Shown: positions 1 through 49,576 of the stretch, in pieces
How the letters are laid out: the number at the start of each line of letters is the position of its first letter
How positions within the stretch are numbered: position 1 is the stretch's first letter
Assembly (NCBI RefSeq): GCF_000275825.1
Contig: NZ_JH719942.1
Span: forward strand, 434,240-483,815
Direction of reading: 5' to 3'
From: Saprospira grandis DSM 2844
GTDB lineage: Bacteria > Bacteroidota > Bacteroidia > Chitinophagales > Saprospiraceae
DNA: 49,576 bases
The notes under the pieces: generated by a model
The model's input: the letters and a program-made list of their open reading frames with translations, nothing else
Databases searched by the model: none
Told to the model about the DNA's origin: nothing
Program-made: the position numbers and the translations under genes

Positions 1-42
1 TTTTATGCCTAATTCACAAGGTTTTTTTTAATTAGCTGGTTT

Positions 43-405
43 TCAACTTGTTAGATTTATGCAACAAGGCCTAGAGTAATGCTTAGAAGTAGAGATGGAT
101 TTTAATAATCTTTTCCTACCAAAACTATACATTGAACTTTCTTTATATATACTTATAGTCGCATCATTAGATTCTTTCTGTGGATGATATACCATCAGCG
201 CTACTTCCATTGTGTCATTTTCAATTTTGCTGCTAGATAACTCTGTAATCTTCCCATCGGTCCAAGTTGTATCGCCCTCAACAATAGGTTTGGCTGGACT
301 ATCCTTATTTTTAGTTTTTTGAGGGGTTTCCTCCCCACAGCTGCTGAAAAATAAAAGGCTACTCATGCTTAGTAGAAGCAAGCTCATTTTAGATGGATAT
401 TCCAT
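43..405 (-). CDS. small hypothetical lipoprotein
   Basis: A protein of about 120 residues, start MEYPSKMSLLLL. A short charged segment, a hydrophobic stretch and a lipobox ending FFSSC indicate a lipoprotein signal peptide, so it is probably anchored in the envelope. The mature part begins with a polar linker rich in Lys, Pro and Thr followed by a small beta-rich region; I recognise no family. The reading frame is open up to 432, but the 405 start puts a basic residue just before the hydrophobic core and gives a short overlap with the end of the upstream gene (stop at 389), suggesting co-transcription. A start at 387 is also possible. Function unknown. Confidence 0.55.
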   Translation of the reverse strand: MEYPSKMSLLLLSMSSLLFFSSCGEETPQKTKNKDSPAKPIVEGDTTWTDGKITELSSSKIENDTMEVALMVYHPQKESNDATISIYKESSMYSFGRKRLLKSISTSKHYSRPCCINLTS

Positions 406-1288
406 AGTCTTTAAATTTAGTTTTAAGTTCATTTTTAAGTGATTCTAATTTATTCGAACTTTGGTTTAAGTCATTTAATAAGCGGTGGAGTTCCCCCCTC
501 ACTTCATCCAAATTCCCCTCTACTGTACGGTTTTTTAAATGCTGTTTTAGCTTGGCCACAATCTTAATGAGTCGAGGCTCTTTGGCCTTAGCTTCTGCTA
601 CAAAAGCGCTGTATTTCTGCTGTTTTTGCTCACTAATTTCTTGCAGTTTGTCTTGCAGGGATTTAGAGAGTTTTAGTAATCGAAGTGATAGTTGATAATG
701 TCGCTCTTCAATTTTTTCTGGCGTTTTGGCCTTAAGTATGGGAATAACATTATTGGCGACCAAGGCAAAGGTTTTCTTGTAGGCTCGGATAATGCTAATC
801 ATCTTTTGATCATCATTTTCTTGGTCTACTTCGGCCTCTATTTGGTCAATTTCTTTTGCTTCTAGACCTACTTCTTGTAGCCCCAAATCTCCCTTAAAGA
901 TGTCTACCGCAAAGCCCAATTTCTTAAATAGCTTTTTGCCGTTTTTCTTCATCTTTGCAGGCTTGCCCTTGCCGTCATTTAAGGCAATACGCATAATGGG
1001 CGGCTCCCCCTCTACTTCCTGAAAATAACAGACCCCCTTGGCAAAGTCTTTTTCTGCCTTTCGATCAGTTTTTAGTCCCTTATAATATTTTATTAATGGG
1101 CCAGATAACTTGCCCAGCAAAATTAACGTCCCTAGCGAACCACAACTAAAAGTATAATCAGATAAAACGATAACGCCAGTTTGCCCAAAAGCAGCCGCCC
1201 GTTTCACCTCTCGCTCAATCAACTTGATGTACTGCACTTCGGTCAAGTCTTTTAGCTCTTCTAACTTAATTTTAGATTTAAAAGCCAT
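389..1288 (-). CDS. hypothetical cytoplasmic protein with C-terminal coiled coil
   Basis: A 299-residue protein without signal peptide. The N-terminal half is mixed alpha/beta with a hydrophobic Gly/Leu-rich stretch near residues 48-62 (SCGSLGTLILLGKLSG), too short to call a membrane segment with confidence. From about residue 150 it is strongly charged and helical, with heptad-like Leu/Ile spacing to the end (LKLSKSLQDKLQEI, LNQSSNKLESLKNELK), so a coiled coil is likely. I recognise no family. It lies immediately upstream of, and overlaps, the small lipoprotein gene, so the two probably form a pair. Confidence 0.7.
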   Translation of the reverse strand: MAFKSKIKLEELKDLTEVQYIKLIEREVKRAAAFGQTGVIVLSDYTFSCGSLGTLILLGKLSGPLIKYYKGLKTDRKAEKDFAKGVCYFQEVEGEPPIMRIALNDGKGKPAKMKKNGKKLFKKLGFAVDIFKGDLGLQEVGLEAKEIDQIEAEVDQENDDQKMISIIRAYKKTFALVANNVIPILKAKTPEKIEERHYQLSLRLLKLSKSLQDKLQEISEQKQQKYSAFVAEAKAKEPRLIKIVAKLKQHLKNRTVEGNLDEVRGELHRLLNDLNQSSNKLESLKNELKTKFKDYGISI

Positions 1289-1379
1289 ACGCTAAAGTTT
1301 TTACGGTTACTAGATACGACTAAGCTAACGGCTTTTTTTCGCAAATGCAAGTTATATCTTAAAGTTTATTCATTTTTTT

Positions 1380-1530
1380 GGGGCTTGCCCGCCCGATGGG
1401 CGGGCCGGGCTGTTTCGCAGCTCGCTATTCGCTCGGCCCTGCGCAAAATTCGCTACGCTCATTTTGCTGGGTCTGCGGCTTCGCCGCCCCCTTTTCCATC
1501 CCTAAGCCTGCGGCGGCTTCGCCGCCTGTA
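1380..1530 (+). repeat. GC-rich structured element (GCE) copy 1, subtype b
   Basis: Starts with GGGGC right after a T7 tract. Hairpins read in order: CCCGCCC/GGGCGGG, then core GCTATTCGCTCGGCCC, stem A GCAAAAT/ATTTTGC, GGTCTG, stem B CGGC-TTC-GCCG and a tail hairpin of GGCGGC/GCCGCC type. The open frame across it is an artefact of high GC. Confidence 0.85.
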
Positions 1531-1543
1531 GGATGGATATATA

Positions 1544-1705
1544 GCTCTAGGTTGAAACCTAGAGCAACAAAAGCGGCCATACTAAACGCAACAAAAATGA
1601 GCCGATGGTTGAAACCATCGGCCCATAACGAATTCTAACAAAAAGCAAAGAAGGACTTTAGCCCGCTCTTTGCATAGCCCCACAACCATGGGCTTCAGCC
1701 CATGG
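1544..1705 (+). repeat. cluster of three REP-like hairpins
   Basis: Three near-perfect palindromes: GCTCTAGGTT-GA-AACCTAGAGC (1544-1565), GCCGATGGTT-GA-AACCATCGGC (1601-1622) and CCATGGGCT-TC-AGCCCATGG (1686-1705). The linker AGCGGCCATACTAAACGC (1572-1589) recurs in diverged form at 4853-4870, so this is a second dispersed repeat family, distinct from the GC-rich element. The TTGAAAC or CTTCAGC hairpin tips resemble REP elements mobilised by REP-associated tyrosine transposases. No such transposase gene is in this window. Confidence 0.7.
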
Positions 1706-1750
1706 GGCCAAAACCAACTAGTTCTGAAGAGGCTTCTTTTCCCTCTCCCC

Positions 1751-1872
1751 AGAAAAAGTTGAGGGACTAATTAAAAGCCGCAGGACCGAAAAACCTAATA
1801 CCTCCTTTTCATATAAAAAACTTCTTATCTGCCCCCTCTCCCGCAAAACCCAAGAAAAAGTTGAGGGACTAA
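1751..1872. repeat. 20-bp direct repeat pair
   Basis: AGAAAAAGTTGAGGGACTAA occurs at 1751-1770 and again at 1853-1872, each followed by TnAAAA. Both lie in the 1289-2154 gap, which otherwise holds only repeat elements and no gene I can support. Confidence 0.75.
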
Positions 1873-1930
1873 TCAAAAATCTTCTGTGCGCCCCTTTTTG
1901 CTGCCTTGGGACAAGCCCCTAGGCGATGAA

Positions 1931-2086
1931 CAGCAGGCGGCTTCGCCGCCATGGCCGAAGGCCAAACGGCCTAGCGATGGTAGGCAGTGCGGCAAAGCCG
2001 CAGACCCAGCAAAAACTTGTTTTTTGCGCAGGGCCGAGCGAACAGCGAGCTGCCGGACGTAGCGCCCGCCGAAGGCGGGAGGCCCC
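1931..2086 (-). repeat. GCE copy 2, subtype b
   Basis: GGGGCC edge at 2086. Stems on the minus strand: CCCGCC-TTC-GGCGGG, stem A GCAAAAA/TTTTTGC, stem B CGGC-TTT-GCCG, tail TGGCC-TTC-GGCCA. Nearly identical to copy 3 over about 115 bp. Confidence 0.85.
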
Positions 2087-2154
2087 AACTACCCATTAAC
2101 ACAACTAAGATTGCTAGTCTTAAAGGTAATAGGCCTACTAGTCTGGAGAAATAC

Positions 2155-2550
2155 CTAGTTTAAGAAATGAGGTAAGACAACTTTTTCAAATTTTTCTTTA
2201 TAAAACTTCTTCCTTCTCTGAAAAAGAGCGTCATCGCTAGTTGTAGCTCCATTAACCTGTATCAACTTAATTTGCAGAACAGAATCAAATGGATAAATGC
2301 CTAGTAAAAATTTTTCATCACAACTATCCTCTTCAATAAGATCAGTAAATTTACACTCCCAATAAGTTGAGTCCTTAATGCTAAAGAGTCCACAGCTTGA
2401 AGTTGCTCTCTCATATAATTCCTGACTGTTTAAAGGTGTAGTATACAGTATTGAGTAATAATACTCTCCGTAAATTCCTTTAGGTGCAGGCTTCATAATT
2501 TGATAACAACTACCTAAACTAAGTAATAGAAATAAGTATATTTTTTGCAT
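2155..2550 (-). CDS. small hypothetical lipoprotein
   Basis: A 131-residue protein beginning MQKIYLFLLLSLGSCYQ: basic N-terminus, hydrophobic core and lipobox LGSC, so a lipoprotein. The mature part is beta-rich and acidic in the middle, with four further cysteines, two of them in the SSCGLF and YWECKF segments. No family recognised. Its codons are AT-rich like the three genes that follow (2877-4782), unlike the housekeeping genes at 16-30 kb. Confidence 0.65.
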   Translation of the reverse strand: MQKIYLFLLLSLGSCYQIMKPAPKGIYGEYYYSILYTTPLNSQELYERATSSCGLFSIKDSTYWECKFTDLIEEDSCDEKFLLGIYPFDSVLQIKLIQVNGATTSDDALFQRRKKFYKEKFEKVVLPHFLN

Positions 2551-2685
2551 ATCAATTTAAGTGATTTACTATTGTTTATGGCCTTACTCCTGCCCTTACC
2601 CCCCAAATTAGGACAATAGTTTAAGGTAGAAAAAAGTCGTATAATAAAGCACTAAATTCCCGCGCCTAGAGGGAGCGAAGCGACT

Positions 2686-2804
2686 GGCCTAGCGATGGTA
2701 GGCAGTGCGGCAAAGCCGCAGACCCAGCAAAAACTTGTTTTTTGCGCAGGGCCGAGCGAACAGCGAGCTGCGGAACGTAGCGCCCGCCGAAGGCGGGAGG
2801 CCCC
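2686..2804 (-). repeat. GCE copy 3, subtype b
   Basis: GGGGCC edge at 2804. Same stems as copy 2 and almost base-identical to it, which suggests recent duplication or gene conversion. It fills most of the 2551-2876 gap, in which I see no gene. Confidence 0.85.
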
Positions 2805-2876
2805 AGCTGCACATCAATGTAGATAGGGCTACTAGAGCAAAGACAGTTGATACTATCAATTTAGACGGATAATTAC

Positions 2877-3545
2877 TTAGCGTGACCTAATATATTTCCA
2901 CTTATTAACTAACAAGAGTGTGTCTAGGGACAATATTTCCCCCTCTAAAGATACTTCAGAGTAGTATCGTCTAGCTTTTACCATTTCAGGATAGGGGATA
3001 AAAAACATTCTCAGATCTAAACATTTTCCATCCAACTTACTTATATCTATTTTAATTGTATGATAATTTTTCTTTTTTATTTCCAAGGATAAAACTTTAG
3101 CCTGCTCTGACAATAAAATAACTCCTGATCTACTAATTTCTTTTCTGATAAATAATCGTTTCCCATCTATTTCAACGTCATACATAACTGTAGCACTACT
3201 ATCTTTAGAGTACTCTGAAAGATCATTAAATCGAATCTGTGTTTTTTGACCGATCACATCAGCACATTCGGCCAAACTATATTCAGACCGATCACTAATT
3301 TTTTCAAAATTCAATACAAAACTCTTATCTGATTTATAATCAACAGCTCCTCTTCCGAAAATATGATAATCCAATTCAAAGTCATTTTTTACAAAAAGCT
3401 TAAACATCCCTAAAGAATCAATCACTATCTCACTTCTCGCAAAAGTAACGCTATCGAAATACGAATAAACGCCCTTTAATTCATTTTGAGCAAAAAAAGA
3501 ATTTACAATTAAAAACTTACAAGCCAAAATTAACAAAATTCTCAT
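2877..3545 (-). CDS. hypothetical secreted protein
   Basis: A 222-residue protein with a Sec signal peptide (MRILLILACKFLIVNSFFAQ, probable cleavage after FFAQ). The mature region is beta-rich with alternating hydrophobic and charged residues, and several segments resemble strands of a small envelope beta-protein; no catalytic motif is visible. The DNA is markedly AT-rich. It is followed at 57 bp by another AT-rich lipoprotein gene on the same strand. Function unknown. Confidence 0.65.
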   Translation of the reverse strand: MRILLILACKFLIVNSFFAQNELKGVYSYFDSVTFARSEIVIDSLGMFKLFVKNDFELDYHIFGRGAVDYKSDKSFVLNFEKISDRSEYSLAECADVIGQKTQIRFNDLSEYSKDSSATVMYDVEIDGKRLFIRKEISRSGVILLSEQAKVLSLEIKKKNYHTIKIDISKLDGKCLDLRMFFIPYPEMVKARRYYSEVSLEGEILSLDTLLLVNKWKYIRSR

Positions 3546-3602
3546 AAAACTATTGTTTTTTTAAGATCCCAAATGGGCGAAGCCGTATATAGGTGAATTA
3601 TA

Positions 3603-4091
3603 TCAATGTTCACAATAACAAAAAGATCCCTTCCCTATTTCATAAAGAATGCTGTCAATATCATTTGAATTACTTTTGTAATAAGACCCATTCAACCAGT
3701 AATATTCATTATTAATATAAACAAATGTATCTGATTTCATATTATCGCTACTCCTAATCAAAAAAACCAATCTAGAATCTACACCAACACTCAAATGAGA
3801 TTTAATACTATTTTTCAAGACCCTTTCCTGAAACTCACTTAACCTCGAACTATCCTTTATTATTGCTTTAGCATATGATTTATCACTCAAAATTTGATCT
3901 GGTTTTATGTCTGAATAGGTCATACATAGTGGTGGAGTAATATCCTCAATATCATATGTAATACAACCCTCCGCCAATAGAAAACACCAGCAATAAGGCT
4001 CTATTGAAACAACTTGTGCTTCACTCCCATCTGTACAACCCAAACACGCTATAAATAAACAATTAACAATCAGCACCACTACACCTTTCAT
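3603..4091 (-). CDS. hypothetical lipoprotein
   Basis: A 162-residue protein with signal MKGVVVLIVNCLFIACLGC and a lipobox at LGC, so membrane-anchored. The mature protein contains a cluster of cysteines (EPYCWCFLLAEGC and a C-terminal CYCEH), which in an exported protein suggests disulfides or metal binding. Family not recognised. AT-rich like its neighbours. Confidence 0.65.
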   Translation of the reverse strand: MKGVVVLIVNCLFIACLGCTDGSEAQVVSIEPYCWCFLLAEGCITYDIEDITPPLCMTYSDIKPDQILSDKSYAKAIIKDSSRLSEFQERVLKNSIKSHLSVGVDSRLVFLIRSSDNMKSDTFVYINNEYYWLNGSYYKSNSNDIDSILYEIGKGSFCYCEH

Positions 4092-4263
4092 ATTTTATTT
4101 ACTTTTTTTAAAAAAAAATCATTTAATCAATAGCCTCAGCTCGACCTTAGGGATTAGATAAGCCCCGTAGATTTAAGTTTTTGGTAAGCAAAAATATCAT
4201 GGCTAAGTCTTCAAAAAAATGAGCAAAAGGTTAGCTAAACCCATAACTACAAAATAAGGCTTT

Positions 4264-4782
4264 CTACAGCAACTTAATCTCTCTAATATCCGCTTCGCTT
4301 AAATCTAAAAGCAAGATGGCGCACCAACATGAATCAGGGTCTGTTCCAAGATAAATACTTTCACTTATTCGGTAATACTTAATTGGCCCCCTACTTTCTC
4401 CAATCGTTATAAGCATAGCCGTTTCGTTCATAAAAGCAGTCATCATCTCCAACCTATGATGTTGAAGGTCATCGTCTATTTCTATCCCTAGAGAACAGCT
4501 ATAAAACTCATCACTCAACTCTAAACGATTAAATTCATCATCCTCTAGTTTTTTTATTTTTTCATTATTTAATGAGACGAGATCCATTCTAGACAGAGTT
4601 TTACTGCAAGAGTCAAAAGCGGATTGAATGAATACTCCACTATTTTCACTAAAAAAATCAATAAATATTGAATCCCCCCTAAGATTTTCTCTTAAACGAA
4701 TCATAAAAGGAAGATAATAATAATAGTAATCTATCAAATAATCCAAGGGCTTATCAATAGGTTTAAAATTTAGTTTTAACAT
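4264..4782 (-). CDS. hypothetical protein
   Basis: A 172-residue protein without signal peptide, so probably cytoplasmic. It is acidic, with a run of five tyrosines near residue 20 (IDYYYYYLPF) and a C-terminal segment of alternating strands and helices. Its size and position beside small lipoproteins resemble immunity-type or phage-borne orphan genes, but no family is recognised and this is only a suggestion. AT-rich composition. Confidence 0.6.
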   Translation of the reverse strand: MLKLNFKPIDKPLDYLIDYYYYYLPFMIRLRENLRGDSIFIDFFSENSGVFIQSAFDSCSKTLSRMDLVSLNNEKIKKLEDDEFNRLELSDEFYSCSLGIEIDDDLQHHRLEMMTAFMNETAMLITIGESRGPIKYYRISESIYLGTDPDSCWCAILLLDLSEADIREIKLL

Positions 4783-4852
4783 GGTTAAAATTTAGTTTTT
4801 GGATAAATCAGCATAAAGTGATTAACTGCTAGAATATTTAAGCTTAGTCAAT

Positions 4853-4888
4853 AGCGGCTATGCTTAGCGCCCTAGGCTGAAGCCCAGG
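4853..4888 (+). repeat. REP-like hairpin, diverged copy
   Basis: AGCGGCTATGCTTAGCGC (4853-4870) matches the linker of the 1544-1705 REP-like cluster with four mismatches. It is followed directly by an imperfect hairpin CCTAGGCT-GA-AGCCCAGG. The rest of the 4783-5156 gap holds this element and GCE copy 4; I see no gene. Confidence 0.55.
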
Positions 4889-5003
4889 CTTGCTGACTTT
4901 AGCGAACTGAAGGAGAAAGTCCTTCTTCGCTTTCATTGCTTCTAAGGGCTCAAAACTGCCCAACCGCCAAAGAAGAAAGCCAAAAGAAAAAAGACAGCTG
5001 AGC

Positions 5004-5143
5004 GGCCCAGCGCTGCGGAGGGGTGGCGCGAAGCGCCAGACCAAGGGCGAAACGAAGTGTAGCCCGAAGGGCCGAACAGCCCTGTGAGCCCCGCAGCATA
5101 GCGGCGGCCAAGCGAGGCTATAGCCGAGCTGGCCGCGGGCCCC
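5004..5143 (-). repeat. GCE copy 4, subtype c
   Basis: GGGGCC edge at 5143, 13 bp past the stop of the small ORF downstream of cas3. Core is the subtype c version (ACAGGGCTGT here). Stem A is GGGC/GCCC around an ACACTTCG loop; stem B is GGCGC-TTC-GCGCC. Confidence 0.85.
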
Positions 5144-5156
5144 AAAAATAAGCCCC

Positions 5157-5396
5157 CTAAAGAAAACAATCCAAATCATTTTGCTCCCGACCAATGACCT
5201 CTTTTTCTAACCATCGATCAGAACGACTCTTGAAAATAATGAGACTATCATAATCTTCATCCATTATCTCTTTGGCCTCGGCCAACAACATGGATAATTC
5301 TTTTTCTATTTGCTTTATGTCTTCCGCAGATAAAGCTTCTACATAAGTCGTTTTTCGAGCAGTGAGATACTCTATGCAGCCCTGTGCAAACCACAT
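5157..5396 (-). CDS. small ORF downstream of cas3, possibly frameshifted
   Basis: The open frame from 5396 encodes 79 acidic helical residues (MWFAQGCIEYL to NDLDCFL) that I cannot assign to a family; it is not Cas2, Cas1 or Cas4. The cas3 stop overlaps an ATGA start at 5436 reading MSKKKIAPF, which would be the natural translationally coupled start, but it is in another frame. Removing one T from the minus-strand T6 run (5407-5412) would join the two into one 92-residue protein (MSKKKIAPFYINLMWFAQG). So it is either a real 79-residue gene or a slightly broken coupled gene. Its position is where cas4-cas1-cas2 would normally follow cas3. Confidence 0.5.
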   Translation of the reverse strand: MWFAQGCIEYLTARKTTYVEALSAEDIKQIEKELSMLLAEAKEIMDEDYDSLIIFKSRSDRWLEKEVIGREQNDLDCFL

Positions 5397-5432
5397 AAGA
5401 TTGATATAAAAAAGGCGCTATTTTTTTCTTAC

Positions 5433-8189
5433 TCATAAAAATTGCTGTTCACTAGTCTGAAACTGCTGCTCGTTTAAGCCATCTTCTACACTATATAGGC
5501 TCTCCCAATTCAATAAATAGAGATAACCGTATTCCGATTTTTCTGGATCAATAAAAGGCGCTAACTGCATTCTCAAAGCAGGAGTATCAAATAAAGAGAA
5601 AACAAATTTGGCCATAATAGCCTGCAATTGCTTGAGCAAAATTTGCTGCTGGATATACTGCTCTGCTGGATTTAATATCAAGGCCAGATAAACAGCAAAT
5701 ACTTCAGCCGCATCTACTCCTTCCGGACCAATGGCTGCTGGGCAAAAGCGCTCTAAAAACAATCGTTGGTCTGCACTAAAATTTGCTTGTCCCAAATCAT
5801 TAAATGGCAGGACCAAAGGAACATAAACACTGATATTCTTCTGGCGAATCAACTGAAAATCTTCTTGCGCCTTCTGATAGTCCAATTGCTGCAAATGGAG
5901 CAAATAACTCGCTAGATTTTTATTTAGCAGCCCCTTATTCCACTCATTGAGGGCAAGCATGACCTTTTGATACAGAAAATCAAAATCTTTTTGCTCTAAT
6001 ATTCGACGATAATCCTCTTGGGTAAGATCCTTAGTCATTTTGTAGCGCAAATCATTAGCATAAAGTACCCTGGGCTCATTATGCTTAAACAAGTAGAGTT
6101 CGGCGCCTTCCTTTTTTAGATTACGGTTGATTCTTCCTGCCAATTGCTCATCACTATCTAGCAGCGACTGATTTTTGAAACCAATATCCATATCGATATC
6201 TACTCCCGCCTCTACAACTTGAGTACTGACCACTAAAATCCGTTGATTTCTATACTCTGGATTTTTTAAATAGTGAATAATCGCCTTTCTTCGGGGGCCC
6301 AAAACAGTGCCCGACAACAAAAATATTTGGTCGAAAAAAGTGGCAATTTCCGCATCTTCTTTCATTTTCAGGATAAACTCGGCAGCAGATTTCTTAAAAA
6401 TGAACTCAATAATGCTGTGTACCGATCCTTTGGGTTTAGCCTTACCCAAATCTAACTGGCTATAAGCAACAGAAGCCCTGAAAACCTCTTGCGCCAAATC
6501 GTCTAAACTAATGTTTTCTCTTTCTAAGAGACCAAAATCAAAGCGAAGCCGCTGGGCAAAATTGGCATTTTGAAAAAACCTTGTTTTGGCCTCCTTAAGC
6601 AAATAGTTCACCTTTTCCTGAAGCAGCCCTTTTTCTAAAATTAGTGCTTCTAGCTTTGGCAAGGTCGCCGACATCAGGACAAAGCGCATATTAAAATACT
6701 GCGCATATTTACTAATGAAATAGAATAACTTGTCCCATTGATCAGGTGGATAAGACTGTATTTCGTCTAAAACAACCACCGAATTGGCCAAACGATGTAA
6801 AATGTAGTTATCCGATTTTTTTGGACTTACTAAAAAGTTGAAAAAACGGACATGTGAAAGTAAGACTAAGGGATAATGCAAAAACTGATAATCAATAAAA
6901 TTCATCTGATCTGCCCCATAATTAGCCTGTCCTTCTGCTGTATCTCCAGCCTTTTTTGCCTTAAAATCGGCTTTGGCATGCAGGGCAATCCACTCTTCTT
7001 CTCTCAGGCCTAATAGCTGAACAAGCGTTTCTGAAGTCTGCTCAATGAGGCTAGTAAATGGAAAAACATAATAGACTTTATTGGTCCTTGGGAAGCCTTC
7101 TAGCAAGCGCATTGCCGTTAGGACCGACAAATTGGTCTTGCCTCCACCTGTAGGTGCTTCTATATAGTAAAGCCGCTCTTCTTCTTCTAGAGTTTTTAAT
7201 TGGTCTAAAAGCTCTACCGCCATAGCCTGCCGCAATTGATTCAGCGCCAAAGGCGATTTTTCTTTCGGCAAAACCAATGAAACCTGATTTTCCGCCAACT
7301 CATAAGTCGCTTTATTATAAGCCGTTGATATTTTTAGGGTTTGGGCCAACTCATTTTTTCGGGCTTTAGAAAAAACGCCCAACTCAAAATCTTCGGCAGT
7401 TAGGGATTGCATATATTGAGCTGTACCCAAATAATCTGAAGCAGTAAGCACAGAAAACAATAAGCGACTCAAGGCATAAATAGGGAAATTGTCCTGAGGG
7501 TTTAAGTGATTTTTTTTTAGTTCGCCATAGAGCTCATTTAGGCTAAATAAAGGCCTTTGCTCTTTCTGCGTCCAAGCATAAGCTTCAAAATATAGGCTTA
7601 AGTCAGCCTCTTGCCAGATGTCCCATTGTTCTATCTTGTAATCCTCTAAAGCGCTAGCATGATGTTTTAATATGCTTTGTGAGAAGGCATAAATTAGGCT
7701 AATTAAAGCAAAAAAGTGATCATCCTCTTCTGATTCCTCATCTAGGGAGGTCAAGGCTTGGACCAAATAAAGAACAGCAGATTGTGGTGCATGAAAACTT
7801 TTAAAGCTATGCTTAGCCAATTTTTTGAATTGTGGATTTTTCATTTTCTCCACTTGAAAATTGGGGTTCACCTTTCCAAAATCATGGAAAACAACCGCAT
7901 TCAACATCCATATTTTGGCCCGATTGCCTAATTGAAGCTGTTCTTCTTTAGAAAACGCCTCAAAAACAGCCAAAAGCAAGCGATCGACAACCCCATCTAG
8001 CTGATGGGCTTCAAATAAGCGGCAAGACTGCTGCAAAACGCAATCTATATGCTCCGCTAAGGTTTCTTTATCTTGATTATGGGCCAAGCGATGCGCCAAA
8101 TAAACATCGGCTTGCGCCAAATAATCTGCTGGTCCCTTCACCTCCTGGGCCAAAGTTGCCCAACTTTTTAGTTTAGTAGAGTTGGACAT
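5433..8189 (-). CDS. cas3: CRISPR-associated helicase-nuclease Cas3 (HD + DExH)
   Basis: A 918-residue protein, the target-degrading enzyme of a type I CRISPR system, recruited by the crRNA-guided Cascade complex to nick and unwind DNA. The N-terminal HD nuclease has H47 (AEHID), the HD pair at 102-103 (VVFHDFGK) and HH at 176-177 (ILKHHA). The helicase follows with Walker A at about 344-352 (EAPTGGGKT), DEIQ at 475-478, SAT at 507-509, the motif V region VVEAGVDIDMD and motif VI AGRINRN. HD and helicase are fused in the usual order and all key residues are present, so it should be active. Its start overlaps the cas5 end by 17 bp. It is the last recognisable gene of the cas operon. Confidence 0.95.
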   Translation of the reverse strand: MSNSTKLKSWATLAQEVKGPADYLAQADVYLAHRLAHNQDKETLAEHIDCVLQQSCRLFEAHQLDGVVDRLLLAVFEAFSKEEQLQLGNRAKIWMLNAVVFHDFGKVNPNFQVEKMKNPQFKKLAKHSFKSFHAPQSAVLYLVQALTSLDEESEEDDHFFALISLIYAFSQSILKHHASALEDYKIEQWDIWQEADLSLYFEAYAWTQKEQRPLFSLNELYGELKKNHLNPQDNFPIYALSRLLFSVLTASDYLGTAQYMQSLTAEDFELGVFSKARKNELAQTLKISTAYNKATYELAENQVSLVLPKEKSPLALNQLRQAMAVELLDQLKTLEEEERLYYIEAPTGGGKTNLSVLTAMRLLEGFPRTNKVYYVFPFTSLIEQTSETLVQLLGLREEEWIALHAKADFKAKKAGDTAEGQANYGADQMNFIDYQFLHYPLVLLSHVRFFNFLVSPKKSDNYILHRLANSVVVLDEIQSYPPDQWDKLFYFISKYAQYFNMRFVLMSATLPKLEALILEKGLLQEKVNYLLKEAKTRFFQNANFAQRLRFDFGLLERENISLDDLAQEVFRASVAYSQLDLGKAKPKGSVHSIIEFIFKKSAAEFILKMKEDAEIATFFDQIFLLSGTVLGPRRKAIIHYLKNPEYRNQRILVVSTQVVEAGVDIDMDIGFKNQSLLDSDEQLAGRINRNLKKEGAELYLFKHNEPRVLYANDLRYKMTKDLTQEDYRRILEQKDFDFLYQKVMLALNEWNKGLLNKNLASYLLHLQQLDYQKAQEDFQLIRQKNISVYVPLVLPFNDLGQANFSADQRLFLERFCPAAIGPEGVDAAEVFAVYLALILNPAEQYIQQQILLKQLQAIMAKFVFSLFDTPALRMQLAPFIDPEKSEYGYLYLLNWESLYSVEDGLNEQQFQTSEQQFL

Positions 8190-8946
8190 ACTGTTGTTCT
8201 TCCTTTAAAAAGTAAAGTTGTGGGGGCTGAAAATCGGGCTTTAGCAGATGGCTAGTATAGCTAAAATCTTCTAAAATATACTGTTGTAGTTCTTGGTCAA
8301 AATCAACCGGAAGGCGCTCAAAGTAAAGGCTTCCTCCACTACTAAAGTTGGCGCCAAATCGGCTTCTTCGGTTAGGCGCTAGGGCGCCTGCTTGGCCCAA
8401 TAGGCGCTGACCTTCTTTTCTAAATAGGCTACGGATTCGATATTGTTTATCGGCTATTTTTTGCTCCCAATCATAGCTTTGGTAATTTTCCCAATAGGCC
8501 GCATGTTCATTTTTGCCAAAATAGGGTAAATAATAAGCTTGCTGTTGAGCCAGGCGCTGATCGAGTTTTTGGGCCAGCTCATCGCCTTCTTCGATAAGAA
8601 AATATAAGCGATAGGCTGGGGCAATGAGCGTAGACTCTACTAAAATAAGCGTACTGTTTTTTTGGCCAAAGCCCGTTTTATTGACGTACCTAATATTGGT
8701 TTTGGCAAAATGGCAGTTTTCGGCATCTAAAGGAGCAATAGCCATTTTGAGATGGCTTAGCTGCTGATAATAAGCGGGCAGTTCTCCTTCTTTTTGGTAA
8801 CCCTCTAGGCCCAAAATGGCCCCGACTAAGCCCAAAGCCGCAGGCCGATGCAAAAAATTGTAGCTCAGACTAATATTATTATTGGTCTCTGGCTTTCTAA
8901 AAAAGCCAAATTGAGCTTTTAAATCTATAGATATAATTTTAGTCAT
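8173..8946 (-). CDS. cas5: Cas5 Cascade subunit
   Basis: A 257-residue Cas5-family protein (RAMP fold), which binds the crRNA 5' handle in Cascade. The N-terminus shows the typical strand followed by HRPAALGLVGAILGLEGY, a family hallmark (glycine-rich helix after the first strand). It lies between cas7 and cas3 and overlaps cas3 by 17 bp, implying coupled translation. A GC-rich element of about 140 bp separates it from cas7, which is unusual inside an otherwise tight operon. Subtype is inferred as I-B from the gene set. Confidence 0.88.
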   Translation of the reverse strand: MTKIISIDLKAQFGFFRKPETNNNISLSYNFLHRPAALGLVGAILGLEGYQKEGELPAYYQQLSHLKMAIAPLDAENCHFAKTNIRYVNKTGFGQKNSTLILVESTLIAPAYRLYFLIEEGDELAQKLDQRLAQQQAYYLPYFGKNEHAAYWENYQSYDWEQKIADKQYRIRSLFRKEGQRLLGQAGALAPNRRSRFGANFSSGGSLYFERLPVDFDQELQQYILEDFSYTSHLLKPDFQPPQLYFLKEEQQYVQLY

Positions 8947-8986
8947 CTTTTCTGTGTGAATAAGTTTAGGAGTGTGGTGACCATTT

Positions 8987-9123
8987 GGCCCAGCGCTGCG
9001 GAGGGGTGGCCGAAGGCCAGACCGAGGGCGAAACGAAGTGAAGCCCGAAGGGCCGAACAGACCTGTGAGCCCCGCAGCATAGCGGCGGCCGACCTAGGCG
9101 AAGCCTAGCCGGCCGCGGGCCCC
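8987..9123 (-). repeat. GCE copy 5, subtype c, inside the cas operon
   Basis: GGGGCC edge at 9123, 11 bp past the cas7 stop; the tail ends 40 bp before the cas5 start. Core ACAGGTCTGT; stem A GGGC/GCCC; stem B GGCC-TTC-GGCC. It would be transcribed with the operon as a large intercistronic structure. Confidence 0.85.
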
Positions 9124-9134
9124 AAAAAATAATC

Positions 9135-10034
9135 TTAAAGCGCTAAAAGCTGAGCATGCTCCATCAATCCCTTAATGCTTTCTTTGGGAATATTGGTATA
9201 GATCTCTAGCTTTTCGGTGGCAGCTAGTACATCTGGGCGCTGCAAAATTCTACTTAGTGCGCTAAGATCTAGTACTTTATCCTCTGTCATTTCGATCAGT
9301 TCTACAAAAGAGGGCAAAACCATCTGCTCGCCTTCCTTGAGCTCTAGCCAAATCATCAGCTCATTTTCACAGCCAATTTTAGAGGCCGAATCATAATAAG
9401 TTACCCCTCTTCTTAACGCTTCTTTGAGTTTGCGGACATCCTCCTGACTAAGGAGCTGCAAGTTGGGCAATTGCTCCTTAAAGCTTTCAATATTTTTGGG
9501 GTTGAGGGAAAAATGGTGCACATAATGGCCCTCTTGCAAGCGAGACTGTGTCCCTAAGGTCGTTTGCATGCTATCACTTTTGCTCGAGTTACGGAAAGGC
9601 GACATAATCTGCTCGCTATAAATCATTTGCTCGGGAAAGCGATTGAGGGCAGGCGTAATCTGACAGCTGCCATGAATAGAAAGGTTGGCATTTTTGCTGG
9701 CATAAGTACCACCAAATAGGCGCACATCAAGGCAAGTGAATAAATTTTCGAGCACCTTTTTCTTATCCTTAGCCGTTTTTGCATCAAAGTGATAAGCATA
9801 GGTTTCATCCAAGTTTCGAGGTTGGAAGTCCTTATTATGGCTACTAAAATAGAATACTCGCTCCCCTAAGGCCTGCTTAAAATAGTTGCGGATAGAATAC
9901 TTGAGCACCTTATCTGTGGCGTAAACTGTTCCATTGGGCAAACGACGAGGTTGCTGACTAAAGTCGGCATTATAGCTAGCATTGAGGGCTTTGACCATAA
10001 CGCAGCCAAAAACACGATTTTTAAAGTTAGACAT
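9135..10034 (-). CDS. cas7: Cas7 Cascade backbone subunit (Csh2-like)
   Basis: A 299-residue Cas7-family protein that would form the filament along the crRNA spacer. Diagnostic segments are the N-terminal strand NRVFGCVMVKALNA, the TDKVLKYSIRNYF segment (equivalent to the TDvrLKR-iRdy motif of Csh2/Cst2 proteins), DVRLFGGTYA near residue 105 and NLSIHGSCQITPALNRF, all arranged as in subtype I-B Cas7. It starts 60 bp after the end of cas8b. Confidence 0.9.
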   Translation of the reverse strand: MSNFKNRVFGCVMVKALNASYNADFSQQPRRLPNGTVYATDKVLKYSIRNYFKQALGERVFYFSSHNKDFQPRNLDETYAYHFDAKTAKDKKKVLENLFTCLDVRLFGGTYASKNANLSIHGSCQITPALNRFPEQMIYSEQIMSPFRNSSKSDSMQTTLGTQSRLQEGHYVHHFSLNPKNIESFKEQLPNLQLLSQEDVRKLKEALRRGVTYYDSASKIGCENELMIWLELKEGEQMVLPSFVELIEMTEDKVLDLSALSRILQRPDVLAATEKLEIYTNIPKESIKGLMEHAQLLAL

Positions 10035-10094
10035 ATCTTTATGTATTTACATCTCTAAACAATAGAGATAATTTAATGGATGGTAGAATTGATT

Positions 10095-10475
10095 TTAATC
10101 GGCAGCACTAGAGAAAAGCCTATTTTTGGCAAAAAAGCCCGCTAGAAACAGCGGCTGTCCTGCCTTAATTTTGTGCTCATTGGGGTAAGTCAGCAACAAA
10201 GCGGCTAGGCGCTCAAACTTTTTGGTAAAATTTTGATGCTTGTATCGGGCGAAGCGCTCACTAACAACGGCTTGTAGACCCGACATTTTTTGCTGCTGCA
10301 AATAAGCTTCTAGGCGTTGGTATTTATGGCCAGCGGCTTGACTTTTTGATTCTAAGTAAGCCGCTAGTTGTCCCGCCGCAAAAAGCATAGCCTCTAGCGG
10401 GATCTCCTCTTTATAGTCCTCGCTATTCAGCATATTGTCTAGTTGTTCCTGATAGGCTTGCAGTTGATTAGCCAT
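10095..10475 (-). CDS. possible internal Cas11b small subunit within cas8b
   Basis: An in-frame ATG at 10475 inside cas8b (MANQLQAYQEQL...) would give a 126-residue, mostly helical polypeptide. In characterised I-B and I-D systems the Cas11 small subunit is made from an internal start in the large-subunit gene, with about this length and fold. The ATG follows an A-rich stretch (AAAACAACTACT), acceptable for Bacteroidota initiation. This is inference from family knowledge. Confidence 0.35.
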   Translation of the reverse strand: MANQLQAYQEQLDNMLNSEDYKEEIPLEAMLFAAGQLAAYLESKSQAAGHKYQRLEAYLQQQKMSGLQAVVSERFARYKHQNFTKKFERLAALLLTYPNEHKIKAGQPLFLAGFFAKNRLFSSAAD

Positions 10476-12086
10476 AGTAGTTGTTTTTACAGATTGATTT
10501 GGGTTAAATTTATCATAGAGTGAAAAAAGGATATTGAGTTTCTGCACCAATTTCCATTCTTCTACTCGATCTTTTAGGTCAAGCTGAATGGCCGATAAAC
10601 AAAGCGATTTAAATTCTGCTTGCTGAAAGGCAATAGCTTTAGATTTATAGATAAAATCGTAAAGAGCTTGTTGGTATTTAGCGATCAGTGCCGCTCGGTC
10701 TGCCGCTATTTTATCAGGCGTCTCAAAGAAGAATGAGGTTCGGAAAAACCGTTGATCAAAGAGGATCGGCAAAAGTTTTTCTTGCAACTCAAAGCGATTG
10801 ACTAACTGAATGGGCCGAGTATCTCGTTGCAGCAAATCACTGACGATCCAGCTTTTTCCATCCTCTTCCAAAAAGTAATTAAAGCGCTCTACATAATCGA
10901 GTTCATGTACAAAGAGTCCATCTTTGGTCCGGGCAAAAAAGAGGAGATAAAAGTTAGTTAGACTTTTGTCCTTATTTTTTTGCCTTTTGACTAATCCCTT
11001 GAGCAGCTCAGCATAACTCTCTATGCTTCCATCTTCGGCAAAAAGGGCTAGACTTTCTGCCTGCAATTCTTCTTCATAAATAAAGAGCGGCAAAGGATTA
11101 GGGACCAATTTTCGGTTTGTAAAGGCCTCTTTGCCCATCAACAATTTTTGAAATTGATCCAAAGCATGCGCCTCCTTCAAATGAATCCGATAAGGCAATT
11201 TAAAGTAGGCTGTTCGATGCAGCAAAAAAGGCTTTTTGCCATCATAACCATTATAGAAGTTATTGCTGCCATAGACATCCTTTTCATCTTTGGCGCTAGC
11301 CTTTTGTCTATTGTAACTATCGCTATTAAATAGCTTTTGGTCCAAATAAGCTCTATGCGCCTGCTCAAATTTTGATTGTTCTACATTGAGATAAAAACAG
11401 ATATAATCGCTTTCAGCTAAAGGTTCTACAACTTGTAGCTTTAGCTTAAGATCTTTAACCTTATTCGCCAAAGCCGCTTTTTCCTCTTTCTTAGCCGTTT
11501 TTAGCGCCCCTTCTAGTTCGGCCAGATCGGCTGATAACAACTCGTACTTTTCTTGCCGCTGACGCAAAGCAGTTTCTAATAAAAAAACAAAAGGATAACC
11601 TCCACGTAAGTCTTCTGCTGGAGCAAAAAGCGCCTGAAAGGCCTTAGATTCGGCGGAAAACTCCTGCTGCTCGGCCTCTGTCAAAAAACTAGCGGCTTTT
11701 TCAAAGTAGCTCCCAAAGCGATCAAAAATTTGACTTTTTTCTTTTTGCTGATTGGCCAAATATTTCTTTCCCCCCAAATAGTTTTCTCGTTTGAAGGCCA
11801 CTGCAAAGAGCTGGGCACTATGAATAGCTTTAGAAGGAGCATCTAAGCCTTTATTCGCATCCACCATCCAAGCATTTTCTTGCCGTTCGGCCAATTTCTC
11901 CCAGCCCTCGGCTGCAGAGGAGGCCTTAGCATGAATATATTGCCATTGGTGCTCCTTTAGATCTAAGGAGATTTGCTGTTCGGCATCAATATTAACCAAA
12001 AAGTGAATACCTGCTTTCAAGCGCTGCCCTCTAGCCAAAATAGCCGCTGGCAGCTTATCCATAAACTCAATTATTTCTTGTACCAT
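10095..12086 (-). CDS. cas8b: Cas8b large Cascade subunit (Csh1-like)
   Basis: A 663-residue protein placed as the large subunit by position (between cas6 and cas7) and size. Large subunits diverge strongly; the sequence shows no enzymatic motif, a charged coiled coil near residues 190-225 and a helical C-terminal third, as in Cas8b. In the family it recognises the PAM and recruits Cas3. Its start is only 5 bp after cas6. The C-terminal helical part has an internal Met that could initiate a separate small subunit (see 10095-10475). Confidence 0.8.
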   Translation of the reverse strand: MVQEIIEFMDKLPAAILARGQRLKAGIHFLVNIDAEQQISLDLKEHQWQYIHAKASSAAEGWEKLAERQENAWMVDANKGLDAPSKAIHSAQLFAVAFKRENYLGGKKYLANQQKEKSQIFDRFGSYFEKAASFLTEAEQQEFSAESKAFQALFAPAEDLRGGYPFVFLLETALRQRQEKYELLSADLAELEGALKTAKKEEKAALANKVKDLKLKLQVVEPLAESDYICFYLNVEQSKFEQAHRAYLDQKLFNSDSYNRQKASAKDEKDVYGSNNFYNGYDGKKPFLLHRTAYFKLPYRIHLKEAHALDQFQKLLMGKEAFTNRKLVPNPLPLFIYEEELQAESLALFAEDGSIESYAELLKGLVKRQKNKDKSLTNFYLLFFARTKDGLFVHELDYVERFNYFLEEDGKSWIVSDLLQRDTRPIQLVNRFELQEKLLPILFDQRFFRTSFFFETPDKIAADRAALIAKYQQALYDFIYKSKAIAFQQAEFKSLCLSAIQLDLKDRVEEWKLVQKLNILFSLYDKFNPNQSVKTTTMANQLQAYQEQLDNMLNSEDYKEEIPLEAMLFAAGQLAAYLESKSQAAGHKYQRLEAYLQQQKMSGLQAVVSERFARYKHQNFTKKFERLAALLLTYPNEHKIKAGQPLFLAGFFAKNRLFSSAAD

Positions 12087-12091
12087 CTCCC

Positions 12092-12766
12092 CTATTTTAA
12101 AGCGCCAAATCCAATTCCCGTGCTATTCCCCAAGCCTGTCAACCAAGCCAAACGCAGGGCTTCTGCCGAGCCTTTAATCTCTACTGGACACAAACTGCCC
12201 TTATTCGCTATGCCCTTATACTTCAGTAAGCGCACTTTAGCCTGTTCATGATCTCGTAAAAAACGCAGCTTTACCTCCTGATTCGCCAAGCCCAAAGCAG
12301 CCAACTTAGCCCGAAACTTTTCCGTCAAAAGCGCATCGGCATCTTCCTGCTCATAGGTTAAAAAATCATAGCCCTTGGCCTGAGAACGAGGCCGTTTCAA
12401 TAAAAGGGGACTGGCCATCCAAAACTTATGTGTCCCATCTTCAAAGTCTGGACAAGGCTGCATGCTCATTTCCCGCACCCGCATTCCACTAATAAACTCC
12501 TGATCCTCTTGCACCCCCGCAATAAAGCGTTCGGCCTGTTCCTCCTCATAAAAAGAGATAAACCAGTCGGCCCCTTTTCCAAAGTCTAAGCTTTTTTTGT
12601 CTCGACTCAATCGCCCAGCTTGCAAACTAGAAAAAGAAAAAAGAGCCTGCCCTCCATGCCAATCATTATTAGGGCCCAACCATTTATGAACAGCCCCAAC
12701 AACAGCAGGCAAATGCCCAAAAGGAACGGCTTCTTTGGCGGCACTACAGCTCAAGTAGATTCTCAT
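12092..12766 (-). CDS. cas6: Cas6 crRNA-processing endoribonuclease
   Basis: A 224-residue Cas6. It would cut the precursor CRISPR RNA inside each repeat, leaving an 8-nt ATTGAAAC handle. Visible signs are the N-terminal ferredoxin-like strand (MRIYLSCSA), a His at 27 in GAVHKWLG in the usual catalytic helix position, and the C-terminal glycine-rich loop GLGNSTGIGFGALK. It is the first gene of the cas operon, 5 bp ahead of cas8b and downstream of the co-directional array. Confidence 0.88.
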   Translation of the reverse strand: MRIYLSCSAAKEAVPFGHLPAVVGAVHKWLGPNNDWHGGQALFSFSSLQAGRLSRDKKSLDFGKGADWFISFYEEEQAERFIAGVQEDQEFISGMRVREMSMQPCPDFEDGTHKFWMASPLLLKRPRSQAKGYDFLTYEQEDADALLTEKFRAKLAALGLANQEVKLRFLRDHEQAKVRLLKYKGIANKGSLCPVEIKGSAEALRLAWLTGLGNSTGIGFGALK

Positions 12767-12893
12767 AGGTCCTTGTTTTATTCGTTTAAAGAATTGCCCA
12801 AACTTACCCCCTAACTATCCACCCTATGCAGACAATTGATAGCTAAGGGCAAAAAAAATCAGTTTTTCTTTCAAAAAACCGAAGCCTACAAAC

Positions 12894-12901
12894 CAAATAT
12901 A
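12894..12901 (-). promoter_or_regulatory. probable cas operon promoter -7 box
   Basis: TATATTTG on the minus strand matches the Bacteroidota TAnnTTTG box and is identical to the box at the array leader. A transcript would start near 12887, about 120 nt before cas6. No clear -33 TTTG is seen at the usual distance. The rest of 12767-13015 is AT-rich and shows no gene. Confidence 0.4.
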
Positions 12902-13015
12902 GTATGGCAAAAGAGGCTTTGTGTTTTATTTTTCTGTCTTTTAGGTTAGGCGAAATAATAATGACCCAATAATTGAATTGCAACTTATTATTATTCTTTT
13001 TTTTATTTTTTTCTT

Positions 13016-13153
13016 GGGGCCCGCGGCCGGCTCGGCTTCGCCTCGGTCGGCCGCCGCTATGCTGCGGGGCTCACAGGTCTGTTCGGCCCTTCAGGCTACA
13101 CTTCGTTTCGCCTTCGGTCTGGCCTTCGGCCACCCCTCCGCAGCGCTGGGCCA
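13016..13153 (+). repeat. GCE copy 6, subtype c
   Basis: GGGGC edge after a T-rich tract. Core ACAGGTCTGT, stem A AGGC/GCCT (copies 4 and 5 have GGGC/GCCC, a compensatory change), stem B GGCC-TTC-GGCC. Lies between the cas promoter region and the array terminator. Confidence 0.85.
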
Positions 13154-13177
13154 ATCCCAGCCTTGCCCTCAGCCAAC

Positions 13178-13211
13178 AAAAAGCCCCAAAGCAGTATGAC
13201 TCTGGGGCTTT
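13178..13211 (-). terminator. CRISPR array terminator
   Basis: On the minus strand a 12-bp stem AAAGCCCCAGAG / CTTTGGGGCTTT (one G-U pair) with an 8-nt loop, then a T run. It lies just past the leader-distal end of the array and would separate array and cas transcription. Confidence 0.7.
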
Positions 13212-13220
13212 CTCTTGCTA

Positions 13221-13250
13221 TAAAACTGTAGTTGAAGATGATATTAAAGG
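13221..13250 (-). repeat. degenerate terminal CRISPR repeat
   Basis: The plus-strand half GAAGATGATATTAAAGG-like region matches the repeat in 15 of its last 18 positions, while the other half is lost. It ends exactly 35 nt (one spacer length) before the first intact repeat at 13286. On the minus strand this means an intact 5' half and a decayed 3' half, as is usual for the leader-distal last repeat. Confidence 0.7.
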
Positions 13251-13285
13251 GTAACCGACATGAGCCAACAGATTTCCACTTGGTA

Positions 13286-15433
13286 GTTTCAATTCCGTAA
13301 AGGTGCAATTAAAGGTGTAAGGACGTGTGGCGTTATACAAAAGCTTTGCTTGTTTCAATTCCGTAAAGGTGCAATTAAAGGGCTTTGGCCTTTATACTAC
13401 CCAGGCTTGCCTAGACAAGTTTCAATTCCGTAAAGGTGCAATTAAAGGAGCTTGAACTTATGTCACAAAATGAGCTAGAAAAACGTTTCAATTCCGTAAA
13501 GGTGCAATTAAAGGTGGCCCAAACTATTGCCAGACTAATTGCCGATAATTAGTTTCAATTCCGTAAAGGTGCAATTAAAGGCCTTGGTTGGTATTCCCTC
13601 CGCTTTATGCTTATTGGGTTTCAATTCCGTAAAGGTGCAATTAAAGGAGCTAGATACTAAGCTAGTGGCCTACTACAACCGTGGTTTCAATTCCGTAAAG
13701 GTGCAATTAAAGGCAGCAAGGTTTACGGCCTTGCTTCGCTGGTTACCTCCTAGTTTCAATTCCGTAAAGGTGCAATTAAAGGAACAGCCATCAAGATAAA
13801 GCTAGAACGAGATGGCTGGTTTCAATTCCGTAAAGGTGCAATTAAAGGAAAGGCCATTGGGGCCATCCTACAAAAAGGAGACTGGTTTCAATTCCGTAAA
13901 GGTGCAATTAAAGGAGGGGTTATCCCGCACGTAGATAGACCCGCTTTTGCGTTTCAATTCCGTAAAGGTGCAATTAAAGGTATTATAGCGGTTGAATTTG
14001 TGAGGTTAATGCTGTGTTTCAATTCCGTAAAGGTGCAATTAAAGGAGCAAAAAGGCTTTCGTTTATAGAAGATATAGACATGTTTCAATTCCGTAAAGGT
14101 GCAATTAAAGGGCTTTGCCTTGCTTAATAGCACGTTTTCGCTCCTTTGTTTCAATTCCGTAAAGGTGCAATTAAAGGGGCCGCCAAACTATCCAGTTTGA
14201 TGATGATACCCTGTTTCAATTCCGTAAAGGTGCAATTAAAGGGGGCCATCAATGCCCCAACTTTACCCCATCCAAAAAGTTTCAATTCCATAAAGGTGCA
14301 ATTAAAGGAAAGAAATTGTAAGTGGACATTTCGACCTAGAAAAGTTTCAATTCCGTAAAGGTGCAATTAAAGGGGGCCCGCTCAAGTCTTTGGCAGGTGC
14401 TTTGGCTAAGTTTCAATTCCGTAAAGGTGCAATTAAAGGACAAAGGCAATGAAGCAAATAGAACGATGTCTCAATGTTTCAATTCCGTAAAGGTGCAATT
14501 AAAGGGATCAGAAGCAAATCGGCCGCCCCATCGCTATCTAGTTTCAATTCCGTAAAGGTGCAATTAAAGGTTAGAGCAAGTCAAGGGGCTTAGGCCTCAA
14601 GTGGAGTTTCAATTCCGTAAAGGTGCAATTAAAGGGAGTTACTTGCAAAAGGCTAAGGCAGATGCCAAAACAGTTTCAATTCCGTAAAGGTGCAATTAAA
14701 GGCTTGGCCTTCAGCTCTTCCTCTAGCTGCTCAACCCGCGTTTCAATTCCGTAAAGGTGCAATTAAAGGAAAAATCAAAGCGCCGCTTTGGCGTATTCGC
14801 CAAAATGTTTCAATTCCGTAAAGGTGCAATTAAAGGAAATCGACCTAGAGAGCGACAAAGCGGAGCAAGCGGTGTTTCAATTCCGTAAAGGTGCAATTAA
14901 AGGGTTGAATCGCCTAGTAGCTGGTTCTACATTCTACTTGTTTCAATTCCGTAAAGGTGCAATTAAAGGGTTCACTAAAACCCAAGCAAAATGCAAGTAG
15001 TTAAATTGTTTCAATTCCGTAAAGGTGCAATTAAAGGTAGTGCGGTTCATTACTACACCTTTCTCGAACTGCTGTTTCAATTCCGTAAAGGTGCAATTAA
15101 AGGAATTTTAGGATTGTCAAGATTGACGATGAGTATTTCTTGTTTCAATTCCGTAAAGGTGCAATTAAAGGAAAATAACTGTATATGAGTATGCTAACTA
15201 GACTGTAGTTTCAATTCCGTAAAGGTGCAATTAAAGGTCAAATGGTTTTAGACCGTTTACCTTTTCTAGTGGAGTTTCAATTCCGTAAAGGTGCAATTAA
15301 AGGCGAAGGGACCTGCAAAAATTGCGGCTCAACATTTAGTTTCAATTCCGTAAAGGTGCAATTAAAGGCTCTGCGACCAACTCCACCCGCTTCGAGGTGT
15401 ATTGTTTCAATTCCGTAAAGGTGCAATTAAAGG
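13286..15433 (-). CRISPR. CRISPR array, 33 intact repeats of 30 bp, 32 spacers
   Basis: I counted 33 copies of a 30-bp repeat; the minus-strand form begins CCTTTAATTGCACC and ends GGAATTGAAAC. Spacers are 35-39 bp, mostly 36. All repeats are identical except the one at 14279-14308, which has one substitution (plus-strand CCG to CCA, position 14290). With the degenerate repeat at 13221 the total is 34 repeats and 33 spacers. The ATTGAAAC end, the decayed repeat at the left and the promoter box at the right all indicate minus-strand transcription with the leader above 15434. The repeat is of the weakly structured type common in subtype I-B. Short ORFs across the array are artefacts. Confidence 0.97.
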
Positions 15434-15633
15434 CCGTTCAAATATAGCCTTTTTATTCCCTAAAAATGGGCCTTTCCAGCTCTTTTTCAGCCAGCAAAAT
15501 CTGTCGACCTCCAATAACCGGAAAACCCTTGGGGATCGACAGATTCATAAACCATTATAAAACAAACAGTTAGAAATTTATTGTAATATATCCCCACTCT
15601 CCGCCCTCTTTTTAGGCGAGGTCGACAGATTTA
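15434..15633 (-). promoter_or_regulatory. CRISPR leader
   Basis: About 200 bp of AT-rich sequence next to the leader-proximal repeat. It contains three copies of a TCGACAGATT motif: 15497-15511 and 15618-15632 form a perfect 15-bp inverted repeat (AAATCTGTCGACCTC / GAGGTCGACAGATTT), and 15536-15545 is an internal 10-bp copy. No gene is seen between 15434 and 15866. Confidence 0.65.
15439..15446 (-). promoter_or_regulatory. array promoter -7 box
   Basis: TATATTTG on the minus strand, 5 bp before the first repeat, so transcription would begin about at the first repeat base. It matches the TAnnTTTG consensus; the T-rich stretch upstream is only a weak -33 candidate. Confidence 0.5.
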
Positions 15634-15640
15634 GCCTGCT

Positions 15641-15780
15641 GGCCCAGCGCTGCGCAGGGGTGGCGCAAAGCGCCAGACCAAGGGCGAAACGAAGTGTAGC
15701 CCGAAGGGCCGAACAGACCTGTGAGCCCCGAAGCATAGCGGCGGCCAAGCGAGGCGATAGCCGAGACGGCCGCGGGCCCC
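15641..15780 (-). repeat. GCE copy 7, subtype c
   Basis: GGGGCC edge at 15780 next to AAAATAATAA. Core ACAGGTCTGT, stem A GGGC/GCCC, stem B GGCGC-TTT-GCGCC. It borders the leader and is the outermost subtype c copy on this side of the locus. Confidence 0.85.
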
Positions 15781-15806
15781 AAAATAATAAGATCAAGAAG
15801 AACAGC

Positions 15807-15837
15807 AAAAGCCGCCTCCTAAACAGAGACGGCTTTT
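15807..15837 (-). terminator. terminator of the amidohydrolase gene
   Basis: Minus-strand stem AAAAGCCGTCTC / GAGGCGGCTTTT (12 bp, one G-U) with a 6-nt loop, 30 bp after the stop codon at 15867. The T run is formed by the stem end itself. Confidence 0.55.
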
Positions 15838-15866
15838 CTAATTGGGTGGCTGGAAATGACTAATCG

Positions 15867-16829
15867 CTACTTCTCGATGCCTAAAGCTTTAAGGCCGTTT
15901 ACCGTGGCAATCTTGGCCAACTCCTCTACATTGTAAAAGTGACAAGCCTCTAACATGACCCGCATTTCGGTCCAAAGGTCGCCATCAGAAAAAGGTTTGT
16001 AGATATCGCAAATATTGTCTGTGCCAAAAGCAACATTGAGTCCCGCCGGAACCATCTCGTCTACAGGCGTGATGGAGTTGTGACTGGGGGCCAAACGCTC
16101 ACTGCGGTTGTGGTCAATCCAAGCCGTGGGACAAGAAATGATGTGTACCTCCGCCTTCTTGAGCAACTTATATACCTGCTCCCGATACTGACGAGGATGG
16201 GCCGCCAAGGAAATACAATGAATGGCCGATACCTTGCCCTGCATGCCATGCTCTATGGTTTTATGCGCGAGCTGCTCGGTCTCCTTTTCTTCATCGCTAT
16301 TGAACTGGTCTACATGTACATGCACCAATTTGCCCTTTTCCTTGGCCGTAGACAACAAAATATCTAAATGCTCATCTTCTCGACCAAAATCTTTGGCTGG
16401 CAAACCGCCAATGATGTCCACAAAGTCTACCGACATGTCAAACCATTTGCGGGCCTTGGGATCAATTACGCCCTTGAGCACCTGATTGGCAAAACGAATC
16501 TCTAAGTCGTTTTTGTAGTTCTCTCTAATCTTCATGGCCGCCTTGATGGCCTTGTCCTCAATCTTATCATCGACATCTATGAAGGTGCCAATGGCCTGCG
16601 CGCCCTGCTCAATAAAAAGCTCTACGGCCTGCGACATTCTGCGGTAAATATCATCTACCGTGGCGGCCTGCTTCATCTCATCGACCAAATGCCATTTTTC
16701 CTTGAGATAAGAATAACTGTACTGGAAATTATCGGGCGTAAGGGTATAGGCCCGATCGAGATGCGCATGCGTGTTTACCCATCCGCCTAATGTTTTGATT
16801 TTTTCCTGAACCAGTTGCTTAGGATTCAT
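15867..16829 (-). CDS. metal-dependent amidohydrolase (cytosine deaminase-like)
   Basis: A 320-residue cytoplasmic TIM-barrel amidohydrolase. Metal ligands are visible in order: HAH at 21-23 (NTHAHLD), HVH around 170-172 (LVHVHVDQF), H204 (SAIHCISLA) and D271 (FGTDNICD), the pattern of cytosine deaminase and related enzymes that hydrolyse C-N bonds in rings or amides. The family usually runs to about 400 residues, so this is a compact form lacking most of the N-terminal beta-sandwich. It follows argH on the same strand, but a strong terminator lies between them. The substrate cannot be told from sequence. Confidence 0.8.
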   Translation of the reverse strand: MNPKQLVQEKIKTLGGWVNTHAHLDRAYTLTPDNFQYSYSYLKEKWHLVDEMKQAATVDDIYRRMSQAVELFIEQGAQAIGTFIDVDDKIEDKAIKAAMKIRENYKNDLEIRFANQVLKGVIDPKARKWFDMSVDFVDIIGGLPAKDFGREDEHLDILLSTAKEKGKLVHVHVDQFNSDEEKETEQLAHKTIEHGMQGKVSAIHCISLAAHPRQYREQVYKLLKKAEVHIISCPTAWIDHNRSERLAPSHNSITPVDEMVPAGLNVAFGTDNICDIYKPFSDGDLWTEMRVMLEACHFYNVEELAKIATVNGLKALGIEK

Positions 16830-16859
16830 AACTGTTGCTGTTATTTGAAGAAATTTGAC

Positions 16860-16892
16860 AAAAAAAAAGGAGCTGACGTTTCCGCCAACTCC
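16860..16892 (-). terminator. argH terminator
   Basis: Minus-strand stem GGAGTTGGCG / CGTCAGCTCC (two G-U pairs) closed by a GAAA tetraloop, followed by nine T. Directly after the argH stop at 16901. Confidence 0.85.
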
Positions 16893-16900
16893 ATATAAAG

Positions 16901-18238
16901 TTAATCGCTAAGTAGGGCAGCCAATGCCGCCTCAATTTTATCGAATGAAAAGCCCTTGAGCGTAGACTGCATCAAGGTCTCAATCTTATCATTACACAAA
17001 TTACCAATGCTGCCCTCATGCTGATGCTGAATATCTCGACTCGGCTCAAATTGCCCCGCCTCAATATCTTCCCCAATCTTTTTATAGGCATCGCGGAAGG
17101 TCATCCCCTCCAAAACCATCTGATTGACCACTTCTACTGAAAAGAGATAGCGGTACTTCTCTTGGTCCAATATGTTTTGCTTGACCTTTATCTGCTGTAA
17201 ACTGTAATCCGTGATCGCTAGGCAATCTTTGATCTCTGCAAATACCGGCAAAAAGCTCTCTTTGATGATCTGTAGATCTCGATGATAGCCCGAAGCCAAA
17301 TTAGCCGTGATCAACATGATCTCATTGGGCAAGGCCATGATCTTATTGCACTTGGCCCGAATCAACTCAAAGACATCGGGATTCTTTTTGTGTGGCATAA
17401 TGCTCGAGCCCGTGGTCAAACTAGTCGGAAAGCTAATGAAGCCAAAGTTCTGACTAATATATAGACAAACATCCTGCGCCATCTTGGCCAAGGTCCCCGC
17501 AATGGAAGCCAAGGCTTCAGCTACCAAACGCTCGGTTTTGCCCCGCCCCATCTGGGCATAGACCACATTGTAGTTCAAACTATCAAAACCTAGCAAGTCA
17601 GTAGTCATCTGACGGTTCAAAGGAAAAGAAGAACCATAACCCGCAGCCGAGCCCAATGGGTTTTTATTCGCTACCTTAAAAGCCGCCTGCAACACTAAAA
17701 GATCATCCACCAAACTCTCGGCATAGGCCGCAAACCAAAGCCCAAAAGAAGAAGGCATGGCTACCTGATAATGCGTGTAGCCCGGCAATAAGACCTCTTT
17801 GTATTTTTCACTCTGCTGCAAAAGGGTATGAAAGAGCGGCAATACAAGCTCTACAACTTCTTGTATCTCTTCTCGGATAAAGAGCTTGAGGTCCAACAAC
17901 ACTTGGTCATTTCTCGAACGGCCCGAATGGATCTTCTTGCCCAAATCGCCCAATCTTCGACTCAATAAAAGCTCTACCTGAGAATGTACATCCTCTATCC
18001 CCTCTTCTATCTCAAAGTTTCCCGCCTCAATCTCTGCATGTATTTTACGGAGTTCCGCCTGCAAAATAGGCAGCTCTTGGCTGCCTAGAAGATCGATGCT
18101 TTCTAGCATCTGAATATGTGCTAATGTTCCACGAACATCATGTTTGGCCAAAAGGAGGTCCAGTTCTCGGTCCTTGCCAATCGTAAAACGCTCAATTTCC
18201 TTAGACACCGCCACGCCATCTTTCTGCCAAAGCTTCAT
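16901..18238 (-). CDS. argH: argininosuccinate lyase
   Basis: A 445-residue member of the fumarase/aspartase superfamily that splits argininosuccinate into arginine and fumarate in the last step of arginine synthesis. The signature GSSIMPHKKNP with its mobile catalytic Ser loop, SGRSRNDQV near the N-terminus and the GYTHYQVAMPSS motif (catalytic His) are all present. The frame is open to 18271, but MKLWQKDG at 18238 is the usual family start, so the shorter form is chosen. No other arginine genes are nearby. Confidence 0.95.
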   Translation of the reverse strand: MKLWQKDGVAVSKEIERFTIGKDRELDLLLAKHDVRGTLAHIQMLESIDLLGSQELPILQAELRKIHAEIEAGNFEIEEGIEDVHSQVELLLSRRLGDLGKKIHSGRSRNDQVLLDLKLFIREEIQEVVELVLPLFHTLLQQSEKYKEVLLPGYTHYQVAMPSSFGLWFAAYAESLVDDLLVLQAAFKVANKNPLGSAAGYGSSFPLNRQMTTDLLGFDSLNYNVVYAQMGRGKTERLVAEALASIAGTLAKMAQDVCLYISQNFGFISFPTSLTTGSSIMPHKKNPDVFELIRAKCNKIMALPNEIMLITANLASGYHRDLQIIKESFLPVFAEIKDCLAITDYSLQQIKVKQNILDQEKYRYLFSVEVVNQMVLEGMTFRDAYKKIGEDIEAGQFEPSRDIQHQHEGSIGNLCNDKIETLMQSTLKGFSFDKIEAALAALLSD

Positions 18239-18304
18239 AAGAGGGATATTATCTGTTGTTTCGAATAGCAACCTGTTTCTTGGCTACTTTGTCCTAAATT
18301 GGCA

Positions 18305-18312
18305 CAAAGCTA
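18305..18312 (-). promoter_or_regulatory. probable argH promoter -7 box
   Basis: TAGCTTTG on the minus strand fits TAnnTTTG, about 67 bp ahead of the chosen argH start. The -33 region has only a T run. The remainder of the divergent 18239-18563 region shows no gene or element. Confidence 0.4.
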
Positions 18313-18563
18313 AGCCCTTAAAGAGAAGGACTAAAATCTTAAGGCCTAATTTAATGTTAAGCCTTTGTTAGTTGGGCGTTAATGGCTAGAAAAAGGAGCC
18401 AGGGAACCAATCCGAGATGTCCGTAAGCTTCCGTGGCTAAATTCCAAGCAACTAGCACAGATAAAATCTTAACAAAGCCTTAGGAAGTTGATTAAACTTG
18501 ACCCATTTAACAATAATCTCTTTCTTTGCGTTAATCATACATATAATATAAAGCGGTATAAAC

Positions 18564-19970
18564 ATGAGCATCAAGAGAAGAATCCTTTCGGAAGCCGAAA
18601 AAGAGGCCTTAGCCCAGTTTGTGGCCCCCGAAAATGCAGCAAGCGCCCAAGAAGTCTTGGCCCAATATGGTCAGGACCATACCGAAGACCTTTGTTTTCT
18701 GGCCGAAATCCTATTGAAACCCGCCCGACTTGAAGAACTGCAGGCTATTGTTCGTTATTGTTGGGAAAATGAGATCCCCATTACGCCCAGAGGAGCGGGC
18801 ACTGGCCTAGCGGGTGGCGCCCTACCTGTAGCTGGGGGCGTTTTGCTAAGCATGGAAAACTTCAAGCAGATTGTAGAGATTGATGAGGAGAATTTGCAAG
18901 TTACAGTAGAGGCGGGCGTCATTACCGAAGAGCTACAAAACACTCTAGCGGAAAAAGGCCTCTATTATCCGCCCGATCCAGCCAGCAGAGGCTGGTCCTT
19001 TATTGGGGGAAACATTGCGACCAATGCGGGCGGTCCCCGCGCCCTAAAATATGGGGTGGTTAAGGACTATGTGCTCAATCTACAGGTCGTTTTGGCCGAT
19101 GGTTCAGTTATTTGGACCGGCGCCAACACCCTCAAAAACTCGACAGGCTTTAATTTGACCCAATTGATCGTGGGCAGTGAAGGCTGTTTGGGCATTGTGG
19201 TTCGGGCGGTGCTTCGCCTAATTCCCTTGCCCAGCAAACGCTTGTTGATGTTGGCCCCATTTCGCTCGGCAGAAGGGGCTTGCGCAGCCGTCTCCGCTAT
19301 TTTTCGGGCGGGAATTACCCCCTCGGCCCTAGAATTTATGGAGCGGGCGGCTATAGATCGAGCGGTGGAATATATGGGCGGCAGCCCCTTGCCCGTTCCA
19401 GAAGAAACAGCGGCCCAACTCATTATTGAGGTAGATGGGCATTATCTAGACCCCCTTTATGCCGATTGCGAGAAAATTCAGGAGGTCTTGGACCAATTTG
19501 ATTGCATCGAGCTCCTTTTTGCCGACAATGAGGAGCAGCAGCGGCAAATCTGGCAAAGTCGGCGCAATGTCGGGCAAGCCGTAAAAAGTCACTCTATATA
19601 TAAGGAGGAAGATACGGTGGTCCCCAGGGCCAAATTGCCCCAACTTTTGGCGGGCGTAAAAGAGATTGGCGCAAAATATGGCTTTAGCTCCATCTGCTAC
19701 GGCCATGCCGGCGATGGCAATTTACACGTTAATATTATTAAGGGCCAATTGAGTGAAGACGCTTGGCAAAATGAACTGCCCAAGGGCATCCGCGAAATCT
19801 TTGAACTGACCACTAGTTTGGGTGGCACCATTTCTGGAGAACACGGCATCGGTTGGGTACAGCGCCCTTATATGGACATTGCTTTTGCGCCCAGCGCTCT
19901 ACAACTACTCAAAAACATTAAGGCGAGTTTCGACCCCAAAGGCATCCTCAACCCCTATAAAGTACTATAG
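18564..19970 (+). CDS. FAD-linked oxidase, GlcD / D-lactate dehydrogenase family
   Basis: A 468-residue flavoprotein of the VAO/PCMH superfamily that oxidises a 2-hydroxy acid such as glycolate or D-lactate. The N-terminal FAD domain has the PP-loop ITPRGAGTGLAGGALP (about residues 73-88) and FIGGNIATNAGG. The C-terminal domain carries CYGHAGDGNLHVNI (metal-binding His) and ISGEHGIGW. Length fits GlcD-type subunits. No glcE or glcF is adjacent, so it may act alone like D2HGDH or D-lactate dehydrogenases. The exact substrate is not resolved. Confidence 0.88.
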   Translation: MSIKRRILSEAEKEALAQFVAPENAASAQEVLAQYGQDHTEDLCFLAEILLKPARLEELQAIVRYCWENEIPITPRGAGTGLAGGALPVAGGVLLSMENFKQIVEIDEENLQVTVEAGVITEELQNTLAEKGLYYPPDPASRGWSFIGGNIATNAGGPRALKYGVVKDYVLNLQVVLADGSVIWTGANTLKNSTGFNLTQLIVGSEGCLGIVVRAVLRLIPLPSKRLLMLAPFRSAEGACAAVSAIFRAGITPSALEFMERAAIDRAVEYMGGSPLPVPEETAAQLIIEVDGHYLDPLYADCEKIQEVLDQFDCIELLFADNEEQQRQIWQSRRNVGQAVKSHSIYKEEDTVVPRAKLPQLLAGVKEIGAKYGFSSICYGHAGDGNLHVNIIKGQLSEDAWQNELPKGIREIFELTTSLGGTISGEHGIGWVQRPYMDIAFAPSALQLLKNIKASFDPKGILNPYKVL

Positions 19971-20050
19971 ATCAGCCTATTTTAACTAACCCTAGGTTTA
20001 AACGCTCAACATCATCTTCTCCATAAAGGAGCAAAGTTTGCTGATGTTTT

Positions 20051-20176
20051 GGGGCCTCCGCTGCGGCTTCGCCTTGCGGCGCTACGTTTCAGGGCTCGCA
20101 GGTCTGCTCGGCCCTGCAGCCGCCTGCGGCGGCTTGGGTCTGCGGCTTCGCCGCCCCCTTGCACATCGCTAGGCCA
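20051..20176 (+). repeat. GCE copy 8a, subtype a
   Basis: GGGGC edge after TGTTTT, 80 bp past the oxidase gene. Core GCAGGTCTGC, stem A GCCGCC-TGC-GGCGGC, stem B CGGC-TTC-GCCG, tail ATCGCTAGGCC. Confidence 0.85.
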
Positions 20177-20230
20177 AATGGACCAGCTGCGCCCTAAAGG
20201 GCTTGTTGTGGCCAAATGGACCAGCTGCGC
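20172..20230. repeat. short tandem duplication between two GCE copies
   Basis: GGCCAAATGGACCAGCTGCG starts at 20172 and again at 20210. It lies at the tail-to-tail junction of copies 8a and 8b. The whole 19971-20455 gap consists of these elements; no gene seen. Confidence 0.75.
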
Positions 20231-20284
20231 TTCGGCCAAGCCGGCCCGCCCTCTTCTAGCAAAGCCATCTCCGCCCAGAGCGCC

Positions 20285-20422
20285 TCGGCTGAGGGATGGT
20301 AGGGGGTGGCCGCAGGCCAGACCAAGCTTTTTGAGCAAAGCGAAAAAAGCGATGGGCCGAGCAGACCTGCGAGCCCCCGCAGAGCCCGACCCGAAGGCCC
20401 AAAGGGCCGAAGGGGCAGCCCC
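20285..20422 (-). repeat. GCE copy 8b, subtype a
   Basis: GGGGC edge at 20422 before AAATTATC. First stem GGCCC-TTT-GGGCC, core GCAGGTCTGC, stem A GCTTTTT/AAAAAGC, stem B GGCC-TGC-GGCC. Confidence 0.8.
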
Positions 20423-20455
20423 AAATTATCTTCCCCCTCCTAAAAAACAAAATCA

Positions 20456-23400
20456 ATGAAATTCTCTTCGCTACTCTTTTTAGCCTTACTGCTTTTATTT
20501 GGACCAAAAAGTCAAGCCACGCATATTGTGGGCGGCGTCATTAGCTATGAATGCCTGGGGTTTAATAGCAGCACCCAAATGATGAGTATTCGACTCACCC
20601 TCAAGGTCTACCGAGATGCCATCAATGGGCAAGCCGGTTTTGATAACCCCGCTAGCCTAGGGATTTTTAGCGGAAGTAATAATTTGCTCTACCAAAACCT
20701 CAGTTTGACCAACCCTGTTATTACTACCGCCCCAATTGATCTGAGCAACCCCTGTTTGTCGGTCAGTCCCGGTAGTGTGGAGGTGGAAGAGGGGGTTTAT
20801 ACCACCACCATCAACCTGCCCTATGATGCCGATGGCTATTATATATCTTATCAGCGTTGTTGTCGGAACAACACCATCAATAACCTAGTGCAACCAGGTT
20901 CGGTAGGAGCCACCTACAGCATATTTTTGTCGGGCGCGGCCATGCTGTCCTGTAATAGCAGCCCTGCTTTCATCAACTATCCGCCCATTGTGATCTGCGC
21001 CAACCAACCCCTCGTTTTTGACCATGCAGCCACGGACCAAGATGGGCATACGCTTCGCTACTCTCTTTGTACGCCCTCTACAGGAGGCTCTTCATTGGCC
21101 CCAGCGCCCTCTCCCCCAGCGGCCCCGCCCTATGTCAATGTGCCTTTTTCCGCCGGCTTGTCGGCAACTAACCCCATGCCCGCCAACCCCGCCCTCAGCA
21201 TTGACCCCAATACGGGCCTACTGACGGGAACGCCCACACAAATCGGGCAGTATGTAGTGGGGGTTTGTGTATCGGAGTTTGATGCCAATGGCAACCTCTT
21301 GAGTAGTACCTTAAGAGACTTTCAGTTTAATGTAGAGCCCTGTTTTTCTAACCTCAATGCCGCCATCTTTGCCGATTCTGTGAGTGCAAATGGCCAAGGA
21401 TTTCTGCTCAATCAATGCGATGATAATACCTTTCGGTTTACCAACCAAAGTACAGCCAGCCCGCAGGGGCTCATTACCGCCTATGAGTGGTATTTTGATT
21501 TGAACAATGGCACAGCGGCCACTTCTTCCTTCAATAATCCCACTATTGTTTTTCCTGGCCCCGATGTTTATAATGGTTGGTTGGTGGCCAATCCGGGCCA
21601 AGTTGGCTGCACCGATACGGCTTATATTACCGTAGAGGTCTATCCGCCTATTTTTCCAAATTGGGGAGTGGTTATTGACTCTTGTAACCCCAGCGTGCCG
21701 CCCCTGCAGTTTATCGACTCGACGACTATTGGGGGGCCAGGAACCATTGCCCAATGGGATTGGGACTTTGGCGATGGGACGAGTAGCAACCAACAAAACC
21801 CCAACCATCTCTTCCCCAATGCAGGCCAATATCAGGTCAATTTGGTGGTTACGGACAGCAATGGCTGCGAGGAGCAAGTTGCCTTTCCTGTAGATTGGTA
21901 CCCGCCTGCTATTCCACAATTTACCGTAGACGACCCCAATGGTTGTGAGCCGCATTATGCAACCTTTACGCATAGCTCCTTTCCCTTTACTTCAGCCTAT
22001 CAGACCATTTGGGACTTTGGCGATGGGGACAGCTCCAATCTGAGTCCAACAGTGGGCCATGCCTACCCCAATCCGGGCCAATATGATGTTAGTTTGACCC
22101 ATGTTTCGCCTTGGGGTTGTGTCAGTCAGGACCTACAGCCGCAACTCATAGAAGTTTATGAGGGGCCTACCGCAGCTTATAGCTACACTTATGACAGTTG
22201 TGAGTATGAAGCAGTAGATTTCTTTGATGCCTCTAGCCCCAATAGCCAGGGAGATGCTATTGTCAGTTGGAATTGGGACTTTATGGATGGAACCCTAGAA
22301 ACGACCCAAAACAGCAGTCATTTATATGCTTTGGCGGGGAGCTATCCCGTTCAATTGGCCATTGCGGACATCAATGGCTGTACCGATACGATTTCGGATA
22401 GCATTCAATGGTATCCCAAGCCCGTAATTGATGTAACCTTAACGGATAACAGTGGTTGTCGGCCCTCTATCATTAGCTTTATCAACAACTCCTACCCCAT
22501 TAATGGCTATAGCACCATTTGGGACTTTGGCGATGGGGCCTCGGATACGGCGGCTAGCCCCAGCCATATCTATACGCAGGCTGGGGTATACCCGATAGAA
22601 TTGGTCATTACCTCTCCTTTGGGCTGTACCGATAATTTTTTGGATACCGTAGACATTTTTGAGTTGCCAACGGCCCAATTTAGTAGCAGTTTTGATCCTT
22701 GCGTCATTGGGGCCGTCAGTTTTGATGAACAGGCCCAGACCAACCCCGCAGGCACGCCCCTGCAATTTTGGCAATGGGACTTTGATGATGGGACCATTTT
22801 ATCCGCCCAAGATACCAGCCATCTATATAATTTGGCGGGCGACTTTGAGGTCCAACTCATTGTAGAAGACACCAACAGCTGTCGAGATACAGTTGTACAG
22901 ACTGTAGCCTGGCATCCTGCGCCCATTGTGGCCGTAGATGTTAGTGATAGTGTGGGTTGTGAGCCTTTGAATGTAGACTTTATCAATAACTCCTACCCGA
23001 TTAACGGCTATAGCACCCAATGGAACTTTGGGGATGGGGGCAGCGATACCGCAGCCAGTCCCTCTTATATCTATCAACAGCCAGGAGCATATCAGGTCCA
23101 TTTATACATCCTTTCCCCTACGGGTTGTACTGGCGACTTTTACGATACAATTGTGGTGCATGAAAACCCCAATGCCCAGTTTAGTTATAGTTTTGATTCT
23201 TGCGAATATACGGGGGTCTTCTTTAGCCAAGAATCAACAACTAATCTAGCAGGGGATAGCCTTCGCCTTTGGGATTGGGACTTTGGCAATGGGCAAACTG
23301 CGGTTTTATCTAGCCATCAGGATACCGTTATGAGTTATCCGCCTAGAGACAGCTACTACATCCAACTCATTGTAGAGGATATAAATGCTTGTAGAGATAC

Positions 23401-24724
23401 GGCTATACAGCTTATGCCTTATTATCCTGCCCCAGTTTTTCCGGTCAATAGTCATTCGGCGGAGGCCTGTGTGCCAGTGGCAGTAACCTTTGATAATAAT
23501 ATATTGAATGATTATCCGGGCTACAGCTTCCTTTGGTCCTTTGGCGATGGCAATAGCACAACGGCTTTTGACAGCAACTATGTCTATGAGAACGGCGGGA
23601 CCTACTACGCCAGCCTATTCGTCCGTACGGCTTCAGGTTGTGAGCAGACCTTCTATGACACCATTCAGGCGAATGGTTTGCCCGAGGCCCGTTTTGATAG
23701 TCGGTATGATGCCTGTGAAATTGGGGCCATGCGTTTCCGCAACCTCTCGGTGCCGAGTAATGAAGGTATTTTGACGCAGAGCTTCTGGAGTTTTGGGGAT
23801 GGCAATAGCAGTACGGACCCCTTAGTGGATCATTTTTACAACTACCCTGACACGGGCTATTATGTGGTCCAATTGGAAGTAGAAGATGAAAACGGTTGTC
23901 AGGACCAAACCACCGATAGTGTATATTGGCGGCCCCAGCCCATCTTCCCGGTTGATTTGCGGCCGCTGCGACTTTGTGGTCCATCTACAGTGCCTATGCC
24001 TGAGGGCTACCCCTACCCTATTGAGGGCTACAGCTATAGTTGGGATTTGGGTGATGGTCGCCGAAGCAATGCCGCTCAGCCTGATTTGAGTTACAGCAGT
24101 TTTGGCAGTTATCCCTTGTCTTTGCAGGTCAATTCTGCTGCGGGCTGTGTAGACAGCTTTTCGGCCCAAATTGATATCTTAGAAGAGCCAGTAGCGGGTT
24201 TTAGCTTTGCGGCGGTTAATGGGGGCCAAATTTCCTTTCAAAACCCAGAGGTCCAGTTTACAGATCAATCGATGCGGGCCAACCTTTGGTCTTGGGACTT
24301 TGGCGATGGGCAGCAAGTATTGCAGCAAAACCCCATACACAACTATGCGGATACGGGCTTGTATTTGGTCCAGCAAGTGGTTTATCATCGCAATGGTTGC
24401 CCAGATACGGCCCAGGCGGTAGTGGATATTAGTCCGCAAATTACTTACTTCTTGCCCAATGCCTTTACGCCCAATGATGACGGCAAAAACGATGGTTATC
24501 GGGGCGAGGGCTACTTAGACTTTATCGAGCAATTTGATATGCGGATTTACAACCGCTGGGGCGAAGAAGTATTTCGGACGGCAGACCCCAGAGCCGAATG
24601 GAATGGGCGCATACAGAACAATGGGCGCAAATGCCAGGCGGGCGTTTATGTGGTGCAGGTCCAGATTTCGGGTGCCCGGGGCTTTAGAAAGGAAATTAAG
24701 GGCTTTGCCACTATTATTTACTAA
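20456..24724 (+). CDS. PKD-repeat cell-surface protein with T9SS type B sorting domain
   Basis: A 1422-residue exported protein. A Sec signal peptide (to about SQA) is followed by ATHIVGGVISYECLG, a common N-terminal motif of large Bacteroidota surface proteins. After about 280 residues come about 11-12 PKD domains recognisable by W-DFGDG cores and terminal His/Tyr motifs (for example IWDFGDGDSSN, WQWDFDDGTIL, WSWDFGDGQQV). The last 85 residues (FLPNAFTPNDDGKNDGYRG to KGFATIIY) are a gliding-motility-associated C-terminal domain, the type B signal for type IX secretion. It probably acts in surface adhesion or gliding. Two adjacent PKD domains are duplicated within the protein. Confidence 0.9.
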   Translation: MKFSSLLFLALLLLFGPKSQATHIVGGVISYECLGFNSSTQMMSIRLTLKVYRDAINGQAGFDNPASLGIFSGSNNLLYQNLSLTNPVITTAPIDLSNPCLSVSPGSVEVEEGVYTTTINLPYDADGYYISYQRCCRNNTINNLVQPGSVGATYSIFLSGAAMLSCNSSPAFINYPPIVICANQPLVFDHAATDQDGHTLRYSLCTPSTGGSSLAPAPSPPAAPPYVNVPFSAGLSATNPMPANPALSIDPNTGLLTGTPTQIGQYVVGVCVSEFDANGNLLSSTLRDFQFNVEPCFSNLNAAIFADSVSANGQGFLLNQCDDNTFRFTNQSTASPQGLITAYEWYFDLNNGTAATSSFNNPTIVFPGPDVYNGWLVANPGQVGCTDTAYITVEVYPPIFPNWGVVIDSCNPSVPPLQFIDSTTIGGPGTIAQWDWDFGDGTSSNQQNPNHLFPNAGQYQVNLVVTDSNGCEEQVAFPVDWYPPAIPQFTVDDPNGCEPHYATFTHSSFPFTSAYQTIWDFGDGDSSNLSPTVGHAYPNPGQYDVSLTHVSPWGCVSQDLQPQLIEVYEGPTAAYSYTYDSCEYEAVDFFDASSPNSQGDAIVSWNWDFMDGTLETTQNSSHLYALAGSYPVQLAIADINGCTDTISDSIQWYPKPVIDVTLTDNSGCRPSIISFINNSYPINGYSTIWDFGDGASDTAASPSHIYTQAGVYPIELVITSPLGCTDNFLDTVDIFELPTAQFSSSFDPCVIGAVSFDEQAQTNPAGTPLQFWQWDFDDGTILSAQDTSHLYNLAGDFEVQLIVEDTNSCRDTVVQTVAWHPAPIVAVDVSDSVGCEPLNVDFINNSYPINGYSTQWNFGDGGSDTAASPSYIYQQPGAYQVHLYILSPTGCTGDFYDTIVVHENPNAQFSYSFDSCEYTGVFFSQESTTNLAGDSLRLWDWDFGNGQTAVLSSHQDTVMSYPPRDSYYIQLIVEDINACRDTAIQLMPYYPAPVFPVNSHSAEACVPVAVTFDNNILNDYPGYSFLWSFGDGNSTTAFDSNYVYENGGTYYASLFVRTASGCEQTFYDTIQANGLPEARFDSRYDACEIGAMRFRNLSVPSNEGILTQSFWSFGDGNSSTDPLVDHFYNYPDTGYYVVQLEVEDENGCQDQTTDSVYWRPQPIFPVDLRPLRLCGPSTVPMPEGYPYPIEGYSYSWDLGDGRRSNAAQPDLSYSSFGSYPLSLQVNSAAGCVDSFSAQIDILEEPVAGFSFAAVNGGQISFQNPEVQFTDQSMRANLWSWDFGDGQQVLQQNPIHNYADTGLYLVQQVVYHRNGCPDTAQAVVDISPQITYFLPNAFTPNDDGKNDGYRGEGYLDFIEQFDMRIYNRWGEEVFRTADPRAEWNGRIQNNGRKCQAGVYVVQVQISGARGFRKEIKGFATIIY

Positions 24725-24746
24725 AAGCTGGGGTTTTGGATGGGAC

Positions 24747-24878
24747 AGGCCCAAAGGGCCGCAGGCTGAGGGGCTGTAGCAGGGCCGCGAAGCGGCAGAC
24801 CGAGGCCGCAGGCCGAAGGGCCGAGCAGACCTGCGAGCTGCGTAATGGCCCGACCCGCCCGCAGGGCGGGGCAGCCCC
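24747..24878 (-). repeat. GCE copy 9, subtype a
   Basis: GGGGC edge at 24878 beside A7. First stem CCCGCCC-TGC-GGGCGGG, core GCAGGTCTGC, stem A GGCC-TGC-GGCC, stem B CCGC-TTC-GCGG. Confidence 0.85.
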
Positions 24879-24885
24879 AAAAAAA

Positions 24886-24917
24886 TTTAAAAAAACTATA
24901 AAAAATGCTTATATTTG
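24886..24917 (+). promoter_or_regulatory. ffh promoter
   Basis: TTTA at 24886-24889, 20 bp, then TATATTTG at 24910-24917, close to the Bacteroidota TTTG-N19-20-TAnnTTTG pattern. A start near 24924 would give a leader of about 53 nt before ffh. Confidence 0.5.
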
Positions 24918-24976
24918 CCCCTCTAAACCCCAATCATCTCTCCATCTCAACTAAGAAGAAATAGATCTCTATATTT

Positions 24977-26320
24977 ATGTTTAGCAATTTACAAGATAAT
25001 TTAGATGCGGCCTTTAAGAACCTTTCGGGTGACGGTAAGTTGACCGAAATCAATGTGGCCACCTCCGTTAAAGCGATTCGCCGTGCATTGGTTGATGCCG
25101 ATGTAAACTACAAGATTGCCAAATCTTTTACGGATAAGGTAAAGGATGAGGCCCTAGGAAAGCGCAACGTATTGAAATCGGTGCGGCCTGGTGATTTGAT
25201 GGTTAAAATCGTTCAGGATGAGTTGGTTGAATTGATGGGTGGACAGGCTGTCGGGATTAACATCAAGGCCAATCCGGGTATTGTTTTGATTGCGGGTCTA
25301 CAAGGTTCTGGTAAAACGACCTTTACGGGTAAGCTTTCTCGCCACTTGAAGAACAAGCGCAGCAAAAAAGTGATGGTGATTGCTTGTGACGTTTATCGTC
25401 CTGCGGCTATCAATCAGTTGGCGGTTGTTGCCGAGCAGGTGGGTGTTGACATCTACAAAGAGATGGACAATAAAAACCCGGTAGAGATTGCGCTAAACGG
25501 TATTGCCGAGGCCAAAAAAGGAAAATATGATGTCGTGATTGTCGATACTGCGGGTCGTTTGGCCGTAGATGAGGAGATGATGACGGAGATTGCTGCGGTA
25601 AAAGAAGCGATTCAGCCCACAGAGACGCTCTTTGTAGTGGATTCGATGACTGGACAGGATGCGGTAAACACGGCCAAGGCCTTTAACGATCGCATCAATT
25701 ATGATGGGGTAGTTTTGACCAAATTGGACGGGGATACTCGTGGTGGTGCTGCTCTTTCGATCAAATATACCGTGGGTAAGCCGATCAAGTTTATCTCTAT
25801 GGGAGAGAAAATGGACACCTTGGACATTTTCCACCCCGATCGTATGGCCCAGCGTATTTTGGGCATGGGAGATATCATTTCATTGGTAGAAAAGGCCCAA
25901 GAAGACTTTGATGAGAAGGAGGCTAAGCGCCTAGAGAAGAAGATTCGTAAGAATGAGTTTGACTTTAATGACTTCCTCAAGCAGTTGGCCCAAATTCGCA
26001 AGATGGGTAACCTCAAGAGCTTGATTGGAATGATTCCCGGTATGGGCAAGATTGCCAAGGACATTGACATTGACGACAATGCCTTTAATAAAATTGAGGC
26101 CATCATTCTTTCTATGACTCCTGAAGAGCGGGAAAATCCTGGCGTGATCAATGGTAGCCGCAAAAAGCGGATTGCCAAAGGAAGCGGAAACCGCGTAGAG
26201 GAGATCAATCAGTTTTTGCGTCAGTTTGAGCAAATGCGTAAGATGATGTTCCAGATGAGTAAGATGCAAGCGGGGGGCGGCAACATGCGCATGCCCAACA
26301 TCCCTAGAGGATTCCGTTAG
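24977..26320 (+). CDS. ffh: signal recognition particle protein Ffh (SRP54)
   Basis: A 447-residue GTPase that with SRP RNA targets nascent membrane proteins to FtsY and the Sec translocon. N-domain helices lead into the G domain: AGLQGSGKTTFTGKL (P-loop, about 110-124), DVYRPAAINQL, DTAGRLAVDEEM and TKLDGDTRGGAAL. The methionine-rich M domain follows (PGMGKIAKDIDID, RKMMFQMSKMQAGGGNMRMP) and binds SRP RNA and signal peptides. Full length. A strong terminator follows the stop codon. Confidence 0.97.
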   Translation: MFSNLQDNLDAAFKNLSGDGKLTEINVATSVKAIRRALVDADVNYKIAKSFTDKVKDEALGKRNVLKSVRPGDLMVKIVQDELVELMGGQAVGINIKANPGIVLIAGLQGSGKTTFTGKLSRHLKNKRSKKVMVIACDVYRPAAINQLAVVAEQVGVDIYKEMDNKNPVEIALNGIAEAKKGKYDVVIVDTAGRLAVDEEMMTEIAAVKEAIQPTETLFVVDSMTGQDAVNTAKAFNDRINYDGVVLTKLDGDTRGGAALSIKYTVGKPIKFISMGEKMDTLDIFHPDRMAQRILGMGDIISLVEKAQEDFDEKEAKRLEKKIRKNEFDFNDFLKQLAQIRKMGNLKSLIGMIPGMGKIAKDIDIDDNAFNKIEAIILSMTPEERENPGVINGSRKKRIAKGSGNRVEEINQFLRQFEQMRKMMFQMSKMQAGGGNMRMPNIPRGFR

Positions 26321-26344
26321 AAGATCTACCGACGATATACACTA

Positions 26345-26374
26345 AGAGCTGCCTTTGGGTGGCTCTTTTTTTTT
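26345..26374 (+). terminator. ffh terminator
   Basis: Stem AGAGCTGCC / GGGTGGCTCT with two G-U pairs and a TTTG loop, followed by nine T, 25 bp after the ffh stop. Confidence 0.85.
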
Positions 26375-26415
26375 GTAATTACAGGCAGAACTTATTATTT
26401 TCGGGACCTTTATTT

Positions 26416-26583
26416 GGGGCTGCCCCTGCGGCCTTCGGCCTTGGGTCGGGCCATTTCGCAGCTCGCAGGTCTGCTCGGCCCTGCAGCCCTACGGGCTTTG
26501 GTCTGCCGCCTTTGGCGGCCCTGCTACAGCCCCTCAGCCGCGTCGCTTCGCTCCTTGAGGCGGCTGCGCCGCCTAAAGGGCCC
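26416..26583 (+). repeat. GCE copy 10, subtype a
   Basis: GGGGC edge after TTTATTT. First stem GGCC-TTC-GGCC, core GCAGGTCTGC, stem A AGCCC-TAC-GGGCT, stem B CCGCC-TTT-GGCGG, tail GGCGGC/GCCGCC. It would form the 5' leader of the next gene; the reading frame through it falsely extends that gene upstream. Confidence 0.85.
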
Positions 26584-26617
26584 CCTTCTCTCCTCATCTT
26601 CTTTAGCAAAAGAAACT

Positions 26618-27766
26618 ATGATTCAGTTTTCCTCTAAATTTCCATCGGCAGAGACCACTATATTCTCGGTCATGTCGGCCTTGGCCCAAAAGCATGAAGC
26701 CATCAACCTATCGCAGGGCTTTCCGAACTATCCGGTAGATCCTCGCTTGATTGAGCTGGTCCATAAATATATGTTGGCGGGTAAAAACCAATATGCGCCC
26801 ATGGCTGGAGTGCCCGCGCTCAACCAGCGTTTGGCCCAAAAAATGGAATCCCTTTATGGGGCCAGTTATGATCCAGCTACAGAGATTACGATTACGGCAG
26901 GAGCTACAGAAGCTATCTTTTCCTCTATTATGGCCTTTGTTCGCCCAGGCGATGAGGTTATTATTATTGAGCCTGCCTATGATTGTTACCTGCCTGCCAT
27001 TGAGTTGGCTGGGGCCAAGGCGGTGCCCTATGCCCTCAAAGCGCCAGATTGGGCCATAGATTGGGAAGAATTGGGCCAACTGATTACAGAGAAAACGCGG
27101 ATGTTCATCATAAACAGTCCGCACAACCCCATTGGGCGCTGCTTTAGCGAAGAAGACATGCAGGCCCTGACTAATCTTTTGGCGCCAACCAACATCATTC
27201 TATTGAGTGATGAGGTCTATGAGCATATTGTCTTTGATGGGCAAAAGCATTTATCGGCCCTCTGCTATCCGGCTTTACGAGATCGGACCTTAGCGACTTA
27301 TTCCTTTGGGAAAACCCTACACAGCACGGGTTGGAAAATGGGCTATGTAGTAGGAGCGGCTCGGCTCATGCGAGAATTTAGGATGGTCCATCAATTCAAT
27401 GTCTTTTCGGCCAATACGGCTGTACAATACGCCATAGCCGAATATCTAGAAGATCCCAACACTTATTTGGGGCTATCCGCTTTCTTTCAGGCCAAGCGGG
27501 ACCTCTTTTTGGACCTCATGAAAGATACGCCCTTTCAGTTTGAGCCCTCTGGGGGCAGTTATTTTCAGTTGGGGGATTATAGCCAGATCTCGGAGTTGAA
27601 TGATGTAGACTTTGCCCGTTGGTTGACCATAGAAAAGGGCGTAGCGGTGATTCCGCTTTCTCCATTTTACAGCCAAGAGCAGCCCGATAATAAGGTGGTC
27701 CGTTTTTGTTTTGCCAAAACGGAGGAGACCTTGGTGGCTGCGGCCCAGCAATTGCAAAAGCTATAG
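26618..27766 (+). CDS. PLP aminotransferase, methionine/kynurenine type
   Basis: A 382-residue fold-type I (class I/II) aminotransferase, probably acting on methionine or aromatic amino acids with an oxo-acid partner, like YbdL and kynurenine aminotransferases. Visible features: NLSQGFPNYPVD near the N-terminus, ITAGATEAIFS (phosphate-cup region), NSPHNPIGR, LLSDEVYEHI, and TYSFGKTLHSTGWKMGY with the PLP lysine in SFGK. The frame is open to 26414, but that upstream part is translated GC-rich repeat, so MIQFSSKFPSAETTIF at 26618 is the start. Confidence 0.88.
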   Translation: MIQFSSKFPSAETTIFSVMSALAQKHEAINLSQGFPNYPVDPRLIELVHKYMLAGKNQYAPMAGVPALNQRLAQKMESLYGASYDPATEITITAGATEAIFSSIMAFVRPGDEVIIIEPAYDCYLPAIELAGAKAVPYALKAPDWAIDWEELGQLITEKTRMFIINSPHNPIGRCFSEEDMQALTNLLAPTNIILLSDEVYEHIVFDGQKHLSALCYPALRDRTLATYSFGKTLHSTGWKMGYVVGAARLMREFRMVHQFNVFSANTAVQYAIAEYLEDPNTYLGLSAFFQAKRDLFLDLMKDTPFQFEPSGGSYFQLGDYSQISELNDVDFARWLTIEKGVAVIPLSPFYSQEQPDNKVVRFCFAKTEETLVAAAQQLQKL

Positions 27767-27784
27767 GGCATTTTGGAGGGGACA

Positions 27785-27911
27785 GGCGGCGCAGCCGCCG
27801 CAGGCTGAGGGATAGTAGGCAGTGGCCGCAGGCCAGACCGAGCAGGCGAAGCCTGTGAAGGGCCGAGCGAACAGCGAGCTGCCGCATAGCCCGACCCGAA
27901 GGGGCAGCCCC
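27785..27911 (-). repeat. GCE copy 11, subtype b
   Basis: GGGGC edge at 27911 beside A6. Core GCTGTTCGC, stem A CAGGC-TTC-GCCTG, stem B GGCC-TGC-GGCC, tail GGCGGC-TGC-GCCGCC. Confidence 0.85.
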
Positions 27912-27991
27912 AAAAAAGCATTGTCACAATTTTACAATTCTCAAAAGTTCTGCTTAACCTTTGATTAACGCCCATTAAGCGATATATTTTT

Positions 27992-27999
27992 TAGCTTTG
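27992..27999 (+). promoter_or_regulatory. possible dsbD promoter -7 box
   Basis: TAGCTTTG fits TAnnTTTG, about 90 bp ahead of the dsbD start. The nearest upstream TTTG is 29 bp away, longer than usual. Confidence 0.35.
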
Positions 28000-28089
28000 T
28001 CGAAAGCCGACTAGATTGGCAAGGCAGTTTGTATTTCATACAGCTCTGTAGCAACAAGCATTTTCCTGTATTTTTTTATATCCATCATT

Positions 28090-30645
28090 ATGTTAAGGAC
28101 CCTATTTACTTTTTTGTCCCTCTTTGCCATTTTGGGCAGTTTATCGGCCCAAACGCCCGTTCGTTGGCGTCATGAGGCCAAAGCGCTAGGCAACGGGCAA
28201 TACAGCATTACCTTTAAGGCCAAAATTGAAAAAGGCTGGTATGTTTATTCTCAGTACTTGCCCTCAGCAGATGGGCCAGTGGCCACCTCTGTCACGATTG
28301 AGGAGGGAGAATTTACGCCTGTGGGAAAAGCCAGTGAAAGCAGTAGCGATGCAGGGAATAAGAAATCGGGTTTTGACGAGATTTTTGAGATGCAAGTGAC
28401 CAAATACAAGAACGACTTGCAGATTGTGAAGACCGTTTCGACGCCCAACAAGCAGCAGCATTTGGTCGGTTATTTGGAGTTTATGACCTGTAATGACCAA
28501 AGTTGTTTGCCTCCAACCAACTATGAATTTGACATTGACTTGGCGGCTTTGCCTCAGCCCAAGGCGGCCCAAGAGTCTACTGAAGATGGGAAATCGGGCC
28601 AAGTTGCCCCCAAAGCAAAAGATGCTTCCAATACAACGGCCCAGCTAGATCCAGCTGCGGGAATGCCCAAAGAAGAAGTAACTGTAGAGGAAACAGCGCC
28701 GAATAACAGCGCTGTAGAGGGGCAGCCCATTAGCTGGAGCTATGAAAAGCGTTTGATTGAAGGGAACAGCTATGAGCTCATCTTTAGAGCAGAAATGACT
28801 GAGGGCTGGCATACCTACTCGCAGTTTTTGGAGCGAGAAGACGGTCCAGTAGCGACCAAACTCAACTTTGTAGAAGGCGATCACTTCAAGCTACTTTCTG
28901 GTCCCACAGAAAGCACGATTGACCCTAAAAACAAGCTCTCGGGTTTTGATCCGCTTTTTGATATGAAGCTGACCAAATACAAAAACCAACTCGAGATTCG
29001 ACAGCGGGTAGAAGTATTGGACAGCAGCAAGGCCCTAGAGGGCTTTTTGACCTATATGATTTGTGATAAGGAGCAATGTTTGCCGCCTACCGATTTGGAA
29101 TTTAGCTTTTTTAAGGCCGCAGCGGCAACTACGGCCAAACTCGATCCGGACAAAGTATTGACGGGCATTGATCGCCCCGATATTCGCAGCAGCTTAAAAA
29201 CCGCTGCGGCTCGTGGGAACTGTGGGACTGAGGTAGAAAGTGCCAACCTCAGCCTTTGGATGATTTTCTTCTTTGGCTTTATTGGGGGATTATTTGCCTT
29301 ATTGACGCCCTGCGTTTTTCCGATGATTCCGCTGACGGTTTCTTTCTTTACCAAGCGCAGCCAATCTAAGGCCGAGGGGATTCGCAATGCGACCATTTAC
29401 GGCCTTTCTATCATTGGTATCTATGTAGCTTTGGGGATGTTTGTTACGGTTGTATTTGGAGAAAATGCCTTGAACTGGTTATCTACCCACTGGATTCCCA
29501 ACCTGAGCTTTTTTATTCTTTTCATTGCTTTTGCCATTTCTTTCTTTGGCTACTATGAAATTACGCTGCCCTCTTCTTGGTCCAATGGAACGGATAAAGC
29601 GGCCGACCGTGGTGGCTTGCTAGGTATTTTCTTTATGGCCTTTACGCTTTCTTTGGTGTCTTTCTCTTGTACGGGTCCTATTATTGGGACGCTTTTGGTA
29701 CAAGCTGCAGAGGGTGGCCAATTGGCTCCGGCGGTAGGGATGCTTGGATTTTCTTCTGCTTTGGCCCTTCCTTTTGCGCTCTTCTCGGCCTTTCCGGGTT
29801 GGCTCAACTCTTTGCCCCGCTCTGGTGGCTGGATGAATGTGGTCAAGGTAGTTTTGGGTTTTGTGGAGGTCGCCTTGGCCTTCAAATTCCTTTCTAAGGC
29901 CGATATGACCATGCATTGGGAGCTGCTCAAATATGAAACCTTTTTGGGGATTTATGTGGTGGTAGCTTTTGCTATGGGGATTTACCTTTTGGGCTTTATT
30001 CGTTTTCCACATGATATGAAAGGCGCTAAAATTGGCCTTCCCCGCAAAGGCTTGGGCTTGTTTAGCATTGCTTTGGCCACTTATTTTGCCCTAGGCTTTA
30101 CGGTAGATGAAAAAACGGGGACTTATGCCACACCTCCTATTATGAGTGGATTGGCTCCTCCTGCCTGCTACTCTTACTATCATCCTTGCGACTGTCCCGC
30201 TGGACTACAAAACTGTTTTCACGATTATGAAGAAGGCTTGGCTTATGCTAGAGAGCAGAAGTTGCCTATCATGATTGACTTTACGGGTTATGGCTGTGAA
30301 AACTGCCGTAAGATGGAAGACCAAGTTTGGGTTAAGCCCGAAATCAATAAAATTTTGAATGAAGAATATGTGCTCATTTCGCTCTATGTAGATGATCGCA
30401 CAAAATTAGAGAAGACCCTTATCGCTCCCGATGGCCAGAAGATTCGGAATGTGGGTAATAAGTGGGCGGCCTTCGAGCGCCTCAACTTTGGCCAAGTTTC
30501 TCAGCCGCTATATGTGCTGATGGCCCCCGATGAGACCATCCTCAATACCCCTGTGGGCGCTGTCTTTGATGCCGATAAATATCAGGAATTTTTGGAGTGC
30601 GGATTAAACAATTATGCACTTTGGGGCAAGGGAGAGTTAAAATAG
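28090..30645 (+). CDS. dsbD: thiol:disulfide interchange protein DsbD with duplicated N-terminal domain
   Basis: An 851-residue inner-membrane protein that passes reducing power from cytoplasmic thioredoxin to the periplasm. A signal peptide (to SLSAQ) is followed by two copies of the DsbD-N domain, about residues 22-155 (ending TCNDQSCLPPTNYEF) and 215-345 (ending ICDKEQCLPPTDLEF). The membrane core from about residue 387 carries the redox cysteines in LLTPCVFPMIP and SFSCTGPIIG, followed by further TM helices to about 680. The C-terminal thioredoxin domain has GYGCENCRKMED near 735. All redox cysteines are present. Two N-terminal domains are unusual against the single alpha domain of E. coli DsbD. 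Confidence 0.93.
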   Translation: MLRTLFTFLSLFAILGSLSAQTPVRWRHEAKALGNGQYSITFKAKIEKGWYVYSQYLPSADGPVATSVTIEEGEFTPVGKASESSSDAGNKKSGFDEIFEMQVTKYKNDLQIVKTVSTPNKQQHLVGYLEFMTCNDQSCLPPTNYEFDIDLAALPQPKAAQESTEDGKSGQVAPKAKDASNTTAQLDPAAGMPKEEVTVEETAPNNSAVEGQPISWSYEKRLIEGNSYELIFRAEMTEGWHTYSQFLEREDGPVATKLNFVEGDHFKLLSGPTESTIDPKNKLSGFDPLFDMKLTKYKNQLEIRQRVEVLDSSKALEGFLTYMICDKEQCLPPTDLEFSFFKAAAATTAKLDPDKVLTGIDRPDIRSSLKTAAARGNCGTEVESANLSLWMIFFFGFIGGLFALLTPCVFPMIPLTVSFFTKRSQSKAEGIRNATIYGLSIIGIYVALGMFVTVVFGENALNWLSTHWIPNLSFFILFIAFAISFFGYYEITLPSSWSNGTDKAADRGGLLGIFFMAFTLSLVSFSCTGPIIGTLLVQAAEGGQLAPAVGMLGFSSALALPFALFSAFPGWLNSLPRSGGWMNVVKVVLGFVEVALAFKFLSKADMTMHWELLKYETFLGIYVVVAFAMGIYLLGFIRFPHDMKGAKIGLPRKGLGLFSIALATYFALGFTVDEKTGTYATPPIMSGLAPPACYSYYHPCDCPAGLQNCFHDYEEGLAYAREQKLPIMIDFTGYGCENCRKMEDQVWVKPEINKILNEEYVLISLYVDDRTKLEKTLIAPDGQKIRNVGNKWAAFERLNFGQVSQPLYVLMAPDETILNTPVGAVFDADKYQEFLECGLNNYALWGKGELK

Positions 30646-30660
30646 CTTGAGCTTGTTGAC

Positions 30661-30692
30661 AAAAAAGCCCTGCTCTTTGGAGCAGGGCTTTT
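30661..30692. terminator. bidirectional terminator between dsbD and the convergent lipoprotein gene
   Basis: Perfect stem AAAAGCCCTGCTC / GAGCAGGGCTTTT with a TTTG loop and A/T runs on both sides, placed between convergent genes ending at 30645 and 30706. Confidence 0.85.
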
Positions 30693-30705
30693 CTGTTTTT
30701 GGGCC

Positions 30706-31563
30706 TTATTTATTTATCACCGAATTACAGGATTCGTATTTGACATATTTGCCTAACTTTTTGTGGCCCTGCAAAATATTGATTTCCGTCATGGCCTGAT
30801 AGACCCCTCTTTGGTGGGCCATACAAAGGTACTGCATGGCTTTGATGCACATCTCTTTGCGTTGTTTCTTGCCATTGCCAAAAAGGCCGCGGCGGTCTTC
30901 GGCCATCTCGATCAGGCTGGCGGCAATTTGCATATACTCTCTATTGATTTGATCATTGACCGCTTGGTTTTGTTTTTGGGCCTGCTTCACTTGATCTTCA
31001 ATCTGCCGCAATCTGTTTTCGGCTTCTTGGACTGTAGCTTGGGCGGCCTGCAAATCATTAGATTGTCGTTCAATCTTGGCTGTTTTAGTCGCATTTTCTT
31101 CTCGGAGCGTGCTATTTTCGACCTCCAGTTCTTCTACTCTACCGCTCAGGCGGTTAATTTCTGCTTGTTGTTCGGAGAGCAATTTTTTCTGGGCCGCAAT
31201 ACTTCTACGCAGGCCGGCATTATTCAGTAAACTGGATTGCGATTTGGCCAAATCGGCTTCTAGGCGTTCAATTTTGGCAGTGCTGGCCTTAATGATCTCT
31301 TCAATATTGCCTAGGCGTTCTGCCTGAGAGGCATCAGAGAGGTCAATGCCCCCGGCTTCTAGGCCTTCTTGGGCGGCGGTATAATCTAGCACCTGCTCAA
31401 TAGCCTCGTCAATTTCGGTCATTTCTTGGCCCATTTCGGCCAGCAGGATACTATCTTGACGGATACGGTCATTGAGTTGGCTAATTTCGGCGGCCTGTTC
31501 ATTGGCACAGCCAAGCAGCAATAGCGAAAGGGCCAAACTAGCCCCAAAAAAGGTCTTTTTCAT
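30706..31563 (-). CDS. coiled-coil lipoprotein
   Basis: A 285-residue protein with signal MKKTFFGASLALSLLLLGC and lipobox LLGC, so lipid-anchored. Residues about 25-210 are an almost continuous coiled coil (RLEADLAKSQSSLL, INRLSGRVEELEVENSTLREEN, AENRLRQIEDQVKQAQKQ). The C-terminal 70 residues are a small domain with cysteines (MCIKAMQYLCMAHQRG). It is the downstream gene of a pair with 31588-32829 (24 bp apart), divergent from the tubulin/actin-like genes, and may be a periplasmic or envelope scaffold for that system. That link is inference from position. Confidence 0.75.
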   Translation of the reverse strand: MKKTFFGASLALSLLLLGCANEQAAEISQLNDRIRQDSILLAEMGQEMTEIDEAIEQVLDYTAAQEGLEAGGIDLSDASQAERLGNIEEIIKASTAKIERLEADLAKSQSSLLNNAGLRRSIAAQKKLLSEQQAEINRLSGRVEELEVENSTLREENATKTAKIERQSNDLQAAQATVQEAENRLRQIEDQVKQAQKQNQAVNDQINREYMQIAASLIEMAEDRRGLFGNGKKQRKEMCIKAMQYLCMAHQRGVYQAMTEINILQGHKKLGKYVKYESCNSVINK

Positions 31564-31587
31564 CTGTTGGTTATTTTAAGTAAAAAA

Positions 31588-32829
31588 TTACAATGCTTTT
31601 AGGCTCGCTTTGGGCAAATCGAAGTGGAGCTTTCCAGCTTCTAGGCGGTAGCTTCCTTGGCCCAAGCCTTCGAGCTCTAGGGTTTGCCCCTCAAAGCGGA
31701 GCTCGCCTTTTAGGTGGCTTTTGGCCCGCCCAAACACCTTATACTGAAAGCTAATTCCCTGCTCATGTTTCTCTTGGCTTTGGATGCGGATACGGCGCAG
31801 ACGGCCATTGATTTTCCCTTGAAACTGAATGGGCAAACTGCTCAAAGGAGCGCTAGTTGCTGCCTTAGGGCTAGGCGTTTTTTCTGCTTTGGCGGGCGTT
31901 TCTTTTTCTTGGGCTTCGGGCCAATCTTCGGCCAGCAGGCGTTCTTGGCTATTGGCAGAAATGCGCAGGCGGCTGCTGTCTTTACTCCAGCGCAGCTCTT
32001 CTAATTGAAGCACAAATTTGGGCCGCAGGCAATAGGCTTCTAGCGACTCGAAAAGCAGGCCTTCCGTTTCCGAGATGGCCAAAGTAAAATCAGTTTTGGG
32101 GTAAGCTTGGCGCAGGCAGGCAAAGGTTTTATAGCGTTCTTCGGGCAGCAATTGGTGCATTTTGGGCAGATTTTCTTGCAGTTGTTCTAGAGAGTTTGGC
32201 CCACAATCTTGGGCATAGCTAGCCGCAATATGCTGCAGTTCTTTTTTTGCTGTTTTTGCCTTTGTTTTTGGCCAAAATTGCAGGCCCAAAAAGAGCAGTA
32301 GACCCAGGCCCAAAGCGCCGCCGGCCCAGGGCGCTATTTTGCGCAAAAGGGGAGCATAATCTTTTTTAGGGGGAACCACCTCTAGGGTTTGCTGCACCAA
32401 TTCGCCGGGATTTTCGCCCCAAACCTTGAGCTCATAGGATTGAGCTTGGGTGGGCAGATCGAGCAAAATTTGTTCTCTTTGCAGGGGAATTTCTTCGCCA
32501 TTGAGGCTTATTTTTTTGGCCCCGCTCAGTTGCCAGCTCAGCTGTAGTTGCTGGCCCAAAAACTGCTGCGAAAAAGAGAGGATTTGGGGAGCGGGATAGA
32601 CCAGCAGCCGTTCTGTCGTCTGAATATTAGAGTCTAAATTGAGGGCAATGAGCACAAAATTATAGGTTTTTTTGGGGTCTCTTCTGGCCTTATATTGCTG
32701 CTCAAAATGGAAATTGCCAATAGATTGTAGCTGAATGCTATGGGCATTTTCGGTGGTCCAGCTCAGTAGAATCTGATCGGCATCTAGTTGGTCCAACTCA
32801 AAAGAGAGGATTTTAGGTACATTATTCAT
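31588..32829 (-). CDS. single-pass membrane protein with beta-sandwich repeats
   Basis: A 413-residue protein. Residues 1-155 hold two Ig-like beta units with parallel phrases (KILSFELDQLDADQILLSWTTENAHSIQL and QILSFSQQFLGQQLQLSWQLSGAKKISL). One TM helix lies at about 167-186 (APWAGGALGLGLLLFLGLQFW), then a helical region (190-270), a Pro/Ala/Lys linker and a C-terminal beta domain. There is no signal peptide, so the N-terminal part is likely cytoplasmic. Family not recognised. First gene of the minus-strand pair, starting about 440 bp from the divergent vWA-like lipoprotein gene. Confidence 0.75.
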   Translation of the reverse strand: MNNVPKILSFELDQLDADQILLSWTTENAHSIQLQSIGNFHFEQQYKARRDPKKTYNFVLIALNLDSNIQTTERLLVYPAPQILSFSQQFLGQQLQLSWQLSGAKKISLNGEEIPLQREQILLDLPTQAQSYELKVWGENPGELVQQTLEVVPPKKDYAPLLRKIAPWAGGALGLGLLLFLGLQFWPKTKAKTAKKELQHIAASYAQDCGPNSLEQLQENLPKMHQLLPEERYKTFACLRQAYPKTDFTLAISETEGLLFESLEAYCLRPKFVLQLEELRWSKDSSRLRISANSQERLLAEDWPEAQEKETPAKAEKTPSPKAATSAPLSSLPIQFQGKINGRLRRIRIQSQEKHEQGISFQYKVFGRAKSHLKGELRFEGQTLELEGLGQGSYRLEAGKLHFDLPKASLKAL

Positions 32830-32852
32830 TTGTGTTTTATTTCTTTTGTTTT

Positions 32853-33000
32853 GGGGCTGCCCCGCCCTACGGTCGGGTCGGGCTGTGTCGGGGCTCGCAG
32901 GGATGCTCGGCCCTGCGCTTTTTCGCTATGCTCAAAAGCTGGGTCTGCGGCTGCGCCGCCCCCCTATCCATCCCTCAGCCGAGGCGGCTGCGCCGCCTAA
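32853..33000 (+). repeat. GCE copy 12, subtype a variant
   Basis: GGGGC edge after TGTTTT, 23 bp upstream of the 413-residue protein's start. Core GCAGGGATGC, stem A GCTTTT/AAAAGC, stem B CGGC-TGC-GCCG, tail GGCGGC-TGC-GCCGCC. Tail-to-tail with copy 13; the divergent 32830-33270 region is otherwise empty. Confidence 0.85.
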
Positions 33001-33097
33001 TGAGGGCCAATCTACTTTCTCTGCGTAAAAATACGGAAGAAACAAATAAAATTTTGATTTTTTCAGTAAGTTTGGGAGGAAAAGATATTGCGTTTTG

Positions 33098-33238
33098 CAG
33101 GCGGCGAAGCCGCCGCAGGCTTAGCTGCCTGTAAGGGTGCCCCAAAGGGGCAGACCGAGGCGGGCCCAGCCCGCCGAGGGCCGAGCAGACCTGCGAGCCC
33201 TGCAAGGGAGCGACCTGAGCGAAGCGAGGGGAAGCCCC
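33098..33238 (-). repeat. GCE copy 13, subtype a
   Basis: GGGGC edge at 33238 beside A6, 32 bp ahead of the vWA-like lipoprotein gene. Core GCAGGTCTGC, stem A GGCGGGC/GCCCGCC, stem B CCCC-TTT-GGGG, tail GGCGGC-TTC-GCCGCC. Confidence 0.85.
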
Positions 33239-33270
33239 AAAAAATAACAAAAAAGACTATAAACATTCCC

Positions 33271-34701
33271 ATGAACGTAAAGAAATACAGTCCCCTTTTA
33301 TTGGCGGCCTTGGGCCTAACGGCCTGTGGTGGCGGGGGTGATGCTGCCCTAGAATCTGCCATTCGGAAAGCCCTAAAAGATGGGCAAGTGACTACAGAAG
33401 AGTGGCAAGACTTGCAAGCGCAATCGGCCAATGGGCCTTATTCTGATTGTGCAAAATTATTGACATTGGTAGAGCAAGTGAACGCCAATGTTCGGCAAAA
33501 AGCGGAGCAACTGCCCAGTTGTGAGTCGGTTAAGAAAGCGGAGCAAAAAACGGCCCTATCCTTTGCCCTATTTGTGGAGAACTCGAACAGCATGATGGGC
33601 TATTTTACGGGCAATACGGCCTTTAAGGACGCCATGATGGATTTGGGGAGTCGGATAGAGGATAAGGGAAAAAAGAACGACTACTACTTTATTAATGATC
33701 AGCCGCATAAAATTGGGCAAGACTACGAGGAATTCATTCAGAAAATGGACCGTAAAACGGCCATAAAAGTGGGGAACATCCGTATTTCTAAGCTCGATGA
33801 GATGTTGGGCGAGGCGGTTCGGCAAGTAACCGAAGAGGGAAAAACGGCCATTTTGGCCTCTGATTTTATTTATGATGTGAATCGACAGAACCCCAAGGAT
33901 GCTTTTCCAAAATTGAAATACTCGATTAAGGGGAAGTTGCAGAAATTGAGAGAGCGGGGTGATTATGGCCTACTTTTGCTCAAGATGAGCTCCTTATATG
34001 ATGGCAAATACTATGATTATCAGGATCGGCCCACGAGCATTAAGGAAGAGCGGCCTTATTACATTTGCATTTTGGGCAAAAACGCTCAATTGCAAGAAAT
34101 GTACTTGCATTATGACTTGAAGAGCATTCGGGGTTTTGAGGAAGCGATTATTTTTTATCAGCCAGATGGACAGGCCTATTATCATTCGGTTTTGGGGCAG
34201 AGCTATAAGGCGGGGCAATTTTCTCGGCCAAGAGGGCAAGAATTGATTCAGGCCATAGAAAAGCCGGAGCTAGACAAGCGCAGCGGTAGTTTTGAGATGG
34301 CCCTAGCGGTAGATCTTAGTACATTGCCTGCGCCTGCTTCTTATGCTTTGGACAAGCTAAATTACTCGGTTGATGGCGGAAACTTTAGCATTAAGGAGAT
34401 TTTGCCCCTAGCAACTGCTGAAATTCATAAAAATGATCAGCGATATTTGGGGACTGCCAGCCATATTTTTATTTTAGAGAGTTCGGAATTACCCAAAGAT
34501 AATTTCGAGATCAAACTAGCGCTCAAAAAGCAGTTGCCTGCTTGGGTAGCCGCTGCACATACCGAAGACGACCGTAAAATTAAGGAGCAAATGGATAAAA
34601 CCTTGGGCCTTCAGTATTGGGTTTCTGGCATTTCGGAAGCCTTTAATGAGTTGGGCGAGGATAACCACTATTTTCAAATAAAGCTTGCTGTAAGCAACTA
34701 A
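33271..34701 (+). CDS. vWA-like lipoprotein, first gene of the tubulin/actin-like operon
   Basis: A 476-residue protein. The signal MNVKKYSPLLLAALGLTAC has a lipobox Cys at 19, so it is a lipoprotein. From about residue 97 it resembles a von Willebrand A fold: ALFVENSNSMMGYF (102-108 in place of DxSxS, with Glu for the first Asp), a helical segment, and AILASDFIYDVN near 195 as a second metal-site strand. A C-terminal beta-rich domain follows. The frame is open upstream to 33088, but that part is translated repeat. It is followed at 10 bp by a small membrane protein gene, so it heads an operon. Role unknown; a ligand- or partner-binding subunit is plausible. Confidence 0.75.
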   Translation: MNVKKYSPLLLAALGLTACGGGGDAALESAIRKALKDGQVTTEEWQDLQAQSANGPYSDCAKLLTLVEQVNANVRQKAEQLPSCESVKKAEQKTALSFALFVENSNSMMGYFTGNTAFKDAMMDLGSRIEDKGKKNDYYFINDQPHKIGQDYEEFIQKMDRKTAIKVGNIRISKLDEMLGEAVRQVTEEGKTAILASDFIYDVNRQNPKDAFPKLKYSIKGKLQKLRERGDYGLLLLKMSSLYDGKYYDYQDRPTSIKEERPYYICILGKNAQLQEMYLHYDLKSIRGFEEAIIFYQPDGQAYYHSVLGQSYKAGQFSRPRGQELIQAIEKPELDKRSGSFEMALAVDLSTLPAPASYALDKLNYSVDGGNFSIKEILPLATAEIHKNDQRYLGTASHIFILESSELPKDNFEIKLALKKQLPAWVAAAHTEDDRKIKEQMDKTLGLQYWVSGISEAFNELGEDNHYFQIKLAVSN

Positions 34702-34711
34702 AGACTAAACA

Positions 34712-35101
34712 ATGAACGGATTTTTTGCAAAAATGATCGAGCTGATTTACAGTTCACAAATGACCAATGACCTTTACGATAACAACATATATGGCGTAGC
34801 GGGTTTGGTGATGATCTTGGTGCCTGTTTTAGGGGCCCTTATTTTTTACTTTGGCTTTGACAAAGCGCGTTATGTGGGTTGGAAAGCCTGGGCCCTAAGT
34901 TTTTTGCTCAGCATTTTGACTTGTTTTTTGATTTGTTGGCTTTGGCCACAATCGGCCATGGGCAAAGCGGGTTTAGACTATGCGAGTAGCGAGTACGTCT
35001 ACTTTTCGGCCATCACCTCTATTTATTCGGTGATTATTTTTATGATTTGCACCTTTGTCTTCCGTTTTCGGACCACCAACCTACTTCACTCTCCTTTTTA
35101 G
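34712..35101 (+). CDS. small membrane protein, three TM helices
   Basis: A 129-residue protein with hydrophobic segments at about 24-46 (YGVAGLVMILVPVLGALIFYFGF), 62-80 and 95-117. No family recognised. Ten bp behind the lipoprotein gene and 27 bp before the tubulin-like gene, it could be the membrane docking subunit connecting a periplasmic vWA protein and cytoplasmic NTPases. Confidence 0.75.
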   Translation: MNGFFAKMIELIYSSQMTNDLYDNNIYGVAGLVMILVPVLGALIFYFGFDKARYVGWKAWALSFLLSILTCFLICWLWPQSAMGKAGLDYASSEYVYFSAITSIYSVIIFMICTFVFRFRTTNLLHSPF

Positions 35102-35128
35102 GCTTTAGGGCCACTAAAAACCTCATTC

Positions 35129-36628
35129 ATGGATCGTTTATTTTTATTTTGTATTGGCGGAACGGGCTCTCGGGTCTTGCGTTCTTTAGTCCATTTACTT
35201 GCTGCGGGGGTAGAGCTGCCTGTCCGCGAATTGATTCCCATTATTATTGACCCCGACAAAGAGAACGGCAATGTCGAGCAAAGCATCAAATTGCTCAATG
35301 CCTATCAGGAAATACGAGACAAGGCCCATTCTGCGGGCAGTAGTTTTTTCAAGACCTCCATTCGCCGCCTCTCCGAGGTAGTTGATGGCGATATTGCTGG
35401 CCTGAGCAATGAGTTTCGGGCGGGGGCCCAAACGGGCGAGCGGCAGACCTTCAAGGACTTTTTGGAGTTTGACAGCATGGATGCGGCCACTCGTTCTTTG
35501 CTTCAGCTCTTGTATAGCGAGCGCGACAATTTGCAGTCGGATCTCAGCATTGGCTTTAAGGGCAATCCGCATATGGGGACCGTAGTGCTGAATAAATTTC
35601 AGGAATCGGCCGATTTTCGGGCCTTTGTCAATATGGTCTCAGATAACGACCGCATTTTTATTGTCAGTTCTATTTTTGGCGGAACGGGAGCCGCAGGTTT
35701 TCCGCTTTTGGTCAAAAATATCCGCCATCCGCATAGCGATTACCAAAGTAAGCAGGCCACCCTCAAGCAGGTCCCTTTGGGCGCCCTGACGATGCTCCCT
35801 TATTTTGGGGTAGAAAGCAAGCCGGGCAGCCCTATTCAGAACACCTTTATGGGCAAAACTAAGTCGGCCCTTTCTTTTTATGGCGATGACCTTCGGGGCA
35901 TCAACAGCCTCTATTATTTGGGCGATGACCACCAAAAAGAGGTCGATAATCAGCCTGGGGGCGCTAGCCAACAGAACCGCGCTCATTTTGCCGAGTTGGT
36001 GGCCGCTTTGGCCGTTATTGATTTTGCCAAAACGCCTCAGGATCGCCTAAAAACCAATGCAGAGGGTATTGCTTTACAGCCTTCTTTTAAAGAATTTGGC
36101 CTGTTGGTCGATGAAAATAACCCCGACCAATTGAGTTTGCGCAATCTTGCGTCTAGCAGCAGGCAGCAAATTGGTCCGCAGCTCATCAAAATGTACTATG
36201 CGCTTTTGTTTGCCAAAAACCAATTGGCCGAGTCGCTAGCCACCAAAAACCATCCTTTTGTCAAGGGCAGCACGGGGGTTCCGCTCAGTCCTTCGCTCAT
36301 CAATGCGCCCTTTTTTGCCGATCGGCTCAACCCTTACTTTACCCAATTTCACGATTGGCTCATCGAATTGGCCCAAAATAGCCGCGCCTTTGCCCCTTTC
36401 AATCTACAAACCGAGGCCCTAGACGCCAAAGTAGTGGGGGTCGAGCAACTCAAGAAAGGCTTTTTCAGAAAAACTTCGGATTGGGATTATGCCGTTTTTG
36501 AGGGCTACCTCAATGATGTAGAAAGCAAGATGGGCGGGCTCTCTGCCGAGCAGAAACTACTGGCCCTCCTCTCTCAAGGAACCGAAGAGCTCTATAAAGA
36601 ACGCATCCAAACGGGTTTGTTGGGCTAA
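35129..36628 (+). CDS. tubulin-fold GTPase-like protein
   Basis: A 499-residue cytoplasmic protein with features of the tubulin-like superfamily. The first strand leads into CIGGTGSRVLRSLVHL (G10-G13, phosphate loop 1), then IIIDPDKENGNVEQ. The tubulin signature equivalent is SSIFGGTGAAGFPLLV at about 178-193, matching the GGGTG(T/S)G loop of FtsZ and tubulin. The rest is long and helical without FtsZ's C-terminal peptide. This agrees with the bacterial Tubulin_2 type rather than FtsZ, BtubA/B or TubZ. Polymerisation or GTP use is not demonstrated. It lies in one operon with the actin/Hsp70-like gene. Confidence 0.75.
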   Translation: MDRLFLFCIGGTGSRVLRSLVHLLAAGVELPVRELIPIIIDPDKENGNVEQSIKLLNAYQEIRDKAHSAGSSFFKTSIRRLSEVVDGDIAGLSNEFRAGAQTGERQTFKDFLEFDSMDAATRSLLQLLYSERDNLQSDLSIGFKGNPHMGTVVLNKFQESADFRAFVNMVSDNDRIFIVSSIFGGTGAAGFPLLVKNIRHPHSDYQSKQATLKQVPLGALTMLPYFGVESKPGSPIQNTFMGKTKSALSFYGDDLRGINSLYYLGDDHQKEVDNQPGGASQQNRAHFAELVAALAVIDFAKTPQDRLKTNAEGIALQPSFKEFGLLVDENNPDQLSLRNLASSSRQQIGPQLIKMYYALLFAKNQLAESLATKNHPFVKGSTGVPLSPSLINAPFFADRLNPYFTQFHDWLIELAQNSRAFAPFNLQTEALDAKVVGVEQLKKGFFRKTSDWDYAVFEGYLNDVESKMGGLSAEQKLLALLSQGTEELYKERIQTGLLG

Positions 36629-36635
36629 TTTTTTT

Positions 36636-36773
36636 GGGGCTTCCGCAGCAAGCTGCGGCGCTACGTTTCGGGGCTCGCTATTCGCTCGGCCCTTCGCTTT
36701 TCGCTGCGCTCAAAGCTCGGTCTGGCCTGACGGCCACCCCTGCACATCGCTAAGCCGTTTTGGCCCAAGGGCC
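36636..36773 (+). repeat. GCE copy 14, subtype b, inside the tubulin/actin-like operon
   Basis: GGGGC edge 7 bp after the tubulin-like stop, following T7. First stem CCGCAGC-AA-GCTGCGG, core GCTATTCGC, stem A GCTTT/AAAGC, stem B GGCC-TGAC-GGCC. Confidence 0.85.
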
Positions 36774-36823
36774 AATATGGGCGGGCAGCAATATTTAAAA
36801 CGACCATCACAAGATAGATACAG

Positions 36824-39800
36824 ATGAATTTAAAAGAAGAAGTACTGCGTTTGCATTCGGCCAATCAGGTAGGCAGCGACTGGCATGAAACGGGCAAAAT
36901 GCACGATAGCCAAATTGAACAGATTAAAGACCCTTCTGGGGAACATCATAATATTGCCATTACCTCTATTCCTTCGCCTTTTGCGCGCATCCACCTCACA
37001 GAAAATGCCTTTGAGCGGGTGCACAAAATGGCCGATTTAGATCCCTCTCGCTTACATGGCAACAGCATCCACCACCGCCTTATTTCCGAGGCCCTAGATG
37101 TGGCCCAACTCTTTTTTGAGTATGATAATGTACGGGCCCGAAATATGGAGGTAGATATTGTTCGCTGGAATATTGAAGATAATATTGCCGCTCTCAATCG
37201 CAATCCCAAACATGCCGTTTTGGGCCATGCCTTAGAGCTATTTATTAAGAACTCGGCCAAAAACTCGGGACTTTCGCTCCTCCAAGATATTTATATCTTG
37301 CGCTGGAACTACCTGCCCGTGGGCGGTACCTGCGCCTCTACCCTATTCTTTTCTTCGCCCAATATTCCAGACCCCAAAGAACAGGGCCAACAAATCGTCT
37401 TTGGAGAAGACAGTTTATTTGACAATAGCTTTTGTCCGCTCTACAATCGAGAAAAAGACTTTATTCGCTACCTCTATCAATTGTTTTATCGCTACCCGAG
37501 CCTAAAACAAAGCGCCAACCTGATGTGGAAATACATGGAGGTTAGTCTGCGCCAAATTAACCGTACCGATCCAGACCTCTTTAAAGAGCTCAAGGCCCTA
37601 GAAAATAAACTGGAGGATACCCTGCGCCAAGATATGGACCGCAGCTATAGCATCGCCAATTTTGCCGGCCCCAATACCCAAATCGAAATTCTTCCCGATG
37701 TCGTTTTGTACAAACGCAAAGAAGGAGAAAGCAGCGCAGAAACCGACTTTGCCATTGGCTCCTTTAGCCAGCCTGGAGAAGTAAACCAAAAATATAATCA
37801 GCTGCATCCCGAGCAAAAAGTGCCGCTTCTTTTACAAGATAAATTGCAAGCGAGCTTGCTCTATATGGGCAGCCGCTGGCGCTTTGAGACCAAAGTCCCC
37901 CCAGTGGACCACAAGCCATTGCAAGAGCGTCAGCTGCCCGATATTAACAATAAATACCCCTATCTCACTATTTCTGATTTCTTAGAAGACTATCTACTCG
38001 AGCTGCCCTTTGAGGCCGAACAGGATAGCTTCTTCATGGGGCATTTACTCAACTTTAACCTTACCGACCGAGCACAGGCCATTTTGGGAGACCGCCACTT
38101 TGCGCTCCCCATTAAGCCTTTGTTCTTCTCCTTTTTCGAGCCAGAAGACCTCATGCGGCAACTGCCCGATGGGCGGCCCGTCTTTAGTATCGAAAAACTG
38201 AGTAGCTCTTCTTTTAAGGTCAATCTGCGCCTGCCTATTAGCAAAAACAACCAGTTTTTGAACCTAGAGCGCATCTATTACCGCAATGCAGAACCCCATA
38301 TTGATGCTCAGCACAATGATGGCGCTATCCGAAGCAGCCAACTCAATCTAGCCATTATGCCGCTGCTCCAAACAGCCAAGCATCTTCGGGTTGGTTTGGT
38401 CGATATTGAACATAAGGATTATGACATTAAGTTCTTTAAGGCGAGCCAAGAGGTGCACTTGCAAAATGTAAAAGAACAAAAACGAAGCTTAGGCAGTACA
38501 GGCGCTCTAGCTAGCTCGCAATACTTTGCCCTACAAGAACCCTTTGACTATTTACAACTTGTACAAGAAGGCCGCTATCCCGCTATTATTTTGCCCAAAT
38601 GGCGAAAAGTAGCCAACCAAAGTAAGTCTTTTAGCTTTGCCATTGACTTTGGGACCACCAATACGCATATTGAATACTCGGAGGGACATGGTAACCCCAA
38701 AACCTTCGATATTGGAAAAAATGATGCTCAATTGGCCCAACTCAATAACCAAGAGTATCGCCTGAGCTTCCCAGAACTCAATAGTTACTTCCTCAAAGAA
38801 CTCCTCCCCCTAGAAATTGGTGGAGAATACCACTTCCCTTCTAGAACCGCACTCACAGAAAGACAAAACCTAAACTGGCAACAGGCTGCACAAAGCTACC
38901 TAGACTATAACCCCACCCTCTATTTTGAACAAGATAGTAGCCTGCCCCAATCTAAAATTATTACCAACCTCAAATGGGGAGACCTGAGCGGAAACTCCGA
39001 TGAGGGCCAAAGAAGAGTGCGCGCCTACCTCGAGTCACTCATGTTTATGATTCATAATAAGGTGCTGCTCAATGGTGGCGACCTCAATAAAGTAGAACTC
39101 CTCTGGTTCTACCCCTCTAGCATGAGCCGAAGAAGCAAAAGTGAGCTCCGCCGAAATTGGGAAGACCTCGCCAAAGCCTACCTTGGCCCAAATGCCAAAA
39201 TTAGCGACCTTCCCGAATCAGAAGCTCCCTACTACGAACATGCAGATACAGCTATCGGTAGCCAACCCTCTGTAAATATCGATATTGGTGGAGGAACGAC
39301 CGATGTACAAGTTTTTGAAAAAGGACAACCTACTTTCCATACCTCATTCCGCTTTGCTGGAGATACCCTCTTTGGTAATGGCTATGGTAGACAGCAATCT
39401 TTAGAAAATGGCTTTGTCAAGGCCTTCTCTAACCAAGTAGAAAACTACCTAGATGCCAATCCCGAACTAGGCCGCTTTATGAGCGTCTACCAACAACTTA
39501 GCGATCCCGCCAAAGGACGCTCTGCCGACCTCAATAGCTTTTTCTTCTCCCTAGAAGGAAATATCCGCAATACAAATCCAGACCTACACTTCTCTTTTGC
39601 CGAAAAACTCCGACAAGATGAAGACTTTAGTATTGCTTTCTATACCTTCCACTTGGCCATTTTGTACCATACAGCCTGCTGGATGAAGGAACAAAAGTTA
39701 GAGATGCCACAGTATATTTTCTATTCAGGGAATACCTCCAAAAGCTTAGACTATTTGGATAATGACCCCAGAAAAGAATTACTAGAAGAATTGGCCGGAC

Positions 39801-40315
39801 GGGTCTTTGAAAGAGTGTACCAAAAAGAATATGGCCACATTCGTCTAGAATTAAGAGTAAGTAGCCAACCTAAGGAGGCCACCTGTAAAGGCGGACTCAA
39901 ACTTCTCCGCCACCAGAACCGTAATAGTGGGCGCATCTCTTCTACCGTTCTTTTGTCTAGTCATGCTATGTTGCTCGGAGATCGAACGGGTCCCCGCCTC
40001 ACTTATAATCAAATGATTGAGGATAAGGAGCGAAACTTCAAGGAAGGGGCCCTCAAGTCTTATCTAGATTTTGTCGACCTTATTCTAGACCTCGGCTATG
40101 AGTTCCGCTGGTCCGATTTAGGTATCCCCGTCGGAAAAATCCAAGACTACAAGCAGGTCCTTTCTTATAATCTAGAGGCCTTCTATGAAGCTGGACTAAG
40201 AGAACGGCTCCAACTCACTGATCCCGCAGACCTCATTGAGGAAACCCTCTTTTTCTACCCCCTAGTTGGGGCCCTGCACCGCCTTATTTTGGAGATTGGA
40301 AATAAGCGCATCTAA
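36824..40315 (+). CDS. giant protein with C-terminal actin/Hsp70-type ATPase domain
   Basis: A 1163-residue protein. Residues 1 to about 600 are of unknown type, mixed alpha/beta with many aromatic residues. From about 603 an actin/Hsp70-fold ATPase is visible: phosphate-1 motif FAIDFGTTNTHIEYSEG (about 604-620), phosphate-2 motif VNIDIGGGTTDVQVFEKG (about 816-833) and an adenosine-type segment IFYSGNTSKSLDYLD near 965-980. The size and layout recall SrfB-type proteins, but I cannot confirm homology. No signal or TM, so cytoplasmic. Together with the tubulin-like gene it pairs the two filament-forming NTPase folds in one operon. Confidence 0.78.
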   Translation: MNLKEEVLRLHSANQVGSDWHETGKMHDSQIEQIKDPSGEHHNIAITSIPSPFARIHLTENAFERVHKMADLDPSRLHGNSIHHRLISEALDVAQLFFEYDNVRARNMEVDIVRWNIEDNIAALNRNPKHAVLGHALELFIKNSAKNSGLSLLQDIYILRWNYLPVGGTCASTLFFSSPNIPDPKEQGQQIVFGEDSLFDNSFCPLYNREKDFIRYLYQLFYRYPSLKQSANLMWKYMEVSLRQINRTDPDLFKELKALENKLEDTLRQDMDRSYSIANFAGPNTQIEILPDVVLYKRKEGESSAETDFAIGSFSQPGEVNQKYNQLHPEQKVPLLLQDKLQASLLYMGSRWRFETKVPPVDHKPLQERQLPDINNKYPYLTISDFLEDYLLELPFEAEQDSFFMGHLLNFNLTDRAQAILGDRHFALPIKPLFFSFFEPEDLMRQLPDGRPVFSIEKLSSSSFKVNLRLPISKNNQFLNLERIYYRNAEPHIDAQHNDGAIRSSQLNLAIMPLLQTAKHLRVGLVDIEHKDYDIKFFKASQEVHLQNVKEQKRSLGSTGALASSQYFALQEPFDYLQLVQEGRYPAIILPKWRKVANQSKSFSFAIDFGTTNTHIEYSEGHGNPKTFDIGKNDAQLAQLNNQEYRLSFPELNSYFLKELLPLEIGGEYHFPSRTALTERQNLNWQQAAQSYLDYNPTLYFEQDSSLPQSKIITNLKWGDLSGNSDEGQRRVRAYLESLMFMIHNKVLLNGGDLNKVELLWFYPSSMSRRSKSELRRNWEDLAKAYLGPNAKISDLPESEAPYYEHADTAIGSQPSVNIDIGGGTTDVQVFEKGQPTFHTSFRFAGDTLFGNGYGRQQSLENGFVKAFSNQVENYLDANPELGRFMSVYQQLSDPAKGRSADLNSFFFSLEGNIRNTNPDLHFSFAEKLRQDEDFSIAFYTFHLAILYHTACWMKEQKLEMPQYIFYSGNTSKSLDYLDNDPRKELLEELAGRVFERVYQKEYGHIRLELRVSSQPKEATCKGGLKLLRHQNRNSGRISSTVLLSSHAMLLGDRTGPRLTYNQMIEDKERNFKEGALKSYLDFVDLILDLGYEFRWSDLGIPVGKIQDYKQVLSYNLEAFYEAGLRERLQLTDPADLIEETLFFYPLVGALHRLILEIGNKRI

Positions 40316-40323
40316 ATACAATG

Positions 40324-40350
40324 GAGCGCTGGCCCTCAGGGCCAGCGCTC
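40324..40350 (+). promoter_or_regulatory. perfect intercistronic hairpin
   Basis: GAGCGCTGGCCC-TCA-GGGCCAGCGCTC, a perfect 12-bp stem starting 8 bp after the stop of the giant ATPase gene and ending 17 bp before the next start. No T run follows, so it is not a standard terminator; it may stabilise or process the operon mRNA. Confidence 0.7.
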
Positions 40351-40367
40351 TCCCAAACCATAACCCT

Positions 40368-41582
40368 ATGTCAAAATACAAAACACTGCTATGCGCTGCT
40401 TTTCTGCTCCCAGCTAGCCTTTGGGCCCAACAAACAAGCTGGAATCCACAAGAACAAACAGCCATTATTGAAGAAATAAAAACAAGCTGTAATTGCCAAG
40501 TTGATGGATTTAATTTGGTCGATGTCACAACTACCTTTAAACAATCTTTTGGCGCTGAAGGAAAAGATAAGGGCAATGATATTTTATTAAGCGCTTACCA
40601 AGGCTTAAAACTACACGAATGGGCGCCCAATACAGATAGTAGCTTTTGGGCCAAAAAGCTAAAAGATTACCCTAGCGCTAACCCCAAATGGGATAGCATT
40701 TTTCGACAACCCACGATCGCCCTTCTCCGAAAAGAAACGGAGCAACAAAAACTGGCGCAAATCCTGATTTGCCAAAGCATAGAAAAGATACATACCTACT
40801 ATCTTCAACATCCAGAAGAACTTCAGGCAGCTCCCGCTCAACTAGCCTACTATCAATCTCTCACTAAGCTAGAACAAGCTCCAGCAAAAGCCGAAAAGCC
40901 CAAGGCAAAAGCAGCCCAAGCAGAGGCCTCCACGGGCTTGCCCTATGGCTGGATTAGTGGCGGTTTGGCTGTTGGCTTTTTGTTGGGCCTATTTATTGGC
41001 GCCGCTGTTCGACCTGGCAACAAGAAGGAGGAAAAGAACAATAATGGCTTGGCCAGCCCAGAAGAACAGCTCCAAAGTAAAAACAAGCAGCTCCAAAAAG
41101 AAGTGGCTGCCGCTCAACAACAATTGCAAGATTCCGAAAAAAATATTCAGCGCTATAAACAAGAAATTGAACGGCTGAAAGATGATTTAATCACCCAAAA
41201 CCGAGAAAAACGGCCTTTGCAAGAGCATAAAATAGAGCAATCCCCTATTCATCAAAAACCTAAAATGAAAGCCTACCTCAACGCTCCCCCTGACCCCAAA
41301 GATGGACTATTTTATGGCCAAGACATCAGCCAAACAGCTAGCCCCACCAGCCTTTTTCTACTAGAGTATGTAGATGAACAGAGCCAAGAAGCTAACTTTA
41401 GTCTGCGCCTAGAACCCGCTGTCCTCGCTAGAGTAAATACAGACCATCGAAATTATTTACGGGCCTCTGCCGATATTTATCAAGATGGCCAAATCCCCCC
41501 TCAGGCCAAAATCACCCCCGGCCTATTGGTCCGACAGGGCCAAGGTTGGCGAGTAAAGAAAAAGATGATTATCAACTGGTAA
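40368..41582 (+). CDS. membrane-anchored coiled-coil protein
   Basis: A 404-residue protein. Signal peptide MSKYKTLLCAAFLLPASLWAQ, then a periplasmic helical domain with CNC near 41-43, an Ala/Lys/Pro linker, one TM helix at about 195-214 (ISGGLAVGFLLGLFIGAAV), a coiled coil at 225-280 (LQSKNKQLQKEVAAAQQQLQDSEKNI) and a C-terminal beta-rich domain. It would connect periplasm and cytoplasm. The frame is open to 40266 but overlaps the previous gene; 40368 gives a clean signal peptide. Last gene of the operon. Confidence 0.78.
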   Translation: MSKYKTLLCAAFLLPASLWAQQTSWNPQEQTAIIEEIKTSCNCQVDGFNLVDVTTTFKQSFGAEGKDKGNDILLSAYQGLKLHEWAPNTDSSFWAKKLKDYPSANPKWDSIFRQPTIALLRKETEQQKLAQILICQSIEKIHTYYLQHPEELQAAPAQLAYYQSLTKLEQAPAKAEKPKAKAAQAEASTGLPYGWISGGLAVGFLLGLFIGAAVRPGNKKEEKNNNGLASPEEQLQSKNKQLQKEVAAAQQQLQDSEKNIQRYKQEIERLKDDLITQNREKRPLQEHKIEQSPIHQKPKMKAYLNAPPDPKDGLFYGQDISQTASPTSLFLLEYVDEQSQEANFSLRLEPAVLARVNTDHRNYLRASADIYQDGQIPPQAKITPGLLVRQGQGWRVKKKMIINW

Positions 41583-41588
41583 AATGAT

Positions 41589-41620
41589 AAGCTGCTGATT
41601 TTTTCGGCAGCTTTTTTTTT
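41589..41620 (+). terminator. terminator of the tubulin/actin-like operon
   Basis: Stem AAGCTGC / GCAGCTT with an 11-nt T-rich loop, followed by about nine T that run directly into the GGGGC edge of GCE copy 15a. Confidence 0.75.
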
Positions 41621-41803
41621 GGGGCTGCCCCGCCCTTTGGGCGGGTCGGGCCATTTATTCCCGTTGGTCATCGAACTGGCGCCCCTATAGGGGCTGGTTG
41701 TCGCAGCTCGCAGGTCTGCTCGGCCCTGCGCGGGCTACGCCCGCTGGGTCTGCCGCCTTCGGCGGCCCTGCTACAGCCCCTCAGCCTGCGGCGGCTTTGC
41801 CGC
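41621..41803 (+). repeat. GCE copy 15a, subtype a, interrupted by 45 bp
   Basis: First stem CCCGCCC-TTT-GGGCGGG, core GCAGGTCTGC, stem A GCGGGC-TAC-GCCCGC, stem B CCGCC-TTC-GGCGG, tail GGCGGC-TTT-GCCGCC. Compared with copy 10, about 45 bp (41657-41701) are inserted between CCATTT and CGCAGC, containing the palindrome GCCCCTATAGGGGC. Confidence 0.8.
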
Positions 41804-41940
41804 CTGCAAAACCGTTTACTGCAGCCTAAAGGCCGCAGCCAATCTTGTTGGTCCTCATTTTTCTTGCCGCAGGAGCTTAAAAGCGCCTGCTTCTGATTTT
41901 TATGGAGGGCAGCTATTTTCAGGTCCAGCGGATTTTGATG

Positions 41941-42083
41941 GCCGAAGGCCATTCGGCCTAGCGATGCGGCGGGGTGGCCCGCAGGGCCAGACCGAAGGCG
42001 AAACGAAGTGTAGCCTGAAGGGCCGAGCAGACCTGCGAGCCCCAAAGCGTAGCGCCGCAAGGCGAAGCCGCAGCGGAGGCCCC
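41941..42083 (-). repeat. GCE copy 15b, subtype a
   Basis: GGGGCC edge at 42083 beside A5. Core GCAGGTCTGC, stem A AGGC/GCCT, stem B GGCCC-TGC-GGGCC. Tail-to-tail with copy 15a. The whole gap 41583-42195 holds these two copies and no gene I can support. Confidence 0.85.
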
Positions 42084-42195
42084 AAAAACAACAAGTCTTA
42101 AAGAAAACAAAAGAAGGAAAAGAGCGCCCACTATTGCGAAAAAAGTTGCATCTTCTAGAAGATCCCCTTTATCTTCTTTCATTAAAACGAAGCCA

Positions 42196-45100
42196 ATGAA
42201 ACGATACCCATTATGGCTATTATTTAGCCTTTTAATTAGTACCCAGATGTTTTCCCAAAACTATGAAAAGGCCTGGCTAAAGATTGATTCTTTAGATCGG
42301 CAGGGCTTGCCGGAATCGGCCCTAAAAAAGACGGACAGTTTGCTGCAAATTATTCGAAAAGCGGAGGCTGGACCGGCTAGAACGGCGCATTATGTCAAGG
42401 GCTTGTTGTATTACAATAAGTTTCAGGGCAGTTTGGAAGAGGACGGTTTAGTGAAGTCCATTTATCGCTTGGAGGAAGAGATGCAAAAGGCCGAGGGCAG
42501 TGAGAAAGCGCTCTTGCAGTCTATGGTGGCACAGCTTTATCATGAGTATTTGAGCAATCATTATTATAAATTCTCGGATCGGAGCAAGGTGAATGAATTG
42601 GAGCTCAAGGACATTCGGACTTGGGATATTGAGCGGATTAGTGAGCAGGCTTTTGCTTTGTATTGGGCATCTTTGTCTGATCCGGCGGCCTTAGAATTGG
42701 AGTTAAAGCAATTTGCGCCCATTTTGTCTCGGACAGATTTTGATGCAGATTTGCAGCCTACGCTTTATGAATTATTGGCCCAAAGAGCCCTCAATTTCTT
42801 TGAAAATGAGAACAGCTATTTGAGTCAGCCCGCTTATCAGTTTTATGTCGAATCGCCTACGCTTTTTGCGGTTGGGCAAGAGTTTGTTGGGCAAAAAATT
42901 GAGAGCCGAGATAGTTTTTCGCATAAATGGCAGACCTTAAAGCTCTATCAGAAAATTGTGGCCCGATCGCTAGAGCGGAAATCGCCTTTGGTCCTCTTAC
43001 AGTTTGAGTTACGTCGCTTGAAGTGGACTTATTCACAATCTATTAATGAGGATAAAGATGCACTTTATTTGGCTGCCTTGACCGCCTTGGAAGAAAAATA
43101 TGAGGAGCAGGCTGCTGTGGCCGAAATCATTTTTGCCAAAGCGACTTATTATAAGCAGTTGGGGCAGGGGTATTCGCCTAGTCAGCCAGATCCCAAGGCG
43201 CGTTGGGCCTTAAAAGTGGCCGATTCTATAGCCACAAGCATTATTGCGGATTACCCCAAGAGTTTTGGGGCCAAGCAGGCACAAAGCTTAAAGGTGGAGT
43301 TGGCGCAAAAACATTTGAAGCTTAGAATAGAGCGTTATTTACCCTTGAATCAGGCGGGGCTTATTCGTTTGGATTATAAAAACTTGAGTCAGGTTCATTT
43401 GCGCCTCATCAAATTGAGTGAGTCGGAACTAGAGCGTTTTCAGAATATTCGCTATGAATATCAGGAGCAAATAGACTTTTTGGCCAAAAGAGATCCCGTA
43501 TACAGGCAGTCTCATCAGTTAATTGACTCTGGAGATTTTCAGCGGCATGGGACCGAGCTCATGATTCCCGCCCAAACAGATCCAGGCATTTATGTTGTTC
43601 AGCTTTCGGCTAATGCAGACTTTAGTTATGCGAAGAATGCGAATAGCATTGCGGTGGTTCAGTTGACCAATTTGGGCCTCATTCAGCGGCAAGAAAAGGG
43701 CCTCTATGAGTTTATTGTCGTTAATCGCTGGACTGGAGAGCCTCAAAAAGGAGTCAAGGTAGAATTTAGAGAGCAGCAATATAATCGCTTGAGCAAAAAA
43801 TACAACTGGAAGCGCCTGAAGTCGGTGCTGACGGATGGAATGGGCTATGCCTTGAGTAAAAACGTCAAGAGAGATGATTATTATAGCTATAATATTCGGG
43901 TAGAGAAAGGGAAAGACTTTCTTTTGCCAGAAAGCAGCTTTTCTAACTACGACTATGAAAAGCCTAGAGAAAATGGCAGTACAGAAATCCGATTTTTTAG
44001 CGATCGGGCTATTTATCGCCCCGGACAGACGATTTACTTTAAGGGGATTGCCTTGTATAGCAAGGGCGAGCAATATAAAGTTGTCAAAAATCAGGAATAT
44101 GCCATCTCGCTATTTGATGTCAATGGGCAAAAGCTAGAAGAGCTGAGACTCACCACCAATGAATACGGTAGTTTACAGGGCAGTTTTACGGCTCCCACCA
44201 CCGGCTTAATGGGACAAATGAGCATTCGGAATACTAGCCTAGGCTACTACAGTAGCCATAGCATTCGGGTAGAAGAATACAAGCGTCCCAAGTTTGAGGT
44301 CAACTTCTTGCCTCAGGAAGAAGCCTATAAGCTGAATGATCAAGTTACTGTTTTGGCTCAGGCGGAAGCCTTGGCTGGTCCAGCGATTAGCGAGGCTAAA
44401 TTTAGCTATCGAGTAGTGCGAGAAGTGCGTTTCCCCTATTGGCGCTATTGGGGCTGGAACCCCTGGTTGGGCCAAAGCCAAGAAATTACCAAAGGAGAAG
44501 GCATAACGGATGAGAAAGGAGTGGCTAAAATTGACTTTGAGGCCATTCCCGACAAAAGCATCAGCCTAGATAAGCAGCCCGTTTTCAACTATACGGTTTA
44601 TGTAGATGTAACAGACATCAATGGAGAGACCCGTTCTAGCCAAACCGCTGTTCGAGTAGGTGCCATAGCCTTAGACCTCTCTGTTAACTTGAAAAGCGAG
44701 TTGGACCAAGGGCAAAAGCTAGGCAAGCTAAAACTCAATAGCCGCAACCTCAATGGTGGTTTTGAACCCGCTCTGCTCGAATTGAGCTGGGAGCGCCTAG
44801 AAGAACCCAAAAACATTTATGTTAAGCGCCAATGGGAGCAGCCCGATTATTACAGCTTGGGCGAGCAGGAGTTTAAGGCTGCTTTTCCGCATATTGCCTA
44901 TAAGCAAGAGGACAAAAGCCGCAACTGGAAGGTCATCAAAACACAGGCTAAAAATAAGATCAATACCGCAGAGCAAAAAGAAATTGACCTGCAGAAATTG
45001 CTCAAGAAGTGGCCCGCAGGCTACTATCGCCTAAGCGTAAAAACTACCGATAAGTATGGCCAAGAGATCCAGCTAGAACGAGAGTTCCGCTTGTTTAATA

Positions 45101-48100
45101 GCCAAACTAAAAAAGCAAATGTACAAGATATTCTCTTTGCCAACCAAAAAAGCTTTACCGTAGAGCCCGGCGAAACAATTGAATTTGCCCTAGCTTCAGC
45201 TACCGATTTTCCCGTACTCTTTGAGCGCGATCAAAAAGGGAAAGGCATTAGCCAGCGAAACTGGTTGCAATTAGGCGAAAAATGGAACAAACAAAGCTAT
45301 ACCGTTCAGGAAGATGATCGAGGGAATCTCTATTTCCGCCTAATCGGCCTGCGCTATAACCGCAACTTTAGCCAACGCATCAATGTCTATGTGCCACATA
45401 GCAACAAAAAACTCAATATAGAGCTCTCTACCTTTAGAGATAAGTTGCAGCCTGGCCAAGAAGAACGTTGGGAACTTAAAATCACAGGACCCGATAAGGC
45501 CGCTGCAGAAGCAGAGCTTGTCGCCTCGCTCTATGATGCTTCTCTAGATGCTTTGGTCAGCCATAATTGGGGGCTATCACTATATGGCTCTTATTATGGC
45601 AGCAGCAATTGGTCCACCAACTGTATGTCCGTAGAACATGCTAGCCTAGTAGCTGCCCAGGACTGGAACCTCTCTTATAGCTACCCTAGCCACAAATGGA
45701 GTAGCCTCAACTGGCAGGGCTTTTCTTTCTATGATTGGGGCTTTAGCCCTAGAAGAATGTATAAGTCTCATTCTAGAGCTACAGGCCGTGCAGAGAAAAA
45801 AGAAGTACAGGTATTGGGAGAAGCTACAATGGAAGAAGTAATGATTGATGACACCGCAGGAAAAGCGGCCCCTCCCCCCGCTCCCATTGCAGATAGTGGA
45901 TTTGCCGAAGCGCCCGAAGAGCCCAGCGACAAAGATGCAGGAGACTTAGGAGACGTAAAGGTCCGTACCAACCTCAATGAAACTGTCTTTTTCTTCCCAC
46001 AACTGCGCACCGATAAAGAAGGAAATGTCATTTTGTCCTTTACGATGAATGAGGCCCTTACTCGCTGGCGCTTGATGCTTTTGGCCCATACCCAAGATCT
46101 CAAAGTAGGGCAAAAAGAGGCCTTCGTACAGACGCAAAAGGACCTCATGGTAGTTCCTAATGCCCCCCGATTCTTCCGCCAAGGCGATAAAATGGAGTTC
46201 TCGGCAAAAATCAACTCTTTGGTAGATAAGCAGCTAGAAGGCGAAGCCCAATTGTTGCTTTTTGATGCCTATAGCATGCAAGCCATTGATGCCGAATGGG
46301 CCAATAAAAACAATCGCCAAAGCTTTAGCCTAAAGGCCAAAGGCGCTACGGCCCTAAGCTGGAAATTAGAGATTCCCAGCAACTGGACAACTCCTGTGGT
46401 GCATCGTATTGTCGCCAAAGCTGGACAATTTAGCGATGGAGAGGAAAGTAGCTTGCCTGTTTTGAGCAACCGCATGTTGGTGACCGAAAGCATGCCCCTA
46501 CCCGTTCGAGGAAAAACCGATAAAAACTTTGAGTTTAAGCGTATGCAAGAACTCAGTAAGTCAAATACCCTCGAACACTATAGCTATACTTTAGAGTTTA
46601 CGCCTAACCCAGCTTGGTATGCGGTGCAGTCGCTCCCCTACCTTATGGAGTACCCGCATGAGTGTAGCGAGCAGTTGTTCTCTCGCTATTATGCCAATAG
46701 TTTGGCCGCTAATGTGGCCAATTCACATCCCAAAATTAAGCGGGTGTTTGAGGCTTGGAAAACAGCAGGCTCTAAAGCTCTAGAAAGCAATTTGAGCAAA
46801 AATCAAGAACTCAAAAATGCGCTTTTGGAAGAAACCCCCTGGGTTTTGCAGGCCCAATCAGAAGCCCAACAAAAGAAGCATCTAGGCGTTTTGTTTGACC
46901 TCAATCGCATGGGCCAAGAACAAAAACAAGCCTTGCGCAAATTGGCCGATCGCCAACTGGGCAATGGTGGCTTCCCTTGGTTCCCCGGTGGCCGCGATAG
47001 CTGGTACATCAGCCAATATATTGTAGAAGGCATGGGCCATTTGCAAGTAATGGGCGTGGCCCAAGAAAATGAGCCAATGAGCCAAGATATGATCATCAAA
47101 GCAGTTCGTTATATCGATAATCAATTGCTCGATCAATACGATCGCTTGTTAGCTACCGCCAAACGCCAAGAAGATCCAGAAGCTTACCTCAAAAAGGACC
47201 ATCTGGGCTATATGGCGATCCATTATTTCTATGCCCGAAGCTTTTTCCCTAAAGTGGAGTTGAAAAACCGCCGCCTAAGAGAGGCTAGAGCCTATTATAC
47301 TGGACAAATGCAGACTTACGCCCTCAAGAAGTCAATTTACATGCAAGGCATGATTGCCCTTGCCCTGCACCGCGATGAAAACCTTCCCAAAGTACAGGAA
47401 CAAATCATCAAATCCTTGAAAGAACGAGCCCTCAAATCGGAAGAAATGGGTATGTACTGGCAGTCGCCACATGGCTATTTCTGGTACGAATTGCCCATCG
47501 AACGCCATTGTTTGATGATCGAACTCTTTGATGAGGTGGCCAATGATCAAGAAACGGTGGAGGCACTCAAAACTTGGTTGCTCAAGGCCAAGCAAACGAC
47601 GCATTGGAAAACCACTAAGGCCACCGCCGCCGCCTGTTATGCCCTCTTGGCCCGTGGAGAAAACTATTTGGTCGATAGCCAACCCGTTGATATCAAATTG
47701 GGAGGAGAACTACTAGACCAAAAAGCTTTGAATCCCGAAGCCGGAACAGGCTATATCAAAAAACGCTGGTCGGCTAAGGAGATTGAGCCGAAAATGGCCC
47801 AAGTAGAAATCAAAAATCCCAATGCTTCTGTGGCTTGGGGCGCCATCTACTGGCAGTATTTCGAGCAACTCGATAAGATTGAAAGCTTTGAAGAAACGCC
47901 TTTGCAACTCAAAAAGCAGCTCTTTAAACAAGTAAAAGGCGATCGAGGTCTAGAATTACAGCCCATCACCGCCGAAAAAGGCCTAGAAGTAGGCGATTTG
48001 GTCATGGTCCGCATCGAACTTCGTGTGGATCGAGATATGGAATATGTACATCTCAAAGACCAAAGAGCCGCCGCTTTCGAGCCCACCAATGTGCTCAGCC

Positions 48101-48318
48101 AATACAAATACCAAGGCGGATTAGGCTACTACGAAAGCACCAAAGATGCCGCTACGCACTTCTTTTTCTCCTATCTGAGCAAAGGAACCTATGTCTTCGA
48201 ATACCCTGTTCGAGTGGCCCAAAAAGGCGACTTTAGCAACGGAATTAGCAGCATTCAATGCATGTACGCCCCCGAGTTTTCTTCACACTCTCAAGGTATC
48301 CGCCTAGAAGTGAAATAA
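42196..48318 (+). CDS. alpha-2-macroglobulin family protein
   Basis: A 2040-residue exported protein with signal MKRYPLWLLFSLLISTQMFSQ. Residues to about 600 are a long helical/TPR-like and beta N-terminal region; the MG2-type motif FFSDRAIYRPGQTIYFKGI lies near 597. MG domains continue to about 1250, including a Pro/Ala-rich low-complexity loop (AAPPPAPIADSG). The segment RTNLNETVFFFPQLRTDKEGNVILSF precedes the thioester domain, where YPHECSEQLFSRYYANSLA carries the CxEQ thioester (Cys about 1490). An alpha/alpha-toroid and receptor-like domain follow. Bacterial members trap proteases at the envelope. No lipobox and no adjacent pbpC, both common in proteobacterial homologues. Confidence 0.9.
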   Translation: MKRYPLWLLFSLLISTQMFSQNYEKAWLKIDSLDRQGLPESALKKTDSLLQIIRKAEAGPARTAHYVKGLLYYNKFQGSLEEDGLVKSIYRLEEEMQKAEGSEKALLQSMVAQLYHEYLSNHYYKFSDRSKVNELELKDIRTWDIERISEQAFALYWASLSDPAALELELKQFAPILSRTDFDADLQPTLYELLAQRALNFFENENSYLSQPAYQFYVESPTLFAVGQEFVGQKIESRDSFSHKWQTLKLYQKIVARSLERKSPLVLLQFELRRLKWTYSQSINEDKDALYLAALTALEEKYEEQAAVAEIIFAKATYYKQLGQGYSPSQPDPKARWALKVADSIATSIIADYPKSFGAKQAQSLKVELAQKHLKLRIERYLPLNQAGLIRLDYKNLSQVHLRLIKLSESELERFQNIRYEYQEQIDFLAKRDPVYRQSHQLIDSGDFQRHGTELMIPAQTDPGIYVVQLSANADFSYAKNANSIAVVQLTNLGLIQRQEKGLYEFIVVNRWTGEPQKGVKVEFREQQYNRLSKKYNWKRLKSVLTDGMGYALSKNVKRDDYYSYNIRVEKGKDFLLPESSFSNYDYEKPRENGSTEIRFFSDRAIYRPGQTIYFKGIALYSKGEQYKVVKNQEYAISLFDVNGQKLEELRLTTNEYGSLQGSFTAPTTGLMGQMSIRNTSLGYYSSHSIRVEEYKRPKFEVNFLPQEEAYKLNDQVTVLAQAEALAGPAISEAKFSYRVVREVRFPYWRYWGWNPWLGQSQEITKGEGITDEKGVAKIDFEAIPDKSISLDKQPVFNYTVYVDVTDINGETRSSQTAVRVGAIALDLSVNLKSELDQGQKLGKLKLNSRNLNGGFEPALLELSWERLEEPKNIYVKRQWEQPDYYSLGEQEFKAAFPHIAYKQEDKSRNWKVIKTQAKNKINTAEQKEIDLQKLLKKWPAGYYRLSVKTTDKYGQEIQLEREFRLFNSQTKKANVQDILFANQKSFTVEPGETIEFALASATDFPVLFERDQKGKGISQRNWLQLGEKWNKQSYTVQEDDRGNLYFRLIGLRYNRNFSQRINVYVPHSNKKLNIELSTFRDKLQPGQEERWELKITGPDKAAAEAELVASLYDASLDALVSHNWGLSLYGSYYGSSNWSTNCMSVEHASLVAAQDWNLSYSYPSHKWSSLNWQGFSFYDWGFSPRRMYKSHSRATGRAEKKEVQVLGEATMEEVMIDDTAGKAAPPPAPIADSGFAEAPEEPSDKDAGDLGDVKVRTNLNETVFFFPQLRTDKEGNVILSFTMNEALTRWRLMLLAHTQDLKVGQKEAFVQTQKDLMVVPNAPRFFRQGDKMEFSAKINSLVDKQLEGEAQLLLFDAYSMQAIDAEWANKNNRQSFSLKAKGATALSWKLEIPSNWTTPVVHRIVAKAGQFSDGEESSLPVLSNRMLVTESMPLPVRGKTDKNFEFKRMQELSKSNTLEHYSYTLEFTPNPAWYAVQSLPYLMEYPHECSEQLFSRYYANSLAANVANSHPKIKRVFEAWKTAGSKALESNLSKNQELKNALLEETPWVLQAQSEAQQKKHLGVLFDLNRMGQEQKQALRKLADRQLGNGGFPWFPGGRDSWYISQYIVEGMGHLQVMGVAQENEPMSQDMIIKAVRYIDNQLLDQYDRLLATAKRQEDPEAYLKKDHLGYMAIHYFYARSFFPKVELKNRRLREARAYYTGQMQTYALKKSIYMQGMIALALHRDENLPKVQEQIIKSLKERALKSEEMGMYWQSPHGYFWYELPIERHCLMIELFDEVANDQETVEALKTWLLKAKQTTHWKTTKATAAACYALLARGENYLVDSQPVDIKLGGELLDQKALNPEAGTGYIKKRWSAKEIEPKMAQVEIKNPNASVAWGAIYWQYFEQLDKIESFEETPLQLKKQLFKQVKGDRGLELQPITAEKGLEVGDLVMVRIELRVDRDMEYVHLKDQRAAAFEPTNVLSQYKYQGGLGYYESTKDAATHFFFSYLSKGTYVFEYPVRVAQKGDFSNGISSIQCMYAPEFSSHSQGIRLEVK

Positions 48319-48340
48319 ACAAGGCCCTTTAGCATTTTTT

Positions 48341-48378
48341 ACCCCTCATCAGGATCTTCTGATGGGGGGTCTTTTTTT
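48341..48378 (+). terminator. terminator of the alpha-2-macroglobulin gene
   Basis: Stem ACCCCTCATCAG / CTGATGGGGGGT (one G-U pair), loop GATCTT, then T7. The T run is directly followed by the GGGGC edge of GCE copy 16. Confidence 0.85.
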
Positions 48379-48520
48379 GGGGCCTCCTGCCTGCGGCAGG
48401 CGCTACGCTTTGGGGCTCGCAGGTCTGCTCGGCCCTTCAGGCTACACTTCGTTTCGCCTTCGGTCTGGCCCTGCGGGCCACCCCGCCGCATCGCTAGGCC
48501 AAATGGCCTTCGGCCATTTT
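48379..48520 (+). repeat. GCE copy 16, subtype a
   Basis: First stem CCTGCC-TGC-GGCAGG, core GCAGGTCTGC, stem A AGGC/GCCT, stem B GGCCC-TGC-GGGCC, tail hairpin AAATGGCC-TTC-GGCCATTT followed by T, itself terminator-like. Confidence 0.85.
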
Positions 48521-48542
48521 TGGATAAAAATTTCAAAGCTGT

Positions 48543-48574
48543 TTTGCGTTTATATGTAAAAGTTACTACCTTTA
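48543..48574 (+). promoter_or_regulatory. promoter of the last gene
   Basis: TTTG at 48543-48546, 20 bp, then TACCTTTA at 48567-48574, close to the TTTG-N19-20-TAnnTTTG pattern. Predicted start about 15 nt ahead of the ATG at 48596. Confidence 0.5.
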
Positions 48575-48595
48575 TGTAAACACAAAAGCAAAACG

Positions 48596-49576
48596 ATGAA
48601 AGCATTAGCCATTTTTCTGTTATCGAGTTTATTTTTTGGCCATCTAAATTTATTACAGATGAAGCAGCGAGAACTTTTTTTGGCAAAGCAGCAGCAGTAT
48701 CAAGAAGATACAGCCCTTTATGAAGAAACCTTGGCCCAATATCTAGAGCTATATTCACTTTATCAGGAACTTCCTGCAGAGGATCCCGATCGCCCGAGCC
48801 TAAAGGCGGCTTTGCTCAAGACCAAAGAGGGCTTAAAAGCCTTTAAGCCGCAGCTCAAAATGGAAAAGGCCAATTTGGAGCAGCTATTTTTGGCCCTTAA
48901 GGAAGAAGATATTCCCAAAACTGATTTTTTATTAGAGTTTGCTCTAAATGCTCGAAAAGTTGCTTTAAAAGCACGAAAACTTCAAGGCAATATCCCAAAA
49001 AGAACGAATTGGAGGGAAACCTTACACCTTGATGAGCTTTACATTAAATTCAAGGAAGGTAAAAAGCTCAAAGTTTGCCGTCTGATTGCGGCAGATATTA
49101 AGGCTTTAGTAGAGCAGGCAGACAACAAGCCGCCCAGTATATTTTTAGAAGAATTGGCCCAAATTTTTGAGCGTTATGATACGGTAGAAAAGATTAAGAA
49201 GTATAGAGCTAAATCCCGCTTTATTGAGTCTAGCATTGCGCCTTATGTCCTTTCCCCAAACCAACTAGAACCCATTTTGGACCAAGCCCTGGCCAAAGAT
49301 GACTTTTTGACGGAGGAGGAGTTGAAGGAGAAGTTGGCCAAAGAGGAACAACAAGCAAAAGCAGAAGAGGGATATTTAGCCCAAGTTAAACTAGAATTTG
49401 ATAGTACTTTGTCGCTGGCCGATTTTATTTGGCAAAAGGCAGAGCTTCTAGACAGCTTAAATAGCTTAGCTAAAGCTAGCCAAAGTCCTATGGCTAAAGC
49501 ACTAATTGAGGGTTTAATTGCACAGCTATCAGGAACTCAACTAGGGCTCATTCAACTCAATACTATTGAGGATTGC
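48596..49576 (+). CDS. secreted helical hypothetical protein, partial (runs off window)
   Basis: The frame from ATG at 48596 is open for 327 codons to the window end without a stop. It begins MKALAIFLLSSLFFGHLN, a probable Sec signal, and continues as a charged, almost entirely helical protein rich in Leu, Lys, Glu and Gln (RELFLAKQQQYQEDTALYEETL; EEELKEKLAKEEQQAKAEEG). No conserved motif or family is recognised. It has its own promoter-like sequence and codon use like neighbouring genes. It is not the penicillin-binding protein 1C often found beside alpha-2-macroglobulins. Confidence 0.75.
   Translation, partial: MKALAIFLLSSLFFGHLNLLQMKQRELFLAKQQQYQEDTALYEETLAQYLELYSLYQELPAEDPDRPSLKAALLKTKEGLKAFKPQLKMEKANLEQLFLALKEEDIPKTDFLLEFALNARKVALKARKLQGNIPKRTNWRETLHLDELYIKFKEGKKLKVCRLIAADIKALVEQADNKPPSIFLEELAQIFERYDTVEKIKKYRAKSRFIESSIAPYVLSPNQLEPILDQALAKDDFLTEEELKEKLAKEEQQAKAEEGYLAQVKLEFDSTLSLADFIWQKAELLDSLNSLAKASQSPMAKALIEGLIAQLSGTQLGLIQLNTIEDC

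Follow-up and report, generated by a model that had tools for sequence, protein, structure and literature searches.

The hallmark of the REP/RAYT systems is a palindrome of 20-40 bp that carries a GTAG or CGTC tag. A second group of small bacterial repeats, the MITEs, measure 70-300 bp, have no coding capacity and end in terminal inverted repeats (TIRs) of 15-30 bp (PMC3733652, in the part available to us); bacterial MITEs also include motifs that fold in RNA (PMC2229807, available portion). Among insertion sequences, the available text of PMC3942029 describes some ISKra4-group elements that insert upstream of promoters, and for the related p-MULT 3 group it proposes that unequal recognition of the two inverted repeats orients the insertions.

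The element described here was met in a stretch of 49,576 nucleotides (the window) from Saprospira grandis DSM 2844 (G000; 4.495 Mb genome). We did not find a prior description of it among the matches listed in the open-licence literature, and the available part of a report on S. grandis WHT (PMC10508125) contains no mention of "repeat", "mobile" or "transpos". A preliminary description of the window had listed eighteen copies with two covarying stems and had offered three options: a structured RNA, a mobile hairpin element or an mRNA-end element.

Results

The eighteen copies share one closed fold

A regular expression for the core matched exactly 18 copies in the window, and a covariance model (built from 17 of these copies) returned 18 likewise, so that all the listed copies are present. 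A 17-base element pattern had 52 matches in the genome against 0 for the reversed control, and chance is excluded as the source of the copies. The element runs from GG-GGCNN to NNGCC, is 109-166 nt long in the window, and lies on the minus strand in 10 of the 18 cases. Its parts follow in the order T-run, GG, P1, hairpin P2, P3a, internal loop, P3b, P4, P5a/P5b, GGTCTG, P6, P3b', P3a' and P1'. The outer stem P1 closes a junction of hairpin P2 and the long stem P3, which bears the mini-hairpin P4 and the hairpins P5 and P6. The copies are as follows.

1380..1508, plus: copy 1; P1 GGCTT/AAGCC; P3b partly unpaired
1968..2086, minus: copy 2; P1 GGCCT/AGGCC; without T-run
2686..2804, minus: copy 3; P1 GGCCT/AGGCC; without T-run
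5004..5143, minus: copy 4; P1 GGCCC/GGGCC; edge at 5143 read by eye and the same in the covariance model
8987..9123, minus: copy 5; P1 GGCCC/GGGCC
13016..13152, plus: copy 6; P1 GGCCC/GGGCC
15641..15780, minus: copy 7; P1 GGCCC/GGGCC; P5 different in G001 and G005
20051..20175, plus: copy 8; P1 GGCCT/AGGCC; inner P3b-P6 block different in G001 and G005
20287..20422, minus: copy 9; P1 GGCTG/CAGCC; faces copy 8
24764..24878, minus: copy 10; P1 GGCTG/CAGCC; upstream of ffh (SRP54); same site in G001, G005 and G002
26416..26539, plus: copy 11; P1 GGCTG/CAGCC; downstream of ffh; same site in G001, G005 and G002; P5 differs among G000, G001 and G005
27803..27911, minus: copy 12; P1 GGCTG/CAGCC
32853..32980, plus: copy 13; P1 GGCTG/CAGCC
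33118..33238, minus: copy 14; P1 GGCTT/AAGCC; faces copy 13
36636..36756, plus: copy 15; P1 GGCTT/AAGCC, but GGCCT/AGGCC in G001 and G005 (a two-sided change with a nearly unchanged interior)
41621..41786, plus: copy 16; P1 GGCTG/CAGCC; extra hairpin insert; directly after a terminator-like hairpin and T-run (by eye)
41955..42083, minus: copy 17; P1 GGCCT/AGGCC; faces copy 16
48379..48500, plus: copy 18; P1 GGCCT/AGGCC; directly after a terminator-like hairpin and T-run (by eye)
48372..48378, plus: T-run at the 5' edge of copy 18 (example)
48381..48385, plus: P1 5' arm GGCCT of copy 18 (example)
48496..48500, plus: P1 3' arm AGGCC of copy 18 (example)

The core ending in CGGCCC and the GGTCTG were confirmed in all 18 copies. 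The A/T tract reported beside GGGGC is a T-run before it in 16 of the 18 (interrupted in 13016), and is absent from 1968-2086 and 2686-2804. Both stems of the preliminary description exist and vary among copies as it had said (stem A is P5a/P5b and stem B is P6), but the two-stem layout did not hold, since the element is one closed fold whose outer stem had been overlooked. P1 pairs in 18/18 window copies; the copy search required the ending CTNNGCC, which leaves just the two N positions as an independent test.

Covariation was judged by pair counts with shuffle and slide controls. RNAalifold on the 17 window copies (alignment A1, without copy 41621) gave 28 pairs, 16 of them with two-sided changes. 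Across 92 copies from four genera (Saprospira, those of G014 and G018, and Phaeodactylibacter luteus), 94.9% of pair cells pair, as against 73.8% in shuffles and 30-55% in slides, and 21 of the 28 pairs change on both sides. The covariation score was 0.457 versus 0.147 in the control, in an alignment fitted to the model. The covarying pairing that had been claimed is thus borne out in both sets, and the junction sequence is invariant. Folded one at a time, 6 copies gave unremarkable values (z from -0.77 to -1.79), so the evidence for the structure is comparative. By eye, the P5 ends of Saprospira copies look correlated beyond normal pairing, being mostly TGC..TG or TTC..TC.

Several other features lie around the copies. 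Behind copy 18, positions 48501-48522 (AAATGGCCTTCGGCCATTTTT) form a hairpin with a T-run that could terminate transcripts crossing this copy. Hairpins with a TTGAAA loop at 1535-1625 (GGTTGAAACC) represent another dispersed type, which is also seen beside other copies. The upstream flank of 11 copies (e.g. L038 9703) carries a further repeated module, GGTCGTCGAACTG..CTTGTTGTCG, which encloses a hairpin, and a similar module sits inside copy 41621. Downstream, 8 copies are flanked by a common GCTCA..TCTTTTTTC..TTCGGC stretch (e.g. window 4958-5003) that ends at P1' and on the opposite strand resembles a lysine-rich protein end. A CRISPR array (33 repeat-unit copies reported) with Cas3, Cas7 and Cas6 genes occupies 5433-15457. 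G001 has nothing at this place that corresponds to the segment between about 1570 and 15641. That segment is bounded by copy 15641 on the right and begins shortly after copy 1380 on the left, with slightly different edges in G005. Compared with 41621-41955, locus L079:11332-15092 shows about 3.4 kb extra with open reading frames in G001 and G005, between the plus and minus copies, and the left edge of the shared sequence is at most 2 bases from GGGGC.

The element is dense, intergenic and oriented

We sampled the genome with 40 pieces of 20 kb (800 kb in total; 39 from contig C2 at near-regular steps and 1 from the 56.6-kb contig C1) and obtained 253 covariance-model matches at E<=0.01. Extrapolated, this amounts to about 1,400 copies, and the element would make up about 4% of the genome if the extrapolation holds. 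To our knowledge, such density is unusual for a structured repeat in a bacterium. The reported density of one copy per 2.8 kb holds for the window, while copies in the samples are on average about 3.2 kb apart.

Placement was assessed with a simple ORF caller written for the analysis, by which 234/251 copies are intergenic. A T occupies position -2 in 99% of copies. Neighbouring copies alternate in orientation in 185/219 cases in the G000 samples, and with a looser pattern in contiguous stretches in 128/168 (G000) and 133/169 (Lewin). Of the gaps of 150 bp or longer, 251 in all, a single copy lies in 137, a plus-minus pair in 31, a minus-plus pair in 1 and an odd set in 2. The T-side is the side nearer to a gene in 92/137 single-copy gaps. 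Across the copies, its median distance to a gene is 21 bp at 3' ends and 88 bp at 5' ends. Close plus-minus pairs without an intervening gene have the same P1 type in just 3/32.

Copies adjoin the 5' ends of genes as well as the 3' ends, and convergent, divergent and tandem gaps contain them alike; this does not bear out the mRNA-end element. A terminator or promoter element was also rejected, as the orientation is independent of gene direction. The base composition does not show the layout of an intrinsic terminator: the T-run precedes the element on its 5' side, and the 20 positions directly after its 3' end are not T-rich. Spacing to a promoter is not fixed; of 96 copies that face a 5' end, 22 have TAnnTTTG at varying distances (20-160 nt) from the T-side. 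Motifs beyond P1' on the 3' side were only modestly enriched (e.g. GACC[AT]N?AAA in 14/248, about 3 at random).

The element occurs in relatives

We searched 40 genomes, including that of the window, scoring at most 85 candidates per genome, and seven match. G000 and its congeners G001, G002 and G005 have at least 85 matches each (G001 is taken as S. grandis Lewin, NC_016940.1, and G005 as S. grandis WHT, both identities being inferred). Divergent copies occur in G014 and G018, which belong to other genera (42 and 143 of 150 scored), and G012 has a single weak match. None were found among the candidates (at most 85) scored in G003 and in G004, which are placed in the Saprospira genus. A collection scan added P. 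luteus, among the matches listed; its copies (17 examined) are shorter and have no separate P6. Matches to the core pattern in a viral collection, among those listed, were taken as chance.

The ffh gene is flanked by copies at the same two sites in G000, G001, G005 and G002. Read by eye, this locus has no copies in G003, G004, G012 and G018, and an upstream copy in P. luteus.

Copies in two other genera are bounded by TIRs

In P. luteus and G018, the core is enclosed in elements with related 20-bp TIRs. The TIR GGGCGYAAACCARATTGTCG gave 535 matches at <=3 mismatches (control 1), and GGGTGYATTTCAWWWTGTCG gave 174 at <=2 mismatches to the search pattern (control 0); both bound the same element core. 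Target duplications of 8-9 bp flank 24/31 distinct P. luteus elements (>=8 bp, one mismatch allowed; 16 with 8 exact letters), a count in which young copies are favoured because most loci were picked by exact TIR. They also flank 12/18 elements in G018, whereas mismatched flank pairs gave 1/2858 and 0/306. The TIR-bearing elements of P. luteus and G018 are therefore MITEs, and of the three options first offered it is the mobile hairpin element that these TIRs and duplications uphold.

We observed that the core outlasts the TIRs in P. luteus. Of 44 cores, 40 match every fixed position, while 28/44 left TIRs and 26/44 right TIRs are no better than noise (>=6 mismatches); detection of these elements needed a recognisable core, and the TIRs of longer variants may fall outside the searched stretch. 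In 249 Saprospira copies, both known TIRs were at null level and inverted matches between the flanks showed no excess. As these copies fail the TIR test, we infer their descent from a MITE from the shared core.

One core-less TIR in P. luteus abuts the stop of a truncated transposase frame. The ISKra4 match of this frame (4.7e-20) falls short of the curated cut-off, since the frame is a fragment; Pfam gave no match. The mobiliser was probably an ISKra4-type transposase, as suggested by this one truncated gene beside the same TIR. Of ten genomes searched, only P. luteus and G018 have ISKra4 matches, the six Saprospira-genus genomes searched have none, and an intact autonomous partner with these TIRs was not found in the ten. 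In G018, locus L443 (contig C207) holds an ISKra4 transposase frame of 366 aa bounded by its own inverted ends, CTGTGTGTATAACAAATTGCAC (by eye), which differ by eye from the element TIRs. IS1595 was rejected as mobiliser; it has no match in G000 or P. luteus, and these TIRs are seen at a single one of the five IS1595 loci in G014 and G018, the broken gene L421 next to a copy.

In P. luteus the alternation of orientation is weak, if present at all (24 neighbours alternate, 16 have the same orientation). The T-side is nearer the gene in 3/11 copies with both TIRs, 10/16 with one and 10/12 with none, a weak comparison because the boundaries were set differently between TIR classes.

Sites are stable between strains and hairpins are replaced

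From 171 G000 copies mapped by their flanks to Lewin, 39 did not have both flanks mapped. The remaining 132 sites comprise 100 of the same length, 24 longer (one of them, in the window, was read), 7 shorter and 1 apparently empty, which proved to be a truncated copy. Eight of the 16 shortened or apparently empty sites (8 per direction) were read. In Lewin, 3/5 held a whole element and 2/5 a truncated one; in the other direction 3/3 showed element sequence, and the unread sites keep at least 118 bp between the flanks. Thus no clean insertion or loss relative to Lewin was seen at the sites mapped and read.

The strain comparison had 121 rows, of which 36 had no orthologue partner, leaving 85 pairs; 5 of these had no readable P5, leaving 80. 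The orthologous flanks are 94.5% identical. P5 (stem A) was identical in 24 of the 80, differed by 1-2 edits in 11 and by 3-5 in 8, and differed by at least 6 edits in 37. Of the 46 P5s counted as changed (small edits included), 23 have a Lewin version that recurs letter for letter elsewhere among the sampled copies. Stems of 4 or more pairs are present in 42/46 on the G000 side and 44/46 on the Lewin side. Among 256 changed pair cells in the 85 pairs, 223 are two-sided and still paired, 9 one-sided and still paired, and 24 broken. Much of the between-strain covariation is therefore replacement of whole hairpins and not stepwise compensatory mutation.

G-U pairs are no commoner than A-C mispairs

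We counted mispairs outside P5a, with the caveat that the model favours Watson-Crick pairs. Alignment A2 (the best 150 of the 253 matches) has 4 G-U and 11 A-C in 3551 cells, A4 has 10 and 13 in 2845, and A3 has 16 and 25 in 1963. Fourteen tRNAs of these genomes, called by ARAGORN, contain 16 G-U in 314 pairs; only the G-U figure of this set is useful, because ARAGORN demands pairing. A G-U no commoner than A-C speaks for upkeep at the DNA level rather than for RNA selection, and the RNA-level selection on the stems that had been suggested was not borne out. P5a has a constant G-U (150/600 cells in A2). The stems are probably kept by DNA-level maintenance, against which stand this constant G-U and the Watson-Crick bias of the model. 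Rfam gave 0 matches at gathering score in the window, and below it only weak ones to unrelated families (E up to 1).

Discussion

We consider it likely that the element is a MITE-derived, non-autonomous family of the Saprospiraceae, with a conserved folded DNA core, stems kept at the DNA level and a possible role at gene boundaries. An origin as a tiny mobile element is suggested by the relatives; the folded core would have been retained after the ends required for jumping had gone. P. luteus and one more genus, in which TIRs and target duplications remain, would represent the earlier stage, and a Mutator-type ISKra4 transposase, judging from the truncated gene beside the same end, probably moved the element. 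Saprospira would represent the later stage: its ends are undetectable, no new insertion separates the strains at the sites mapped, and the core persists beside genes with the T-rich side more often toward the nearer gene. The block replacement suggests that short-tract conversion or template switching transfers entire hairpins from one copy to another, and the scarcity of G-U intermediates suggests that imperfect arms are repaired or purged. Persistence and orientation together suggest that the folded DNA may have a role at gene boundaries, for example in protein binding or insulation. As a counterpoint, gene conversion alone could keep the cores alike without function.

A more specific version, which we advance tentatively, is that a retired transposon core has been domesticated and that its DNA folds bracket transcription units. 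The oriented copies would mark gene boundaries, and P5 would be a hypervariable slot that a templated DNA process keeps rewriting, for the most part with sequence from other copies and almost always so that a new hairpin results.

A purely selfish repeat without function, kept alike through conversion and oriented by an insertion preference for T-runs or promoters, is somewhat unlikely. It would fit the block replacement among copies, and also the promoter-upstream insertion of some ISKra4-group elements and the oriented insertion proposed for the p-MULT 3 group in the available part of PMC3942029. However, T/A asymmetry is slight in the 107 element-free gaps (left half TTTT 293, AAAA 272; right half TTTT 256, AAAA 290), the nearby TIRs would have to escape conversion, and in P. 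luteus the T-side is more often the side nearer a gene in the classes with fewer TIRs, though this point is weak given the differing class boundaries.

It seems improbable to us that the family is a multicopy structured RNA, either non-coding or part of an mRNA, that is selected at the RNA level. The strong covariation in eight helices over four genera, the invariant junction and the P5a G-U, which is at home in RNA, all speak for it. Set against these are the mispair counts outside P5a beside the G-U share of the tRNAs, the occurrence in either direction relative to genes with convergent and divergent gaps alike, and the Rfam result. REP/BIME-like elements moved by a Y1 (RAYT) transposase are very improbable: orientation alternates as in BIMEs (PMC2817692, available part) and G000 has one Y1 gene, but element-rich G018 has no Y1_Tnp match at E<=0.001, Y1 genes occur in 33/40 genomes with or without the element, and the written strand of 251 elements contains GTAG twice but CTAC 175 times, so that the other strand often, not always, has GTAG.

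With the MITE-derived family as the preferred reading, the inside of a mobile element is seen to survive the loss of its ends, and the Saprospira strains offer a natural system in which hairpins are swapped wholesale at known sites. The results also carry a warning that covariation in multicopy elements can stem from block replacement, and the comparison of G-U with A-C mispairs is a cheap discriminator of RNA and DNA upkeep.

Among known systems, we know of no counterpart of the folded core in ISKra4 insertion sequences, and unlike these the element has no coding capacity. The truncated ISKra4-type gene that adjoins the same TIR is a likeness to this group (p-MULT 4, Mutator superfamily), as is the preference of some members for promoter-upstream sites (PMC3942029, available part). 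With REP/BIME palindromes the element shares its intergenic location, alternating orientation and hundreds of copies; it differs in being a multi-helix element of 109-166 nt rather than 20-40 bp, in not co-occurring with Y1 genes and in having TIRs in relatives. It resembles the MITEs RUP, NEMIS/Correia, ERIC, YPAL and Nezha in size, lack of coding capacity, TIRs and folding motifs. Unlike those MITEs, it has a multibranched covarying core that outlives the TIRs, reaches about 1,400 copies (extrapolated), is oriented at gene boundaries and has its hairpins replaced between strains.
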